In this document: piece by piece, positions 1 through 50,381 of the stretch
Layout of the letters: each line of letters opens with the position of its first letter
Position numbering within the stretch: the first letter of the stretch is position 1
Source: Proteobacteria bacterium UBA1844
GTDB lineage: Bacteria; Pseudomonadota; Gammaproteobacteria; Steroidobacterales; Woeseiaceae
Length of the DNA: 50,381 bases
Assembly (NCBI GenBank): GCA_002338615.1
Contig: DDIS01000203.1
Span: 5,711-56,091, forward strand
Direction of reading: 5' to 3'
Program-made: the position numbers and the translations under genes
Notes under the pieces: model-generated
What the model saw: only the letters and a program-made list of their open reading frames with translations
The model's database searches: none
Told to the model about the DNA's origin: nothing

Positions 1-1
1 C

Positions 2-745
2 CTGGATAGCCGTACCAGCCTCGCCGCAACGCGAGGGCTTTGGTCCGAAATCATTTTCTTTACGTATCAAAGGCGCAATGCACCATCGCTAAAATGCGAC
101 GTGCTGGTGGCAACGGATATCGCGCGGCACCTCGCTTTGCGTCACCTGGTCATCGATTACACTGACCTGGATCCGGACGCATCCGTGATTGCAGCCATCA
201 ATGAGAATACCTTTGGTTTTCATCAGCAAAAGCTCGCGTGCGCTTACAAACGCCAGTTTGGAAACCAGCAATTTTTGCATGTGCGGACAAATCTGTTGGA
301 GCTGGCTCGAGCCAATCTCTATGGGTACAACAACAAGCGCCCTGGCCTCACAGGCGGCCCGGCCACTGCGCGACAGATGGCAAGATTTTATGCATTTGCG
401 GGTGGGCTTGCATTTAGCGAGGAACAAGTCGCCGCGTTTGACGAATATGTTGCCATGACCGAGTTTGCGTGCGCACTGAAATTTGCGAGTGCATGGGACC
501 TGTTTTTCATTGAGCATCGAATGGGGGCCTGGCACTCCGGAGTTGTTGCAGAATCGGATGTTGCTTTCGATACTGTCGTCGCCTTCAATAGTCGCGACAT
601 GATAAAGCGTATTTTGGGTATCCCTGAGCAAACTCGCACTGCGGACAACATATTGCGCGGTCGATTGGCAGACATGTTGCCGGAAATTTCTGGAATTCCC
701 ATTAATCCGAAGAATTATCCGGCAATCAACGCAAAACGCCGGTAA
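2..745 (+). CDS. Asparagine-synthetase-like protein, C-terminal part (5' end outside window)
   Basis: The reading frame is open from the first bases, so only the C-terminal ~247 residues are present; a GTG at 101 is in frame but is probably internal. The end of the protein, with WHSG, a following ESDxAFDT element, FNSR and GIPINP near the C-terminus, looks like the tail of the ATP-pyrophosphatase (asparagine synthetase C-terminal) proteins found in polysaccharide loci, which act in amide transfer or lack a known substrate. The catalytic PP-loop (SGGxDS) would lie upstream and cannot be checked. The gene ends 11 bases before the next start, so both probably share a transcript. The family call rests on remembered resemblance only. 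Confidence 0.6.
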   Translation: MDSRTSLAATRGLWSEIIFFTYQRRNAPSLKCDVLVATDIARHLALRHLVIDYTDLDPDASVIAAINENTFGFHQQKLACAYKRQFGNQQFLHVRTNLLELARANLYGYNNKRPGLTGGPATARQMARFYAFAGGLAFSEEQVAAFDEYVAMTEFACALKFASAWDLFFIEHRMGAWHSGVVAESDVAFDTVVAFNSRDMIKRILGIPEQTRTADNILRGRLADMLPEISGIPINPKNYPAINAKRR

Positions 746-756
746 AATTCCTGGCT

Positions 757-2958
757 GTGAGCCGACTGAAAGCATCTGTTCCCGAACTCGATGAGATGCA
801 AGCACATCTCCGATTTCCCGGGCGCGCCGATATCCTGGATCGCGTCTACAAACGCGTGCTTGCAGCGATAGATCCGAAATATGCGCGGCTGACCTCAATT
901 GATCCCCCCGACATACGCACGATCGTTCCTCATCCGCGGCTGCGGCTGGTTCTTCAGTCCGACCCGGCCATGGAGTCGATCCTGCCGTGTAGTGTTTGTC
1001 GCGTTTCGCTGGGTGCCGTAGACGGACCCCCATTTCAACTGAACGCGGTCCGATCGCTATTACAACTCTCGCCGATATTGCTTGATGACCCACCAGCCAT
1101 GGCGACGGCTGCGCGTTGGGGGCTTGAGGCCGCACTAATGTGCCAAAACGGATCGCATGACGATCTGGATGTCGACAAGCTGTTGTTCTACGGAAGCCGC
1201 TTGTTGGCTATGTTGTCGCAGAGCAGCCGCGACTTGTTCCTCGCGCTTGTACCTGCAGAAATTGTCGACGAGATGCGCGAGACTCAACGGCACAGTGCGG
1301 GTAGTCAAGCGCGTGCCTGGCTGACGTCCCTTGTAACTACCAGCCGCGGCAAGGCAATTGATGGTCCTTCGCGAGGTATAGCAGGGCTTGACATGCCGCT
1401 GGAAGATATCCTGGTTTCGGGTGGCGACAGCCGCCTCGAGTTGCACACGTCATCCGGGTTGAACAAGTACGGCGTTCCACCCCGTCCGCGGCCCGAGGCA
1501 ATTCACTTCTCCTCGTCCACGGCGTCGGCCATCAGTGACTACGGTTTCCGCTACTGTGAGGAGTTACGTCGCGATTTGGCGGCAGTCGGTCGCCAGGCAC
1601 ACGCGGACGAAGACAATCTTCTCGCGCACACGATGCAAGCGGTCGGTGAGGAGGTCTGCCGTATGTTGAACCTGGACGGTGCCGACACAGATTTCGCCCT
1701 TGCACCTTCCGGCACCGATACGGAATTGATCGCCGTGATGCTCGCTCTGGCCGGTTCCGGCACGCGCAAGCTTACTAATATCCTGATCGCTCCGGAAGAA
1801 TCGGGTCGCGGAGTGGCTCTCGCGGGGAAAGGATGCTATTTCGACGACATGTCCGCCACAGGCGCTCGCGTAGCGAAGGGAGTGCCGGCCTGGCCAGCTA
1901 TGCCGGTCGAATTGGAAATAATTGGCATTCGCGACGCCGACGCCGAGCCGCGATCCACGAACGACACGGACGAGCAATTTTTGGCACTGGGCCGCCGGGC
2001 GCTGGATGACGGCGGCAACGTCCTGGCGCATGTGCTCTGGGCATCAAAGACCGGTTTGGTCGCTCCCTCTGAAGCGGCGGTTGAACAATTAATCAGTTTG
2101 GCGCCAGACAGGGTCGACGTCGTTATTGATGCCTGCCAGATGAGGATGGACCTGGGTAAATTGGGCGCTTACCTGAAGCGTGGCTGGCTGCTGCAAGTTA
2201 CTGGATCCAAGTATCTTACGGGACCACCATTTTCGGGAGCGCTTATCCTGCCGCGCAGAATGCGAGACAGACTTGCAATGATCACGGCGGCCATGACTGC
2301 CGCACCGCCCGTTACACACGCAGACTACTGGTCGACCTGGTGGTCGAATCGCCTGCCGCGGGTATCCGGCGGCGCGAGTTTCGGACCTGCATTCCGCTGG
2401 TTGCCGGCCCTGCTCGAGGCGAACCTAAACAGCAATTTGCCGTCCGAGTTCTGCGAGTACGCTTTTGAGAAGTTTCGCCGGGCACTGGTTGAGCGAGTCG
2501 GCAAGAGCTCGTATCTTCAGCCGATCTCGGCGGGGAAATCGATCAGCGACGATGAATTAATTGCTCGAAACTCGATTGTATCGTTTCAGGTGCTGGGCAG
2601 GCTCGCCAATGGGGCAAATACGCCGCTCGGCGAAAGTGACTGCCGCTGGCTGTTCGAGCAACTTAACCTGAATGCCGAATCGCTTCTACAGGGTTTGGGC
2701 GAATCGGAGCGTATGCAGGCGCGGCAACAGGCGCATATCGGCCAGCCGGTTACTCTGTATGCTGAATCGGGCCCAATAACTGTGCTGCGCATGGTGATCG
2801 GCGCGCGCTTTTTTTCGATTGTGGGCTACGCAGGGCAAGGGGCGCTGACCGCCGCGCTGGAATCTGAAATCGCCGATGCGCAACGCGCTATTGCGAAGAT
2901 CGAATTGCTGGCCAGCAACTGGTGGCGAATCGCTCCAGGTCCGGAGGGGACTAAATGA
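757..2958 (+). CDS. PLP-dependent transferase-like protein with long unknown N-terminal region
   Basis: 733 residues from a GTG start. Residues ~245-520 resemble a fold-type I PLP enzyme: a Gly/Ser-rich cofactor pocket segment (APSGTDTE), an Asp that would contact the pyridine nitrogen (D458 in VVIDACQ), and a candidate Schiff-base lysine K485 in TGSKYLTGPP. The first ~240 residues and the last ~200 match nothing I recognise. The stop overlaps the next start as ATGA (2955-2958), so translation is probably coupled to the group II decarboxylase. The substrate is unknown; an amino acid or amino-sugar role in polysaccharide decoration is inference. No strong Shine-Dalgarno lies before the GTG, so the start is uncertain. 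Confidence 0.7.
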   Translation: MSRLKASVPELDEMQAHLRFPGRADILDRVYKRVLAAIDPKYARLTSIDPPDIRTIVPHPRLRLVLQSDPAMESILPCSVCRVSLGAVDGPPFQLNAVRSLLQLSPILLDDPPAMATAARWGLEAALMCQNGSHDDLDVDKLLFYGSRLLAMLSQSSRDLFLALVPAEIVDEMRETQRHSAGSQARAWLTSLVTTSRGKAIDGPSRGIAGLDMPLEDILVSGGDSRLELHTSSGLNKYGVPPRPRPEAIHFSSSTASAISDYGFRYCEELRRDLAAVGRQAHADEDNLLAHTMQAVGEEVCRMLNLDGADTDFALAPSGTDTELIAVMLALAGSGTRKLTNILIAPEESGRGVALAGKGCYFDDMSATGARVAKGVPAWPAMPVELEIIGIRDADAEPRSTNDTDEQFLALGRRALDDGGNVLAHVLWASKTGLVAPSEAAVEQLISLAPDRVDVVIDACQMRMDLGKLGAYLKRGWLLQVTGSKYLTGPPFSGALILPRRMRDRLAMITAAMTAAPPVTHADYWSTWWSNRLPRVSGGASFGPAFRWLPALLEANLNSNLPSEFCEYAFEKFRRALVERVGKSSYLQPISAGKSISDDELIARNSIVSFQVLGRLANGANTPLGESDCRWLFEQLNLNAESLLQGLGESERMQARQQAHIGQPVTLYAESGPITVLRMVIGARFFSIVGYAGQGALTAALESEIADAQRAIAKIELLASNWWRIAPGPEGTK

Positions 2959-4436
2959 GTATCGCGGAGGATGACGACATTGAATTCAAGCCATCACTTC
3001 TTGACCCCGCGGATTGGAACGACTTCCGACGGCATGCCCACGAGTTGCTGGATAGCTGCATCGATCAAATGTCTTCGGCACGTGAACACCCTTGGCGGCC
3101 GCTCGATGACGGGGTAGCCGGCCGATACAGGCTTGCGCCGGACGAGCCTGGTGTTGGATATGGGGAGCTGGCATCAATCCTGGCGCAAGACGTATTGCCG
3201 TATGCGACAGGAAACACCCACCCTCGATTCTTCGGCTGGGTTCATGGCACAGGGCTTGCGGCAGGACTGATGGCAGAAATTGTTGCCGCTACGATGAACA
3301 GCAATTGCGGTGGCCGCGACCATGGCGCCATATACCTCGAACGGTCGGTCATTGCCTGGTGCGCACAGGTATTTGGCTTTCCTGCGGGCAGTAGCGGCCT
3401 GCTCGTCACGGGGACATCGCAGGCAACGGTAATCGCGCTTGCTGTCGCGCGGCAACGCGCGCTGGGGCCCGAGTTGCGTGTCGACGGCCTGCGCAATGCG
3501 CCACAGCTGACGGCCTATACGGCTGAGGGCGCACACAGCGCGACTACGAAAGCCATGCAGCTTCTCGGGCTGGGGTCGTCGGCTGTGCGGAGGATACCCG
3601 CTAACGCAACGGGCGGTATGGACCTGGCGCGCCTGGCCGATGCGGTCAATCTCGATCGCAGCACCGGTGCGAAACCTTTCTGCGTCATTGGCACGGCTGG
3701 CTCAGTAGATCTTGGGGAATTCGATGATCTGCGTGGTTTGGCCGATTTCTGTCAGCGAGAGTCGTTGTGGCTGCATATCGACGGCGCATTTGGCGCCTGG
3801 GCAAGACTTGCGAAAGAGCCCTGGCGCAGTTTGACGAATGGTATCGAGAGAGCCGATTCGCTGGCATTCGATTTCCACAAGTGGATGTATGTGCAATACG
3901 ATTGTGGTGCTGTATTGATTCGCGACGAGTCGGAGCACCGCGCGGCGTTTGAAGCTCGCCCTACATACCTGACTGCCCAGAGCCAGGGACTCGGTGGTGG
4001 TGATCCATGGTTTTGCGATTACGGAATCGACTTGTCGCGCGGGTTTCGCGCTCTAAAAGTCTGGTCCGCAATCCGTGCATGTGGCACTGCGGCGTTTAGC
4101 GCAGCGATTACACGCAACTGCGAACTTGCATTGCAGATGAGCCACTGCGTATTGTCGTCGAAGGATCTGTCGTTAGCTGCCCCTGTACGAATGAACGTTT
4201 GCTGTTTTTCCGCCGCGCCCGCATCAATGGACGATGCGTCCAGCGATAAGCTGAATGCCAGCATTACGCAGCAACTACAACTTTCCGGACAAGCTGTCTT
4301 CTCGACAACCCGGGTGGCAGGTCGGACTGTGATTCGTGCGGCTATCACGAATCACCGCACGGCAGCTCGTGATATTCGAATTGCTATCGGAGCAGTCAAC
4401 GAGATGCGGAAAGCCTTGCTCGCGGCCAAGCACTAA
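2955..4436 (+). CDS. Group II PLP-dependent amino-acid decarboxylase
   Basis: 493 residues, the usual length for the aromatic-L-amino-acid/glutamate/tyrosine decarboxylase family. The N-terminal part has the family's HPRFFGWVHG stretch. D276 in HIDGAFGAW sits where the PLP-ring Asp is found, and K309 in the FHKWM motif is the expected cofactor lysine. The reaction is inferred to be decarboxylation of an amino acid to an amine, with the substrate not readable from sequence. It overlaps the preceding PLP protein by four bases (ATGA), so the two are probably made together. It is followed by a 66-base convergent gap before the leftward methyltransferase gene. Confidence 0.88.
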   Translation: MSIAEDDDIEFKPSLLDPADWNDFRRHAHELLDSCIDQMSSAREHPWRPLDDGVAGRYRLAPDEPGVGYGELASILAQDVLPYATGNTHPRFFGWVHGTGLAAGLMAEIVAATMNSNCGGRDHGAIYLERSVIAWCAQVFGFPAGSSGLLVTGTSQATVIALAVARQRALGPELRVDGLRNAPQLTAYTAEGAHSATTKAMQLLGLGSSAVRRIPANATGGMDLARLADAVNLDRSTGAKPFCVIGTAGSVDLGEFDDLRGLADFCQRESLWLHIDGAFGAWARLAKEPWRSLTNGIERADSLAFDFHKWMYVQYDCGAVLIRDESEHRAAFEARPTYLTAQSQGLGGGDPWFCDYGIDLSRGFRALKVWSAIRACGTAAFSAAITRNCELALQMSHCVLSSKDLSLAAPVRMNVCCFSAAPASMDDASSDKLNASITQQLQLSGQAVFSTTRVAGRTVIRAAITNHRTAARDIRIAIGAVNEMRKALLAAKH

Positions 4437-4486
4437 TAGTCGGTGGCACAATCTGCGAGTGTTTTGAGTCCGGAGCCGCGCTTGAT

Positions 4487-4505
4487 TGACAATTGCGGTT
4501 TGTCA
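4487..4505. terminator. Small inverted repeat in convergent gap
   Basis: TGACAA (4487-4492) and TTGTCA (4500-4505) can form a six-pair stem with a seven-base loop between the decarboxylase and the leftward methyltransferase. The right arm covers the methyltransferase stop codon. There is no clear T-run, so a terminator role is weakly supported. Confidence 0.2.
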
Positions 4506-5393
4506 TGCAGGCTTGTTGACCAAGGCTGTAATGGCGCTTACACCTAGTTCATCCAACGCTAGATTGACGCCGAGCTCGCCTCTGGATTTCAATAGCCAGA
4601 AGCCCGTGCCGGTGACGTGTTCGCGGTACATCGTTGTGTGAAACGCGTCTTCTGCGAAAAACGTCTGTCGGTAAAAAGACAGCGGGCGTTTGTTAACTGT
4701 GACGTAAGGGTCGGTACGGCCCGTAAACTGGCTGACTACCGATTCCGGAAACAAGTGATGCATATAAGGTAGGTCTATGAAACGCGTCAGGTGCGGACCT
4801 GCAGGGGCATTGAATGGGGGGCCAAACACCGTGAAAAAATTACCGCCGGGGCGAAGAACCCGCACAATTTCCTGCAGACCAGCTCGGGGATCCGGCACGT
4901 GCTCGAGTACATTGAAACTAATCACGAGGTCGATTGAGTCTGTCGGCACCGGCAGGTTCTCGGCAGTTCCCGCCAGAATCTCGGCATCGGCCTCCAGGCC
5001 TGGATGAGACAAGGCCAGCGTGGTGTCAGGGTCGATCCCGATATACCGCCTGCCTCCGCACGCCATTACATACTTGGCGTTCTCCGCACGTCCGCAGCCA
5101 ATTTCCAGTACAACAGGACCACCAGGGCCTGGCTGAGTCGGCCAGTGGGCTGCGGTAAACGCTTGCTCGATTCGACGCCGGGCACGTGCCGCGAGTGTTT
5201 CGGGGTCGTAAGCCATACCCGGTCGCTTGCGACACACGGGCGCCAACGCTTTCAACGTGGCCAGATCCCTGCCATTGAGAAGTCGGTCGATAATGAATGC
5301 TTGCTTATCGTGTGGCGCAACTTCCGTCACGGCCTGTGAAACGAGTTTTACAACGTCAACTTGGCGCGGGTCCACGCGTTTGGGAAATTTCAA
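4503..5393 (-). CDS. Class I SAM-dependent methyltransferase
   Basis: 296 residues. Motif I is LEIGCGRAE at residues ~96-104, with the acidic residue D121 at the end of strand 2 (GIDPD); the FNVLEHVPDP and LRPGG motifs (residues ~160-184) are typical of the Methyltransf_11 group. The start codon is TTG, supported by a GGAG Shine-Dalgarno seven bases upstream. It is the last gene of a leftward block that begins with the ABC capsule exporter, so methylation of a sugar or a chain terminus is the likely job (inference). An inverted repeat TGACAA-N7-TTGTCA at 4487-4505 overlaps its stop codon. Confidence 0.88.
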   Translation of the reverse strand: MKFPKRVDPRQVDVVKLVSQAVTEVAPHDKQAFIIDRLLNGRDLATLKALAPVCRKRPGMAYDPETLAARARRRIEQAFTAAHWPTQPGPGGPVVLEIGCGRAENAKYVMACGGRRYIGIDPDTTLALSHPGLEADAEILAGTAENLPVPTDSIDLVISFNVLEHVPDPRAGLQEIVRVLRPGGNFFTVFGPPFNAPAGPHLTRFIDLPYMHHLFPESVVSQFTGRTDPYVTVNKRPLSFYRQTFFAEDAFHTTMYREHVTGTGFWLLKSRGELGVNLALDELGVSAITALVNKPA

Positions 5394-5434
5394 TAGTTAG
5401 CTCCGAGTGGCAACATGGTTACGTTCTATTCTTT

Positions 5435-8400
5435 TCAATTCAAAAATACGTCTTTTCGCAACCCACTGCCTACCTTGATGGCTTTGGAGATAAATTCCTG
5501 ATCGTCGATGGTCCACGTATGCCTGGTCTTGTCTGAGTATCTTACATGTGCGAAGTTGAAGGGATCACTCGAGAATATGGCAATCCCTTCTCGCCGTACT
5601 GCGTCAAGAAATTTCGTATCTGTGCCTCTTTGTACTGGTTCGAATGCCAGTCCCTCGAGCCTGCGGCGGTTCCAGACAAGCGTACCGCCATGAACCTGGC
5701 GACAGTATCGGTAGCACTGACCGGGAAACCTCAATACTGTCTCATCAGTCGCTTCAATATAAGCGAAGAACGTCTTCTTGCCAACGAGCCCGGCGTCGGG
5801 CGCATAGTCAAACGCCATCAGAGCATCTGACAAGTAGTTCGGCCCGTAATAGTCATCGTCGTCGATTTTGGCAATATAGTCGCCGCTAGCGACGTCCAAT
5901 GCTGCATTCAATCCGTTGGCCAGAAATTGGTCTTCGGGAATACTCAACAACTTAAGGCGCTTGAATTCCGAGAACCGCGCGCCGATTTTGTCTGCAGAGA
6001 ATTCCGCCGAATTTTGCACAAAAATAAGCTCAATATCGGCATGAGTCTGCCTCGCAAGTTGTGTATGGACATGCTCCAGAAACTCGGGGCGCTTAGAAAC
6101 GCAGATCGCGCTAAGCAGCTTCGGTTTGCGAGCGACATACGGAAGACCAACACGATCGCAAATCGCTTCCAGTCTATGGGCATAGGTATGCTCCGAATGC
6201 ACAAGCCGGACACCGCGACTGGCCAGGTCTTCCCGGTAGACAATATCGTTCAGCAGGCGCTCGCCTGTTTCGATTGCGGCCGCCGGTGTCGATGGTGTGA
6301 GGACGATGTCCCCGAAAGTCTGTTCAATGGCGGGCGACGGCGAACTGATTACCGGGGCGCCGCAAGCCAAGATTTCAAAAACTCTGCGAGCCAGCATGGT
6401 CTCCGACGTATCTACTGAGTTGACATTTATGAAGGCTGCATAGCGCTTGTAAACCTTGTTCACCAGGTCTTTATATACGAGTGCACCCTTTACCGCGGAT
6501 TGCAGTTCGGCCGGGAAAATCAGGTCAGGGTTATCGGTCACCCCGGCATACCGATCGAAAATGTCGAGCAACCCGGCCTCGGCTATCGGATTCAAAAGCG
6601 TTTCGATCCATTCTGCACGGCGCGGGTATTTTTGACCTCGCCAGCTGCCCGTAAAGGCAATACGCTGAATAATCTCATCGTGTCGAACCGGGTTGTGCAT
6701 CGACGCCTGTGCCGCGAAGGGCAAAACAAATGCATTGTCGCGTCCGGTTGCAGCCCGATATTCTTTTATTGAACCGGAGTCGGTCGTAAAGATGCTGTCG
6801 AACCAAGTAGCGGCGTCAATAAAAGTATCAAAATTTGCTGGATCCTCTTTGTTCCAGAATAGAGTGGGTATTCGTTGATCACGGCAGTATTCGATGAGTT
6901 CCTTGAGTTCCCGCCCGTGCTTCTCCGGTTTCGTCAGCGCGTAGTTCCATTCGCCCCCGTTGCCGCGCCACGCAGATTCGACGAACAACAAATCGGGTTT
7001 GCTATTCTTGATTTCCTGGCGCCAGTTGGATCGTGATGCCGGCACCAATTCTACTTCCGGCTCAAGGCAACTTTCAGTAAACGTATCCAGGACCGACAGA
7101 ACCTTTAGCGGTTGCCTGGTTTGTGATCTCACTTGGACTGGCGCAGGTGCGCACGCAGCACTGCTCAACGCTGCTTCTCGAGTAATCGGCTGCATTTTGT
7201 GAACGATCACTGTTATTGGTGCCATTCCCCGGAATCGGGTCAGGGCGAGTCGAATGCGCTTCGATTTATTACTGTTCCATAGCGCAGTGGAAACACGCTG
7301 GACAGCAATGCCGCTCAGGTCAACGTACATGAAAGCAGTCCCGGTTGCGGTGCGTTTGCGAAAATGCTGGTTGAATTGCAGAAACGATTGCAGTTCGCTT
7401 TCGTCCAGTATGATTTCGAGCAGGATACCCTTTTGACAGGGAGTCGTTTCTCCGACGATGTCCAGGACAAGCTCGTAGCTTTGCTCCGGTATCGCGGTCT
7501 GTTCCAGTTCAAGTGTTTTGGTGCCGACCACCACTATCGTTGTGCTCTTGGTCAAATCCCGAGGTATCTCCACTCGAGGATTTCGCCTGGCCGCCTTTAC
7601 ACGACGAATGGCTCGCCACATAAGGGCCGGGAGCAAGAAGAAACGCAGTGGTCGGCGCGCTGCCGAGACTAATTGCTGCCCTAGAGCCAGGCTTACGCTA
7701 TTGCGCAACCCAGCCGTCTCCTGACGACTGGCGTCGAGCTCACGCAAAGTGCGCTTCAGTTTATTCGACAATATCCTGTATACAGATTCTTTGGACTTAG
7801 CAGCTGCAAGTTCTTCTTGCAGGCGGCCGATGTTCTGAAAGCGCGACAGTTCGTCCGCCGTGTGCCGGAGATTATCAACGTGATCAGGCAGACGGCTCGT
7901 CGCCTGCGCGACTTGATCGACATTCGAGGTGAGTGCAGATATTGAGCCCAACGCGTCCAGCAATTGCGCCACTCGTGTCTCACGCGACTTGAGATCGTCC
8001 AGGGACTTCTGCATCTCCGCGAGTTGTTCGATTTGCTCTTGTCGCTGGTCGATCATCGCATGCAAGCGACGTTGCGAATTCAACGTCCCGGACTCGGTTC
8101 GCCGGAGCAACTGCGTCGGACTTGGCAGCGACGACGACTGGCCGCTGGGTAGTTTCGTTACGATCAGCCGAATGCACCCATCGGTCACTTCACAGCTGTC
8201 GACATGAATGCCAAGGTCCGCAAACCGAAACAACCAACTAAGAAACATTGTGGACTTGTGGTCTTCATGAGGCGCGTACCCGAACGGGGTGGTGGCTATT
8301 AGCTGCCCTCCGACGCTCACGAACGTCATTGCTTGCCTGAAAAACCTTTCCGGGTCGACTTGATGCTCCAGGACTTCGCCAAGAATTACACTGTCGAAGC

Positions 8401-8743
8401 TGTCCGCGTCATCCAGCGAAAACAGGTCCATTTGGCGAAACACGACGCGTGACTGTACTTCTGCGGTTTCTTTAGCACGATCCGCGTTCGCAAAGTCAAT
8501 CGCGACCGGGCTCGTGTCGATTCCAACAACTTCCAGGCCTTCGCGGGCCAGCAATATCGACGCAATTCCCTGACTGCAGCCGATATCCAATACGCGTGGG
8601 CCTTGGGCACTCTTGCACATCCAGTGGACGCGGTTGCGGGCGCGCTTGGTCCCGCTTTCAGACCACAGTTCGCCGTAGTACGCTTCGGAAATTCGATCTT
8701 CGCCATCAACAGGCCGTGCATTTGCCATTGCGCTATTTCCCAC
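5435..8743 (-). CDS. Multimodular methyltransferase / coiled coil / CgeB-type glycosyltransferase / GT2 protein
   Basis: 1,102 residues. Residues ~20-200 are a class I SAM methyltransferase (VLDIGCSQG at 51-59, GEVLEH at 122-127). Residues ~215-350 are heptad-rich and charged, a likely coiled coil. Residues ~395-525 are beta-rich and unassigned. Residues ~547-865 resemble CgeB-type glycosyltransferases (FEILACGAPVIS at 789-800). Residues ~873-1102 are a GT2 domain with an Asp cluster DDDD at 961-964. The start is GTG, directly after the upstream stop (TGA-GTG); an ATG five codons in is an alternative. The protein probably builds and methylates a glycan at the inner membrane. The MT-coiled-coil order recalls WbdD, the O-antigen chain terminator and ruler, but that comparison is inference. 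Confidence 0.85.
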   Translation of the reverse strand: MGNSAMANARPVDGEDRISEAYYGELWSESGTKRARNRVHWMCKSAQGPRVLDIGCSQGIASILLAREGLEVVGIDTSPVAIDFANADRAKETAEVQSRVVFRQMDLFSLDDADSFDSVILGEVLEHQVDPERFFRQAMTFVSVGGQLIATTPFGYAPHEDHKSTMFLSWLFRFADLGIHVDSCEVTDGCIRLIVTKLPSGQSSSLPSPTQLLRRTESGTLNSQRRLHAMIDQRQEQIEQLAEMQKSLDDLKSRETRVAQLLDALGSISALTSNVDQVAQATSRLPDHVDNLRHTADELSRFQNIGRLQEELAAAKSKESVYRILSNKLKRTLRELDASRQETAGLRNSVSLALGQQLVSAARRPLRFFLLPALMWRAIRRVKAARRNPRVEIPRDLTKSTTIVVVGTKTLELEQTAIPEQSYELVLDIVGETTPCQKGILLEIILDESELQSFLQFNQHFRKRTATGTAFMYVDLSGIAVQRVSTALWNSNKSKRIRLALTRFRGMAPITVIVHKMQPITREAALSSAACAPAPVQVRSQTRQPLKVLSVLDTFTESCLEPEVELVPASRSNWRQEIKNSKPDLLFVESAWRGNGGEWNYALTKPEKHGRELKELIEYCRDQRIPTLFWNKEDPANFDTFIDAATWFDSIFTTDSGSIKEYRAATGRDNAFVLPFAAQASMHNPVRHDEIIQRIAFTGSWRGQKYPRRAEWIETLLNPIAEAGLLDIFDRYAGVTDNPDLIFPAELQSAVKGALVYKDLVNKVYKRYAAFINVNSVDTSETMLARRVFEILACGAPVISSPSPAIEQTFGDIVLTPSTPAAAIETGERLLNDIVYREDLASRGVRLVHSEHTYAHRLEAICDRVGLPYVARKPKLLSAICVSKRPEFLEHVHTQLARQTHADIELIFVQNSAEFSADKIGARFSEFKRLKLLSIPEDQFLANGLNAALDVASGDYIAKIDDDDYYGPNYLSDALMAFDYAPDAGLVGKKTFFAYIEATDETVLRFPGQCYRYCRQVHGGTLVWNRRRLEGLAFEPVQRGTDTKFLDAVRREGIAIFSSDPFNFAHVRYSDKTRHTWTIDDQEFISKAIKVGSGLRKDVFLN

Positions 8744-9388
8744 TCAGAATTCTTCGACGAGCACGGCCCACGGCCACGTCGATTGTTCTTTATTTCGATG
8801 CAACAGCAAGATTTCAGCACTCGGAAACGTTTCGCGAATTCGATTTTCATCGAATTGCTGCAAATGGTACGACGGAAGCGGCAATGGCTCATTAAAGGGC
8901 ACCGTCATGATTAGTTTCTTGCAGGTAATTCTCCGTAGCTCCGACAAGGCGTTTGTGAGCGTGGCCGTATCCAGATGTTCAAGAACTTCCATGCATATAA
9001 CGAGATCGAAGCTTGCATCTGGAAAGGACGTCTTGCCGACGTTCATAATTCGGTAGTCCAGGTTCGGAGCAAGCTCGATAAACTTCGAGTAGCGCCGCTT
9101 GTCAATGCCCGTCACACGGTCAAATCGCCCGGACATCGATAAGAAGTTCAAGAATGCACCTGGGCCGACACCAACATCCAGTACGGATTTACAATTGTCG
9201 GGAATCAGACTGGTTGCAAACTCGAGCCTGCGCCAGTCTGCATTCTTGTACAAGCCGCTTCCGGTCCGCATTCCGAACTGCTTCAAATAAGCTGATTCGA
9301 ATTGTTCACGAATAGACTGCAGCAACGGATTTGTCAGCACGGGCAGCGCAAACTCGCGAAGACCACTTGAGTTGACCTGATTTGGCAT
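8744..9388 (-). CDS. Class I SAM-dependent methyltransferase
   Basis: 214 residues. SAM motif I is VLDVGVGPG at ~69-77, followed by GIDKR; CMEVLEHLD matches the post-motif region of Methyltransf_11 enzymes. The ATG has an AGGA Shine-Dalgarno seven bases upstream. Its TGA abuts the GTG of the large multimodular protein, so the two are likely translated together. It probably methylates a sugar or lipid-linked intermediate; the acceptor is unknown. Confidence 0.85.
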   Translation of the reverse strand: MPNQVNSSGLREFALPVLTNPLLQSIREQFESAYLKQFGMRTGSGLYKNADWRRLEFATSLIPDNCKSVLDVGVGPGAFLNFLSMSGRFDRVTGIDKRRYSKFIELAPNLDYRIMNVGKTSFPDASFDLVICMEVLEHLDTATLTNALSELRRITCKKLIMTVPFNEPLPLPSYHLQQFDENRIRETFPSAEILLLHRNKEQSTWPWAVLVEEF

Positions 9389-9462
9389 CAGTACTTCCTT
9401 TAGAAATGCGCAAGCAGACGACTGACATCAGCTTGCCGTGGGTTCAAGTTCTTTGTAACCGT

Positions 9463-9873
9463 TTACAATAGGCGCTTTGCGGATGTCCAGATTCCGCGCG
9501 CGTCAATTCGGATCTTATTTACCAACCGCTGCTCGAGAATACTCTTAAAGGATTCATGGTCGACCAGTAGTTCCAGAATGCCACTTGCTGACAGTCTCTC
9601 AGTAAGGTCGCAAATGCGTATCTTGGTGAGCACCCAGTCGGGTTTCCTGTCGTTGGATTCGCGCGTAGCCCGGATCAGTTTCGCTTCAATTGACGAACGA
9701 CTCATATTGAACCACGGGTCGGCTGCGATGTAGTGCTCCCCGGCGCCAGGACCTGACTGTAGAATGTTCACGCGCGGGCGACGATTGGCGAAACGAAGCA
9801 TTTCCCGAACACAGCGGCCCTTGACTAACGGGAGCGGATTCGGGGGAGCGGTGGGCAACTGAGAACTCAACAT
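9463..9873 (-). CDS. Small protein of unknown function
   Basis: 136 residues starting at ATG. I do not recognise the family. The centre (GEHYIAADPWFN, then a run rich in Lys/Arg ending PDWVLTKIR) looks like folded, conserved protein rather than a chance frame, and the gene sits in line with the leftward capsule block. No signal peptide or membrane segment is visible. A TATACT hexamer 14 bases before the start could be a -10 element. It may be the surviving C-terminal part of a larger gene, since ~480 bases without a gene lie just upstream. Confidence 0.5.
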   Translation of the reverse strand: MLSSQLPTAPPNPLPLVKGRCVREMLRFANRRPRVNILQSGPGAGEHYIAADPWFNMSRSSIEAKLIRATRESNDRKPDWVLTKIRICDLTERLSASGILELLVDHESFKSILEQRLVNKIRIDARGIWTSAKRLL

Positions 9874-10354
9874 TTCGGAACGGAGTATAAGAGATTTGAG
9901 AGATTAATGTATCCGGCCGCACGTGCTTTGCGATAGCAGGGTTGGACAGAAGTCAGCGTCCTGGCTGCCACCCGGCAACGCGAGATTATAGACAATTCGA
10001 AGCGGGATAGTGCAGAGGCAACCTGTACAGCGCTATTCCGGAGGAAACGAATCGAAAGGTCGCCAGTCACCGGACACGTTGGCAATGCGCGCCTACATAA
10101 CGTTCGAACGTCAATCTCTTGCGCGAGCGCATCGAATTGGGTTGCATTAGAGTCATGGTGAAACCGTATTCGACGCTTTGCGGGAGTTTTCTGCGCGTGC
10201 TGCATAGCTGCGTGAACCTGAAATCCGGGCGGATGCACTTATGATCCTGCTGACAGAGCATCGACTGCAAGGCGGTCATCGGCAAAAAAGTTTGTGTGAA
10301 TCACCTGTGTAGAAATACTTATGCTGTGAAAGTCAGCTAGGGACGTCGTACAAC
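9874..10354. other. Intergenic region downstream of kpsD-like gene
   Basis: 481 bases between the KpsD-like stop and the small unknown gene, both leftward. Short frames exist here (for example 9867-10238 on the minus strand) but their translations have the composition of chance frames. I see no convincing hairpin-T terminator, tRNA or repeat. The space may hold a promoter for the downstream genes or the remains of a deleted gene. Confidence 0.4.
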
Positions 10355-12133
10355 CTATAAGTCGAGTGCAACCCGCGCTACCACCGCGATCTGGAAGAGG
10401 ATCTGTGAAATTCCACGGACTACCTCAAGATCCTTGGCACCAATATGCGGTAGCACCAGGATCTCGTCGCCTGGTTGTGGCTTCGCGCGTTTACTTTCGA
10501 CGAACGTGCCATCCTGATGCAACAACAGGATACGTGCGTCGGCCTTGCGTTGCGTCGTGCCACCGGCTAGCGCCACGTAGTCTTCGACAGTCGAACGGCT
10601 ATCGTATGCGATAGCGGTTGGGTACGTGACTTCTCCGTGTACCATCACAATCGAACTTCGTTCAGGAACGACTAGTATATCCCCATCCTCAAGCAGGGTT
10701 CTCATGACACTCTCGCGACCGGCGAGCACGATCTGTCCACGTGGCTCCACCTTTCGTGCGCGGTCGATGAAGCGCACAATGCCCGCCGCTTCCTCGGCGC
10801 GCAGGTCGGCTTCTTCACTTGTCATCGAGCGTGATGTCAGTGCATGCGCCTCTAACGCTTTCAGCGAAACTTCCAGCATTTGGCGCTGCCTTTCCGCAAC
10901 CGCTGGACGAAATAGTTGAATTGCTTCTGTATTGGCTTCAGGCTTGGCAGTTACCTCATCAAGTGCATCTTCAAGCGTCGAGCCGTATGGCAGGGTGAGC
11001 ACTCGGGAGCTATCAATTGCACCGTCGACTCGGACGAGTATCGTGGAGACCCTGCGGTCGGAAACGATGGACAGCTGATCGCCAGCACGAAGGAACACGG
11101 CGTCAAGCTGATCGACTGGGTAATACTCGCTGAACTGTCGTGTGCCGACAATATGAACAACACTTACATGGGTTGCGCCGGGTCGTGGCTGCGCAACTTG
11201 CAAAAGCTCTTTCGCGGAAATCTGCGGACCTTCGAATTCGAAACCGTAACTGTTAAAGACGTCGCCGGAAACGCGGACCGCGTTGTGGCGCCCATTTACC
11301 ACGATTGTGTCGCCGTCCTGGATCGGTACCTGCTCAAGCCGGCCGTTCAGTAAGAAATTATAAAGGTTGAATTTTGCCCGAACTTTACCGTCGCGCAGCA
11401 ATCGGATGTCGATATAACTGCCGCGTGCTGAATCGACACCGCCGGCTCGTAGCAAAAATCCCAGTACTGAGTCTGAAGCAACGCCGGCATATTGCCCCGG
11501 CGCTCTGACGAATCCTGTCACGAACACGCGCACTGGTTTAGAGGCTTCAAGACTCGCATAAACGTTGACGTTAGTGCGGTAGACTTCTCGAATTGCGGCA
11601 CCGATGACGTCATTCAAATCTTCGTTGCGGACACCCGCTAGTCTAACGGGCCCGACATTAGGGAGGAAAACATTGCCTTGGGAATCGACAACCTGCACGT
11701 CCTGGTAGGGGTAGGCACCCCACATGCGCAACGCAATACGGTCCCCGATCGCGAGTACGTAACTTTCATTGAAACCGACCCCGTAGGTTTGCGTAACTCC
11801 TGGCTGAAAGAGCTGTTCGCCGAACATGGCCTCATCACCGGGCTTGTATACAGTGCCGAGCAATTCGGCCGCGTCGGAACCCTGGTCTGTCATGGGCGGA
11901 AGGTCCGTCCGGAGTTCTGTGGGCAGATTGAGCGGCGTAAGCGGCTGAACCTGGGGTTGTTGTCCAAGCTGTCCAATTTCGCGCTGAATCTGTGATCGTT
12001 GCAGCTGCTGTTGCTGCTGCTCCAGCATTTTTTCTATGTCTACTTGTTGTGCCAGCACTTGGGGCATGATGAGCACAAGTATTGCGCCGGCAAGAGCGCA
12101 ACGCATGTTAATCGAGATTGCTGTCAAACTCAT
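10355..12133 (-). CDS. kpsD: KpsD-type periplasmic/outer-membrane polysaccharide export protein
   Basis: 592 residues. An N-terminal signal peptide (hydrophobic core ~12-27, cleavage likely near VLA-QQ) lacks a lipobox Cys, as in KpsD and unlike lipoprotein Wza. A Gln-rich segment (36-60) is followed by a Poly_export domain from ~123 (YVLAIGDRIALRMWG) and several SLBB-type repeats from ~203 (VRVFVTGFVRAPGQY). It would form the periplasmic/outer-membrane exit for a capsule exported by the neighbouring ABC transporter. Its ATG overlaps the stop of the KpsE-like gene (ATGA). A second ATG at codon 10 is an alternative start that still keeps the signal peptide. Confidence 0.88.
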   Translation of the reverse strand: MSLTAISINMRCALAGAILVLIMPQVLAQQVDIEKMLEQQQQQLQRSQIQREIGQLGQQPQVQPLTPLNLPTELRTDLPPMTDQGSDAAELLGTVYKPGDEAMFGEQLFQPGVTQTYGVGFNESYVLAIGDRIALRMWGAYPYQDVQVVDSQGNVFLPNVGPVRLAGVRNEDLNDVIGAAIREVYRTNVNVYASLEASKPVRVFVTGFVRAPGQYAGVASDSVLGFLLRAGGVDSARGSYIDIRLLRDGKVRAKFNLYNFLLNGRLEQVPIQDGDTIVVNGRHNAVRVSGDVFNSYGFEFEGPQISAKELLQVAQPRPGATHVSVVHIVGTRQFSEYYPVDQLDAVFLRAGDQLSIVSDRRVSTILVRVDGAIDSSRVLTLPYGSTLEDALDEVTAKPEANTEAIQLFRPAVAERQRQMLEVSLKALEAHALTSRSMTSEEADLRAEEAAGIVRFIDRARKVEPRGQIVLAGRESVMRTLLEDGDILVVPERSSIVMVHGEVTYPTAIAYDSRSTVEDYVALAGGTTQRKADARILLLHQDGTFVESKRAKPQPGDEILVLPHIGAKDLEVVRGISQILFQIAVVARVALDL

Positions 12134-13242
12134 TCCTGGTGATCCTCAATTGTAGCTACGATGAGTCGGCCAATTCCGTACGTCAAGGTAAGCCCCATTA
12201 GTAAGGACATGAGAAAGTAAATCCGTTTCGGATACTCGGCGGATTCCGGCAGTGCTGCCGATTCCACAAGCACAAGACTTTTCAGTTTACGTGTCGATTC
12301 GATTCGTGCAGTTTCGAGCGCTACTAATGCACCACGGTATGCAGCAGATACGAACTCAAGCTCTGCGAGCATCTGCTGGTATCGGCCCGCAAGTACGTTC
12401 AGGCTAACGCCATCCGTATCAGTGACACCGCGAAGCTGTTCGGCCTTAAGCTGTTGTCGAATACCCATAATTTGCGCTTGCATGGCTTGTACCTGAGGCG
12501 CATCGTCATTTAGGAATGCCAATAGTCCCTTCAACTCTGCTTCGTAGCGCGCCTGGGCTGCGCGCAGTTCGGCGGTTAAGCCCGAATTGGCCACCGCTTG
12601 AGCCGCAGGGTCGAGAATCCCGTTTTTTTCCTGAAACGCCAACAACCGGTTCCGTACGTCATCGAGCCGTGCACGAGCTTTGGCGAGTTCCGCTTCGGCG
12701 AATGACATTTGTTCGCGTGCCAGCCGGTGAGAGCTTTCGTTGATAAACTTCTCGCTGATAGCCAAGACCTGATTGTTGACGGCCTGGGCTATCTCCGGCG
12801 TGAAGCCTTGGGCGCGGATGGTCAGCAGGCCCGATACATCGTTGACGATCACTTCGATGCGATTATGGTAGTACTTGAGAAATTCTTCCTGCGTGGCTTT
12901 TTCATCCATCCGAAAAATAAAATCCAACGCTGGGCTGGAATAGGCTTTACGTAAATCCAGCTCTTCATGAACCTGCTTGAGCATATCCATGGACATGATG
13001 TGCGCCTGCAACATGTATTGGTCCTCACGCGTCGCCGAGGATGAGCCAAACATTGCGGACAGTGCTTCGACACCGGCCGGCACAGCGATGGGTGTCCCTT
13101 CCTGGCGGACGACGACTACGGACTCCGAAACGTAACGGTCTGCCGCAAAAAACACAAGGTAGACTGCTACGAGAAGCCACGGCAGTACGATTATGCCTAT
13201 ACGTAAATTCCGCGGCGTAAGTAGCTGGATTATTGGCTTCAC
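12130..13242 (-). CDS. kpsE: KpsE/CtrB-type inner-membrane capsule export protein
   Basis: 370 residues. A transmembrane segment near the N-terminus (~15-30) and a second near the C-terminus (~340-360) flank a long periplasmic region with coiled-coil character (~170-310), the layout of PCP-3 proteins that link the ABC transporter to KpsD. The start is GTG, overlapping the stop of the ATPase gene (GTGA), and its own stop overlaps the kpsD start. The coupling implies stoichiometric synthesis of the export complex. Confidence 0.88.
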   Translation of the reverse strand: MKPIIQLLTPRNLRIGIIVLPWLLVAVYLVFFAADRYVSESVVVVRQEGTPIAVPAGVEALSAMFGSSSATREDQYMLQAHIMSMDMLKQVHEELDLRKAYSSPALDFIFRMDEKATQEEFLKYYHNRIEVIVNDVSGLLTIRAQGFTPEIAQAVNNQVLAISEKFINESSHRLAREQMSFAEAELAKARARLDDVRNRLLAFQEKNGILDPAAQAVANSGLTAELRAAQARYEAELKGLLAFLNDDAPQVQAMQAQIMGIRQQLKAEQLRGVTDTDGVSLNVLAGRYQQMLAELEFVSAAYRGALVALETARIESTRKLKSLVLVESAALPESAEYPKRIYFLMSLLMGLTLTYGIGRLIVATIEDHQE

Positions 13243-13907
13243 GGCTCTCCCCCGGCATTCCGGTAGGCTGCGATGCCATGATCAACGTTGGTATGAAGTT
13301 CTGCGTGACCGTGATCGAGATGAACCACCATGTCACACATGTTCTTTATAAGCTTCATATTATGCGAAACGAGTATCAATTTAGATTTTTTCAAACGCTC
13401 ATCAAAAACCTGTCGGCTCTTGGTCTTGAAAGTCGCATCGCCGACTGCCATGACTTCATCGATCAGGTAGTAATCGAAGTCGAAGGCCATACTCGTACCG
13501 AATGCCAGACGTGCAACCATTCCAGAGGAGTAGGTTGATACAGGTTGATCGAAGTAGTCTCCGATCTCCGCAAATTCTCGCACATAACGAATTTTCTCCT
13601 GCATCCGGCTGTGTCGAATGCCCTGAATGCGGCACACGAACTTGACGTTGTCGCGACCAGTCAAGTTTTTTTGCAAACCGCCACTTAGCCCAACCGGCCA
13701 GGACAACCGGCCTCTTGTTATTACCTTGCCAGAATCCGGCAGATCTACCGCACTCAATAACCTCATCAAAGTTGACTTACCGGCTCCATTGCGCCCGATC
13801 AGGCCAACGTTCTTACCTTTCGGGATTTCGAACGACATATTGCGAAAGACCGACTTACGACCGTTGAGGGTCATGTAACTCTTGGTTACATTGTCCAAGA
13901 CGATCAT
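13239..13907 (-). CDS. kpsT: KpsT-type ABC transporter ATPase
   Basis: 222 residues, the length of KpsT/CtrD and too short to carry the C-terminal carbohydrate-binding domain found in O-antigen Wzt proteins. Walker A is GRNGAGKST (38-46), the signature is YSSGM (126-130), and Walker B ends in YLIDE (147-151). It drives export of a lipid-linked polysaccharide across the inner membrane with the KpsM-like permease, whose stop overlaps its ATG (ATGA). Confidence 0.93.
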   Translation of the reverse strand: MIVLDNVTKSYMTLNGRKSVFRNMSFEIPKGKNVGLIGRNGAGKSTLMRLLSAVDLPDSGKVITRGRLSWPVGLSGGLQKNLTGRDNVKFVCRIQGIRHSRMQEKIRYVREFAEIGDYFDQPVSTYSSGMVARLAFGTSMAFDFDYYLIDEVMAVGDATFKTKSRQVFDERLKKSKLILVSHNMKLIKNMCDMVVHLDHGHAELHTNVDHGIAAYRNAGGEP

Positions 13908-14692
13908 TGCGTAACCCTTGCAAGGTAACGCAATCGATACAGCATCAAACCGATGATCGTCGAGACGAGAGTAAGCGCTATCGGGTAAATCAGGCTGGTG
14001 TACTGCATCGGTTCATAAGCTTTCATGGCCATGTCGCGCGACAACTCGACGAGGTGCAATACCGGGTTGAATGCCATCCATCGCACCCATTCATCAGAGA
14101 AACGTGTAACCGGAAAAAGAATGCCCGAAATGAAGTACAACGGCATGAAAATGACGTGCACAATTGGTCGTGTATCTGGAATAAGGCTGGTCATTGCGGC
14201 GAAAACTACGCCGAGACCAAACGCTAGTGACGATGTGAGCGCTAGAATGACCAATAGTTCAAGGGGGCGGTGCGGCAGTACTTCGTAGCCGAGAATTGCC
14301 AGTCCCACGAGCACGACCGTAAAAACAATCGCCTGGATCACGCAGTGAGCCAAAGCTTTCGCAATAAAGACATCCATCAGGAGCACTTGGCGATACGAGA
14401 GTAATCCCTGGCCTGCGTTCACTCCATCAACGATCTGTAGACAAATGGCCTTGAAGAGCAGAAAGGGCATGAATCCATAAACCAGAAAAACCGGATATTC
14501 AATCCCTGGCACCAACCTGTCTCTTAAAAATCCGAATAGCGCAATCGGCAAGACAAGGTGAGCGATAGGTTCGAACAGGACCCACAGAAAGCCGCCTCGA
14601 CTCTTGCCGAACCTGGACGAGAGTTCGCGTAATAGCAACGCGTAGATGACATCTCTCTGAATTTTGAAGGCCGTGCGCGCAATTGGAGGCAT
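13904..14692 (-). CDS. kpsM: KpsM-type ABC transporter permease
   Basis: 262 residues from the ATG at 14692; an in-frame TTG at 14701 would add three residues and is less likely. About six hydrophobic segments follow a basic N-terminal region (LLRELSSRFGKSRGG), typical of ABC-2 permeases of the KpsM/CtrC/Wzm group. It is the first gene of the leftward kpsM-T-E-D block, so its promoter should lie in 14,693-15,042. No JUMPstart/ops element was seen there. Confidence 0.9.
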   Translation of the reverse strand: MPPIARTAFKIQRDVIYALLLRELSSRFGKSRGGFLWVLFEPIAHLVLPIALFGFLRDRLVPGIEYPVFLVYGFMPFLLFKAICLQIVDGVNAGQGLLSYRQVLLMDVFIAKALAHCVIQAIVFTVVLVGLAILGYEVLPHRPLELLVILALTSSLAFGLGVVFAAMTSLIPDTRPIVHVIFMPLYFISGILFPVTRFSDEWVRWMAFNPVLHLVELSRDMAMKAYEPMQYTSLIYPIALTLVSTIIGLMLYRLRYLARVTQ

Positions 14693-15042
14693 AGTGGTCA
14701 AGGCTTATACTACAGTCTGGGCAGGATATATAACGATGTTGTCCTCGTTTTTCGGATCGTCCGGCACGCCGATACGGACCACACTAGCTGAATGATGCCG
14801 AATATGGTGAGTACCCGCTATTTCGCGTGGCGCAAGCGTAACGGCGACCGGTTTTGCTGGCAAGTATGAGTGGCTGGACGATATCGCCAGATTTTCTGTC
14901 GCTAATCAGCGACTTTTCCCGCCGTCGCTCTAATCTGGAAAATCGGTAAAGTCCTTTTGGCTTTCGTTTGTTGGCGCTATACTCCGCGCCAACGACGAAT
15001 CGTTGGGCCGACTTGGCCAATGACAACTAACATGGAGGATGT
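14693..15042. promoter_or_regulatory. Divergent intergenic region between kpsM and wecA-like gene
   Basis: 350 bases that must carry promoters for both directions. A TATACT hexamer at 14978-14983 could be the -10 box for the rightward gene, with a weak -35 (TTGGCT, 15-base spacer). It lies in the loop of an inverted repeat, TTGGCGC (14971-14977) and GCGCCAA (14986-14992). A second small repeat, AACGA-N4-TCGTT, follows at 14991-15004. No obvious kpsM promoter was found. Confidence 0.4.
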
Positions 15043-16122
15043 GTGCACCTGATCGGTCCGGCTGCGGCCAGTTTTTTCCTGTGTCTACTGGCTATGGTCG
15101 CATTGCGGCCCGTGGCAATTGCCATGAAACTGATCGATCGACCCGGTGGAAGAAAATTACACATCGGTGAAATCCCGGTTGTTGGCGGCTTGGCCATGCT
15201 GCTGGGCATGGTGCTGGGCATGGGCCTGGTGCCACTCCCGGACTGGACTTCCGGGAGCTTGCTGGCAGCCTCCGCGATTTTAGTCACGGTCGGGCTGCTC
15301 GATGATCGCTTTGAATTGTCACCTTGGGCGCGCCTTCCGGTGCAAATCCTTGCGGCGCTGGTACTCATTGTAGGCGCGGGGGTGACCATTGACACGCTTG
15401 GCGCGCCGTTTGGCGATACCTACCAACTTGATGGCCTGTCTTCCTACCTGTTCACTATTTTTGCCATTGTTGCTTCTATTAATGCTTTCAACATGCTCGA
15501 TGGTATGGACGGATTGGCGGGAGCGCTGGCAATGGTTGCCTTGGCCGCACTGGCGTTCCTAGCGCATAGCGGTGGCGATGCCGCGTCCCTGGCAGTTTGT
15601 GTGGTCATCATGGGAGCTGTTGCGGCGTTCCTTGTATCGAATTTACCGATTCATGTGAACAGAGACGTACGTTGCTTCATGGGAGACTCCGGCAGCACAT
15701 TGCTGGGGTTCTTGGTTGCGTGGCTGTGCATCGCAGTGTCGCAGGACCCGTCACCAGCTACGAGCCCGGTCACAGTGCTCTGGGTGGTTGCTATCCCGCT
15801 GATTGACCTTTGCTGGACCGTGATCAGGCGTACCTTGCGTGGGATTTCACCGTTCAAGCCGGACAACGGCCACCTTCACCATTTGGTTCTGCGGGCCGGA
15901 TTCGACGTGCGGACCGCATTCGTGGTGCTCGTGGCGCTCGCTATTGCGTTGGCGGCTTTCGGTATGACCGCTAGTCACTTGGGGCTGCCCGACGCCTGGT
16001 CACTGGCGCTTCTTGTAAGCTTTGGCGTATTAATTGTTCGCGTGCTCTATTTCCCCGACCTGCTACGAAAGTTCGTGCCGCGCGCGTTCCATGGCGTTCA
16101 ACCCGCGGTTCCGGAACAATAG
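15043..16122 (+). CDS. WecA/MraY-type undecaprenyl-phosphate sugar-1-phosphate transferase
   Basis: 359 residues with ~10-11 membrane segments. Family motifs seen are the paired Asp GLLDDR (D87/D88), the NMLDGMDGLAG stretch (150-160), MGDSGS, and the His motif NGHLHH in a late cytoplasmic loop. The enzyme transfers a sugar-1-phosphate, often GlcNAc-1-P, from UDP-sugar to undecaprenyl phosphate to start glycan assembly. The start is GTG with GGAGG at 15034-15038. It stands alone after a 350-base divergent region and is followed by manC and manB. It is one of two initiating transferases in the window. Confidence 0.9.
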   Translation: MHLIGPAAASFFLCLLAMVALRPVAIAMKLIDRPGGRKLHIGEIPVVGGLAMLLGMVLGMGLVPLPDWTSGSLLAASAILVTVGLLDDRFELSPWARLPVQILAALVLIVGAGVTIDTLGAPFGDTYQLDGLSSYLFTIFAIVASINAFNMLDGMDGLAGALAMVALAALAFLAHSGGDAASLAVCVVIMGAVAAFLVSNLPIHVNRDVRCFMGDSGSTLLGFLVAWLCIAVSQDPSPATSPVTVLWVVAIPLIDLCWTVIRRTLRGISPFKPDNGHLHHLVLRAGFDVRTAFVVLVALAIALAAFGMTASHLGLPDAWSLALLVSFGVLIVRVLYFPDLLRKFVPRAFHGVQPAVPEQ

Positions 16123-16231
16123 CCGCAGAGAAAAAGTGCTGCACGGCGGTTCATCAACGCGAGGAGGCACTTCCGGCAATTGTAAAATTCGCGCAGCATT
16201 TGCAGTGCCGGCGAATTAAACTCGGAACGCA

Positions 16232-17656
16232 ATGAGCAAAATACTTCCTGTCATCCTCTCGGGCGGGTCCGGGACCCGGCTTTGGCCCGCGTCGCGGTCC
16301 ATGTACCCCAAGCAACTTCTGCCGTTGACGAGCGACAAAACGATGTTGCAGGAGACGGCGCTCAGGCTGGACGGCTTGCCGGGCAGTTTCGAAGATTGTT
16401 TTGTCGTCTGCAACGAGGCGCACCGATTTCTCGTCGCCGAGCAGCTGCGCGCCCTGGGTCGGAGCGCGCGCATCGTGCTCGAACCCGAGGGCCGCAATAC
16501 CGCGCCAGCCGTGGCACTCGCGGCGTTCCTGCTGGCCGAGGCGGATGCGTCGACCATGTTGCTCGTGATGCCAGCGGACCATGTGATCAGGGACATCCAT
16601 GCATTCCAGACGGCGGTATTAACAGGGCTCGAAGCAGCCGATCGCGGCGACCTGGTTACCTTCGGGGTCGTACCGGATAGGGCGGAGACGGGCTACGGCT
16701 ACCTCAAAGCCACTCCGGATGGCACTTCGCCGGTAGCAGTCCAGGCATTCGTCGAAAAACCGGATACGGCGACGGCAGAACGATATCTAGCCAGTGGCGA
16801 GTACTTCTGGAACAGTGGCATGTTTCTTTTCTCGGCTGCCAGCTACCTTGCGGCGCTCAAGGAGTTTGCGCCGGATATCCATGCGGCCTGTGAAAAAAGT
16901 ATTGCTGCTCGCGATGATGGTGCCGACTTTATCCGTCCGGACGCTGCAGCGTTTGCCGGCTGTCGCAGCGACTCGATTGACTATGCTGTCATGGAAAAGA
17001 CGACCCATGCCGCGATGGTGCCACTCAACGCGGGCTGGAGCGATGTCGGTTCCTGGTCGGCGCTGCACGCCGTGGCCGAGAAGGATGACAGCGGCAATTC
17101 CGTGTCGGGTGATGCCTGGTTGCACAACTGCACCAACAGCTACGTATCCGCGGAAAGCCGCCTGGTCGCGGCCGTTGGTCTCGACGACATCGTGATTGTC
17201 GAAACCAAAGACGCCACGCTGGTCGCGAACAAGTCCCGCTCCCAGGACGTGAAGGCAATCGTCGACCAGCTCAAAGCGCAAAATCGTGAAGAAACTCGCC
17301 TGCATCGCCAGGTGTTCCGCCCCTGGGGCAGCTACGACAGCCTGGAAAACATGCCTGGCTTCCAGGTAAAGCGCCTGATCGTCAATCCCGGCGCCGTGCT
17401 GTCGCTGCAAAAGCACGCGCGACGGGCGGAACACTGGGTGGTGGTGCAGGGTAAAGCGCGCATCACCAAAAACGACGACGTGTTTGATATGGGCGTGAAC
17501 GAGTCAGCCTACATCGCCATCGGGGACATCCACCGAATTGCAAACCCGTTCGATGAGCCCGTGCACATTATCGAGGTTCAGTGCGGCGACTACCTCGGCG
17601 AGGACGACATCGTCCGCCTTGAAGACAACTACGGCAGAGAAGGTACCAATACGTGA
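16232..17656 (+). CDS. manC: Mannose-1-phosphate guanylyltransferase / mannose-6-phosphate isomerase
   Basis: 474 residues, the standard length of bifunctional type II PMI-GMP enzymes (ManC/CpsB/AlgA). The nucleotide-binding signature [10 protein letters not shown] with PKQ lies at the N-terminus, and the C-terminal ~120 residues carry the cupin isomerase domain ([29 protein letters not shown]). It makes GDP-mannose from mannose-1-phosphate and interconverts fructose-6-P and mannose-6-P in the cytoplasm. Its stop overlaps the manB start as GTGA. Confidence 0.95.
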
Positions 17657-19005
17657 CGCTCGAAATTACCAGTTTCAAGGCCTACGACATCCGTGGGCGA
17701 ATCCCGGACCAATTGAATGCCGACGTTGTGTATCGGATTGGCAATGCAACGGCCGCTTTTCTTGACGCGAAGCGTGTCGTCGTCGGTCGGGATATGCGGC
17801 TCTCGAGCGAGGAATTCAGCGATGAGGTAATCCGCGGCCTGACCGATGCCGGCGTGGAGGTCCTCGATATCGGTCTCTGTGGTACGGAAATGGTGTATTT
17901 CGGGGTGACGCATCTCGCGGCCGACGGCGGCATAATGGTCACCGCCAGTCACAATCCGGCCGATTACAACGGCTTGAAGCTGGTACGCGAAGAGGCGCGA
18001 CCGATCAGTGCCGATACGGGCCTCGCAGACATCCGCAAACTCGCCGAAAGTGATGAACGCCGGCTTGCAGGCGCCAAAGGCTCGCGCACCGCAGTGTCGA
18101 TCTTTGCGCCCTACATCGAACACATGCTGAGCTACGTGGACATCGACCAGCTCCGGCCATTGAAACTGGTGGTCAACGCCGGCAACGGCTGCGCAGGCAT
18201 AGCGCTGGATGGCCTTGAAGGCCGCCTGCCTTTCGAGTTGATCAAGCTTAACCACGAGCCGGACGGCACCTTTCCGAACGGTATCCCGAACCCGCTGTTG
18301 CCCGAGAACCGGACCGCGACCATCGAGGCTGTCAAAAAACAGGGCGCTGCCATGGGCATCGCATGGGACGGCGACTTCGATCGTTGCTTTTTCTTCGACG
18401 AGCAGGGCGGTTTCATAGAAGGCTACTACGTCGTAGGCCTGCTGGCCGAGAGCCTGCTGAAAGCCAACCCGGGCGGCAAGATCGTGCACGATCCGCGGCT
18501 GACCTGGAACACGCTGGCGATCGTCGAGGCGGCCGGCGGCGTCGCCGTGCAAAGCAAGTCCGGCCACTCTTTTATCAAAGAAACCATGCGCAACGTGGAC
18601 GCCGTCTACGGCGGTGAGATGAGCGCGCATCATTACTTCCGCAATTTCTCTTACGCCGACAGCGGCATGATTCCCTGGTTGCTGGTTGCCGAACTGGTGT
18701 CAACGACGGGCAAATCCCTCTCCGAGCTCGTCGGCGAACGGCAAGCCTTGTTTCCGGCGAGTGGCGAGATTAACCGCGAAGTTGCGGATGCCGATGCAGC
18801 GCTTGAGACTTTACATAATCAATACTCGAACGATGCCAAAAAGGTCGATGACCTCGACGGCTACTCTTTCGAGTTCGACGAGTGGCGGTTCAATATCAGG
18901 AAGTCGAATACCGAGCCCGTGGTGCGTTTGAACGTTGAGAGCCGGGGGGGTGCGGACTTGATGACGTCAAAGACCCGTGAAGTTCTGAGAATATTGGAAG
19001 GTTAA
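17653..19005 (+). CDS. manB: Phosphomannomutase/phosphoglucomutase
   Basis: 450 residues from a GTG overlapping manC. The alpha-D-phosphohexomutase motifs are in order: active-site phosphoserine S99 in [13 protein letters not shown], the metal loop DGDFDR (239-244), the sugar-binding [10 protein letters not shown] (320-329) and the phosphate loop KSNTEP near the C-terminus. It interconverts mannose-6-P and mannose-1-P for ManC. Its TAA and the TAA of the convergent barrel-protein gene share the four bases TTAA at 19002-19005. Confidence 0.94.
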
Positions 19006-19523
19006 GGTAGTAGTACGTCAAGCTGTATTTTCAGCTGCATGAAAACGATGCCACTGATTGTCGGGTCGACAATTTGTGAATGCGTCGTGCTTTCGATGGC
19101 TTTACGGGGCAGGTAGGTTAGGTTGAGAGCCGCAAATTCGTTTCCGATGATCAAACTCGGCAGGAGCCCTGGAAACGGCCGGCCGTCGTTAACATCCTTC
19201 CGCGTCATAACAAAGGCATTCAGTCCCGCATAAATTGCCAGGTTGGAAAATGTCTGGGTGCCGAGCAGCTTTCGGTGCAGCCCGGCGCCGGCCATGTACG
19301 ACATTGCGTCATTACTGTCGCGAAATCCATTTGCCATAATGGTCTTTTTCCACGAGTTGCCCGGGTTGAAGTCATACTCGATGCCTGCGCCAACGTTGTC
19401 ATCGTTCCAGTTGTAGCGTGAGTCAATATGATAGGACTTTCCATTGAGGATGACGTTGTACTGGCCTGCAAGCGGCGATGAAAATGGCGCGAAAGCAAGG
19501 AAAAAAAGTATTGATAAGCGCAT
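19002..19523 (-). CDS. Small outer-membrane beta-barrel-like protein
   Basis: 173 residues from the ATG at 19523, chosen because a clean signal peptide ([20 protein letters not shown]) begins there; the frame extends further upstream without support. The mature part is rich in alternating hydrophobic residues with GFRDSND, the [16 protein letters not shown] region and NLTYLP, which I associate with a small proteobacterial exported family often mislabelled 'sn-glycerol-3-phosphate transporter'. An outer-membrane barrel is likely; the function is unknown. It points towards manB and away from the EpsB-like gene. Confidence 0.65.
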
Positions 19524-19839
19524 CACATGGGGTCCCGGCAGAGAAACACGTTCCCTATGGTGCAATCCTCGTGCCATACGCGGCAGCGCTGCATTGGCGC
19601 GGGTTCGGCGCCAGTGGCGGCGCAAGCGTGTATATAGATCCGACAGTCCAGCGCGATCGAATTGTCGAGCCACTAGTGCTTTCCCAAACGCTCAAATAAT
19701 TTGCTTCTCCGTTACTGCGCCGATCCAGAACCTATGCATTTCCCACTTGTCATTGCGACAGACATCACTCTGTGCTGCCGGTGCGTGGCGTACAATTGGA
19801 AATCCTGCAGTAGAATCCGATGGAAAAGCGGATCCGCGT
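19524..19839. promoter_or_regulatory. Divergent intergenic region upstream of the EpsB-like transferase
   Basis: 316 bases between the leftward barrel-protein gene and the rightward sugar transferase. A TACAAT hexamer at 19791-19796 could be a -10 box, but no good -35 sits at a proper distance. CACTAGTG at 19671-19678 is a perfect eight-base palindrome. Nothing else stands out, and the upstream extension of the transferase frame through this region has no coding character. Confidence 0.3.
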
Positions 19840-21237
19840 ATGACCACATGGGCACTACATAACCCGGTAAGAGCACCGGTGCTCTGCCTTGGTGTTGCCG
19901 AGGTCGGCCTGTTGTTTGTTTCCGTATATATCGCGGGCGCGTTCGTTTTTGGCAATCTCGCGAATTGCGAGCAGATCGTCGGGCCGCTGTTTCCCGTGGC
20001 ACTCACAATTTCGCTCGTCATTCTCACATGCCTGATAGCAATGGGCTTGTATCAATTGCATCAGCGGGCATATTTCCGGGAAGTTATCGTGCGGGTTGTA
20101 GTGGCGGTGCTGGTCGGGATCGTGGCGCTGTGGATCCTCGTTGCGCTGCTGCCGACGATTCGGATACCTGCCAGTTTCGCTGCGGCTACACTGGGCTTCG
20201 GGCTGATGTTTCTCTTGCTAATCCGTTATGCATTTCTTTGCGTGGTGGACGACAACGTATTTCGGTATCGCACGCTGGTATACGGTGCGGGGAAAGCATC
20301 GTCTGCTATCCTCGACCTGCGACGGCGCGCCGATCGGCGTGGATTCGTCATCGTTGGCATCGTTCCGGCGCCGAGTGATGCCGAACTCGCGAGCCATAAC
20401 CAGATTCTCGATGACAGGCGCAGTTTGCTGGAAATTGCGCGCGAGAAAAACGCTGACGAAATTGTTATTGCCATGGATGATCGCCGCGGAAGCTTGCCCG
20501 TACAGGATCTGCTGGATTGCAAGCTTCGCGGTTTCGATGTGATCGATATCGTGGAATTTCTCGAGCGCGAAACCGGAAAAATCCGGATCGATTTGGTGCG
20601 GCCGGGCTGGCTGATTTTTTCGCCGGGATTCGGCGCCAAGCGTTTTAGCAAATTGGCCAAACGTGCAATGGACATACTAGTAGCGACCGTCGCTATTCTG
20701 ATTTTCTGGCCGCTTATGCTCCTGATTGCGTTGGCGATAAAGCACGAGGACGGTTGGCGGGCGCCGGTTTTGTATCGCCAGGTAAGGGTCGGGCTCTTCG
20801 GCAACGAATTTGTACTCCCGAAATTCCGAAGCATGCGCGAGGATGCCGAAGCGGATGGACGACCTGTGTGGGCCGACGAAAATGACCAACGGGTGACCAG
20901 GGTAGGGGCCATACTTCGGAAATACAGGCTCGACGAATTACCGCAGTTTTTGAACATACTACGCGGCGAAATGAGTCTGGTCGGGCCCCGTCCGGAACGC
21001 CCGGAGTTCGTCAACGAACTGAACGACAGGATTCCTTATTACCCGGAACGCCATACAGTAAAACCCGGAGTAACCGGTTGGGCTCAGCTCCTTTACACCT
21101 ACGGGTCTTCCGAGGACGATGCCGCGGAAAAGCTTCAATACGACCTCTACTATGTAAAACACCAAAGCCTGATTCTGGACATTATGATCGTTCTGCAGAC
21201 CGTTGAGATCGTGCTGTGGGGCAAAGGTGCGCGATAA
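19840..21237 (+). CDS. EpsB-type undecaprenyl-phosphate sugar phosphotransferase
   Basis: 465 residues from the ATG at 19840. Four or five N-terminal membrane segments and a Rossmann-like CoA-binding-type region (VYGAGKASSAIL) precede a C-terminal bacterial sugar-transferase domain (FSKLAKRAMDILVA, KFRSMREDAE, LPQFLNILRGEMSLVGPRPE). The end, GWAQLLYTYGSSEDDAAEK to VLWGKGAR, is characteristic of the EpsB/exosortase-associated form of WcaJ-like enzymes. It loads a hexose-1-phosphate onto undecaprenyl phosphate at the inner membrane. It converges with the wecB gene across a 23-base gap. Confidence 0.9.
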   Translation: MTTWALHNPVRAPVLCLGVAEVGLLFVSVYIAGAFVFGNLANCEQIVGPLFPVALTISLVILTCLIAMGLYQLHQRAYFREVIVRVVVAVLVGIVALWILVALLPTIRIPASFAAATLGFGLMFLLLIRYAFLCVVDDNVFRYRTLVYGAGKASSAILDLRRRADRRGFVIVGIVPAPSDAELASHNQILDDRRSLLEIAREKNADEIVIAMDDRRGSLPVQDLLDCKLRGFDVIDIVEFLERETGKIRIDLVRPGWLIFSPGFGAKRFSKLAKRAMDILVATVAILIFWPLMLLIALAIKHEDGWRAPVLYRQVRVGLFGNEFVLPKFRSMREDAEADGRPVWADENDQRVTRVGAILRKYRLDELPQFLNILRGEMSLVGPRPERPEFVNELNDRIPYYPERHTVKPGVTGWAQLLYTYGSSEDDAAEKLQYDLYYVKHQSLILDIMIVLQTVEIVLWGKGAR

Positions 21238-21260
21238 GCCATTGCTGTTGTGACAAGTAT

Positions 21261-22373
21261 TTACTTCCGCGACAGTTGAAGAGCAGTACTACGTCGCTTG
21301 AGGCTCTCGACAGCGCGATCAGCGGTGTGACCGTCCCAGAGCGGCGGACATTTGCCCTTTTTCCAGTTGCCTGCCAAGACAGACTGCAGATTTTTCGCGA
21401 GGGATCCGGCATCGATCAATTCATTCGTTCCGAGCAGAACTGTGACCGGACGTTCGGTATTTTCACGCAACGTAAGGCATGGAATGCCGAGGTAGGTCGT
21501 CTCTTCCTGTAATCCGCCCGAGTCCGTGATAACGACTTTTGCGGTGGTGACGAGACTCATGAATCGGACGTACGGTACCGGCTCGAGCAAGGTAACGTTG
21601 GCAGCTTCCTCGATTTCATGCTTCATCGAAAACTTTTCCAGTCCCTTGATGGTTCGTGGATGCGCGACGAACACGATAGGCAGTTCAGAGCTGGCCGTGA
21701 GCAGCGCGTCAACGATCGGCCGCAGCGACCCCAAAGTATCGACATTGGACGGACGATGCAGTGTAACTAACGCATAGTTGCCGGGGTCCAGCGCAAGCTT
21801 GCTGGCTGCACGAGCCTGTTCGATATTCTCGCGTAGCATCTCGAAAGAATCGATCATGATATTTCCGATCCTGTCGATTTGATCTTCATGTATGCCTTCG
21901 CTGATAAGATTTTCATCCGCGTCGGCAGACGGCGTCCAGAGCACATCCGCAATTGCATCCGTCACGAGGCGATTGATTTCTTCGGGCATGCGCCGGTCAC
22001 GGCTGCGTAGGCCGGCCTCGAGATGAATTACCGGTATCCAGAGCTTGGCGCCGACCATCGCGCATGCAGCGGTTGAATTGACATCGCCGACCACGACTAT
22101 CCAGTCGGGTCGGTGCTTCATACAGATTTTTTCGTAAGCAATCATCACGCTACCGGTCTGCTCTGCGTGCGAGCCGCTGCCGACACCGAGATGAAAGTCT
22201 GGTTTCGGCACTCCAAGATCCTCGAGGATTGCATCGGACATGTTGTGGTCGTAGTGCTGGCCGGTGTGTACCAGCACCGGATTCGCCCAGTCGGTGGCGT
22301 TGAGCGCATGAAACAGCGGAGCGATTTTCATGAAGTTCGGTCGTGCGGCTGCAATGAGATGAATGTTGACCAA
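21261..22373 (-). CDS. wecB: UDP-N-acetylglucosamine 2-epimerase (non-hydrolysing)
   Basis: About 370 residues from the TTG at 22373, preferred over the upstream TTG at 22439 because AGGA sits seven bases before it and homologues begin at this point (VNIHLIAAARPNFMKIAPL). Motifs include HTGQHYD, DVNST, EAGLRS, PEEINR and TDSGGLQEE, all typical of WecB/MnaA. It converts UDP-GlcNAc to UDP-ManNAc. No partner dehydrogenase (WecC) is present in the window, so ManNAc itself may be incorporated or WecC may lie elsewhere. Confidence 0.92.
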   Translation of the reverse strand: MVNIHLIAAARPNFMKIAPLFHALNATDWANPVLVHTGQHYDHNMSDAILEDLGVPKPDFHLGVGSGSHAEQTGSVMIAYEKICMKHRPDWIVVVGDVNSTAACAMVGAKLWIPVIHLEAGLRSRDRRMPEEINRLVTDAIADVLWTPSADADENLISEGIHEDQIDRIGNIMIDSFEMLRENIEQARAASKLALDPGNYALVTLHRPSNVDTLGSLRPIVDALLTASSELPIVFVAHPRTIKGLEKFSMKHEIEEAANVTLLEPVPYVRFMSLVTTAKVVITDSGGLQEETTYLGIPCLTLRENTERPVTVLLGTNELIDAGSLAKNLQSVLAGNWKKGKCPPLWDGHTADRAVESLKRRSTALQLSRK

Positions 22374-22544
22374 GGCGTTGTCCTGAGTGACGGATGCCGC
22401 GGAGTATAGCAACAATGCCCGGCGTGCCCGATGTGACAAGCGTCAAACCCTCGATTGAGGACACGCTCACGGGGTACAATGTGGCACGGTCAAAATACTT
22501 CAGAACGATTTGCCTTATACTGCAAACCCATCTCAGGCGTTGAA

Positions 22545-22560
22545 AGGATGAGATCATCCT
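22545..22560. promoter_or_regulatory. 16-base near-perfect palindrome, possible operator
   Basis: AGGATGA and TCATCCT are separated by two bases. It lies between the leftward wecB start and the tRNA-like gene/prsK on the right. A TATACT hexamer at 22516-22521 is close by and could be a -10 box for the tRNA-like gene, though no good -35 is present. Confidence 0.3.
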
Positions 22561-22616
22561 GCAGACCGTGGGGCATGTTTTGCGGTGCACCAGGCCCGGT
22601 AACCAATTCACATCGC

Positions 22617-22692
22617 AGGCGCGTAGCTCAGTGGTAGAGCACTGCTTTAACATAGCGGAGGTCGGAGGTTCGATTCCTGCCCGCGCCTACCA
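22617..22692 (+). tRNA. tRNA-like gene, anticodon position reads AAC (Val), bulged T-stem
   Basis: A full cloverleaf can be drawn: acceptor AGGCGCG/CGCGCCT, D-arm GCTC-AGTGGTA-GAGC, anticodon arm CTGCT-TTAACAT-AGCGG, T-loop TTCGATT, then A plus an encoded CCA. By standard numbering positions 34-36 are AAC, which would read Val codons; A34 is very unusual for a bacterial valine tRNA. The T-stem pairs fully only if G22679 is bulged, making the gene one base longer than expected. It may be a divergent functional tRNA or a decaying copy. It ends ~30 bases before the prsK-like start. Confidence 0.75.
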
Positions 22693-22722
22693 TTATCATT
22701 GCCATGCTGGCAGGCTCTGGCA

Positions 22723-24717
22723 TTGAACCTGTTTGCTACGGTTTCTTTTCTGTCACTTGCGGCCCTGTACGCGGTGTTGTGCGTCATGTTGCTCATCAAC
22801 TGGCGGCGTGATCTTGCGGGGGCCCTGCTGATTCTGGCCTGTGCAATTAGTGCCGCCTGGGCACTTGTATTCGCCGCGCAGGCATCCGGTAAACCCATCG
22901 CCGATATTCAGTTGTTCGTCATCGGAGTCCTTCGCGCCGGCACCTGGTTGTCATTTTTGCTCGCGTTGCTGGATCGTGCGGGTGTTTCCCGCTGGGTCGT
23001 CGGGATCGTTTTAAGCATATGGCTTGCGGCGCTCGTAGCGGGGGTTGTGTCGCCGTCGTCGACGGGTTTGGGCGGGCTGGTCATCGTGCTTTGCGGTTTG
23101 TTTCTTATCGAACAGCTGTATCGCAATACGCCTCGCGAGTCGCGGCATGTCTGGAATGCCCTCGCCCTCGGGTTGGGCGGGATGTTCGTTTATGACCTAG
23201 TGCTGTATTCGCAGGCAGTTGCGTTCGGTGTTTTCGACAGCGCAACCTGGTCTGCGAGAGGGGCGGTAAACATTTTGTTCGTGCCGCTGATCGCGATGAC
23301 AGCGAGGCGTATTCCGGAATCGGGATTCGACATTTTTGTCTCTAGGCACATTGTGTTTTATTTCACGTCCGTTGCCTCGGTTGGCATCTACCTTGCGCTC
23401 ATGGCGGCAGGTAGTTATCTCCTGATTATTTACGGGGGTACATGGGGCGAACTGGCACGCGTCGTGTTTGTTGCTGCCGGTACCGTCGTGTTGCTCGTTT
23501 TGCTGGTATCAGAACGGGTGCGCGCGTATCTCAAGGTTTTCATTAACAAGCACTTTTTCCGCAATAAGTACGACTACCGGGAAGAGTGGCTCCGCCTGAT
23601 ATCCACAATGGCCGGATTCGACGATGGGTCTGCCCGGGAGGTCGTTATTCGGGCGATGGCGCAGATCGTGGGGAGTCAGGGGGGCTGGCTTTGGGCGGTG
23701 GATGATCGAGACGGGGAGTATCGGCTGCTGGCCTCTTTCAGGGTTCCCGATTTGATACAGGCCATCGATGCGCAGGATCCGATTATTGCGTTTATCAACA
23801 GAAGTGGGTGGCTGATCGACCTCGAAGAGTACCGGCACGAGCCGCAACTCTATGGAGATCTGGTGCTTAGTGACTGGGCCGGCAAAACAGAAAATGCCTG
23901 GCTGATCGTGCCATTGATGTTTCGGCAAAAACTCCTGGGTTTGGTAATGCTCACCAAGGCGCCTGCATTATTCGATCTCAACTACGAAGATCGGGATCTC
24001 TTGAAAACGGTGGGCAACCATCTTGCGGTTCACTTGGCGCAGGAACAATCGGACACACGATTGGCCGAAGCACAGCAGTTTGAGGCGTACAATCGACTGA
24101 CAGCCTTCCTGATGCACGACCTCAACAATCTGATCGCGCAACAGTCCCTCATCATCCAGAATGCCGAGAAGCACAAACGGAAACCGGAATTCGTCGACGA
24201 CGCTATCCGGACCATCGCAAATTCAGTCAGCCGCATGAAACGCGTTATGAGCCGGCTCAGGCGCCGTGACGCGACCGGCCAGGTAAGGCCTACAGAATTG
24301 CGTTTTCTGGTATCAGCCGCCGCCGACCGTTGTGCTGAATACGAACCAGTGCCTGTTCTGGATCCGGGGCCGCCGGGGCTGCGTATCGAGTTCGATGCCG
24401 AACAGTTCACCACGGTTCTTTCCCACCTGATCAAAAATGCTCAGGATGCAACACCACCCGATGGCACAGTGAGCGTGCGCGTCGTGGAACGAAACAACAG
24501 GGTAGCCGTCGAAATTCAGGATTCCGGGTGCGGTATGAGCGCCAAGTTCATTCGAGAGCATTTGTTCAAGCCTTTTGATTCGACCAAAGGCAGTCAAGGC
24601 ATGGGCATAGGTGCCTACCAGGCACGAGAGTTTGTGCGCAGCATCGGCGGGGAGCTGAGCGTTGAATCGGAGGAATCGCGAGGGACGAAAGTGACACTTA
24701 CGGTGCCGCTTGCATGA
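22723..24717 (+). CDS. prsK: PrsK-type membrane histidine kinase
   Basis: 664 residues from the TTG at 22723 (AGG eight bases upstream); a TTG at 22699 is an alternative with no ribosome-binding site. About eight N-terminal membrane segments are followed by a GAF-like region and a kinase core: H-box LMHDLNN with H465, N-box HLIKNAQD, and G-boxes DSGCGMS and GSQGMGIGAY. The layout and H-box match PrsK, the kinase of exosortase-A EPS loci that normally works with the sigma-54-dependent regulator PrsR. No prsR follows here; the next gene is the export lipoprotein. Confidence 0.88.
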   Translation: MNLFATVSFLSLAALYAVLCVMLLINWRRDLAGALLILACAISAAWALVFAAQASGKPIADIQLFVIGVLRAGTWLSFLLALLDRAGVSRWVVGIVLSIWLAALVAGVVSPSSTGLGGLVIVLCGLFLIEQLYRNTPRESRHVWNALALGLGGMFVYDLVLYSQAVAFGVFDSATWSARGAVNILFVPLIAMTARRIPESGFDIFVSRHIVFYFTSVASVGIYLALMAAGSYLLIIYGGTWGELARVVFVAAGTVVLLVLLVSERVRAYLKVFINKHFFRNKYDYREEWLRLISTMAGFDDGSAREVVIRAMAQIVGSQGGWLWAVDDRDGEYRLLASFRVPDLIQAIDAQDPIIAFINRSGWLIDLEEYRHEPQLYGDLVLSDWAGKTENAWLIVPLMFRQKLLGLVMLTKAPALFDLNYEDRDLLKTVGNHLAVHLAQEQSDTRLAEAQQFEAYNRLTAFLMHDLNNLIAQQSLIIQNAEKHKRKPEFVDDAIRTIANSVSRMKRVMSRLRRRDATGQVRPTELRFLVSAAADRCAEYEPVPVLDPGPPGLRIEFDAEQFTTVLSHLIKNAQDATPPDGTVSVRVVERNNRVAVEIQDSGCGMSAKFIREHLFKPFDSTKGSQGMGIGAYQAREFVRSIGGELSVESEESRGTKVTLTVPLA

Positions 24718-24768
24718 AAGGGTCCGGATTGCGGAACTGGTAGCAGGGTAACATGTGACATGGCTCAC

Positions 24769-24829
24769 AGAATTCAGGACACTTCAAGGCGCGCCGATAC
24801 AGTGTACCGGCGCTGGTGTAGAATTCAGG
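24769..24829. promoter_or_regulatory. Composite direct/inverted repeat upstream of the EPS operon
   Basis: The decamer AGAATTCAGG occurs at 24769-24778 and 24820-24829. Between the copies is an interrupted palindrome, GCGCCG (24791-24796) and CGGCGC (24808-24813), with an inner TAC/GTA pair. A weak sigma-70-like pair (TTGTGG, 17 bases, TACAAA at 24926-24931) lies downstream, before the lipoprotein start at 24980. This is a candidate regulator site for the EPS operon; the hairpin alternatively could be an attenuated prsK terminator, although no T-run follows. Confidence 0.35.
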
Positions 24830-24979
24830 TGGGCGCGATGATCTAATGCGTAACTGCACTTTCCCGTGGCGGAGCCGGACGAAGTGAGGCTGGCGCGCGG
24901 TCTTGTGGCGTCTGACGTCTCACAATACAAATGGTTTTGAGTTTCAATCGAAGGAATCACCGTCCGTGGGTTCGAACCA

Positions 24980-25618
24980 ATGAATGACAGGAAAGGGCTA
25001 CTATCCTCGCGTTTGCTCTGTTTAATGGCATCCTTGATCTTACTCGCGGCGTGTTCCGCGAATCCAAGACAATCTACGACGACAACGGGCGTAGCGGCCG
25101 CGGGCGATAATAAAGATAACTACGTTATTGGTGCCGGCGACGTATTGCAGGTTTTTGTCTGGGGGCACGATGATCTTTCTACCGAGGTCTCGGTCAGGCC
25201 GGACGGCTACATCTCGACGCCTTTGGTTGAAGACATGCAGGCGGCCGGCCGAACGCCGACTGAACTGGCTCGTGCCGTCGAAGCAAGGCTAGGTGAATAT
25301 GTGCGCTCACCAACCGTCACGATCATCGTGCAGACCTTTGTGGGTGAATACGATCAGCAAATTCGGGTCGTCGGACAAGCTGCTGAGCCAAAGTCGCTGA
25401 ACTATCGGGCAGGCATGACCCTGCTTGATGTCATGATTGCTGTTGGCGGCCTCAGCGAACTGTCTGCGGGCAATCGGGCCAAGGTCATACGCAAGGAGAA
25501 CGGTTTGGAGAAAACGATCAAGGTTCGGCTGGAGGACCTGCTGAACAAGGGGGACATGCGCCAAAATATTCGCATGAAACCCGGCGACGTGTTGATTATT
25601 CCTGAATCGATCTTCTAG
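24980..25618 (+). CDS. Wza-like polysaccharide export lipoprotein
   Basis: 212 residues. A lipoprotein signal with lipobox LAAC (Cys25) is followed by a Poly_export domain (NYVIGAGDVLQVFVWGHDDLS) and an SLBB domain (IRVVGQAAEPKSLNYR). The short length fits the exosortase-associated form of Wza. It would act at the outer membrane as the exit channel for the EPS polymerised by the downstream system. It is the first gene of a rightward operon reaching to 32,669. Confidence 0.9.
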   Translation: MNDRKGLLSSRLLCLMASLILLAACSANPRQSTTTTGVAAAGDNKDNYVIGAGDVLQVFVWGHDDLSTEVSVRPDGYISTPLVEDMQAAGRTPTELARAVEARLGEYVRSPTVTIIVQTFVGEYDQQIRVVGQAAEPKSLNYRAGMTLLDVMIAVGGLSELSAGNRAKVIRKENGLEKTIKVRLEDLLNKGDMRQNIRMKPGDVLIIPESIF

Positions 25619-25658
25619 CAATACGGAATACAGCGTGAAACACAGCAACGAACAGGCC

Positions 25659-27245
25659 ATGAGTAACTTGATATATTTGGTCAAGAGTCATGCGCTTGGG
25701 ATGTGGCGATTTCGCTGGCTGGCCATCGGTGTAGCGTGGCTGATTTGTCTCATTGGCTGGACCATTGTTTATATGATGCCGGATATCTATTCGGCGAGTG
25801 CGCGTGTCTTCGTAGATCCGGAGAATGCGATCGAAAATTACATGGGCGGGATCGCCGCACCCACCAACGTAATGGGCGATGTAGGCATGGTGGTAAGGGA
25901 AATCGTTAGCCGGCCTAACCTGGCCGAGGTCGCGCGCAAGACGGACCTCGCTGCGCGCGCAGTCAATGAGGAACAATTCGAGAACCTGCTGACATCGCTG
26001 CAGGACCGGATCAGCGTATCCGGAAATTCCGACGGAATTTTTTCAATTTCCTTCGAGGATAGAGATCGCGACAAGGCTCTTGCGGTCGTTGACACCTTGC
26101 TCAATGCGTTTGTACAGAAATCTCTGGGTGCTGATCGAACGGATTCTAAACAGGCGCAACAGTTCCTGCGGAGGCAGATTGCGGAGTACGAACAACGCCT
26201 GACAGCGGCGGAGAACAAACTAGCGGACTTCAAGCGCAAAAACGTTGCGCTCATGCCGGACCAGCGCGGTGACTATTTCTCGCGTTTGCAAGCTGAGGAA
26301 GCAGCATTGCAGGTCACGACGTCCAAGTATCGTCTTGCAACCGAAAAGCGCGCCGAACTTGAGCGCCAGATCGAAGGTGAAGAGCCTGTATTCGGCATCG
26401 TGGGTTCAGAAACGGGTGGGAGGTCGGGTATGAAAAGCAGTTATTCGGGCAAGATCCGCGAACTCGAGGCGGAGCTGGATGTGCTGCGCCTGCAATACAC
26501 GGATAAGTATCCGCGGATCGGCCAGATTCTCGATACCGTCAAGATGCTGAAAGCGCAGGAGGCCGAGGAAATACGCGCGCGAACAAATGCGGCTGCGACG
26601 AATCCATTGCAGCAAAACCCCCTGGATCTGAATCCTGTCTACCAAAACATGCGTATCCAGCTCAGCAAGGTGGAAGTGGATGTCGCAGCGTTGCGCGTGG
26701 AAAAGGCGCAACAAGAATCGGAAGTGAAAGCACTGCGTACCATGGTAGACACCATTCCGCAGGTCGAGGCCGAATTGAAGCGTTTGAATCGCGATTATGA
26801 TGTAGTTAAAGGGAAGCACCAGCAATTGTTGCAACAACTTGAGACAGCGAATATTGGTGAAGACGTCAGCCGCTCAAGCGATGACGTGGTGTTTCGTATC
26901 ATCGATCCGCCGTTTTCCGATACCAAGCCATCGGGACCGAACCGAACGTTGTTTCTCGGAGGCGTACTCGTTTTAGCGCTGGGTGCTGGCGGTGTTTTGG
27001 CATTCATCATAGATTTGATGAGGCCGACGTTTATCGGCAGTCTGTCCGTGCAAGAATTATTGGGAATTCCCGTGCTGGCCGCGGTGAGTTTGTTGCAAAC
27101 AGAGAAAGAAAAGAGAGCAGAGCGAAACTCGCGCCTTATGCTTCAATTGGCAGCGTTAGTCCTGTTGGTTTCCTTCACCGTTGTAACCGTGTTCTCAGAC
27201 TTGGGATCAAATCTGGTGCGTGGGCTGATTGCGAGTGTTACATGA
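25659..27245 (+). CDS. Wzz/Wzc-like polysaccharide chain-length determinant protein
   Basis: 528 residues from the ATG at 25659; a GTG at 25635 would add eight residues. Two membrane segments (near residues 15-35 and 430-455, with a further one near the C-terminus) flank a periplasmic region with coiled coils (~150-230 and ~330-400). The PCP signature near the second segment (DPPFSDTKPSGPNRTL) is clear. It works with the separate tyrosine kinase encoded next. The length and gene order match the chain-length protein of exosortase-A EPS loci. Confidence 0.88.
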   Translation: MSNLIYLVKSHALGMWRFRWLAIGVAWLICLIGWTIVYMMPDIYSASARVFVDPENAIENYMGGIAAPTNVMGDVGMVVREIVSRPNLAEVARKTDLAARAVNEEQFENLLTSLQDRISVSGNSDGIFSISFEDRDRDKALAVVDTLLNAFVQKSLGADRTDSKQAQQFLRRQIAEYEQRLTAAENKLADFKRKNVALMPDQRGDYFSRLQAEEAALQVTTSKYRLATEKRAELERQIEGEEPVFGIVGSETGGRSGMKSSYSGKIRELEAELDVLRLQYTDKYPRIGQILDTVKMLKAQEAEEIRARTNAAATNPLQQNPLDLNPVYQNMRIQLSKVEVDVAALRVEKAQQESEVKALRTMVDTIPQVEAELKRLNRDYDVVKGKHQQLLQQLETANIGEDVSRSSDDVVFRIIDPPFSDTKPSGPNRTLFLGGVLVLALGAGGVLAFIIDLMRPTFIGSLSVQELLGIPVLAAVSLLQTEKEKRAERNSRLMLQLAALVLLVSFTVVTVFSDLGSNLVRGLIASVT

Positions 27246-27246
27246 T

Positions 27247-28200
27247 ATGAGCAAGCTGCAGAAGGCACTGGATGCATTGCGGAACATGCCCGTACCCGAT
27301 GATAAACAGGTGGGAGGGGGCCGTTCATTTGCAAAACAAAAATCGCAACCGGCACATAATGAGAGTGCAGAGGTGCTGGGCCCGAATTGGCACAATGATG
27401 TCGACACCGACCTGAAGCCGATTCAGACGGTGCATATCGACGTCGAGCGACTCGTTGAGTTGCGTATGCTTCCACCAGCTGCCGATGAGGAGTTGATTGC
27501 GCAGCAGTTCAAGCGTATTAAACGACCGATTATTCAGCTCGCATTCGACAACGATCTGGTGAGTAGTGATTGCGCAAACGTTATTATGATGGCCAGTGCC
27601 TTGCCGGGTGCGGGCAAGTCCTTCTGCGCGATGAATCTGGCCAACAGCATCGCGCTGGAGCGCGATTTCGGCGTGATTCTGATCGATGCCGATGTTCTGA
27701 AACCGGGTATCAGCCGCGCCCTGGGTCTTGACCAAATGGTTGGCCTGATCGACTACCTTGTCGAGCCGGATATCGATATTTCGGACATCATGTATGCGTC
27801 GGATATGAAAGATATCATCGTTATACCGTCGGGGAAACGCCACCCTGAGACAACTGAGCTGCTTGCGAGCAGGCGCATGCGCGACCTGGTGCAGAATGTC
27901 TCCAGGCGTTACAGGAATCACGCAATAGTGTTCGACACACCACCCTTGTTGTTGACCAGCGAGGCACAAATTCTGGCGGAGCGGGTCGGGCAAATCGTAC
28001 TTGTAATCGAGGCTCGCGAATCGTCTCAGGAGGCTGTAATGCGCGCACTTGCGATGCTTGACCGGGACAAGCCGATCAACGCAATTCTCAACAAATCGCG
28101 CAGCGCCGACAGCGGCGGGTACTACAGCGACAACTACGGGTACTACTCGTCACCTCTGCAATACGCGAAAATGAGCGCCGGCAATGACAGCAATAACTGA
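27247..28200 (+). CDS. BY-type tyrosine autokinase (XrtA-associated type)
   Basis: 317 residues from the ATG at 27247, just after the preceding TGA. Walker A is LPGAGKS, Walker A' is ILIDADVLKPG and Walker B is IVFDTPP, the signature set of bacterial tyrosine kinases. The C-terminus carries a Tyr cluster (YYSDNYGYYSS), the usual autophosphorylation site. It is a stand-alone kinase domain that pairs with the chain-length protein to control EPS polymerisation and export. In exosortase-A loci an AAA-type ATPase gene normally follows; here the deacetylase does. Confidence 0.92.
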   Translation: MSKLQKALDALRNMPVPDDKQVGGGRSFAKQKSQPAHNESAEVLGPNWHNDVDTDLKPIQTVHIDVERLVELRMLPPAADEELIAQQFKRIKRPIIQLAFDNDLVSSDCANVIMMASALPGAGKSFCAMNLANSIALERDFGVILIDADVLKPGISRALGLDQMVGLIDYLVEPDIDISDIMYASDMKDIIVIPSGKRHPETTELLASRRMRDLVQNVSRRYRNHAIVFDTPPLLLTSEAQILAERVGQIVLVIEARESSQEAVMRALAMLDRDKPINAILNKSRSADSGGYYSDNYGYYSSPLQYAKMSAGNDSNN

Positions 28201-28217
28201 GCTGTCGCGTTTCGACG

Positions 28218-29252
28218 ATGGTTATCGGTTCGCTGAGGTCCCCGTCGCGAGTGGCCCCGCAAATTGACGTTGCGCGCCAGGCGTTGATATGTGCAGCCGT
28301 CGACGTTCAGGGCGAGACTTTGGCGGCGGCGGCGACGGCTGGCGATCGTGTTCTCGGTCGCTCTGACAATGGAGCAGGCATCGATGTTTCATTGGCATTA
28401 ATCTCGGAGGAACCGTCGAACGCCATGTCGGTCGACGTCGAGGAACATTTTCAGGTCTCCGCGTTTGAGGACCGGATCCGGCGCAAGGAATGGGCCTCGC
28501 ACCCCAGTCGTGTTGCACGCAATATCGATCGGCTACTCGAGATGTTCGATGATGCGGGCGCAAAAGCAACGTTTTTCACGCTTGGTTGCGTTGCGGAGCG
28601 GCATCCGCATGTCGTTCGCTCTATCGTTGCGAACGGGCACGAGATTGCCAGTCACGGCTACAGCCACCATCGTGTGCGAAATCAGTCACCCGCAGAGTAC
28701 GAAGAAGATGTAACGCGGACCCGCGGCTTGCTCGAAGATTTGTCGGGCACACGCGTGCGCGGCTATCGAGCACCGAGCTTTTCCATTGGAGAGGATACTC
28801 CCTGGGCATACGATATCCTGCAGGCTGCAGGATATACCTACAGTTCAAGCGTATATCCGATCCGGCACGATCACTACGGGTCAACCTCCTTGTCGCGGTT
28901 TCCGTTTCTCGTCAAGCCAGGAGGGATGCTCGAGATACCGCTGACCACAGCTCGAGTGTTCGGCAGGAATCTGCCTTGTGCCGGCGGCGGTTACTTTCGA
29001 CTCTTGCCAGTTAGCTATTCGCTGTGGGCCATTCGGCGGGTGAATGCTGTCGAGCGGATGCCGGCTACGTTTTATATGCATCCCTGGGAAATTGACCCGG
29101 GTCAGCCGCGGGTACCCGGGCTGTCCGCGAAAACCCGATTCCGACACTACGTGAACCTGTCACGTTTCGAGAGTCGCCTGGAACAGACACTGCTCAGGTT
29201 CAACTGGAACCGTATGGATTCCGTGTATAAAAACGCCTTGCCTGGTGATTGA
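28218..29252 (+). CDS. Polysaccharide deacetylase (DUF3473-type, exosortase-locus family)
   Basis: 344 residues from the ATG at 28218. Family similarity begins only at residue ~68 (NAMSVDVEEHF), so the true start may be nearer 28425, where an in-frame ATG gives the usual ~275 residues; the first 67 residues look non-conserved. The metal-site residues of NodB-type deacetylases are visible: Asp in SVDVEEHF and the His pair in ASHGYSHH. RGYRAPSFS and the C-terminal MHPWEID region support the subgroup. It probably removes N-acetyl groups from the EPS. The stop overlaps the next gene's GTG region by eight bases. Confidence 0.87.
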   Translation: MVIGSLRSPSRVAPQIDVARQALICAAVDVQGETLAAAATAGDRVLGRSDNGAGIDVSLALISEEPSNAMSVDVEEHFQVSAFEDRIRRKEWASHPSRVARNIDRLLEMFDDAGAKATFFTLGCVAERHPHVVRSIVANGHEIASHGYSHHRVRNQSPAEYEEDVTRTRGLLEDLSGTRVRGYRAPSFSIGEDTPWAYDILQAAGYTYSSSVYPIRHDHYGSTSLSRFPFLVKPGGMLEIPLTTARVFGRNLPCAGGGYFRLLPVSYSLWAIRRVNAVERMPATFYMHPWEIDPGQPRVPGLSAKTRFRHYVNLSRFESRLEQTLLRFNWNRMDSVYKNALPGD

Positions 29253-30300
29253 TTTGACAATGCAAGCGAGCGATGACTACCGGGTCCGCGAACTTGATGC
29301 AGCAAGAGTGGCTGCATGGGACGAATACGTCACGGTCAACCCGAACGCTACCTTTTTCCATCTTGCGGGCTGGAAGCGCATCATCGAGGATACCCTGAAG
29401 CATCGGACGCACTACCTTTACTGCGAGAAAGGCGGCGAAATTGCAGGTATATTGCCGCTTGCTCGAGTCAAGAGTCTGTTGTTTGGCGATGCGCTGATTT
29501 CCGTGCCGTTCCTCGTATATGGCGGTGTTGTCGCGAACGATGAGACTGCAGCATCGCTGTTGGTCGATGCGGCATGCGACAAGGCGAACTACCTGGGCGT
29601 CGATTACCTTGAGCTTCGCAACCAGGAGCCGTCAGGTCGCGGCTGGCCAGCGAAAAGCAATTACGTGAGCTTTGCAAAAGAGCTCGATCCAGACCCGGAA
29701 AAAAATCTGCAGGCGATTCCGCGCAAACAACGAGCGATGATACGGAAAGGTATCGCCGCCGGCCTCGTTGCGAACGTGGATACAGATACTGGGCGATTGT
29801 ACGAAGCCCTGTTGCCCTGCAAGCGCAATCTCGGCACGCCTTTTTTTTCCAGCCGCTATTTGCGCGCGGTAGCCGAGCAGTTTGGCGACAAGGTGGAGGT
29901 TATGACGATCACAAAGGACGCCAGGACGGTCTGCAGTGTCATGAGTTTCCGATTCCGCGATCAGATCCTGCCTTATTATGGTGGGGGTGGGGACCTTGCC
30001 AGGGAATTAAAAGGCAACGATTTCATGTACTGGGCGGTGATGGAAAAATCCAGCGAGGAAGGCGTGCGGCTGTTCGACTTCGGGAGAAGTCTGCAAGACA
30101 GTGGCGCATACCGGTTCAAGAAACACTGGGGTTTCGAGCCCAAGCCCCTGTCCTATGAGTTCTATCTTTTGAACGGCGAGGCGCTGCCAAATTTCAATCC
30201 GTCGAATGCGAAGTATAAAGTCGCGATTGATGCCTGGAAAAAATTACCGCTGTTTGCCGCAGCCAGGCTGGGCCCTCCGCTCGCCAGGCGCCTCGGTTAG
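29245..30300 (+). CDS. FemAB-like aminoacyl/acyltransferase (exosortase-locus type)
   Basis: 351 residues from a GTG overlapping the deacetylase; an ATG at 29260 is an alternative. Two GNAT-like halves are recognisable, with RKQRAMIRKGIA in the linker region, PYYGGGGDLAREL, and FDFGRSLQDSGAYRFKKHWG near the end, which is typical of the FemAB protein of exosortase-A loci. The acyl or aminoacyl group it transfers, and to which sugar, is unknown. Its gene position in the EPS operon suggests decoration of the polymer or precursor. Confidence 0.88.
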   Translation: MIDLTMQASDDYRVRELDAARVAAWDEYVTVNPNATFFHLAGWKRIIEDTLKHRTHYLYCEKGGEIAGILPLARVKSLLFGDALISVPFLVYGGVVANDETAASLLVDAACDKANYLGVDYLELRNQEPSGRGWPAKSNYVSFAKELDPDPEKNLQAIPRKQRAMIRKGIAAGLVANVDTDTGRLYEALLPCKRNLGTPFFSSRYLRAVAEQFGDKVEVMTITKDARTVCSVMSFRFRDQILPYYGGGGDLARELKGNDFMYWAVMEKSSEEGVRLFDFGRSLQDSGAYRFKKHWGFEPKPLSYEFYLLNGEALPNFNPSNAKYKVAIDAWKKLPLFAAARLGPPLARRLG

Positions 30301-30311
30301 ATGAACCGAGC

Positions 30312-31538
30312 ATGTGTAAACCCGAACTCATCTATCTCGTACACCGCATACCGTATCCGCCGGACAAAGGCGACAAGATTCGGTCCCACCATATACTCAG
30401 ATACCTGCTTCGGAAATATCGGGTCCACCTCGGTTGCTTCGTGGATACGCCCAGCGACATGCAGCACGTCGCGGCGCTGCAATGCCAGTGTGCCAGTGTG
30501 TTCGCGCGCCCGTTGCCACCGCTGCAGGCCCGGTTGAAAAGTTTGTCTGCTTTCCTCCGGGGCGAGGCCTTGACCCTGCGCTATTACCGTGATCGCGCCA
30601 TGCGGCACTGGGTACATAAGACTATTGAAAACAACAACATACAAGCGGCAATGGTATTTTCGTCGCCTATGGCCCAGTTTCTCATCGGTTCGCACGGAGC
30701 CGCGCTCCCGCGGGTCATGGACTTCGTCGACGTCGACTCGGATAAATGGCGGCAATATGCACATGGTAAACGTGGTCTCGGCAAATGGGTTTATGCGCGT
30801 GAAGCTGGCAAATTGCTTGACTATGAACGACGCGTTGCCCGCGATTTCGATGCATCCGTATTCGTGTCGCCCAACGAGACGAATTTATTCACCCAACTGT
30901 CTCCTGAGACGCGCGACCGGCACTACTCACTCGGCAATGGGGTCGCGTACGGCTATTTCGATCCTGAGATACCGCAGAGCAACCCTTTCGGCGGCGTTAC
31001 AGAGGCGTTGGTTTTTACAGGGATGATGAATTACTGGCCGAACGTCGACGCAGTAAACTGGTTTGCGAGGGATGTGCTGCCAGCGATCGTGCAACGACGG
31101 CCGAACGCAGAGTTCTGGATTGTCGGTGATGCGCCGGTGCGGCAAGTGCTGGATCTCGCACGGCTGCCCGGCGTTCGGGTGACAGGGCGCGTGCCCGACG
31201 TCAGGCCATATCTCCGGCATGCGAGAACGATCGTTGCACCTCTTCGCATCGCGCGCGGCATTCAGAACAAGGTTCTCGAAGCCCTGTCCATGGGCAAGCC
31301 TGTCGTCTGTACACCGCAAGCAGCTGCGGGTCTCGATCGATTGCCGGAGGCGGCGGTAGCTGTCGCTGGCGACGGCGTTGCCTTTGCGTCGCGGGTCGTG
31401 GAGAGTCTCGATCGCGACCAGCACCAGGTATGCAAAGTGGCCAGAAGCTTCATCATCGATCATTACGACTGGGATCGTAACCTTGAGCGCCTTGACGCGT
31501 TGCTCGCCCCGCCGCAGGGCAACGCGGCGGTTGGTTGA
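30312..31538 (+). CDS. Glycosyltransferase (GT4-like, exosortase-locus type 1)
   Basis: 408 residues. The N-terminal HRIPYPPDKGDKIRSHH stretch and the C-terminal nucleotide-sugar region (GIQNKVLEALSMGKPVVCTP) are typical of the first PEP-CTERM/EpsH-associated sugar transferase. It is a GT-B cytoplasmic or membrane-associated enzyme adding a sugar to the lipid-linked repeat unit. Its TGA is immediately followed by the ATG of the second transferase, with none of the exosortase genes that usually lie near here. Confidence 0.9.
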   Translation: MCKPELIYLVHRIPYPPDKGDKIRSHHILRYLLRKYRVHLGCFVDTPSDMQHVAALQCQCASVFARPLPPLQARLKSLSAFLRGEALTLRYYRDRAMRHWVHKTIENNNIQAAMVFSSPMAQFLIGSHGAALPRVMDFVDVDSDKWRQYAHGKRGLGKWVYAREAGKLLDYERRVARDFDASVFVSPNETNLFTQLSPETRDRHYSLGNGVAYGYFDPEIPQSNPFGGVTEALVFTGMMNYWPNVDAVNWFARDVLPAIVQRRPNAEFWIVGDAPVRQVLDLARLPGVRVTGRVPDVRPYLRHARTIVAPLRIARGIQNKVLEALSMGKPVVCTPQAAAGLDRLPEAAVAVAGDGVAFASRVVESLDRDQHQVCKVARSFIIDHYDWDRNLERLDALLAPPQGNAAVG

Positions 31539-32669
31539 ATGCGCGGCGACGCCCGACTGCACATTGCCCACGTAATCTACCGCCTCGATGTCGGTGGTAT
31601 GGAAAACGGCCTAGTCAATCTCGTGAACCGAATGCCGCGCGACAAGTTCAGGCATTCGATTCTGGTATTGACCTGTGCCTCGTCGTTTCGCGAGCGTATC
31701 GTCAACGACGAGGTCGACATCGTCGAGTTCCACAAGCCTGACGGGAATCATCTACCGACGTTTCACAGAATCCGCCGCACCCTGCGCGAACTGCGTCCGA
31801 ACATCGTTCACACCCGGAATCTCGGAACACTCGATATCAGCCCCATATCGAAGCTCGCCGGATGCAAAATTCATGTGCACGGCGAGCATGGCTGGCATGC
31901 CAAGGATCTGCAAGGCCGGTCCGCCAGACACAGAGTTGTCAGGAAATTCTGTGACCCGTTTGTCCAAAAATACGTAGCCGTGTCGCGGGACATTGCCGCC
32001 TGGCTGTCCGCTACGGTAGGTATAAATCCTGCCAAGATAGAGACGATTCACAACGGCGTCGATCTTTCATATTTCGGCGGGGGAGGCACGCAACCGCGGA
32101 CCAATTCCAGCGATACGGATAGCGTTGTGTTCGGCACGATAGGCCGCCAGGACCCAATCAAGGGGCTCGATGTTTTTATTGACGCGATTGCCCTGGTCCT
32201 CAAGCAAGAGCCGGACATGCGATCCATGATTCGGGTAATTATGGCTGGCGATGGTCCCGAGCATGGCCGTTGCGTCGCTCGCTGTACCGCGCTCGGCCTG
32301 GGTGAGGTCATTCGCCTGCCTGGAACGGTTGAAAATGTGCCATCGCTTCTGCGCGATTTCGACTTTTTCGTACAGCCCTCGTTGAACGAAGGCATGTCCA
32401 ATACGATTCTCGAGGCTATGGCTTCCGGTCTGCCCGTGGTAGCGACGGACGTGGGAGGCAATCCGGAACTGATCCGCGACACGGTCGACGGCAGCCTTGT
32501 GCCCCCCGGGGATGTGCCGAGCCTGGCTGACCGGATCATTTGCTACGCGCGGGATGCAGGCTTGCGCGAAACACAAGGCATTTCGGCTCAGCAAAGGGCC
32601 GCGAACGAGTTTTCGCTCGATGCCATGACGCAGAACTACGGGGAGTTCTACCAACGCCTGGTGCCTTGA
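31539..32669 (+). CDS. Glycosyltransferase (GT4, exosortase-locus type 2)
   Basis: 376 residues. IAHVIYRLDVGGMENGLVNL at the N-terminus and SLNEGMSNTILEAMASGLPV near residue ~285 are classic GT4 features, and the whole fits the second sugar transferase of exosortase-A loci. It directly abuts the preceding gene (TGA-ATG), so the two are probably translated together. It is the last gene of the rightward EPS operon and faces the leftward hydrolase genes. Confidence 0.91.
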   Translation: MRGDARLHIAHVIYRLDVGGMENGLVNLVNRMPRDKFRHSILVLTCASSFRERIVNDEVDIVEFHKPDGNHLPTFHRIRRTLRELRPNIVHTRNLGTLDISPISKLAGCKIHVHGEHGWHAKDLQGRSARHRVVRKFCDPFVQKYVAVSRDIAAWLSATVGINPAKIETIHNGVDLSYFGGGGTQPRTNSSDTDSVVFGTIGRQDPIKGLDVFIDAIALVLKQEPDMRSMIRVIMAGDGPEHGRCVARCTALGLGEVIRLPGTVENVPSLLRDFDFFVQPSLNEGMSNTILEAMASGLPVVATDVGGNPELIRDTVDGSLVPPGDVPSLADRIICYARDAGLRETQGISAQQRAANEFSLDAMTQNYGEFYQRLVP

Positions 32670-32734
32670 TGCGGAAGGCGCATGGCCGCGCATGCGCATC
32701 GACCGTGAACCCGAAGTTACCAGAAAATTCTGGT
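32670..32734. terminator. Convergent gap with two palindromes
   Basis: The gap between the EPS operon and the leftward hydrolase gene holds GCGCATGCGC (32688-32697, perfect palindrome) and ACCAGAA-AA-TTCTGGT (32719-32734). Either could act as a shared transcription stop, but no T-run follows in either direction. Confidence 0.25.
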
Positions 32735-33597
32735 CACCAGGAAGTCACCCACTCTTCGGACCAGAGAATCACCTGGTTGCGCCACTTTTTCGTCGAAAAT
32801 GTGTGATCGGATTCGGCTATGGATTTCAGTTCCAGTCCATCGCGGCACAATAGCCGGCGATACTCGCGACGCGAATTGGCAAATGTCCTGAACTCATCCG
32901 CAGTGATGTCATTCCCGCTAAGCACAATCAGCACTCGTCCGGGAAAATCCCGCAGGCCGTTCATCATGCGGACCTGAAATTGACCAGGCAGTGACCCCTG
33001 CGTTTGAGCGCCGGTAGCCTCGTGCGATGCCTTGGCAGTGGAAATTGCGCTCCTGGCGTCATTTGCGATGGATCCAAGAGCACGCCCCAGTTTGAGGTTT
33101 CCAGACATCAGCTGCTTCCAGAAGCCCGATGACAACAGCCGCCTGACGTAATAGCCGCGAAAATAGGACCGTGCCAGCGTTTGCTCGCTCCTTACCCAGG
33201 GATTGAGAAGTACCAGCCCTTTAACTCGCTTGTCAGTAGGCGCGTACATCATTGCGGCGGACGCCGCATCGCAAAGCCCCCACAGGACAATTTCGGTTAC
33301 TTGCGGGCAATAGTCGATCAGCGCGTCGATTGCTGAACGGATATCCGGCGACAACTCCACAAAGGTCGAAGTGCCGGCGCTGTCACCAATACCGCGATGG
33401 TCGAAACGCATGGAAACTATTCCGGCATCGGCAAGGCTTCTGCTCAGAATCGTGAAAAGGCGATGACTGCCAACGCGATATTGAGGTCCACCGACGACAA
33501 TAAGAACGGCGCGAATACCGGGCTTTTCGGGCCGCTCAATAATGCCGACAAGTGACGATCCTTCGCATTCAAAAACGAGGGGATACGAAGTTCTCAC
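32734..33597 (-). CDS. Alpha/beta hydrolase, exosortase-associated type 1
   Basis: 287 residues from GTG. The alpha/beta hydrolase core is clear (VLIVVGGPQYRVGSH, MRFDHRGIGDS), but the nucleophile elbow reads WGLCDAAS, placing Cys109 where Ser normally sits. That matches my recollection of exosortase-A system hydrolase 1. A His near the C-terminus (SDHTFS) could complete a triad. It probably acts on an acyl or thioester intermediate with the neighbouring acyl carrier protein. Start and stop are one base from hydrolase 2. Confidence 0.88.
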   Translation of the reverse strand: MRTSYPLVFECEGSSLVGIIERPEKPGIRAVLIVVGGPQYRVGSHRLFTILSRSLADAGIVSMRFDHRGIGDSAGTSTFVELSPDIRSAIDALIDYCPQVTEIVLWGLCDAASAAMMYAPTDKRVKGLVLLNPWVRSEQTLARSYFRGYYVRRLLSSGFWKQLMSGNLKLGRALGSIANDARSAISTAKASHEATGAQTQGSLPGQFQVRMMNGLRDFPGRVLIVLSGNDITADEFRTFANSRREYRRLLCRDGLELKSIAESDHTFSTKKWRNQVILWSEEWVTSW

Positions 33598-33598
33598 C

Positions 33599-34420
33599 TC
33601 AACATGGCCCCAACTCGATAAACGATTCAGTTCGATCCATTACCGCGGGCGCCGTGGTCGTTTCCACAGTAGTCCAGAACTTGTCGCCCGAAACCGCCGC
33701 AAACTGCACATCGACGCGCGCATTGCGCAGTTTTTCGACGGTCGAGGAGGCCGGCCGTGATGGTGACACAGCGGAATTCGCCGCGACTTCGAGCCAGCAT
33801 ATGGGCGCCGTCAGGCGCAAAAGGCCGTCAGCCAGCCCGGCCTCACTAATCGATCGGTACAGACGCGGTGAAATCGTGTAGCCGGCAACCTCGAGCAAGC
33901 CACGATCATGGAGTTCGTGGAGCAGGTCTGATTCGGTTTCACGCTTGCCGGAGCCAGATAGCATGGCCGACAAGGAGCGCAGGCGCAGAAACTGACTCAT
34001 ATATTTCGCGCCGCTCAATACCGGCGACCAGAGAACAAGTCCCTTGAGAGGCACCTGATCTTCGATAATCCAGGATGCCGCCAGAATTGCGCCAAGACGA
34101 ATGGCTATGACGTATACCGGCATTCGCTTGTCCAGCTCACAGGCACTGCGGCATGCCGTGAGATCGTTCCGCCAACGCTCAAGGTCGGCATCCTGCAACG
34201 CGCCGAAGCTGTCGCCTGTGCCGCTGAGGTCGGGAACCACACAGCAATATCCCAGCGCAACAAGTCTCTCAGATTGCTTGGTTATCATGCGCCGGCAGCG
34301 GTTCATTTCTTCCGCAAACGGGGGAACGAAGATCACAATGCCCCGGGCATCCGTTCGCGATCCGCGCTCGATCATAAAAAGCTTGTGGTCCTCGCCCTGA
34401 ATGTAGCGAGGACGCAGCAC
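33599..34420 (-). CDS. Alpha/beta hydrolase-like protein, exosortase-associated type 2
   Basis: 273 residues from GTG. The fold is recognisable (IVIFVPPFAEEMNRCRR, VVPDLSGTGDS), but the nucleophile position holds Arg108 in AIRLGA, so ordinary serine-hydrolase chemistry looks impossible. It corresponds to hydrolase 2 of exosortase-A EPS loci. It could be a binding or non-catalytic partner of hydrolase 1, whose start follows its TGA by one base. The ACP gene lies 26 bases upstream in the same direction. Confidence 0.85.
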   Translation of the reverse strand: MLRPRYIQGEDHKLFMIERGSRTDARGIVIFVPPFAEEMNRCRRMITKQSERLVALGYCCVVPDLSGTGDSFGALQDADLERWRNDLTACRSACELDKRMPVYVIAIRLGAILAASWIIEDQVPLKGLVLWSPVLSGAKYMSQFLRLRSLSAMLSGSGKRETESDLLHELHDRGLLEVAGYTISPRLYRSISEAGLADGLLRLTAPICWLEVAANSAVSPSRPASSTVEKLRNARVDVQFAAVSGDKFWTTVETTTAPAVMDRTESFIELGPC

Positions 34421-34446
34421 TGACTTGCTGCCTATTTGATGCGTAA

Positions 34447-34752
34447 CTATGCTGTCTTGTCCTGGATGAAATCGACGAGCGTGCCAACCGTGGCAAACGT
34501 ATCCGCACTGACTTCGTCATCCTCGACTACGATGTCGAAGAATTCTTCCAGCTCGGTTAAAACCGTCATAACAGCCATCGAATCGAGTTCAGGGATATCG
34601 CCGAGCAGCCGGGTTTGCTCGGAAAATCCGGCAGATCGTGCACCAAGTTGCAAGGCCTGATCGAGCACCGCTACTATGTCTCGTAGCAGTTCCATTCTTT
34701 GGGCAACGCATGGGATTGACGATGCGCTGTTTTTGGCAGTTTCAGACGTCAT
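34447..34752 (-). CDS. Acyl carrier protein
   Basis: 101 residues. The phosphopantetheine site is Ser58 in ELDSMA, within an acidic four-helix ACP fold (ELEEFFDIVVEDDEVS). It would carry an acyl or aminoacyl group as a thioester. It heads a leftward ACP-hydrolase 2-hydrolase 1 operon. The acyl-CoA ligase and PLP decarboxylase that normally accompany it in exosortase-A loci lie 9-12 kb to the right. Confidence 0.88.
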   Translation of the reverse strand: MTSETAKNSASSIPCVAQRMELLRDIVAVLDQALQLGARSAGFSEQTRLLGDIPELDSMAVMTVLTELEEFFDIVVEDDEVSADTFATVGTLVDFIQDKTA

Positions 34753-35018
34753 ACTTTCGAAATCTCATTACACAAACAAATCTGGATTTAGCGGACAGTC
34801 TATGCGCACCGGACCCAGGGCGGGGTAGCCATAATCTACATTCAAATTCCGGGCATTACCAACACCCGGGTCCCAATTCTCTTCGTGATGCAGATCTCAA
34901 TTCTTAGGTATGGTGAGCCGCTGCCAGGCAAAGAGCGAGGTAGAATTCCCATGTTGCGGAATTGCGCGAAATAATCAGGGCGTCATGATCGATAACCAGA
35001 CAGGTCCCGGGACGAGTC

Positions 35019-36368
35019 ATGCGTGACCTGATCGTTATCGGTATCGTGCTGGTCGGAGCATTGCTGGCGCTCAGGCGCCCCCAGGTCGGTGTGCTGTTGT
35101 GGACATGGGTCTCAATCATGAATCCGCACCGCTACACCTGGGGTTTCGCCTACTCCGCGCCGGTCGCGGCGATCGCCGCCGGTTCAACGCTCGTCGGCCT
35201 CGTGTTTACGAGGCACCGTCGATTCCCATTCCAGGGGGCGCCTGCCTGGTGGCTGCTGGCATTCGCGATCTGGATGACGATTTCCTGGCGCTTCGGCATC
35301 GACCCCGAGGGTGACTACCCCGAGTGGGACAAGGTCATGAAGATTTATATGATGACTTTCGTAACCCTGGCGCTTTTGTATTCGAAGAAAGAAATCCTGG
35401 CATACGCCTGGGTGACGGTCGGTTCGCTGGCGGTGCTGGCAGCCAAGGGCGGGTTGTTTACGGTTCTCACGGGCGGCAACTACCGGGTCTTTGGCCCACC
35501 TGGCTCGTTTATTGCGGACAACAACGACTTTGCGCTCGCCACCGTGATTGCGATTCCCATGATCTATTTTTTGCAACGTCAACTTGAACAGCGCTGGATG
35601 CGTTACCTGATGACGGCGACGATCATGTTCTGCGTTGCCTCGGTGCTCGGTAGCCAGTCGCGTGGCGGTCTTTTGGCACTGGCCGCAATGGGTGTCATTT
35701 TCTGGTGGCGCGGCCCCAACAAGGTCTTGATCGCGATTGGCATGCTGGTTGTGCTGCTTGCGTTTCTCCCGATGATGCCGGATGCCTGGTGGGATCGCAT
35801 GAACACGATTTCGACCTACCAGCAGGACGCCTCGGCAATGGGTCGAATCAACGCATGGCACGTCGCCTGGCATACAGCGCAGCATTACTTCTTTGGCGGT
35901 GGCATGAGCTACCAGCATGAATTCCTGTTCGAGGAGTACGGGCCGTTCGAGTCGACGGTGCGAGCCGCCCACAGCATCTACTTTCAGATCTTAGGTAATC
36001 ATGGTTTCATTGGCCTGTTTCTGTTTCTCATGATCTGGGTCTCGGGTTTTCGCAGTGCGGGAAAACTACGCAAGCTGGCAGCGAAAAGGAAAGAGGGTGT
36101 CTGGGCGCGTGACCTGGGCGCCATGGTGCAGGTCAGCCTGATCGGCTACGCAGCAGGTGGCGCGTTTCTTTCATTGCCGTATTTCGATCTGCCATACAAT
36201 TTGCTCGTTATGGTCATGCTGGCGAGAAAATGGGTCGAGCGCGAAGGCTGGCACGAGCCAGCCCAAACCTTGTTACTTGGCAGGCCCGTTGCCGAGCCGG
36301 TTGGCGCACTGGCGCGCAGCGTCACCGAAGTGCGAAGACCCGCCTTGCCGGGACCAGCGATTCGCTGA
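35019..36368 (+). CDS. O-antigen ligase-like membrane protein (exosortase-associated)
   Basis: 449 residues with about ten to twelve hydrophobic segments and a large periplasmic loop near residues ~260-310 (ISTYQQDASAMGRINAW, then the SYQHEFLFEEY region), the Wzy_C layout of O-antigen ligases and polymerases. The N-terminus (PQVGVLLWTWVSIMNPHRY) matches the proposed O-glycosylation ligase of exosortase-A loci. It probably polymerises the EPS repeat or ligates it to an acceptor in the periplasm. It is transcribed divergently from the ACP gene across ~266 bases. Confidence 0.88.
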   Translation: MRDLIVIGIVLVGALLALRRPQVGVLLWTWVSIMNPHRYTWGFAYSAPVAAIAAGSTLVGLVFTRHRRFPFQGAPAWWLLAFAIWMTISWRFGIDPEGDYPEWDKVMKIYMMTFVTLALLYSKKEILAYAWVTVGSLAVLAAKGGLFTVLTGGNYRVFGPPGSFIADNNDFALATVIAIPMIYFLQRQLEQRWMRYLMTATIMFCVASVLGSQSRGGLLALAAMGVIFWWRGPNKVLIAIGMLVVLLAFLPMMPDAWWDRMNTISTYQQDASAMGRINAWHVAWHTAQHYFFGGGMSYQHEFLFEEYGPFESTVRAAHSIYFQILGNHGFIGLFLFLMIWVSGFRSAGKLRKLAAKRKEGVWARDLGAMVQVSLIGYAAGGAFLSLPYFDLPYNLLVMVMLARKWVEREGWHEPAQTLLLGRPVAEPVGALARSVTEVRRPALPGPAIR

Positions 36369-36390
36369 CTAGCCTGTCCGGCGCGCAACC

Positions 36391-37284
36391 TTACTCGGCT
36401 ACCAGGTCGGTCGGAGGCTTGGGCCGCGGCGCGCCGCTGCCGGTATAGAGGGAAGGTCTCTGGCTGCCGACCCAGGCTGGATTGTGACCCTTGCCGCTTT
36501 TGTCGGAAATATCCGCCGGAGTAGGATTGACGTTCAGATACCAGATACTTTGCTGCCCCGCGCTCGTTGACATCGGTGAGGCGATTTCGGCAAGAATGTC
36601 GGCAACGCTGAGCTTGTCGGAGTATATCTGGATGCCCCGTAATACCCCGTCCCAGACTTCGTTTCCAGGTGCCCAGGGCGCATCTCCCCAGGTCAGTGTC
36701 GGGGCAGGGGGGTTAACGTTGCCCCAGTCCGCCGGGCTGGTGCGCGTCACGATGTGGCCGCCGTCGGTATTTGGCAGGTCCCAGTAAAACTCGTGGTGTT
36801 TTTTTCCATCGGATCCGATCCAGACGCGCAAGGCCTGGGTATGCCAGCGACCATAGTCCACAGCGCCATTGGTAAAGTCGGCCTGCTCGACGGATACCTC
36901 CCAGAAATGCGTGCTGCCATTCGGCGGATTCTGGGGGTAGGGATGCGCGCCGTAATAACTGTCCGCGCCGCCGTTCGACGTCCACAGAAAGGTACTTAAA
37001 TCTCCCTGGCCGTCGTCGTTGCCCCAGAAAAAAGCGGTGTAGTATCCTGACTGCTGCCGCGGGTAAGCGCGCCAGATGTAAGTGATCCCCTTGCCGGGCT
37101 CACCATAAACAGGCAAGCCGTGGTTTTGCGGATTCGTAAACCTGAAGCGCATCGTGGAGTTCACCGCGTCGGATCCCGGAAAATCAAGTCCTGTTTCCTG
37201 GGCGTTGACCACCACGGGTAAGAATACGAAAAGAGAGAATAGCGCGAGTCCAATCCTGCGGACCGGAACGACATCAGAACCCAT
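36391..37284 (-). CDS. Secreted LamG/concanavalin-like jelly-roll protein
   Basis: 297 residues with an N-terminal signal peptide (LALFSLFVFLPVVVNA). The mature part is aromatic-rich (TYIWRAYPRQQSGYY, FFWGNDDG, HHEFYWDLPN) and has LRGIQIYSDKLSVADIL, typical of LamG-like lectin/lyase jelly rolls. It could bind or cleave the EPS outside the cell. AAGGAG lies seven bases before the ATG. The C-terminus ends in a Pro-rich PRPKPPTDLVAE, a sequence that usually leads into an Fn3 domain, which is missing here. Confidence 0.65.
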   Translation of the reverse strand: MGSDVVPVRRIGLALFSLFVFLPVVVNAQETGLDFPGSDAVNSTMRFRFTNPQNHGLPVYGEPGKGITYIWRAYPRQQSGYYTAFFWGNDDGQGDLSTFLWTSNGGADSYYGAHPYPQNPPNGSTHFWEVSVEQADFTNGAVDYGRWHTQALRVWIGSDGKKHHEFYWDLPNTDGGHIVTRTSPADWGNVNPPAPTLTWGDAPWAPGNEVWDGVLRGIQIYSDKLSVADILAEIASPMSTSAGQQSIWYLNVNPTPADISDKSGKGHNPAWVGSQRPSLYTGSGAPRPKPPTDLVAE

Positions 37285-37596
37285 AAATGATCTCCTTGGC
37301 TGGCGGTGGCCAGGTGGCCTGCGCGCGACCGATGACTCAAGACACGAACCTACAACATCCGGCTCGTTGCCGTCTATGTAACGGAGTAAAAAAACACATT
37401 ATGTAGCCAAACTGCGACACAATATGGGGTTCGAGCCAGCGTCTGGCGCTTATGTGTGAGTTCAGTAACAGTTTTGCACGTGTGGCTCATGCATGATGGT
37501 CAGCTGACGCAGGCCAATCGGGTTTGTGCAAGAAAATGCAGTGAATGTTTATGCTTGTGATGTGTTGGATGACCTGGACTTTTGAGGCAGGCTTGC
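37285..37596. promoter_or_regulatory. Divergent intergenic region with three evenly spaced palindromes
   Basis: 312 bases. CACGTG (37477-37482), TCATGCATGA (37487-37496) and GTCAGCTGAC (37499-37508) are perfect palindromes whose centres are exactly 12 bases apart. They lie ~90-120 bases before the rightward GT2 start and ~190 bases before the leftward lectin gene. A regulatory role is inference. No convincing -35/-10 pair was found. Confidence 0.3.
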
Positions 37597-38493
37597 GTGG
37601 CTAGGGTGACGGTAGGCATGCCCGCATATAACGGCGAGAAATTTATCGCCGCGGCAATCCAATGCGTGCTCGAGCAGTCGTTTCGGGACTTGACCCTGCT
37701 GATTTCCGACAATGCGTCCACCGATGCAACGGAGGAAATTTGTCGTTCATTTGCCGCGCAGGATGATCGCATCGTGTACCTGCGCCAGCAGCAAAACCTG
37801 GGTGCGACGGCAAACTATAATTTCGTTGCGGAACAGGCATCGAGTGAATACTTTAAATGGCATTCGTGTAACGACCTGTTATCGAAAGATATGATCGGCA
37901 ACTGTGTCTCGGTGCTGGACTCGAATTACGAGGCGGCGCTGGTCTACGCGAAGACCTGTTTGTTTAACGAGTCCATTGCCGACGCGAAGACTTACAACCA
38001 GGACCCCCTGGCGGACCAGAGTGACGCATTGCAGCGCTTTATGCACGTTGTTGATGATATGGCTCTGAATAACATCATGAACGGGGTGTTGCGGCTGGAT
38101 ATGCTACGACGCACGTCAATGCTGCGTGAGTTTTACTTCGCGGACCGTACAATGATGGCGGAGTTGGCTTTGCAGGGAAAACTTCTCGAAGATCCCGTGA
38201 GCCGGTTTTACCGGAGGATGGACGAAGAGTCGGCCACCCATATGAAAAAAGCGGACGAGGTCATCAAGCATTTTAATCCATCCTGGAAACGACCTCTGCC
38301 ATTCACAAACTGGCGCGTTTACGGGTCTTTTTTGGCGGGATTGTGGGCATCCAATATCGGCATCGTGCCCGCTGTCAAAGGCTCGCTCAAGGTTGCGCGG
38401 CGAGCATGGTGGGGCAAAGGCGATCTCCTTGCCGATATTCGTGATTTCTCTCGCTACTCGCTTGTTGGATTGAAACACAAAGCCGGACGATAA
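37597..38493 (+). CDS. Family 2 glycosyltransferase
   Basis: 298 residues from the GTG at 37597, chosen because GAGG lies nine bases upstream; a TTG at 37582 is in frame. The GT-A nucleotide-binding start is VTVGMPAYNGEKF with SDNASTD, and the later Lys-rich and C-terminal region is typical of small EPS glycosyltransferases. It would add a sugar to the lipid-linked unit on the cytoplasmic face. It lies just upstream of the nucleotide-sugar cluster. Confidence 0.87.
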   Translation: MARVTVGMPAYNGEKFIAAAIQCVLEQSFRDLTLLISDNASTDATEEICRSFAAQDDRIVYLRQQQNLGATANYNFVAEQASSEYFKWHSCNDLLSKDMIGNCVSVLDSNYEAALVYAKTCLFNESIADAKTYNQDPLADQSDALQRFMHVVDDMALNNIMNGVLRLDMLRRTSMLREFYFADRTMMAELALQGKLLEDPVSRFYRRMDEESATHMKKADEVIKHFNPSWKRPLPFTNWRVYGSFLAGLWASNIGIVPAVKGSLKVARRAWWGKGDLLADIRDFSRYSLVGLKHKAGR

Positions 38494-38529
38494 CGGCGCA
38501 TTGAACAAGAACCTCGCAAGGATCAGGAC

Positions 38530-39786
38530 ATGAGTGAGCCATCGATTGTAAACCAGCCGGCAGGCTGCAGGCTTTGCGGTGAACTTCTCGAACACATGAT
38601 GCTGGATCTCGGCATGTCGCCACCTTGCCAGAATCGTGTTTACGAGCATGAGCTGAATCGTATGGAGGCGTTTTACCCCCTTAGGGTGTTTCTGTGCGAA
38701 AACTGTTTTCTCGTACAACTGGAAGAGATTGTCGCTCCCGAGTCGATCTTCGATGACTATGCGTATTTTTCCTCTTACTCGGAAAGCTGGGTATTGCACG
38801 CAAAAAACTATGTCGACATGATTATCGGCCGCCTGAATCTCGGCGCAAACAGCAAGGTGGTCGAACTCGCCAGCAATGACGGCTACCTGTTGCAGCATTT
38901 CGTGGCGAGATCAATTCCCTGCATGGGCGTGGAGCCGGCTGCTAACGTCGCGCAAGCTGCCATGGAAAAAGGTATACCGACAACAGTGCAATTCTTCGGT
39001 GCGCAGACGGCAAGGAATATCGCTGCAGAATTCGGCCAGGCGGACCTGATTGTCGGCAACAACGTTCTGGCGCATGTGCCTGATCTCAATGATTTCGTCA
39101 AAGGAATCAAGATTTTGCTTGCTCCGGGCGGGGTGGTAACGATGGAGTTTCCGCATTTGCAACGTTTGTTCGAGGAAAACCAGTTCGATACGATCTATCA
39201 CGAGCATTTTTCCTATTTTTCGTTCGTCGTTGCACGTGAAGTGTTCGCCCGTCACAAAATGACCTTATTCGACGTTCAGGAGCTGAAAAGCCATGGCGGG
39301 TCCATAAGGATATTCGGGCGGCATGAAAGTGATAAGTCGAAACCCGTGCAGCCGTCGGTACCAGAGCTACTGCAAAGGGAAAAAGACAAGGGATATCTCG
39401 ACAAGGGCACTTACGATGCATTTACAGACAAGGTTCGAGCGACCAAACGTGACATCCTGTCGTTTCTGATCGAACAAAAGAATGCGGGGAAGCGTATTGT
39501 GGGTTATGGCGCGCCCGGAAAAGGTAATACGCTGTTGAACTATTGCGGAATTCGCGAGGACTTCCTCGACTACACAGTCGACATCAGCCCACACAAGCAA
39601 GGCACGTATACACCTGGGACACACATACCCGTACTCAGCCCGGACCACCTTCGGGTGACGCGGCCCGATTACATTCTGATTCTGCCTTGGAATCTGACCG
39701 ACGAGATCGTCCGCAGAAACTCGCAGGTCAAGGAGTGGGGCGGTAAATTTGTCGTACCCATTCCTTCTGTCCGGGTTATCAATTAG
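38530..39786 (+). CDS. NDP-sugar C-methyltransferase-like SAM enzyme
   Basis: 418 residues. The N-terminal zinc site is CxxC (C13, C16) and CxxC (C56, C59); the SAM-binding core follows (VVELASNDGYL at 110-120) and then the C-terminal Methyltransf_14 domain with GYGAPGKGNTLLNY. This three-part layout is that of TylCIII-type sugar C-3-methyltransferases, which make branched deoxysugars from 4-keto NDP-sugars. AAGGA lies seven bases before the ATG. It begins a run of five sugar-modifying genes. Confidence 0.88.
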   Translation: MSEPSIVNQPAGCRLCGELLEHMMLDLGMSPPCQNRVYEHELNRMEAFYPLRVFLCENCFLVQLEEIVAPESIFDDYAYFSSYSESWVLHAKNYVDMIIGRLNLGANSKVVELASNDGYLLQHFVARSIPCMGVEPAANVAQAAMEKGIPTTVQFFGAQTARNIAAEFGQADLIVGNNVLAHVPDLNDFVKGIKILLAPGGVVTMEFPHLQRLFEENQFDTIYHEHFSYFSFVVAREVFARHKMTLFDVQELKSHGGSIRIFGRHESDKSKPVQPSVPELLQREKDKGYLDKGTYDAFTDKVRATKRDILSFLIEQKNAGKRIVGYGAPGKGNTLLNYCGIREDFLDYTVDISPHKQGTYTPGTHIPVLSPDHLRVTRPDYILILPWNLTDEIVRRNSQVKEWGGKFVVPIPSVRVIN

Positions 39787-39808
39787 CTTAAACTGAAGTG
39801 TTGACTGA

Positions 39809-40861
39809 ATGATGAAAGTATTTCTCACCGGGGTTGACGGTTATATCGGCTGCGTACTTGCGCCCATGTTGCTCGAGCAGGGCATCGACGTCGTCGCTTT
39901 GGACACGGGCTACTACCGTGATGGCTGGCTGTACAGCGACCCGGCGCGTATCTCGAAGATACCGCTCACGATTGTCAAGGACCTGCGTCGTATCAGCGAG
40001 GAGGACCTGGCTGGTTGCGACGCCGTTATTCACCTGGCGGAGCTATCGAACGATCCGCTCGGAGAAAATAACCCGGCGATCACCCACGAAATCAATCATC
40101 AAGGGTCGGTGGCACTTGCAAAGCGAGCGAAGGCCGCTGGCGTACGGCGCTTTGTGTACACGTCGTCGTGCAGCGTCTATGGCCTGGGTTCCGGAGAATT
40201 CCTCGACGAGACATCCCCGGTGAATCCGCAGACAGCCTACGCCGACTGTAAGGTGCTGGTGGAGAGAGACGTTGCAAGCTTGGCGGACGACGACTTCTCG
40301 CCCGTATTCTTGCGCAATGCCACTGCATACGGTGCGTCGCCGCGCATGCGTTTTGACATCGTCATCAATAACCTGTCCGGCTTGGCGTGGACGGCCGGAC
40401 GGATTGCCATGACCAGTGACGGGACACCGTGGCGACCTGTCGTTCATGTCGAAGATATATGTGGAGCCATCATTTGCGCATTAAAAGCACCGCGGCAGAC
40501 GATTCACCAACAGGTGTTCAATGTGGGCAGCACGCAGGCAAATTTCCGGATCCATGAAATCGCCGCAATTGTCGCGGACGTGTTCCCCGGCTGCACACTC
40601 GAGATAGGCCCGCCAGGTGGCGACAATCGCAGCTACCGGGTGAATTGCGACAAAATTCTCGACGGGCTGCCCGGATTTTCCTGCCAGTGGACGCCCGAAA
40701 GGGGTGCACGGCAACTGTTGTCAGTTTTCGAAACCATTGCAATGTCGAAGGACACTTTCGAATTTCGCGCCTTCACGCGACTCAAACAATTGACCTATCT
40801 GCAGAAGACAGGTCAGTTGGATGACTCGTTCTACTGGAAGAGTGGTGCCAGCGCATCCTGA
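39809..40861 (+). CDS. NAD-dependent epimerase/dehydratase (extended SDR)
   Basis: 350 residues. The Rossmann motif GxxGxxG is at 8-14 (GVDGYIG) and the catalytic YxxxK is Y144/K148, with the conserved TSS at 118-120. It resembles GalE/WcaG-type nucleotide-sugar reductases or epimerases rather than CDP-glucose 4,6-dehydratase. It probably acts on the sugar made by the neighbouring C-methyltransferase and cytidylyltransferase. The downstream gene overlaps it by ~40 bases. Confidence 0.86.
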   Translation: MMKVFLTGVDGYIGCVLAPMLLEQGIDVVALDTGYYRDGWLYSDPARISKIPLTIVKDLRRISEEDLAGCDAVIHLAELSNDPLGENNPAITHEINHQGSVALAKRAKAAGVRRFVYTSSCSVYGLGSGEFLDETSPVNPQTAYADCKVLVERDVASLADDDFSPVFLRNATAYGASPRMRFDIVINNLSGLAWTAGRIAMTSDGTPWRPVVHVEDICGAIICALKAPRQTIHQQVFNVGSTQANFRIHEIAAIVADVFPGCTLEIGPPGGDNRSYRVNCDKILDGLPGFSCQWTPERGARQLLSVFETIAMSKDTFEFRAFTRLKQLTYLQKTGQLDDSFYWKSGASAS

Positions 40862-42188
40862 TGTGAGGTCGCACCTCGCCAGCCATCGTTACACCGGTGA
40901 CGAGATCTACGCGCTCGTTTCGCGTTTGTACCCCATGTGCCGAAGTATCACGGGCGCCGGGCTGAGAGAGACTTTGCGGGTAATCCAGGAAATTATACCG
41001 ATCGAAATCCACGAGGTTGCGACGGGGACCACCGTGTTCGATTGGAAGATTCCGAAGGAATGGGCGATACGCGATGCCTATATTGCGAACAAGAGCGGTG
41101 CGCGTGTGGTCGATTTTCAACAGTCCAATTTGCATGTTGTTAACTACAGCTGTCCTGTCGACACGACGCTGTCGCTGAACGAACTCGAACCTCGACTGCA
41201 CAGCTTGCCGGATGCACCGGACTGGATTCCTTATCGCACTTCCTATTACAACGAAGACTGGGGTTTCTGCCTGACTCAGAACCAACGGGACGGCATGGCG
41301 GATGGCGACTACCGCGTAGTTATTGAGTCGGAACTGTTCGACGGGTCTCTGAGTTATGGTGAATTGTGTATTGCCGGTACGTCGACGGACGAGATAATTC
41401 TCTTCGCACATTGCTGCCATCCATCGTTGTGCAACGACAATCTGTCCGGTGTGGCGATGTTGACACTACTCGCCAAAGCAATATCGACAGTCCGTTTGCG
41501 CCACACAATTCGCTTCGTCTTTGCGCCAGCGACGATCGGGTCAATCACATGGCTGTCGCGTAATCAAAAGACGCTGCAAAATATCAGGGCAGGCCTCGTG
41601 GCCTCCGTGCTCGGTGATGCCGGTAAATTTCGATACAAGTTGTCCGGCCAGGACGATGCGCTGATCGACCGGGCAAGTACCCATGTGCTCGAGCACAGAT
41701 ATCCCGATTTCGAACTACTCGAATTCAGCCCGTGGGGTTACGATGAGCGGCAGTTTTGCTCGCCGGGTATCGATCTGCCGGTAGGCCGGCTCACACGCTC
41801 GCCGAATGGCGAATACCCGGAGTATCATACGTCGGCGGATGACCTCGATCTCGTGGCTCCGCAATATCTCGCCGAGTCGTTTGAAGTCTATCTGGAAGTC
41901 ATTGGCTGCCTGGAAGCCAATCGTACTTTCGTGAATACCAGCCCGCAGGGCGAACCGCAGTTGGGCCGGCGCGGACTCTACGGCAAGATGGGCGGGTTCC
42001 AGCATATCGAGGATATCAAGTTAGCAATGCTCTGGATGTTGAACCAGAGCAATGGACAGCGTTCGTTGCTGGACATTGCGCAACGATCAAAGTTGCCCTG
42101 GCAGGTGCTGGACGACGCTGCTCGTATGCTTGAGGAAAACCAATTGTTAAGAGAAGTGGCAAACGGAAAGGATGGTCTGGGGCAATGA
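40821..42188 (+). CDS. DUF2172/DUF4910 aminopeptidase-like protein with C-terminal winged helix
   Basis: 455 residues from the ATG at 40821 (AGG eight bases upstream); a GTG at 40863, just after the SDR stop, is an alternative. The M28-like metal site shows H200 and D206 in FAHCCHPSLCNDN, and a winged-helix-like region ends the protein (residues ~375-450, QRSLLDIAQRSKLPW). The family recurs in polysaccharide and LPS loci with sugar methyltransferases, but no substrate is established that I know of. The stop overlaps the cytidylyltransferase start (ATGA). Confidence 0.82.
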   Translation: MTRSTGRVVPAHPDVRSHLASHRYTGDEIYALVSRLYPMCRSITGAGLRETLRVIQEIIPIEIHEVATGTTVFDWKIPKEWAIRDAYIANKSGARVVDFQQSNLHVVNYSCPVDTTLSLNELEPRLHSLPDAPDWIPYRTSYYNEDWGFCLTQNQRDGMADGDYRVVIESELFDGSLSYGELCIAGTSTDEIILFAHCCHPSLCNDNLSGVAMLTLLAKAISTVRLRHTIRFVFAPATIGSITWLSRNQKTLQNIRAGLVASVLGDAGKFRYKLSGQDDALIDRASTHVLEHRYPDFELLEFSPWGYDERQFCSPGIDLPVGRLTRSPNGEYPEYHTSADDLDLVAPQYLAESFEVYLEVIGCLEANRTFVNTSPQGEPQLGRRGLYGKMGGFQHIEDIKLAMLWMLNQSNGQRSLLDIAQRSKLPWQVLDDAARMLEENQLLREVANGKDGLGQ

Positions 42189-42970
42189 AAGTCGTATTAT
42201 TCTGTGGTGGGTACGGGACGCGTTTACGAGAGTATTCTGAAACGATCCCCAAGCCTCTGGTCGAGATAGGTTACAGGCCGATCATCTGGCACCTCATGAA
42301 GTACTACGCGCACTTTGGGCACAAGGATTTCATTCTCGCGCTTGGCTATCGCGGTGATTTGATCAAGGATTACTTCCTGCAGTACAACGAATGCATGTCC
42401 AATGATTTTGTGCTGACAGAAGGTGGCAGGAACGTGGAACTGCTCAGCTCCGATATCGATGACTGGCGCATTACGTTTTGCGATACCGGCCCAAATTCAA
42501 ACATCGGCCAGCGTCTGCTACGAGTGAGACACCTGCTCGATGGAGATGACATGTTTCTTGCGAACTACAGCGATGGATTGTCGGATCTGCCACTCGACAA
42601 GCAGTTGGCCGAGATGAACAAGAATGGCTCCGTCGTCAGCTTCGCCTGTGTGCGGCCGTCGTACAGCCTGTCCACGGTTGAAACGAACGCAAAAGGCCAG
42701 GTCACGGCGATACGCTACATGTCGGAATCGGACACGCGAATCAATGGCGGTTTCATGATTCTGCGCTCCGAGATTTTCAACTTCATCAAAGAAGGGGAGG
42801 AACTGGTCGAGGAGCCGTTCGGCAGGCTGATAGAGCAACGCAAGCTCAGTGCTTACGAGTACGACGGTTTCTGGGCCGCTATGGACACATTCAAGGATAA
42901 AGTGCAATTCGATCGCATGGTATCCAGAGGTGAGGTGCCTTGGCAGGTCTGGGACGCGGAGGCGAAATGA
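42185..42970 (+). CDS. rfbF: Glucose-1-phosphate cytidylyltransferase
   Basis: 261 residues, the family length. The nucleotidyltransferase signature FCGGYGTRLREYSETIPKP is at the N-terminus, and EEPFGRLIEQ, FWAAMDT and VPWQVWD near the C-terminus match RfbF. It makes CDP-glucose, the precursor of CDP-deoxysugars. The CDP-glucose 4,6-dehydratase (RfbG) that normally follows is absent from the window. The stop overlaps the PIG-L start (ATGA). Confidence 0.92.
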   Translation: MKVVLFCGGYGTRLREYSETIPKPLVEIGYRPIIWHLMKYYAHFGHKDFILALGYRGDLIKDYFLQYNECMSNDFVLTEGGRNVELLSSDIDDWRITFCDTGPNSNIGQRLLRVRHLLDGDDMFLANYSDGLSDLPLDKQLAEMNKNGSVVSFACVRPSYSLSTVETNAKGQVTAIRYMSESDTRINGGFMILRSEIFNFIKEGEELVEEPFGRLIEQRKLSAYEYDGFWAAMDTFKDKVQFDRMVSRGEVPWQVWDAEAK

Positions 42971-43626
42971 TTCCTCTGCTGACTGTGGCACAAGACAGGC
43001 CTTTGAGAATACTGTGTCTCGGTGCGCATTGCGATGACATTGAAATCGGTTGCGGCGCGACTCTGCGTAAACTGATTGCGCGAACCCACGGGGCCGAGCT
43101 GGCCTGGCATGTGTTTAGTTCGAATCCTGCACGCGCGCAGGAAGCCGAGCGTAGCGCGACGCGATTTCTCGAAGGAGCAGTGGCCAGCCAGGTTGAAATC
43201 AGGGAATTTCGCAACGGCTATTTCCCGTTCAACGGGGCCGAGATCAAAGACTGCTTTGAGGCCCTGAAATCCGGACCCGAGCCGGACATTGTGTTCACGC
43301 ACTATGGGAAAGATGCCCACCAGGACCACCGTACTATCAGTGAACTGACCTGGAACACATTTCGAAATCACCAGATCCTTGAATACGAAATTGCAAAGTA
43401 CGACGGCGACCTCGGGGCACCGAATTTTTTCGTGCCGGCCGGCAAGGCAGATACCGATTTCAAGATTTCGACGATTTTGCAGTGTTTCGCGACCCAGGCT
43501 TCGAAACAATGGTTCGACGATCGTACATTTTACGCGTTGATGAGGCTGCGAGGCATCGAGTGCAATGCTGACTCCGGCTATGCCGAGGCATTTTACGCGC
43601 GCAAGACCGTATTCAGCGGAACCTGA
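42967..43626 (+). CDS. PIG-L/LmbE-type deacetylase
   Basis: 219 residues from the ATG at 42967, which overlaps the rfbF stop. The zinc motif is AHCDD (H21, D23, D24) with a later HQDH; both are diagnostic of PIG-L deacetylases, which remove N-acetyl groups from sugars. It likely deacetylates the amino sugar or an intermediate of the CDP-sugar pathway. It is the last gene of the rightward sugar cluster and converges with the PLP decarboxylase across 16 bases. Confidence 0.9.
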   Translation: MIPLLTVAQDRPLRILCLGAHCDDIEIGCGATLRKLIARTHGAELAWHVFSSNPARAQEAERSATRFLEGAVASQVEIREFRNGYFPFNGAEIKDCFEALKSGPEPDIVFTHYGKDAHQDHRTISELTWNTFRNHQILEYEIAKYDGDLGAPNFFVPAGKADTDFKISTILQCFATQASKQWFDDRTFYALMRLRGIECNADSGYAEAFYARKTVFSGT

Positions 43627-43642
43627 AGCGGTCGCCGGGCGA

Positions 43643-44875
43643 TCAGCATAGGATTTCGGCGCAAGGTGGATGTGAGAGAAACGACGCCGGACTTGCGGTC
43701 TTGCCATAGGCACCTGATTGCAGAACAGCTACCAGCGACCCGACCCTGAGTTCGTGAACAGTAACGCGGTCGCCCAGCAGATCGAGCGGCGTACAAAGGG
43801 GCCCGACCACGGATACTTCCTCCTGCCGCCCGGTCGAATCGACCGATACGACGGGGTAGTTCTTCCTGATTACCTGACCAAAATTACCCGACGCGGCCAG
43901 GTGATGGTGCAGACCGCCGTCGCAAACTGCGAATTTGGCGCCGCGTGATTCCTTGACGTCGATTACGCGCGTCACGTAGATGCCGGATTGGCCGACGAGG
44001 TAGCGGCCGAGTTCAGTGACGACTTCAACATTCCCAAGCGCACTCTTCAGCCGGCCGACAGCTTTCGCGGCCGCCTCGCCGATGCTCCCGAGTACAAGAC
44101 TCCGTTCGCCGGGAAAATACGGGACGCCTAGCCCACCGCCGATATTAATTAGAGCAGGGCGGAGCGGTGTCGATTCGGCCAGTTCTATGACGAGTTCAGC
44201 AGTCTTGGTGATGGCTTCGATAATCGCTTCGGCCCGCAGGTTCTGTGACCCGGAAAAAACGTGAAAGCCGCGAAAATTGAGATCCAGCCCTGCGAGTTCC
44301 CTGAGCACCGCCGGAACTACTTCGGCGTCGATGCCGAACGGCGACGGTCGACCGCCCATCTTCATGCCCGCGGTTTTCAGTTCGAACGCAGGATTGACCC
44401 GAATCGCGACATCCGGACGCTTGCCGGCATCCGCTGCAAGACCAGCGATCCTGCGCAATTCGCCGATCGATTCTATGTTGATCGTAATCCCGGCCGCGAT
44501 TGCACTTTTGAGTTCTTCGTCCCGTTTCCCGGGGCCCGCAAAGCTGATGTCGCTGGCGTTCGTGCCGGTCTGCAAGGCGATCTCCATTTCACCCACTGAG
44601 GCAACGTCAAGTCCGTCGACGAGTCCCGCCAGGAAGTCCACGACCTCGGGCATCGGGTTAGCCTTCATGGCGTAGTGAATGTGAAGTTCGGCCGGAAGTG
44701 CCTCACGCAACTCACGGACACGCGATGCCATGCGAGCGCGGTCATAGGCATAAAAAGGGGTTTGCCCGGCCGTCAACGCAAGCTCACTCACCTTGCGACC
44801 GCCCCACAGCAGTTCATTGTCCTCGTAGCTCAGCGATTCGGTCGCTGCATGCGTTTTCGTTTGCGGCTCGCTCAT
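43643..44875 (-). CDS. PLP-dependent decarboxylase, fold type III (exosortase-associated)
   Basis: 410 residues. The alanine-racemase/LysA fold is clear: cofactor lysine K71 in YAMKANP, NIGGGLGVPYF, and DGGLHHHLAASGNF near the dimer-interface site. It matches the pyridoxal-dependent decarboxylase of exosortase-A EPS loci, related to diaminopimelate and ornithine decarboxylases. Its ATG overlaps the stop of the acyl-CoA ligase gene. Together with ligase and ACP it may prepare an amino-acid-derived acyl group. Confidence 0.91.
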   Translation of the reverse strand: MSEPQTKTHAATESLSYEDNELLWGGRKVSELALTAGQTPFYAYDRARMASRVRELREALPAELHIHYAMKANPMPEVVDFLAGLVDGLDVASVGEMEIALQTGTNASDISFAGPGKRDEELKSAIAAGITINIESIGELRRIAGLAADAGKRPDVAIRVNPAFELKTAGMKMGGRPSPFGIDAEVVPAVLRELAGLDLNFRGFHVFSGSQNLRAEAIIEAITKTAELVIELAESTPLRPALINIGGGLGVPYFPGERSLVLGSIGEAAAKAVGRLKSALGNVEVVTELGRYLVGQSGIYVTRVIDVKESRGAKFAVCDGGLHHHLAASGNFGQVIRKNYPVVSVDSTGRQEEVSVVGPLCTPLDLLGDRVTVHELRVGSLVAVLQSGAYGKTASPASFLSHPPCAEILC

Positions 44876-46530
44876 TCTCGGCTTTCATCGCCTGAATCGG
44901 CGAGCTCCTCAGCAAGCAGTTTACGGTCGATTTTTCCGTTCGGGTTCTTCGGCAGCTTGTCCCGCCAGACAATTTGTGCGGGTACCATGAAGTTGGGCAG
45001 AGCCGCACGGCAAGCGACAAGTATCTCAGCGCTGGCTTGCTCGCCAGGATTCGTGCCGCACGCAATGACGACGATTGCCTGTCCGATATCCGGGTGCGGG
45101 ACACCGATCGCCGCGCACTCACTGACACAACCAGACCCGAACACCGCTTCCTCGACCTCCGAGGGGCTGATCCGGTAGCCCGAGGATTTGATCATATCGT
45201 CCTTGCGGCCGACGAAGTAGAGATAACCCTCATCGTCGGCGTAGACGGTATCACCCGACCAGACAGTCATTTCCTCAAAAGGCAGTTCGCTGGCCTTGCC
45301 CGGCAGCGGTTTAAAGCGTCGCGCGGTCCGCTCCGGATCGTTCCAGTAGCCCAGAGACACGAGCGCCCCGCGATGCACGAGTTCGCCGGGCTCGCCCGGT
45401 GCGCAGTGGCTCCCGTCGTCGCGTACAACGAGAATTTGCGCGTTCGGTATCGCCTTGCCTATCGAGGTCGGTCGCTTGTCAACCTGGTCCGGAGCAAGAT
45501 AGGTAGAGCGAAACGACTCGGTGAGTCCGTACATCAGGAACACCTTCGTATCAGGCAACTGGGCGCGCAACTTTTTGAGCGTGGCAGTCGGCATCGCCCC
45601 ACCTGTGTTGGCGATATAACGCAGTGACTGCCTGACCTCGCCGGGCCACTCGAGTTTAACGAGCTGGTTCCAGAGCGGCGGCACGGCGGTCAGGCCCGTG
45701 GCACCGTGCCTGGCAGCGACTTTGAGCACATCGAGAGGCAGCAAGTAGTCGAACAGAATGACTGCCGCGCCGGCCAGGAAACCCGTCGTGAGCTGGCTGA
45801 AACCTGCGTCGAAGGAGAAAGGGAGCGCGGCGAGAATCCTGTCCTCGGCATTATTGCCGATGTAACCAGCCACGCTGGCCGCCCCGGCTACCATGTTGCG
45901 GTGTGACAGCACGACGCCTTTGGGCTTGCCCGTACTGCCCGACGTATAGAGTATCGATGCCACATCGTTGTCGATTCTCTGGCGAAAATCCTGTTTCCGG
46001 CCATGGGCCTCCACCAATCGCGTCCAGGACAACATGCGCGGCGATTGTTTTTGCTGCTGCGTGTCGTCGACGTCGACGAGAACCACGGTGCGCAGCGAGG
46101 CGCACCCGGCAAGTTCCTGCCCAAGGTTGTTGTAAAATGCCGCAGAGGTTATGAGTATTGTTGCCGTGCAGTCGTCGAGTATGTGCCGTACCTGCGCTTT
46201 CTTGAGTACAGGATTGACGGGTACAAAGACTCCGCCTGCCGCGCTGGTGCCGAAGCAGCCTGCAATCATTTCGGGTCGTTTGTTGAGGTAGACGGCTACG
46301 CGCTCTCCAGCTCGCAGACCGCTATCCACGAGTCCTGCTGCGACCGCACTGACCCGCGACGCCAGATTTTCGTAGCTCAGCGTTTCGTCGCGGCCAATCA
46401 GGGCAGGACGATCACCGAATTGGGCGGCGTGTCCGAGAATGAGGTCATGGAGCAGTATTGGAGTGGCAAGCAAAGAGGTTTCTTCGGTATTCGATTTCCT
46501 GTGAACACGATGCTGCCGCAATCGCGGCAT
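44872..46530 (-). CDS. AMP-forming acyl-CoA ligase (exosortase-associated)
   Basis: 552 residues from the ATG at 46530; homology starts at residue ~25, so a TTG at 46473 may be the true start. Adenylation motifs are in order: LYTSGSTGKPKGV (A3), YGLTES (A5), GDTVYADDEGYLYFVGRKDDM (A7-A8) and PKNPNGKIDRKLL (A10). It activates an acid with ATP and loads CoA or the ACP. The substrate is unknown. It corresponds to the ligase of exosortase-A EPS loci. Confidence 0.9.
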   Translation of the reverse strand: MPRLRQHRVHRKSNTEETSLLATPILLHDLILGHAAQFGDRPALIGRDETLSYENLASRVSAVAAGLVDSGLRAGERVAVYLNKRPEMIAGCFGTSAAGGVFVPVNPVLKKAQVRHILDDCTATILITSAAFYNNLGQELAGCASLRTVVLVDVDDTQQQKQSPRMLSWTRLVEAHGRKQDFRQRIDNDVASILYTSGSTGKPKGVVLSHRNMVAGAASVAGYIGNNAEDRILAALPFSFDAGFSQLTTGFLAGAAVILFDYLLPLDVLKVAARHGATGLTAVPPLWNQLVKLEWPGEVRQSLRYIANTGGAMPTATLKKLRAQLPDTKVFLMYGLTESFRSTYLAPDQVDKRPTSIGKAIPNAQILVVRDDGSHCAPGEPGELVHRGALVSLGYWNDPERTARRFKPLPGKASELPFEEMTVWSGDTVYADDEGYLYFVGRKDDMIKSSGYRISPSEVEEAVFGSGCVSECAAIGVPHPDIGQAIVVIACGTNPGEQASAEILVACRAALPNFMVPAQIVWRDKLPKNPNGKIDRKLLAEELADSGDESRE

Positions 46531-46592
46531 TGCCGCAAGGGAACGATTAACAGTTTCTGCCTGTTGTATGTCAGTGCTCGCTGAGATTCAGC

Positions 46593-47831
46593 CTAGAGCG
46601 AAATTACTGCATCGACAAGGTCGGCCAACTCTGCGGTTCGGCTGCGGCGTGAGTAACGAGCGGCGGCGTTCTCGCCTGCCGGCGACGTGATGATTGCGTT
46701 GCCGGTCAACAAATTGCGCAGAGCACCGGCTATTTCGTCAACAACATCGAGCGGGACAACCTGGCCACAAGGGTTTGCCTCCACCAGGCGAGCGGTGTCG
46801 CCCGCAGCATCGGTTAATGCGAGGATCGGTCGGGCGGCTCGAAAATACTCGTAAACCTTTGCGGGAATCTGGTGATTGCAATTGGAAGCCTGGAGCACGA
46901 GCAGGACGTCCGCTTCCAACATCTCCTTGAGCGCTTCACGATAGCTGATCGGAGGCGCGAGCCGTACAATGTCGTCAATGCCAAAAGCCTCAATCCGCTC
47001 ACGGAAATACCTTTCGTCGCCGCTCGCGCGAAGCGTGATTTCGAGATTTTCAGCCGTCGCTTCCGCGCTGTCCTTGAGTTGGCGCACCGCCCCGAACAAT
47101 GCCTCCGGGTCACGTTCGGATCGGTACAGCAGTCCGGAATGCAGTATCCGCAGTTTTGTCGGATTGTTCTTGCGGGTTGGCAATTCGAGGCCGGCAAATG
47201 CGGCCTCGTCGTAACCATTTTCGATAAGGTGAAATCGGCCCTTGCGCACGTCTGCGTAGCGATGTTCGTACATTGTCCTCGCGCCCGGTGTGGTAAATAC
47301 GCAGGCCCGCGACAGCTCGACGGTGCCACGCTCAATGCGGCGGTAGGCGCGATATTTTGCCGGGTCGGCCGGATAGTTATCTTCGGTCATCGAGTCGCGA
47401 AAATCTGCAATCCAGGGCAGGCGGGTCTTCGCGGCCAGTGTCCGCGCAATTAAATGCGCCGTGGCAATTGGGTACGTCGACCAGATGGCCGATACCCCGA
47501 ACAGCCGAATCGATTTGAGCCCGAGATAAACGGCGTGCGGCCACCAACTGATCCAGGGGTCCGGGAGAGCCAGGCAGCCCGGATAGCGACCTCGAACGGC
47601 AAGGTGGCGGGACGTGTCCCATGCCTGGGCGCGGAGCACCGTAACGCCCGGGTGAATGTCAGCCAGTTGCTTGCCCGATGTTTGTGAATAGGCGCGCGGA
47701 TGAGCGCTCAGCACGATCGGCCGCCAGCCATGCTCCTCGGCGAGGTAGTTGGCGAATGACAATGTGCGCTGCAGACCGCTGCTCCCTGCCAGCGGCGGGT
47801 AATGAAATGCAATCATCAAAAGAGACCTCAT
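46593..47831 (-). CDS. Family 4 glycosyltransferase
   Basis: 412 residues from the ATG at 47831, chosen because GGAG lies five bases upstream and the protein begins properly there (MIAFHYPPLAGSSGLQR); the frame runs further upstream without support. The GT-B C-terminal signature is QIPAKVYEYFRAARPILAL. It is probably a cytoplasmic sugar transferase for the EPS. It lies 16 bases downstream of the asparagine-synthetase-like gene in the same direction. Confidence 0.88.
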   Translation of the reverse strand: MRSLLMIAFHYPPLAGSSGLQRTLSFANYLAEEHGWRPIVLSAHPRAYSQTSGKQLADIHPGVTVLRAQAWDTSRHLAVRGRYPGCLALPDPWISWWPHAVYLGLKSIRLFGVSAIWSTYPIATAHLIARTLAAKTRLPWIADFRDSMTEDNYPADPAKYRAYRRIERGTVELSRACVFTTPGARTMYEHRYADVRKGRFHLIENGYDEAAFAGLELPTRKNNPTKLRILHSGLLYRSERDPEALFGAVRQLKDSAEATAENLEITLRASGDERYFRERIEAFGIDDIVRLAPPISYREALKEMLEADVLLVLQASNCNHQIPAKVYEYFRAARPILALTDAAGDTARLVEANPCGQVVPLDVVDEIAGALRNLLTGNAIITSPAGENAAARYSRRSRTAELADLVDAVISL

Positions 47832-47847
47832 TGTTGCTCCATCACCG

Positions 47848-49572
47848 TTAGCATCCCAGCTCGGCAAAAAGATAGCCGAGGCTGGCGGCGCGCTGAATCT
47901 GTGCCGGATCGCTGAGGCGATTGAAAGCGAGATACTCGCGCATGCGATCGACGGCGTGCGGATAGCGTTTGTGAACTGCGGCCAGCGAGATCGACGCGCC
48001 ATCGGGCGCAGCCCGCCGCAGCGCGCGCTTGATTCGATACGCGTGCTGCCGAATCCAGATGGGGCGATGCATCGTCACTGTGTCGGACCAGCGCTGGCGT
48101 AAGGGCGGCTCGGCCGCGAAGCTGTATCCGTACTCGGAGGCGAAAGATGCGAGTTCGGGCGAGATGCGCCGGATCAGGCCAGCTTCGAACCTGCCGTGAT
48201 TCTTTGCACGAATGGAGACGGCCATGGCAATCTGGGCCAGATCGTAGTCGAGCAGTGGTGTAAGCGCTGGACCGAAACGGTTGTTGATCGAATTGTTCCG
48301 GCCCATCCAGAAACGGCAGCGAAAATACGGATACAACCATTCGACATCGCTGCGCGACAGCTCGTGCCGCTGGTCGCTGAACGACTCCGCCAGTTTGTCG
48401 CCCAACCGCGCCGCGTATGCCTTTTGCTCGAAGCGCCGGCTAAACGTGTCTGCGGCGAACCGGTGGTAGAAAACCTTGACCACGTCTTCGACCGTGTAGG
48501 GTCGGTCGGGCAAATAGAAGAAATTGCGATAAATTTCTCCACCGCCACCGTTGAGCGCGAGCGCACCCGAAGCCGCCCTTGCCCTGCGCGTTGCGAGGTC
48601 GGCGCCGTTGTTGAAAATTCCGTCGCTACAGAGACCGTCCATGGCGAGATAGTTGGCGGGCACCATGTCCAGCGGATCGCCGACGTTTCGGGTCATCGCC
48701 GACTTGTCGATGTGCGTCAACTCGAGCGACATTTGTCCGGCAATCGATTTCGCGATTTTGACATCGGGCGAATCAGCGCTGCCATAGACGTGTAATCGCG
48801 GCCTGATACCGGTTTCCATAAGCAGAGCGAGCATAAGGCGCGAGTCGTAGCCCCCGGACAGGGCCGTGTCGATTTTGCCGTCGCTGAGATCAGCGATCGC
48901 GCGAAAGCGGGCACGCAGCATGTGCAGCAGTTGTTCCATCGCACCATGATCGCCGCCCGCCGGCCCGATTGCAGGTGAACGCTGTTCGATGCGTTCGATA
49001 CGCCCGGAAACGACTTCAATTCTTTCGCATGGGTCAGCAACTCGAATTTCCGCAAGAGGTGTATCACGACCGTACGTGGCTCCCTGAATCAGGTATTCGT
49101 AGACGCCCTGCTCAAGTACAGTCAGTTGCGGCAGAATCTCTGCCAGGGCGAGGAAGGATGAGCAAACGATCGCGCGGTCCGCCGTATGATAGACCTTGTA
49201 CAGGCCGAGGCGGTCGATTTCGCAAAAGACGTCGTTGCTACTAGTCGTGATCCGGCAATAGTTGCCGGCCACTGTTTGCGCTGTTCCTGCCGGCGGCGGC
49301 TTATCATCGCCGATCGCAAGGCGCGTACCAGCGTCCACAACGAGATTTCGGTCTCCGGGCCCTGGCTCGCAGGCGGCAGAGGTCAGGCCGAAAAAGCAAG
49401 TTGTATAGCATTCAGTGTCGCGGCGCCCGAGACCAGTAAATCCCTGTCTCGCGAATTGCACTTCCAACTCGCGAGACAGCGTTCGCCAGTTCGATCCGGC
49501 TCGTCGCGAGACTATGTAAAATCCGGCACAGTGGCCGCGGGCTGCCGTGCGGCTTTTGTTCGCGCCACTCAA
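47848..49572 (-). CDS. Asparagine-synthetase-like protein without N-terminal glutaminase Cys
   Basis: 574 residues from the TTG at 49572, which overlaps the FemAB stop (TTGA); the frame continues upstream for 34 more codons. The PP-loop SGGYDSR is at residues ~239-245 and an N-terminal glutaminase-like region precedes it, but no Cys lies at position 2: the only early Cys is residue 15 with no start codon before it. It may use ammonia or an amine instead of glutamine. Its role in the polysaccharide is unknown. It belongs loosely to the same group as the truncated gene at the left end of the window. Confidence 0.75.
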   Translation of the reverse strand: MSGANKSRTAARGHCAGFYIVSRRAGSNWRTLSRELEVQFARQGFTGLGRRDTECYTTCFFGLTSAACEPGPGDRNLVVDAGTRLAIGDDKPPPAGTAQTVAGNYCRITTSSNDVFCEIDRLGLYKVYHTADRAIVCSSFLALAEILPQLTVLEQGVYEYLIQGATYGRDTPLAEIRVADPCERIEVVSGRIERIEQRSPAIGPAGGDHGAMEQLLHMLRARFRAIADLSDGKIDTALSGGYDSRLMLALLMETGIRPRLHVYGSADSPDVKIAKSIAGQMSLELTHIDKSAMTRNVGDPLDMVPANYLAMDGLCSDGIFNNGADLATRRARAASGALALNGGGGEIYRNFFYLPDRPYTVEDVVKVFYHRFAADTFSRRFEQKAYAARLGDKLAESFSDQRHELSRSDVEWLYPYFRCRFWMGRNNSINNRFGPALTPLLDYDLAQIAMAVSIRAKNHGRFEAGLIRRISPELASFASEYGYSFAAEPPLRQRWSDTVTMHRPIWIRQHAYRIKRALRRAAPDGASISLAAVHKRYPHAVDRMREYLAFNRLSDPAQIQRAASLGYLFAELGC

Positions 49573-50381
49573 TGCTCGCCGCGCCTTTTGAATCGATGCT
49601 TGAACGCGCGCAGGGCACGGAAGCTGGCGAGGGGCACGTAGTCGAGATCGATGATCTCGCGATGGTGTGTACACCAGCGCCGGTCAATTTTCGTCGATGA
49701 AGTGTAGTTCTCTATAGTCCGACCCGGGCTACGGTCGAAGACGTCACGGTACATGAGGTAATTGATGTATCTTCCAATCCCGAGCGCGGAGTAGGATTCA
49801 TCGTAGGTCGTCTTTAACATCGCCTGTATGTTGCCATGTACAACGCTCAACAGCGATGCGACGACACGATCGTCCAGTAGCAACTGGTAAATCACGGCAT
49901 CGTGATTGCTTGCGAATCGTGTCATAAGGTCGACATACATTTTCCCTTGCCTGTTGTTGGCTGCGATCGCAGTGCCTTCGTGGCCTTTCCAGCCCGCGGT
50001 TTCCAGTCGTCCGTGTTCCGCGATGCCGTCAGCCATGTCGCCTGGCGATTCGAGCGTGCGCAAGCGGGGTGTCAGCCCAGAATCGACCAATTTTTTTTCG
50101 CTGCGGCGCACGGTTCGGCGCACCTCCGAATGCCGCGTGGACCAGTAGCTTTCGAAATTGCCCTTGATGGCGACGCTGGTTGTTATGGAGTGCAATCGGG
50201 ATTCGCTCTCGGGTCCCTCGAGCGCGGCCAGCTGAGATGCCTCGCTGTCCTGCCTGGGGAAGATCAGCCTGGCGCCGTATCCGGGCAGGGCGCGAAGCAG
50301 GGCTTGCAGAGCCGCGGCCGGGTTGTCGCGCATGAAGCGCTCGCTTGCCATCGAGAACCCGATGCAGGCCTGGCCGGGGCA
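49569..50381 (-). CDS. FemAB/GNAT-like acyltransferase (5' end outside window)
   Basis: At least 270 residues; the frame stays open to the window edge, so the ATG at 50351 is probably internal. HSEVRRTVRRSEKKL, the YINYLMYRD region and ENYTSSTKID fit the Acetyltransf_6/FemAB-like group. It would transfer an acyl or aminoacyl group, perhaps to the polysaccharide. Its stop overlaps the TTG of the asparagine-synthetase-like gene, so the two proteins are probably made and used together. Confidence 0.78.
   Translation of the reverse strand, partial: CPGQACIGFSMASERFMRDNPAAALQALLRALPGYGARLIFPRQDSEASQLAALEGPESESRLHSITTSVAIKGNFESYWSTRHSEVRRTVRRSEKKLVDSGLTPRLRTLESPGDMADGIAEHGRLETAGWKGHEGTAIAANNRQGKMYVDLMTRFASNHDAVIYQLLLDDRVVASLLSVVHGNIQAMLKTTYDESYSALGIGRYINYLMYRDVFDRSPGRTIENYTSSTKIDRRWCTHHREIIDLDYVPLASFRALRAFKHRFKRRGEH

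Follow-up and report, generated by a model that had tools for sequence, protein, structure and literature searches.

The window, the whole 50,381-nucleotide stretch of DNA that was analysed, carries an EPS locus of the XrtA (exosortase A) type from which the exosortase is missing. On balance, we read it as a rearranged and secondarily exosortase-less locus, probably of a Woeseiaceae gammaproteobacterium, that has lost XrtA-EpsI, PrsT and the PEP-CTERM proteins. An NCBIfam scan of 30 window proteins (positions 15043–50351; Table 1) placed 13 of 14 XrtA-named families above their cut-offs, each in an open frame, and the fourteenth, the tyrosine kinase, slightly below. All eight XrtA-associated EPS families exceeded theirs (TIGR03013, TIGR03027, TIGR03007, TIGR03006, TIGR03019, TIGR03087, TIGR03088 and TIGR03097). 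The first-pass annotation had claimed at least 14 genes of exosortase-A-linked families, a claim that poor model scores would have undone; the scores uphold it, with the acyl carrier protein recognised by generic models only. The TIGR03013 model begins at residue 154 of the EpsB reading frame, the true start of which lies near 19903.

Table 1. Genes and closed slots of the EPS locus in the window (scores against NCBIfam or Pfam models)
Feature	Position	Strand	Score or remark
EpsB-type initiating sugar-phosphate transferase (TIGR03013)	19444–21237	+	538 bits, cut-off 393
UDP-GlcNAc 2-epimerase wecB (TIGR00236)	21261–22439	-	276 bits, cut-off 210
PrsK histidine kinase (TIGR02916)	22699–24717	+	676 bits, cut-off 300
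Closed PrsT slot, PrsK to Wza	24718–24979		262 bp remaining
Short OPX lipoprotein, Wza-like (TIGR03027)	24980–25618	+	212 aa; 232 bits, cut-off 180
Chain-length determinant ChnLen (TIGR03007)	25635–27245	+	483 bits, cut-off 279
Tyrosine autokinase TyrK (TIGR03018)	27229–28200	+	220 bits, slightly below cut-off 231
Closed TIGR03016 slot, TyrK to polyde	28201–28217		17 bp remaining
Polysaccharide deacetylase polyde (TIGR03006)	28218–29252	+	409 bits, cut-off 276
FemAB-family protein (TIGR03019)	29245–30300	+	434 bits, cut-off 260
Glycosyltransferase stp1 (TIGR03087)	30312–31538	+	511 bits, cut-off 317
Closed XrtA-EpsI slot, stp1 to stp2	31538–31539		0 bp remaining
Glycosyltransferase stp2 (TIGR03088)	31539–32669	+	427 bits, cut-off 409
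Hydrolase 1 (TIGR03100)	32734–33597	-	329 bits, cut-off 168
Hydrolase 2 (TIGR03101)	33599–34420	-	206 bits, cut-off 203
Acyl carrier protein	34447–34752	-	PF00550, E 4e-4; generic ACP models only
O-ligase/polymerase-like protein (TIGR03097)	35019–36368	+	540 bits, cut-off 188
Family 2 glycosyltransferase	37582–38493	+	NCBIfam glycosyltransferase models, all below cut-off
Sugar C-methyltransferase	38530–39786	+	PF08421/PF13489/PF08484
NAD-dependent sugar epimerase/dehydratase	39809–40861	+	PF01370
Glucose-1-phosphate cytidylyltransferase-like (TIGR02623)	42185–42970	+	217 bits, below cut-off 300
PIG-L deacetylase	42940–43626	+	PF02585
PLP decarboxylase (TIGR03099)	43643–44875	-	564 bits, cut-off 478
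AMP-forming acyl ligase (TIGR03098)	44872–46530	-	742 bits, cut-off 592
Glycosyltransferase	46593–48002	-	weak PF13579; 51% identity to gene adjoining hydrolase 1 in G028
GNAT/FemAB-like acyltransferase	49569–50381	-	PF13480; truncated by contig end

In its families and in the order Wza, ChnLen, TyrK, polyde, FemAB, stp1, stp2, the locus resembles the XrtA/PEP-CTERM EPS locus as outlined by Haft et al. (2006; PMC1569441), and it nests among such loci. It differs in that its slots for XrtA-EpsI, PrsT and TIGR03016 are closed, and in that exosortase, PrsT and PEP-CTERM proteins were not found above cut-off in the draft. The relatives' loci counted below (80, 70 or 66) are drawn from the best 80 of at least 597 matching stretches, and their common order is TyrK-TIGR03016-polyde-FemAB-stp1-XrtA-stp2. 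The spacing from TyrK to polyde, 17 bp in the window, never falls below 1398 bp (median 3737) across the 70 relatives' loci that have ChnLen, TyrK and polyde; a TIGR03016 match was found in 65 of these, and TIGR03015 and/or wecB also occupies this slot in some relatives. TIGR03016 is a further member missing from its slot, one that had not been listed earlier. The stp1-stp2 interval houses XrtA-EpsI in 42 of 66 XrtA-holding loci, as well as in G079, and XrtA has FemAB/stp1 and stp2/AsnB as its next recognised neighbours in 60 of the 66; three further loci have it between FemAB and a contig end, and in three it has moved within the locus (L087, L117, L137). In the two nearest relatives, G022 and G028, XrtA follows another stp1-like gene (31–32% identical) and is not at the stp1-stp2 pair, which counts against loss. 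PrsT (TIGR02917) sits between PrsK and Wza in both, and in G079 with wecB also between; wecB homologues are present in many relatives' loci too.

In a tree of 73 loci, the window is sister to G022 (support 0.999), then to G028 (0.811) and G079 (1.0), all XrtA-positive. Its core genes are nested among XrtA-positive loci, so that on this phylogeny the XrtA-less state of the locus is derived, by loss and not ancestral absence.

None of the 30 window proteins has XrtA, EpsI, TIGR03015, TIGR03016, PrsR or PrsT as its family, which agrees with the earlier report that XrtA, EpsI, the TIGR03015 ATPase, PrsR and PrsT are absent from the window. Whole-genome searches with TIGR02602, TIGR03015 and TIGR03016 returned no match on its contig, C3; a relocated exosortase within the window was rejected on both counts. 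Across the draft (93.8% complete, with contig ends beside the locus), the exosortase model TIGR02602 found no match even at E ≤ 1, and the best hit to the XrtA-EpsI family profile (E 0.53) was no match; this profile did detect a truncated copy in G023, where it lies at the end of a contig (54 bits). PrsT did not reach its cut-off anywhere in the draft (best 111 bits, cut-off 312), and with PrsK in the window and PrsR on contig C78 the trio is incomplete. All 18 other relatives in which TIGR03097 exceeded its cut-off also had XrtA above cut-off, as did 13 of 14 other FemAB-positive family members. The TIGR03015 ATPase was discarded as a sign of loss: its absence says little because it exceeded the cut-off in just 2 of the 30 genomes searched, both of them outside the source genome's family.

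PEP-CTERM proteins told a similar story. None scored above cut-off in the 93.8% complete draft with PF07589 or TIGR02595, and none of four weak matches has a PEP motif at the protein end, where controls from G022, G038 and G064 have it. The lack of a visible substrate noted in the first-pass annotation therefore extends to the draft, and the many PEP-CTERM proteins that it took as the mark of an ordinary split locus were not found there. By elimination, PEP-CTERM proteins are above cut-off in all 24 XrtA-positive genomes searched, and TIGR02595 matches above cut-off lie on at least two contigs in four of four XrtA-positive congeners examined. The sister G022 has one PF07589 match and two TIGR02595 matches above cut-off, so few substrates are expected in the draft anyway, a point counting against loss.

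The locus is split. The draft is 4.4% contaminated and in 217 contigs; the right edge of the window is the end of C3, so that an xrtA just outside it, which the first-pass annotation took as a mark of an ordinary split locus, would fall beyond the assembled contig. At the end of contig C107 lie a TIGR03016 outer-membrane barrel (116 bits, cut-off 91), a TIGR03108 amidotransferase and an adjoining glycosyltransferase, in a cluster that runs off the contig. A flippase-like gene is also on C107. TIGR03108 is XrtA's other usual neighbour, and here TIGR03016 and the glycosyltransferase adjoin it, not XrtA. The C107 barrel groups with the slot copies of G022, G028 and G079 (0.993) and has at least four homologues besides itself (best 47% identity) among 7999 candidates scored; these came with no genomic context and were set aside. 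Tetranucleotide usage of C3 and C107 agrees at 0.96, which is weak evidence because other contigs of the source draft (G000) give 0.94–0.97 and the relative G028 gives 0.93. Contig C105, AT-rich over its first 7.5 kb, starts with a second gene for the TIGR03097 ligase and a deacetylase-like frame; it was rejected as the missing half, as XrtA, TIGR03016 and PrsT queries had no match on C105.

Among the best 80 of at least 597 loci, XrtA was not in view in 14, two of which (L133, L134) have it on another contig. Eight of the 14 were traced to genomes, the other six (L106, L108, L111, L130, L150, L153) being on contigs of 4–10 kb. TIGR02602 exceeded its cut-off elsewhere in the genome for five of the eight (L085, L086, L090, L133, L134) and had no match above it in the genomes of three, L083, L119 and L160, where the contig breaks off behind FemAB, within AsnB and behind stp1, respectively. 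In L119, TyrK to stp1 is intact and AsnB adjoins stp1. These best 80 of at least 597 loci, with eight of the 14 XrtA-less ones traced, yielded no other firm example of an exosortase-less locus. In the same genus, drafts G002, G013 and G023 have no XrtA above cut-off, yet have PEP-CTERM proteins (G002, G023) or PrsT (G013); G002 is rated 100% complete, and the XrtA copy of G023 is truncated at a contig end.

The main rival to loss is an xrtA within an assembly gap: the locus would then be an ordinary split one, and such a gap, likeliest at the end of C107 and/or C3, would hide xrtA-epsI together with prsT and a small number of PEP-CTERM genes. We consider this quite possible, though short of probable. 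A TIGR03016 copy of the same lineage as the slot copies does lie elsewhere, C107 and C3 both terminate inside polysaccharide clusters, XrtA has moved in 3 of 66 relatives' loci and to another contig in two more, and the congeneric drafts G002, G013 and G023 lack a complete XrtA yet have PEP-CTERM proteins or PrsT; L119 likewise has XrtA neither in view nor elsewhere in the genome, but there the contig stops within AsnB. However, the gap demands relocation, and also that XrtA, PrsT and all the PEP-CTERM genes drop from view together, the last of these being spread over at least two contigs in the congeners, and the usual XrtA neighbours FemAB, stp1, stp2 and TIGR03108 were all sequenced with none adjoined by XrtA. 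A mis-binned or mis-assembled contig could also mimic an exosortase-less locus, given the contamination and the second TIGR03097 gene on C105; whole genes are nevertheless cleanly missing with open reading frames on either side, the core genes and the C107 barrel indicate the same sister clade, and tetranucleotide usage argues weakly the same way, so we regard such an artefact as improbable. An EPS locus devoid of exosortase from the outset would account for the compact order, but is scarcely credible for a window nested, with supports of 0.999 and 1.0, in an XrtA-bearing clade.

Loss of the sorting half thus remains our preferred reading, although it comes from a single genome, a draft, with the window and the C107 cluster both at contig ends. 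Also counting against it are the retention of TIGR03016 and TIGR03108, typical of XrtA genomes, and the examples of the three congeneric drafts and of L133 and L134. Of the two options left by the first-pass annotation, EPS machinery without sorting is the one favoured by the draft; that the sorting genes lie elsewhere holds for the associated PrsR (C78), TIGR03016 and TIGR03108 (C107); XrtA, PrsT and PEP-CTERM proteins were not found above cut-off in the draft.

Judging from the families, the reconstructed pathway would be as follows. The polymer half was presumably retained but reshuffled, and now occupies two or more sites in the genome. EpsB would start the chain by loading a first sugar onto undecaprenyl phosphate; stp1 and stp2, with further glycosyltransferases, would lengthen it, and a flippase, for which the gene on C107 is a candidate, would carry it over the inner membrane. 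Polymerisation would fall to the polymerase/ligase-type TIGR03097 protein, the chain-length protein and the kinase, trimming to the deacetylase, and export to the short OPX protein and the relocated TIGR03016 barrel. With XrtA and the PEP-CTERM proteins gone, one would expect the polymer to be released or to be retained by other means.

To our knowledge, the division of the "XrtA-associated" genes between polymer synthesis and protein sorting has yet to be settled; a genome keeping one set and dropping the other would assign these roles by natural deletion. Tentatively, the window may record such an uncoupling, in which XrtA, the EpsI domain, PrsT and PEP-CTERM proteins were discarded together and the polymer machine and PrsK/PrsR persist. 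If so, TIGR03016 and TIGR03108 would be assigned to polymer making and export and PrsT to sorting, PrsK/PrsR would have a role besides PEP-CTERM genes, and the cell would produce and export a polymer that PEP-CTERM proteins do not anchor to it. That phenotype is described for Zoogloea prsK/prsR mutants (PMC9012009). In the account of the Methylobacillus sp. 12S methanolan locus in PMC1569441, polymer is still made with epsH disrupted, so both cases would involve polymer without a working exosortase; the window would differ from that laboratory mutant in being a natural state with the substrates missing too.

Regulatory sites were less informative. Perfect matches to the sigma-54 consensus lie near a PagP-like gene and the C107 cassette. 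An element resembling TTTACA, as given in PMC1569441, precedes PEP-CTERM genes in G038 and G064, and in G022 it precedes the PagP-like gene; it was not found upstream of the sigma-54 site in the window or before the PEP-CTERM gene of G022. The evidence for a PrsR box is mixed and supports no conclusion. PrsR seems already partly uncoupled from XrtA/PEP-CTERM in the genus, because G006 and G053 have PrsR above cut-off without XrtA or PEP-CTERM proteins above theirs.

The OPX protein aligns only to residues 64–231 of the 359 of Wza, without the C-terminal membrane-spanning part, and its Cys25 is conserved. A TIGR03016 barrel match occurs in 68 of 80 related loci (the best 80 of at least 597 stretches), and for one relative, L149, structure modelling gives with confidence (pLDDT 82) a barrel of about 22 strands; described coupled barrels have 16–18. 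A short OPX protein lacking the membrane-spanning part together with a β-barrel recalls EpsY/EpsX of M. xanthus as described in PMC9601211 and PMC9603273, although the modelled relative has about 22 strands, not 18, and the barrel gene of the draft is on a separate contig, the OPX-barrel pairing being putative. The promonan cluster of Sphingomonas LM7, as reported in PMC11340318, is likewise of the Wzx/Wzy type with outer-membrane barrel, Wza, chain-length and kinase genes, and there the polymer disappears when the barrel gene is lost.

NCBIfam scans upheld the list, drawn up in the first-pass annotation, of families associated with exosortase A (XrtA) in exopolysaccharide (EPS) loci: 13 of the 14 XrtA-named families exceeded their cut-offs. 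TIGR03018, for the tyrosine autokinase (TyrK), fell slightly below its cut-off, and the ACP matched a generic family only, not an XrtA-specific one. The core genes have open reading frames and are tightly packed: PrsK is followed after 262 bp by the Wza-like gene (a short OPX lipoprotein), then after 16 bp by the chain-length determinant (ChnLen), which overlaps TyrK; 17 bp further on lies the polysaccharide deacetylase, which overlaps FemAB, followed after 11 bp by the glycosyltransferase stp1 and, with 0 bp between, by stp2.

Three related genomes, G022, G028 and G079, have PrsT in the interval from PrsK to Wza, an outer-membrane protein of the barrel family TIGR03016 between TyrK and the deacetylase, and, downstream of FemAB, XrtA fused to EpsI. 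An AsnB gene and an stp1-like gene (31-32% identical) stand between FemAB and XrtA in G022 and G028; G079 has the order FemAB-stp1-XrtA-stp2. We also compared the best 80 loci from a scan of a genome collection in which a deacetylase alignment served as the query, their genes labelled by tblastn. XrtA was present in 66 of these 80, and its next recognised neighbours were FemAB/stp1 and stp2/AsnB in 60 of the 66 (exactly stp1 and stp2 in 42), FemAB and a contig end in three, and others in three. Seventy of the 80 held ChnLen, TyrK and the deacetylase; 65 of them had a TIGR03016 match, and the distance from TyrK to the deacetylase was at least 1398 bp (median 3737) in the 70, as compared to 17 bp in the window. 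Given the relatives' gene order and the window's spacing, three slots are therefore closed in the window: those of PrsT, TIGR03016 and XrtA-EpsI. This XrtA-less state is derived rather than ancestral. In a midpoint-rooted tree from ChnLen, FemAB and the deacetylase (73 loci, 1107 columns), the window was sister to G022 (0.999), then joined by G028 (0.811) and G079 (1.0), all three of which carry XrtA.

The suggestion that sorting genes lie elsewhere in the genome held in part, for associated genes; XrtA, PrsT and PEP-CTERM substrates did not exceed their cut-offs in the draft. PrsR is on contig C78 (707 bits), and TIGR03016 (116 bits) and TIGR03108 (937 bits, cut-off 817) are adjacent at the end of contig C107, preceded on that contig by a flippase-like gene whose match was below cut-off, by an HprK-related cassette and by glycosyltransferases. 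The final C107 glycosyltransferase is truncated by the contig end. The C107 barrel clusters with the slot barrels of G022, G028 and G079 (support 0.993), so the most plausible reading is that the gene missing from the window's slot has moved to C107.

The exosortase model TIGR02602 exceeded its cut-off in 46 of 149 genomes and had no match in the draft at E ≤ 1. A profile of four XrtA-EpsI sequences reached only E 0.53 in the draft; it clearly detected the G023 copy, though truncated at a contig end. PF07589 (PEP-CTERM) was above cut-off in 26 of 30 genomes, the other four, by elimination from E-values, being the draft, G006, G013 and G053. The draft's best TIGR02595 match had E 1.11, and none of its four weak matches showed a PEP motif near the protein end, whereas control matches in G022, G038 and G064 did. 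PrsT exceeded its cut-off in 9 of 12 genomes searched, the draft not among them. XrtA was present in 18 of 18 other relatives with TIGR03097 (O-ligase/polymerase-like) above cut-off and in 13 of 14 other FemAB-positive family members; in the fourteenth, G023, a contig end truncates the gene.

PrsR (TIGR02915) was above cut-off in G006 and G053, both with no XrtA, PEP-CTERM or PrsT above cut-off; the reverse holds in G022, where XrtA and a PEP-CTERM protein are present but PrsR stayed below cut-off (best 363 of 503 bits). G002 is rated 100% complete and has three PF07589 matches, yet XrtA was unmatched by either model, possibly reflecting a gap or substrates without an exosortase. At L119, a locus of Gammaproteobacteria MAG CSMAG_2933, Wza to stp1 is intact, AsnB immediately follows stp1 and the contig ends in AsnB; XrtA was seen neither in that locus nor in its genome.

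The window OPX (212 aa) aligns only to residues 64-231 of the 359 of Wza, and so lacks the C-terminal outer-membrane-spanning part. Short OPX proteins of this type are described as paired with an outer-membrane beta-barrel (PMC9601211, PMC9603273), and barrel-gene loss in the polymer cluster of Sphingomonas LM7 is reported to abolish the polymer (PMC11340318). The TIGR03016 protein of a relative (L149) was modelled confidently as one large barrel (pLDDT 82.3, ~22 strands), similar to outer-membrane barrels in general. TIGR03016 may be the export partner of the short OPX, which would account for its retention while XrtA and PrsT went. Polymer is reported to be made without a working exosortase when Methylobacillus epsH is disrupted (PMC1569441), and Zoogloea prsK/prsR mutants make polymer reported to remain soluble (PMC9012009).

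We lean towards a true loss of the sorting half, because XrtA-EpsI, PrsT and substrates are jointly missing and because the usual XrtA neighbours are sequenced with no XrtA beside them. Both observations count against an xrtA hidden in an assembly gap, an account we rate as less likely, though a serious rival. Several points weigh against a true loss. The evidence comes from one draft genome of 4.23 Mb in 217 contigs, rated 93.8% complete and 4.4% contaminated, contigs end in the wrong places (the window covers bases 5711-56091 of contig C3, which terminates at the window's final base), and the locus is rearranged. Congeners G002, G013 and G023 are drafts with PEP-CTERM genes or PrsT yet no XrtA above cut-off, relatives L133 and L134 have XrtA on a different contig, and few substrates are expected, sister G022 having one PF07589 and two TIGR02595 matches above cut-off. 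Gene directions and G+C would allow, though they do not prove, that the C107 and C3 ends are neighbours; if they adjoin, the gap between would be the likeliest hiding place for xrtA. G+C near both ends (0.57-0.60) is not specific, and the composition agreement of C107 with C3 (0.96) is like that of other contigs of the draft (0.94-0.97).

As to precedents for a true loss, a search of titles and abstracts found no XrtA-type EPS locus naturally without its exosortase, though one may exist in print. Loss of the PEP-CTERM system has been suggested in some Ferrovum strains, in a report whose consulted parts do not describe a window-like arrangement (PMC4886054).

Positions of additional features in the window and on other contigs of the draft genome
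Sequence	Positions	Strand	Feature
Window	10355-14701	-	Second polysaccharide exporter, ABC type: 592-aa OPX with SLBB domains, ABC ATPase, ABC-2 permease, 370-aa protein without Pfam match
Window	19002-19673	-	PagP-like gene
Window	19561-19576	-	Perfect sigma-54 -24/-12 site, upstream of PagP-like gene
Window	40821-42188	+	DUF4910/DUF2172/winged-helix protein among sugar genes; weak peptidase M28 similarity; 44% relative near EPS locus of G022
Window	47848-49674	-	608-aa frame; no Pfam/NCBIfam match at thresholds used
C78	38543-40294		Frame with 29% identity to the 608-aa frame
C105 (L053)	1-7500		AT-rich (G+C 0.43-0.46), carrying a second TIGR03097 ligase that shares 42% identity with the window copy
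C107 (L197, L198)	~37167-39004		Cassette: HprK-related kinase A, PqqD-like protein, 160-aa protein
C107	39004	-	Perfect sigma-54 site, with the HprK-related cassette

Both G038 (11/11) and G022 (10/11) also have a sigma-54 site ahead of their PagP-like gene. Perfect sites numbered one on C3 and three on C107, against 0.1 expected by chance on each.
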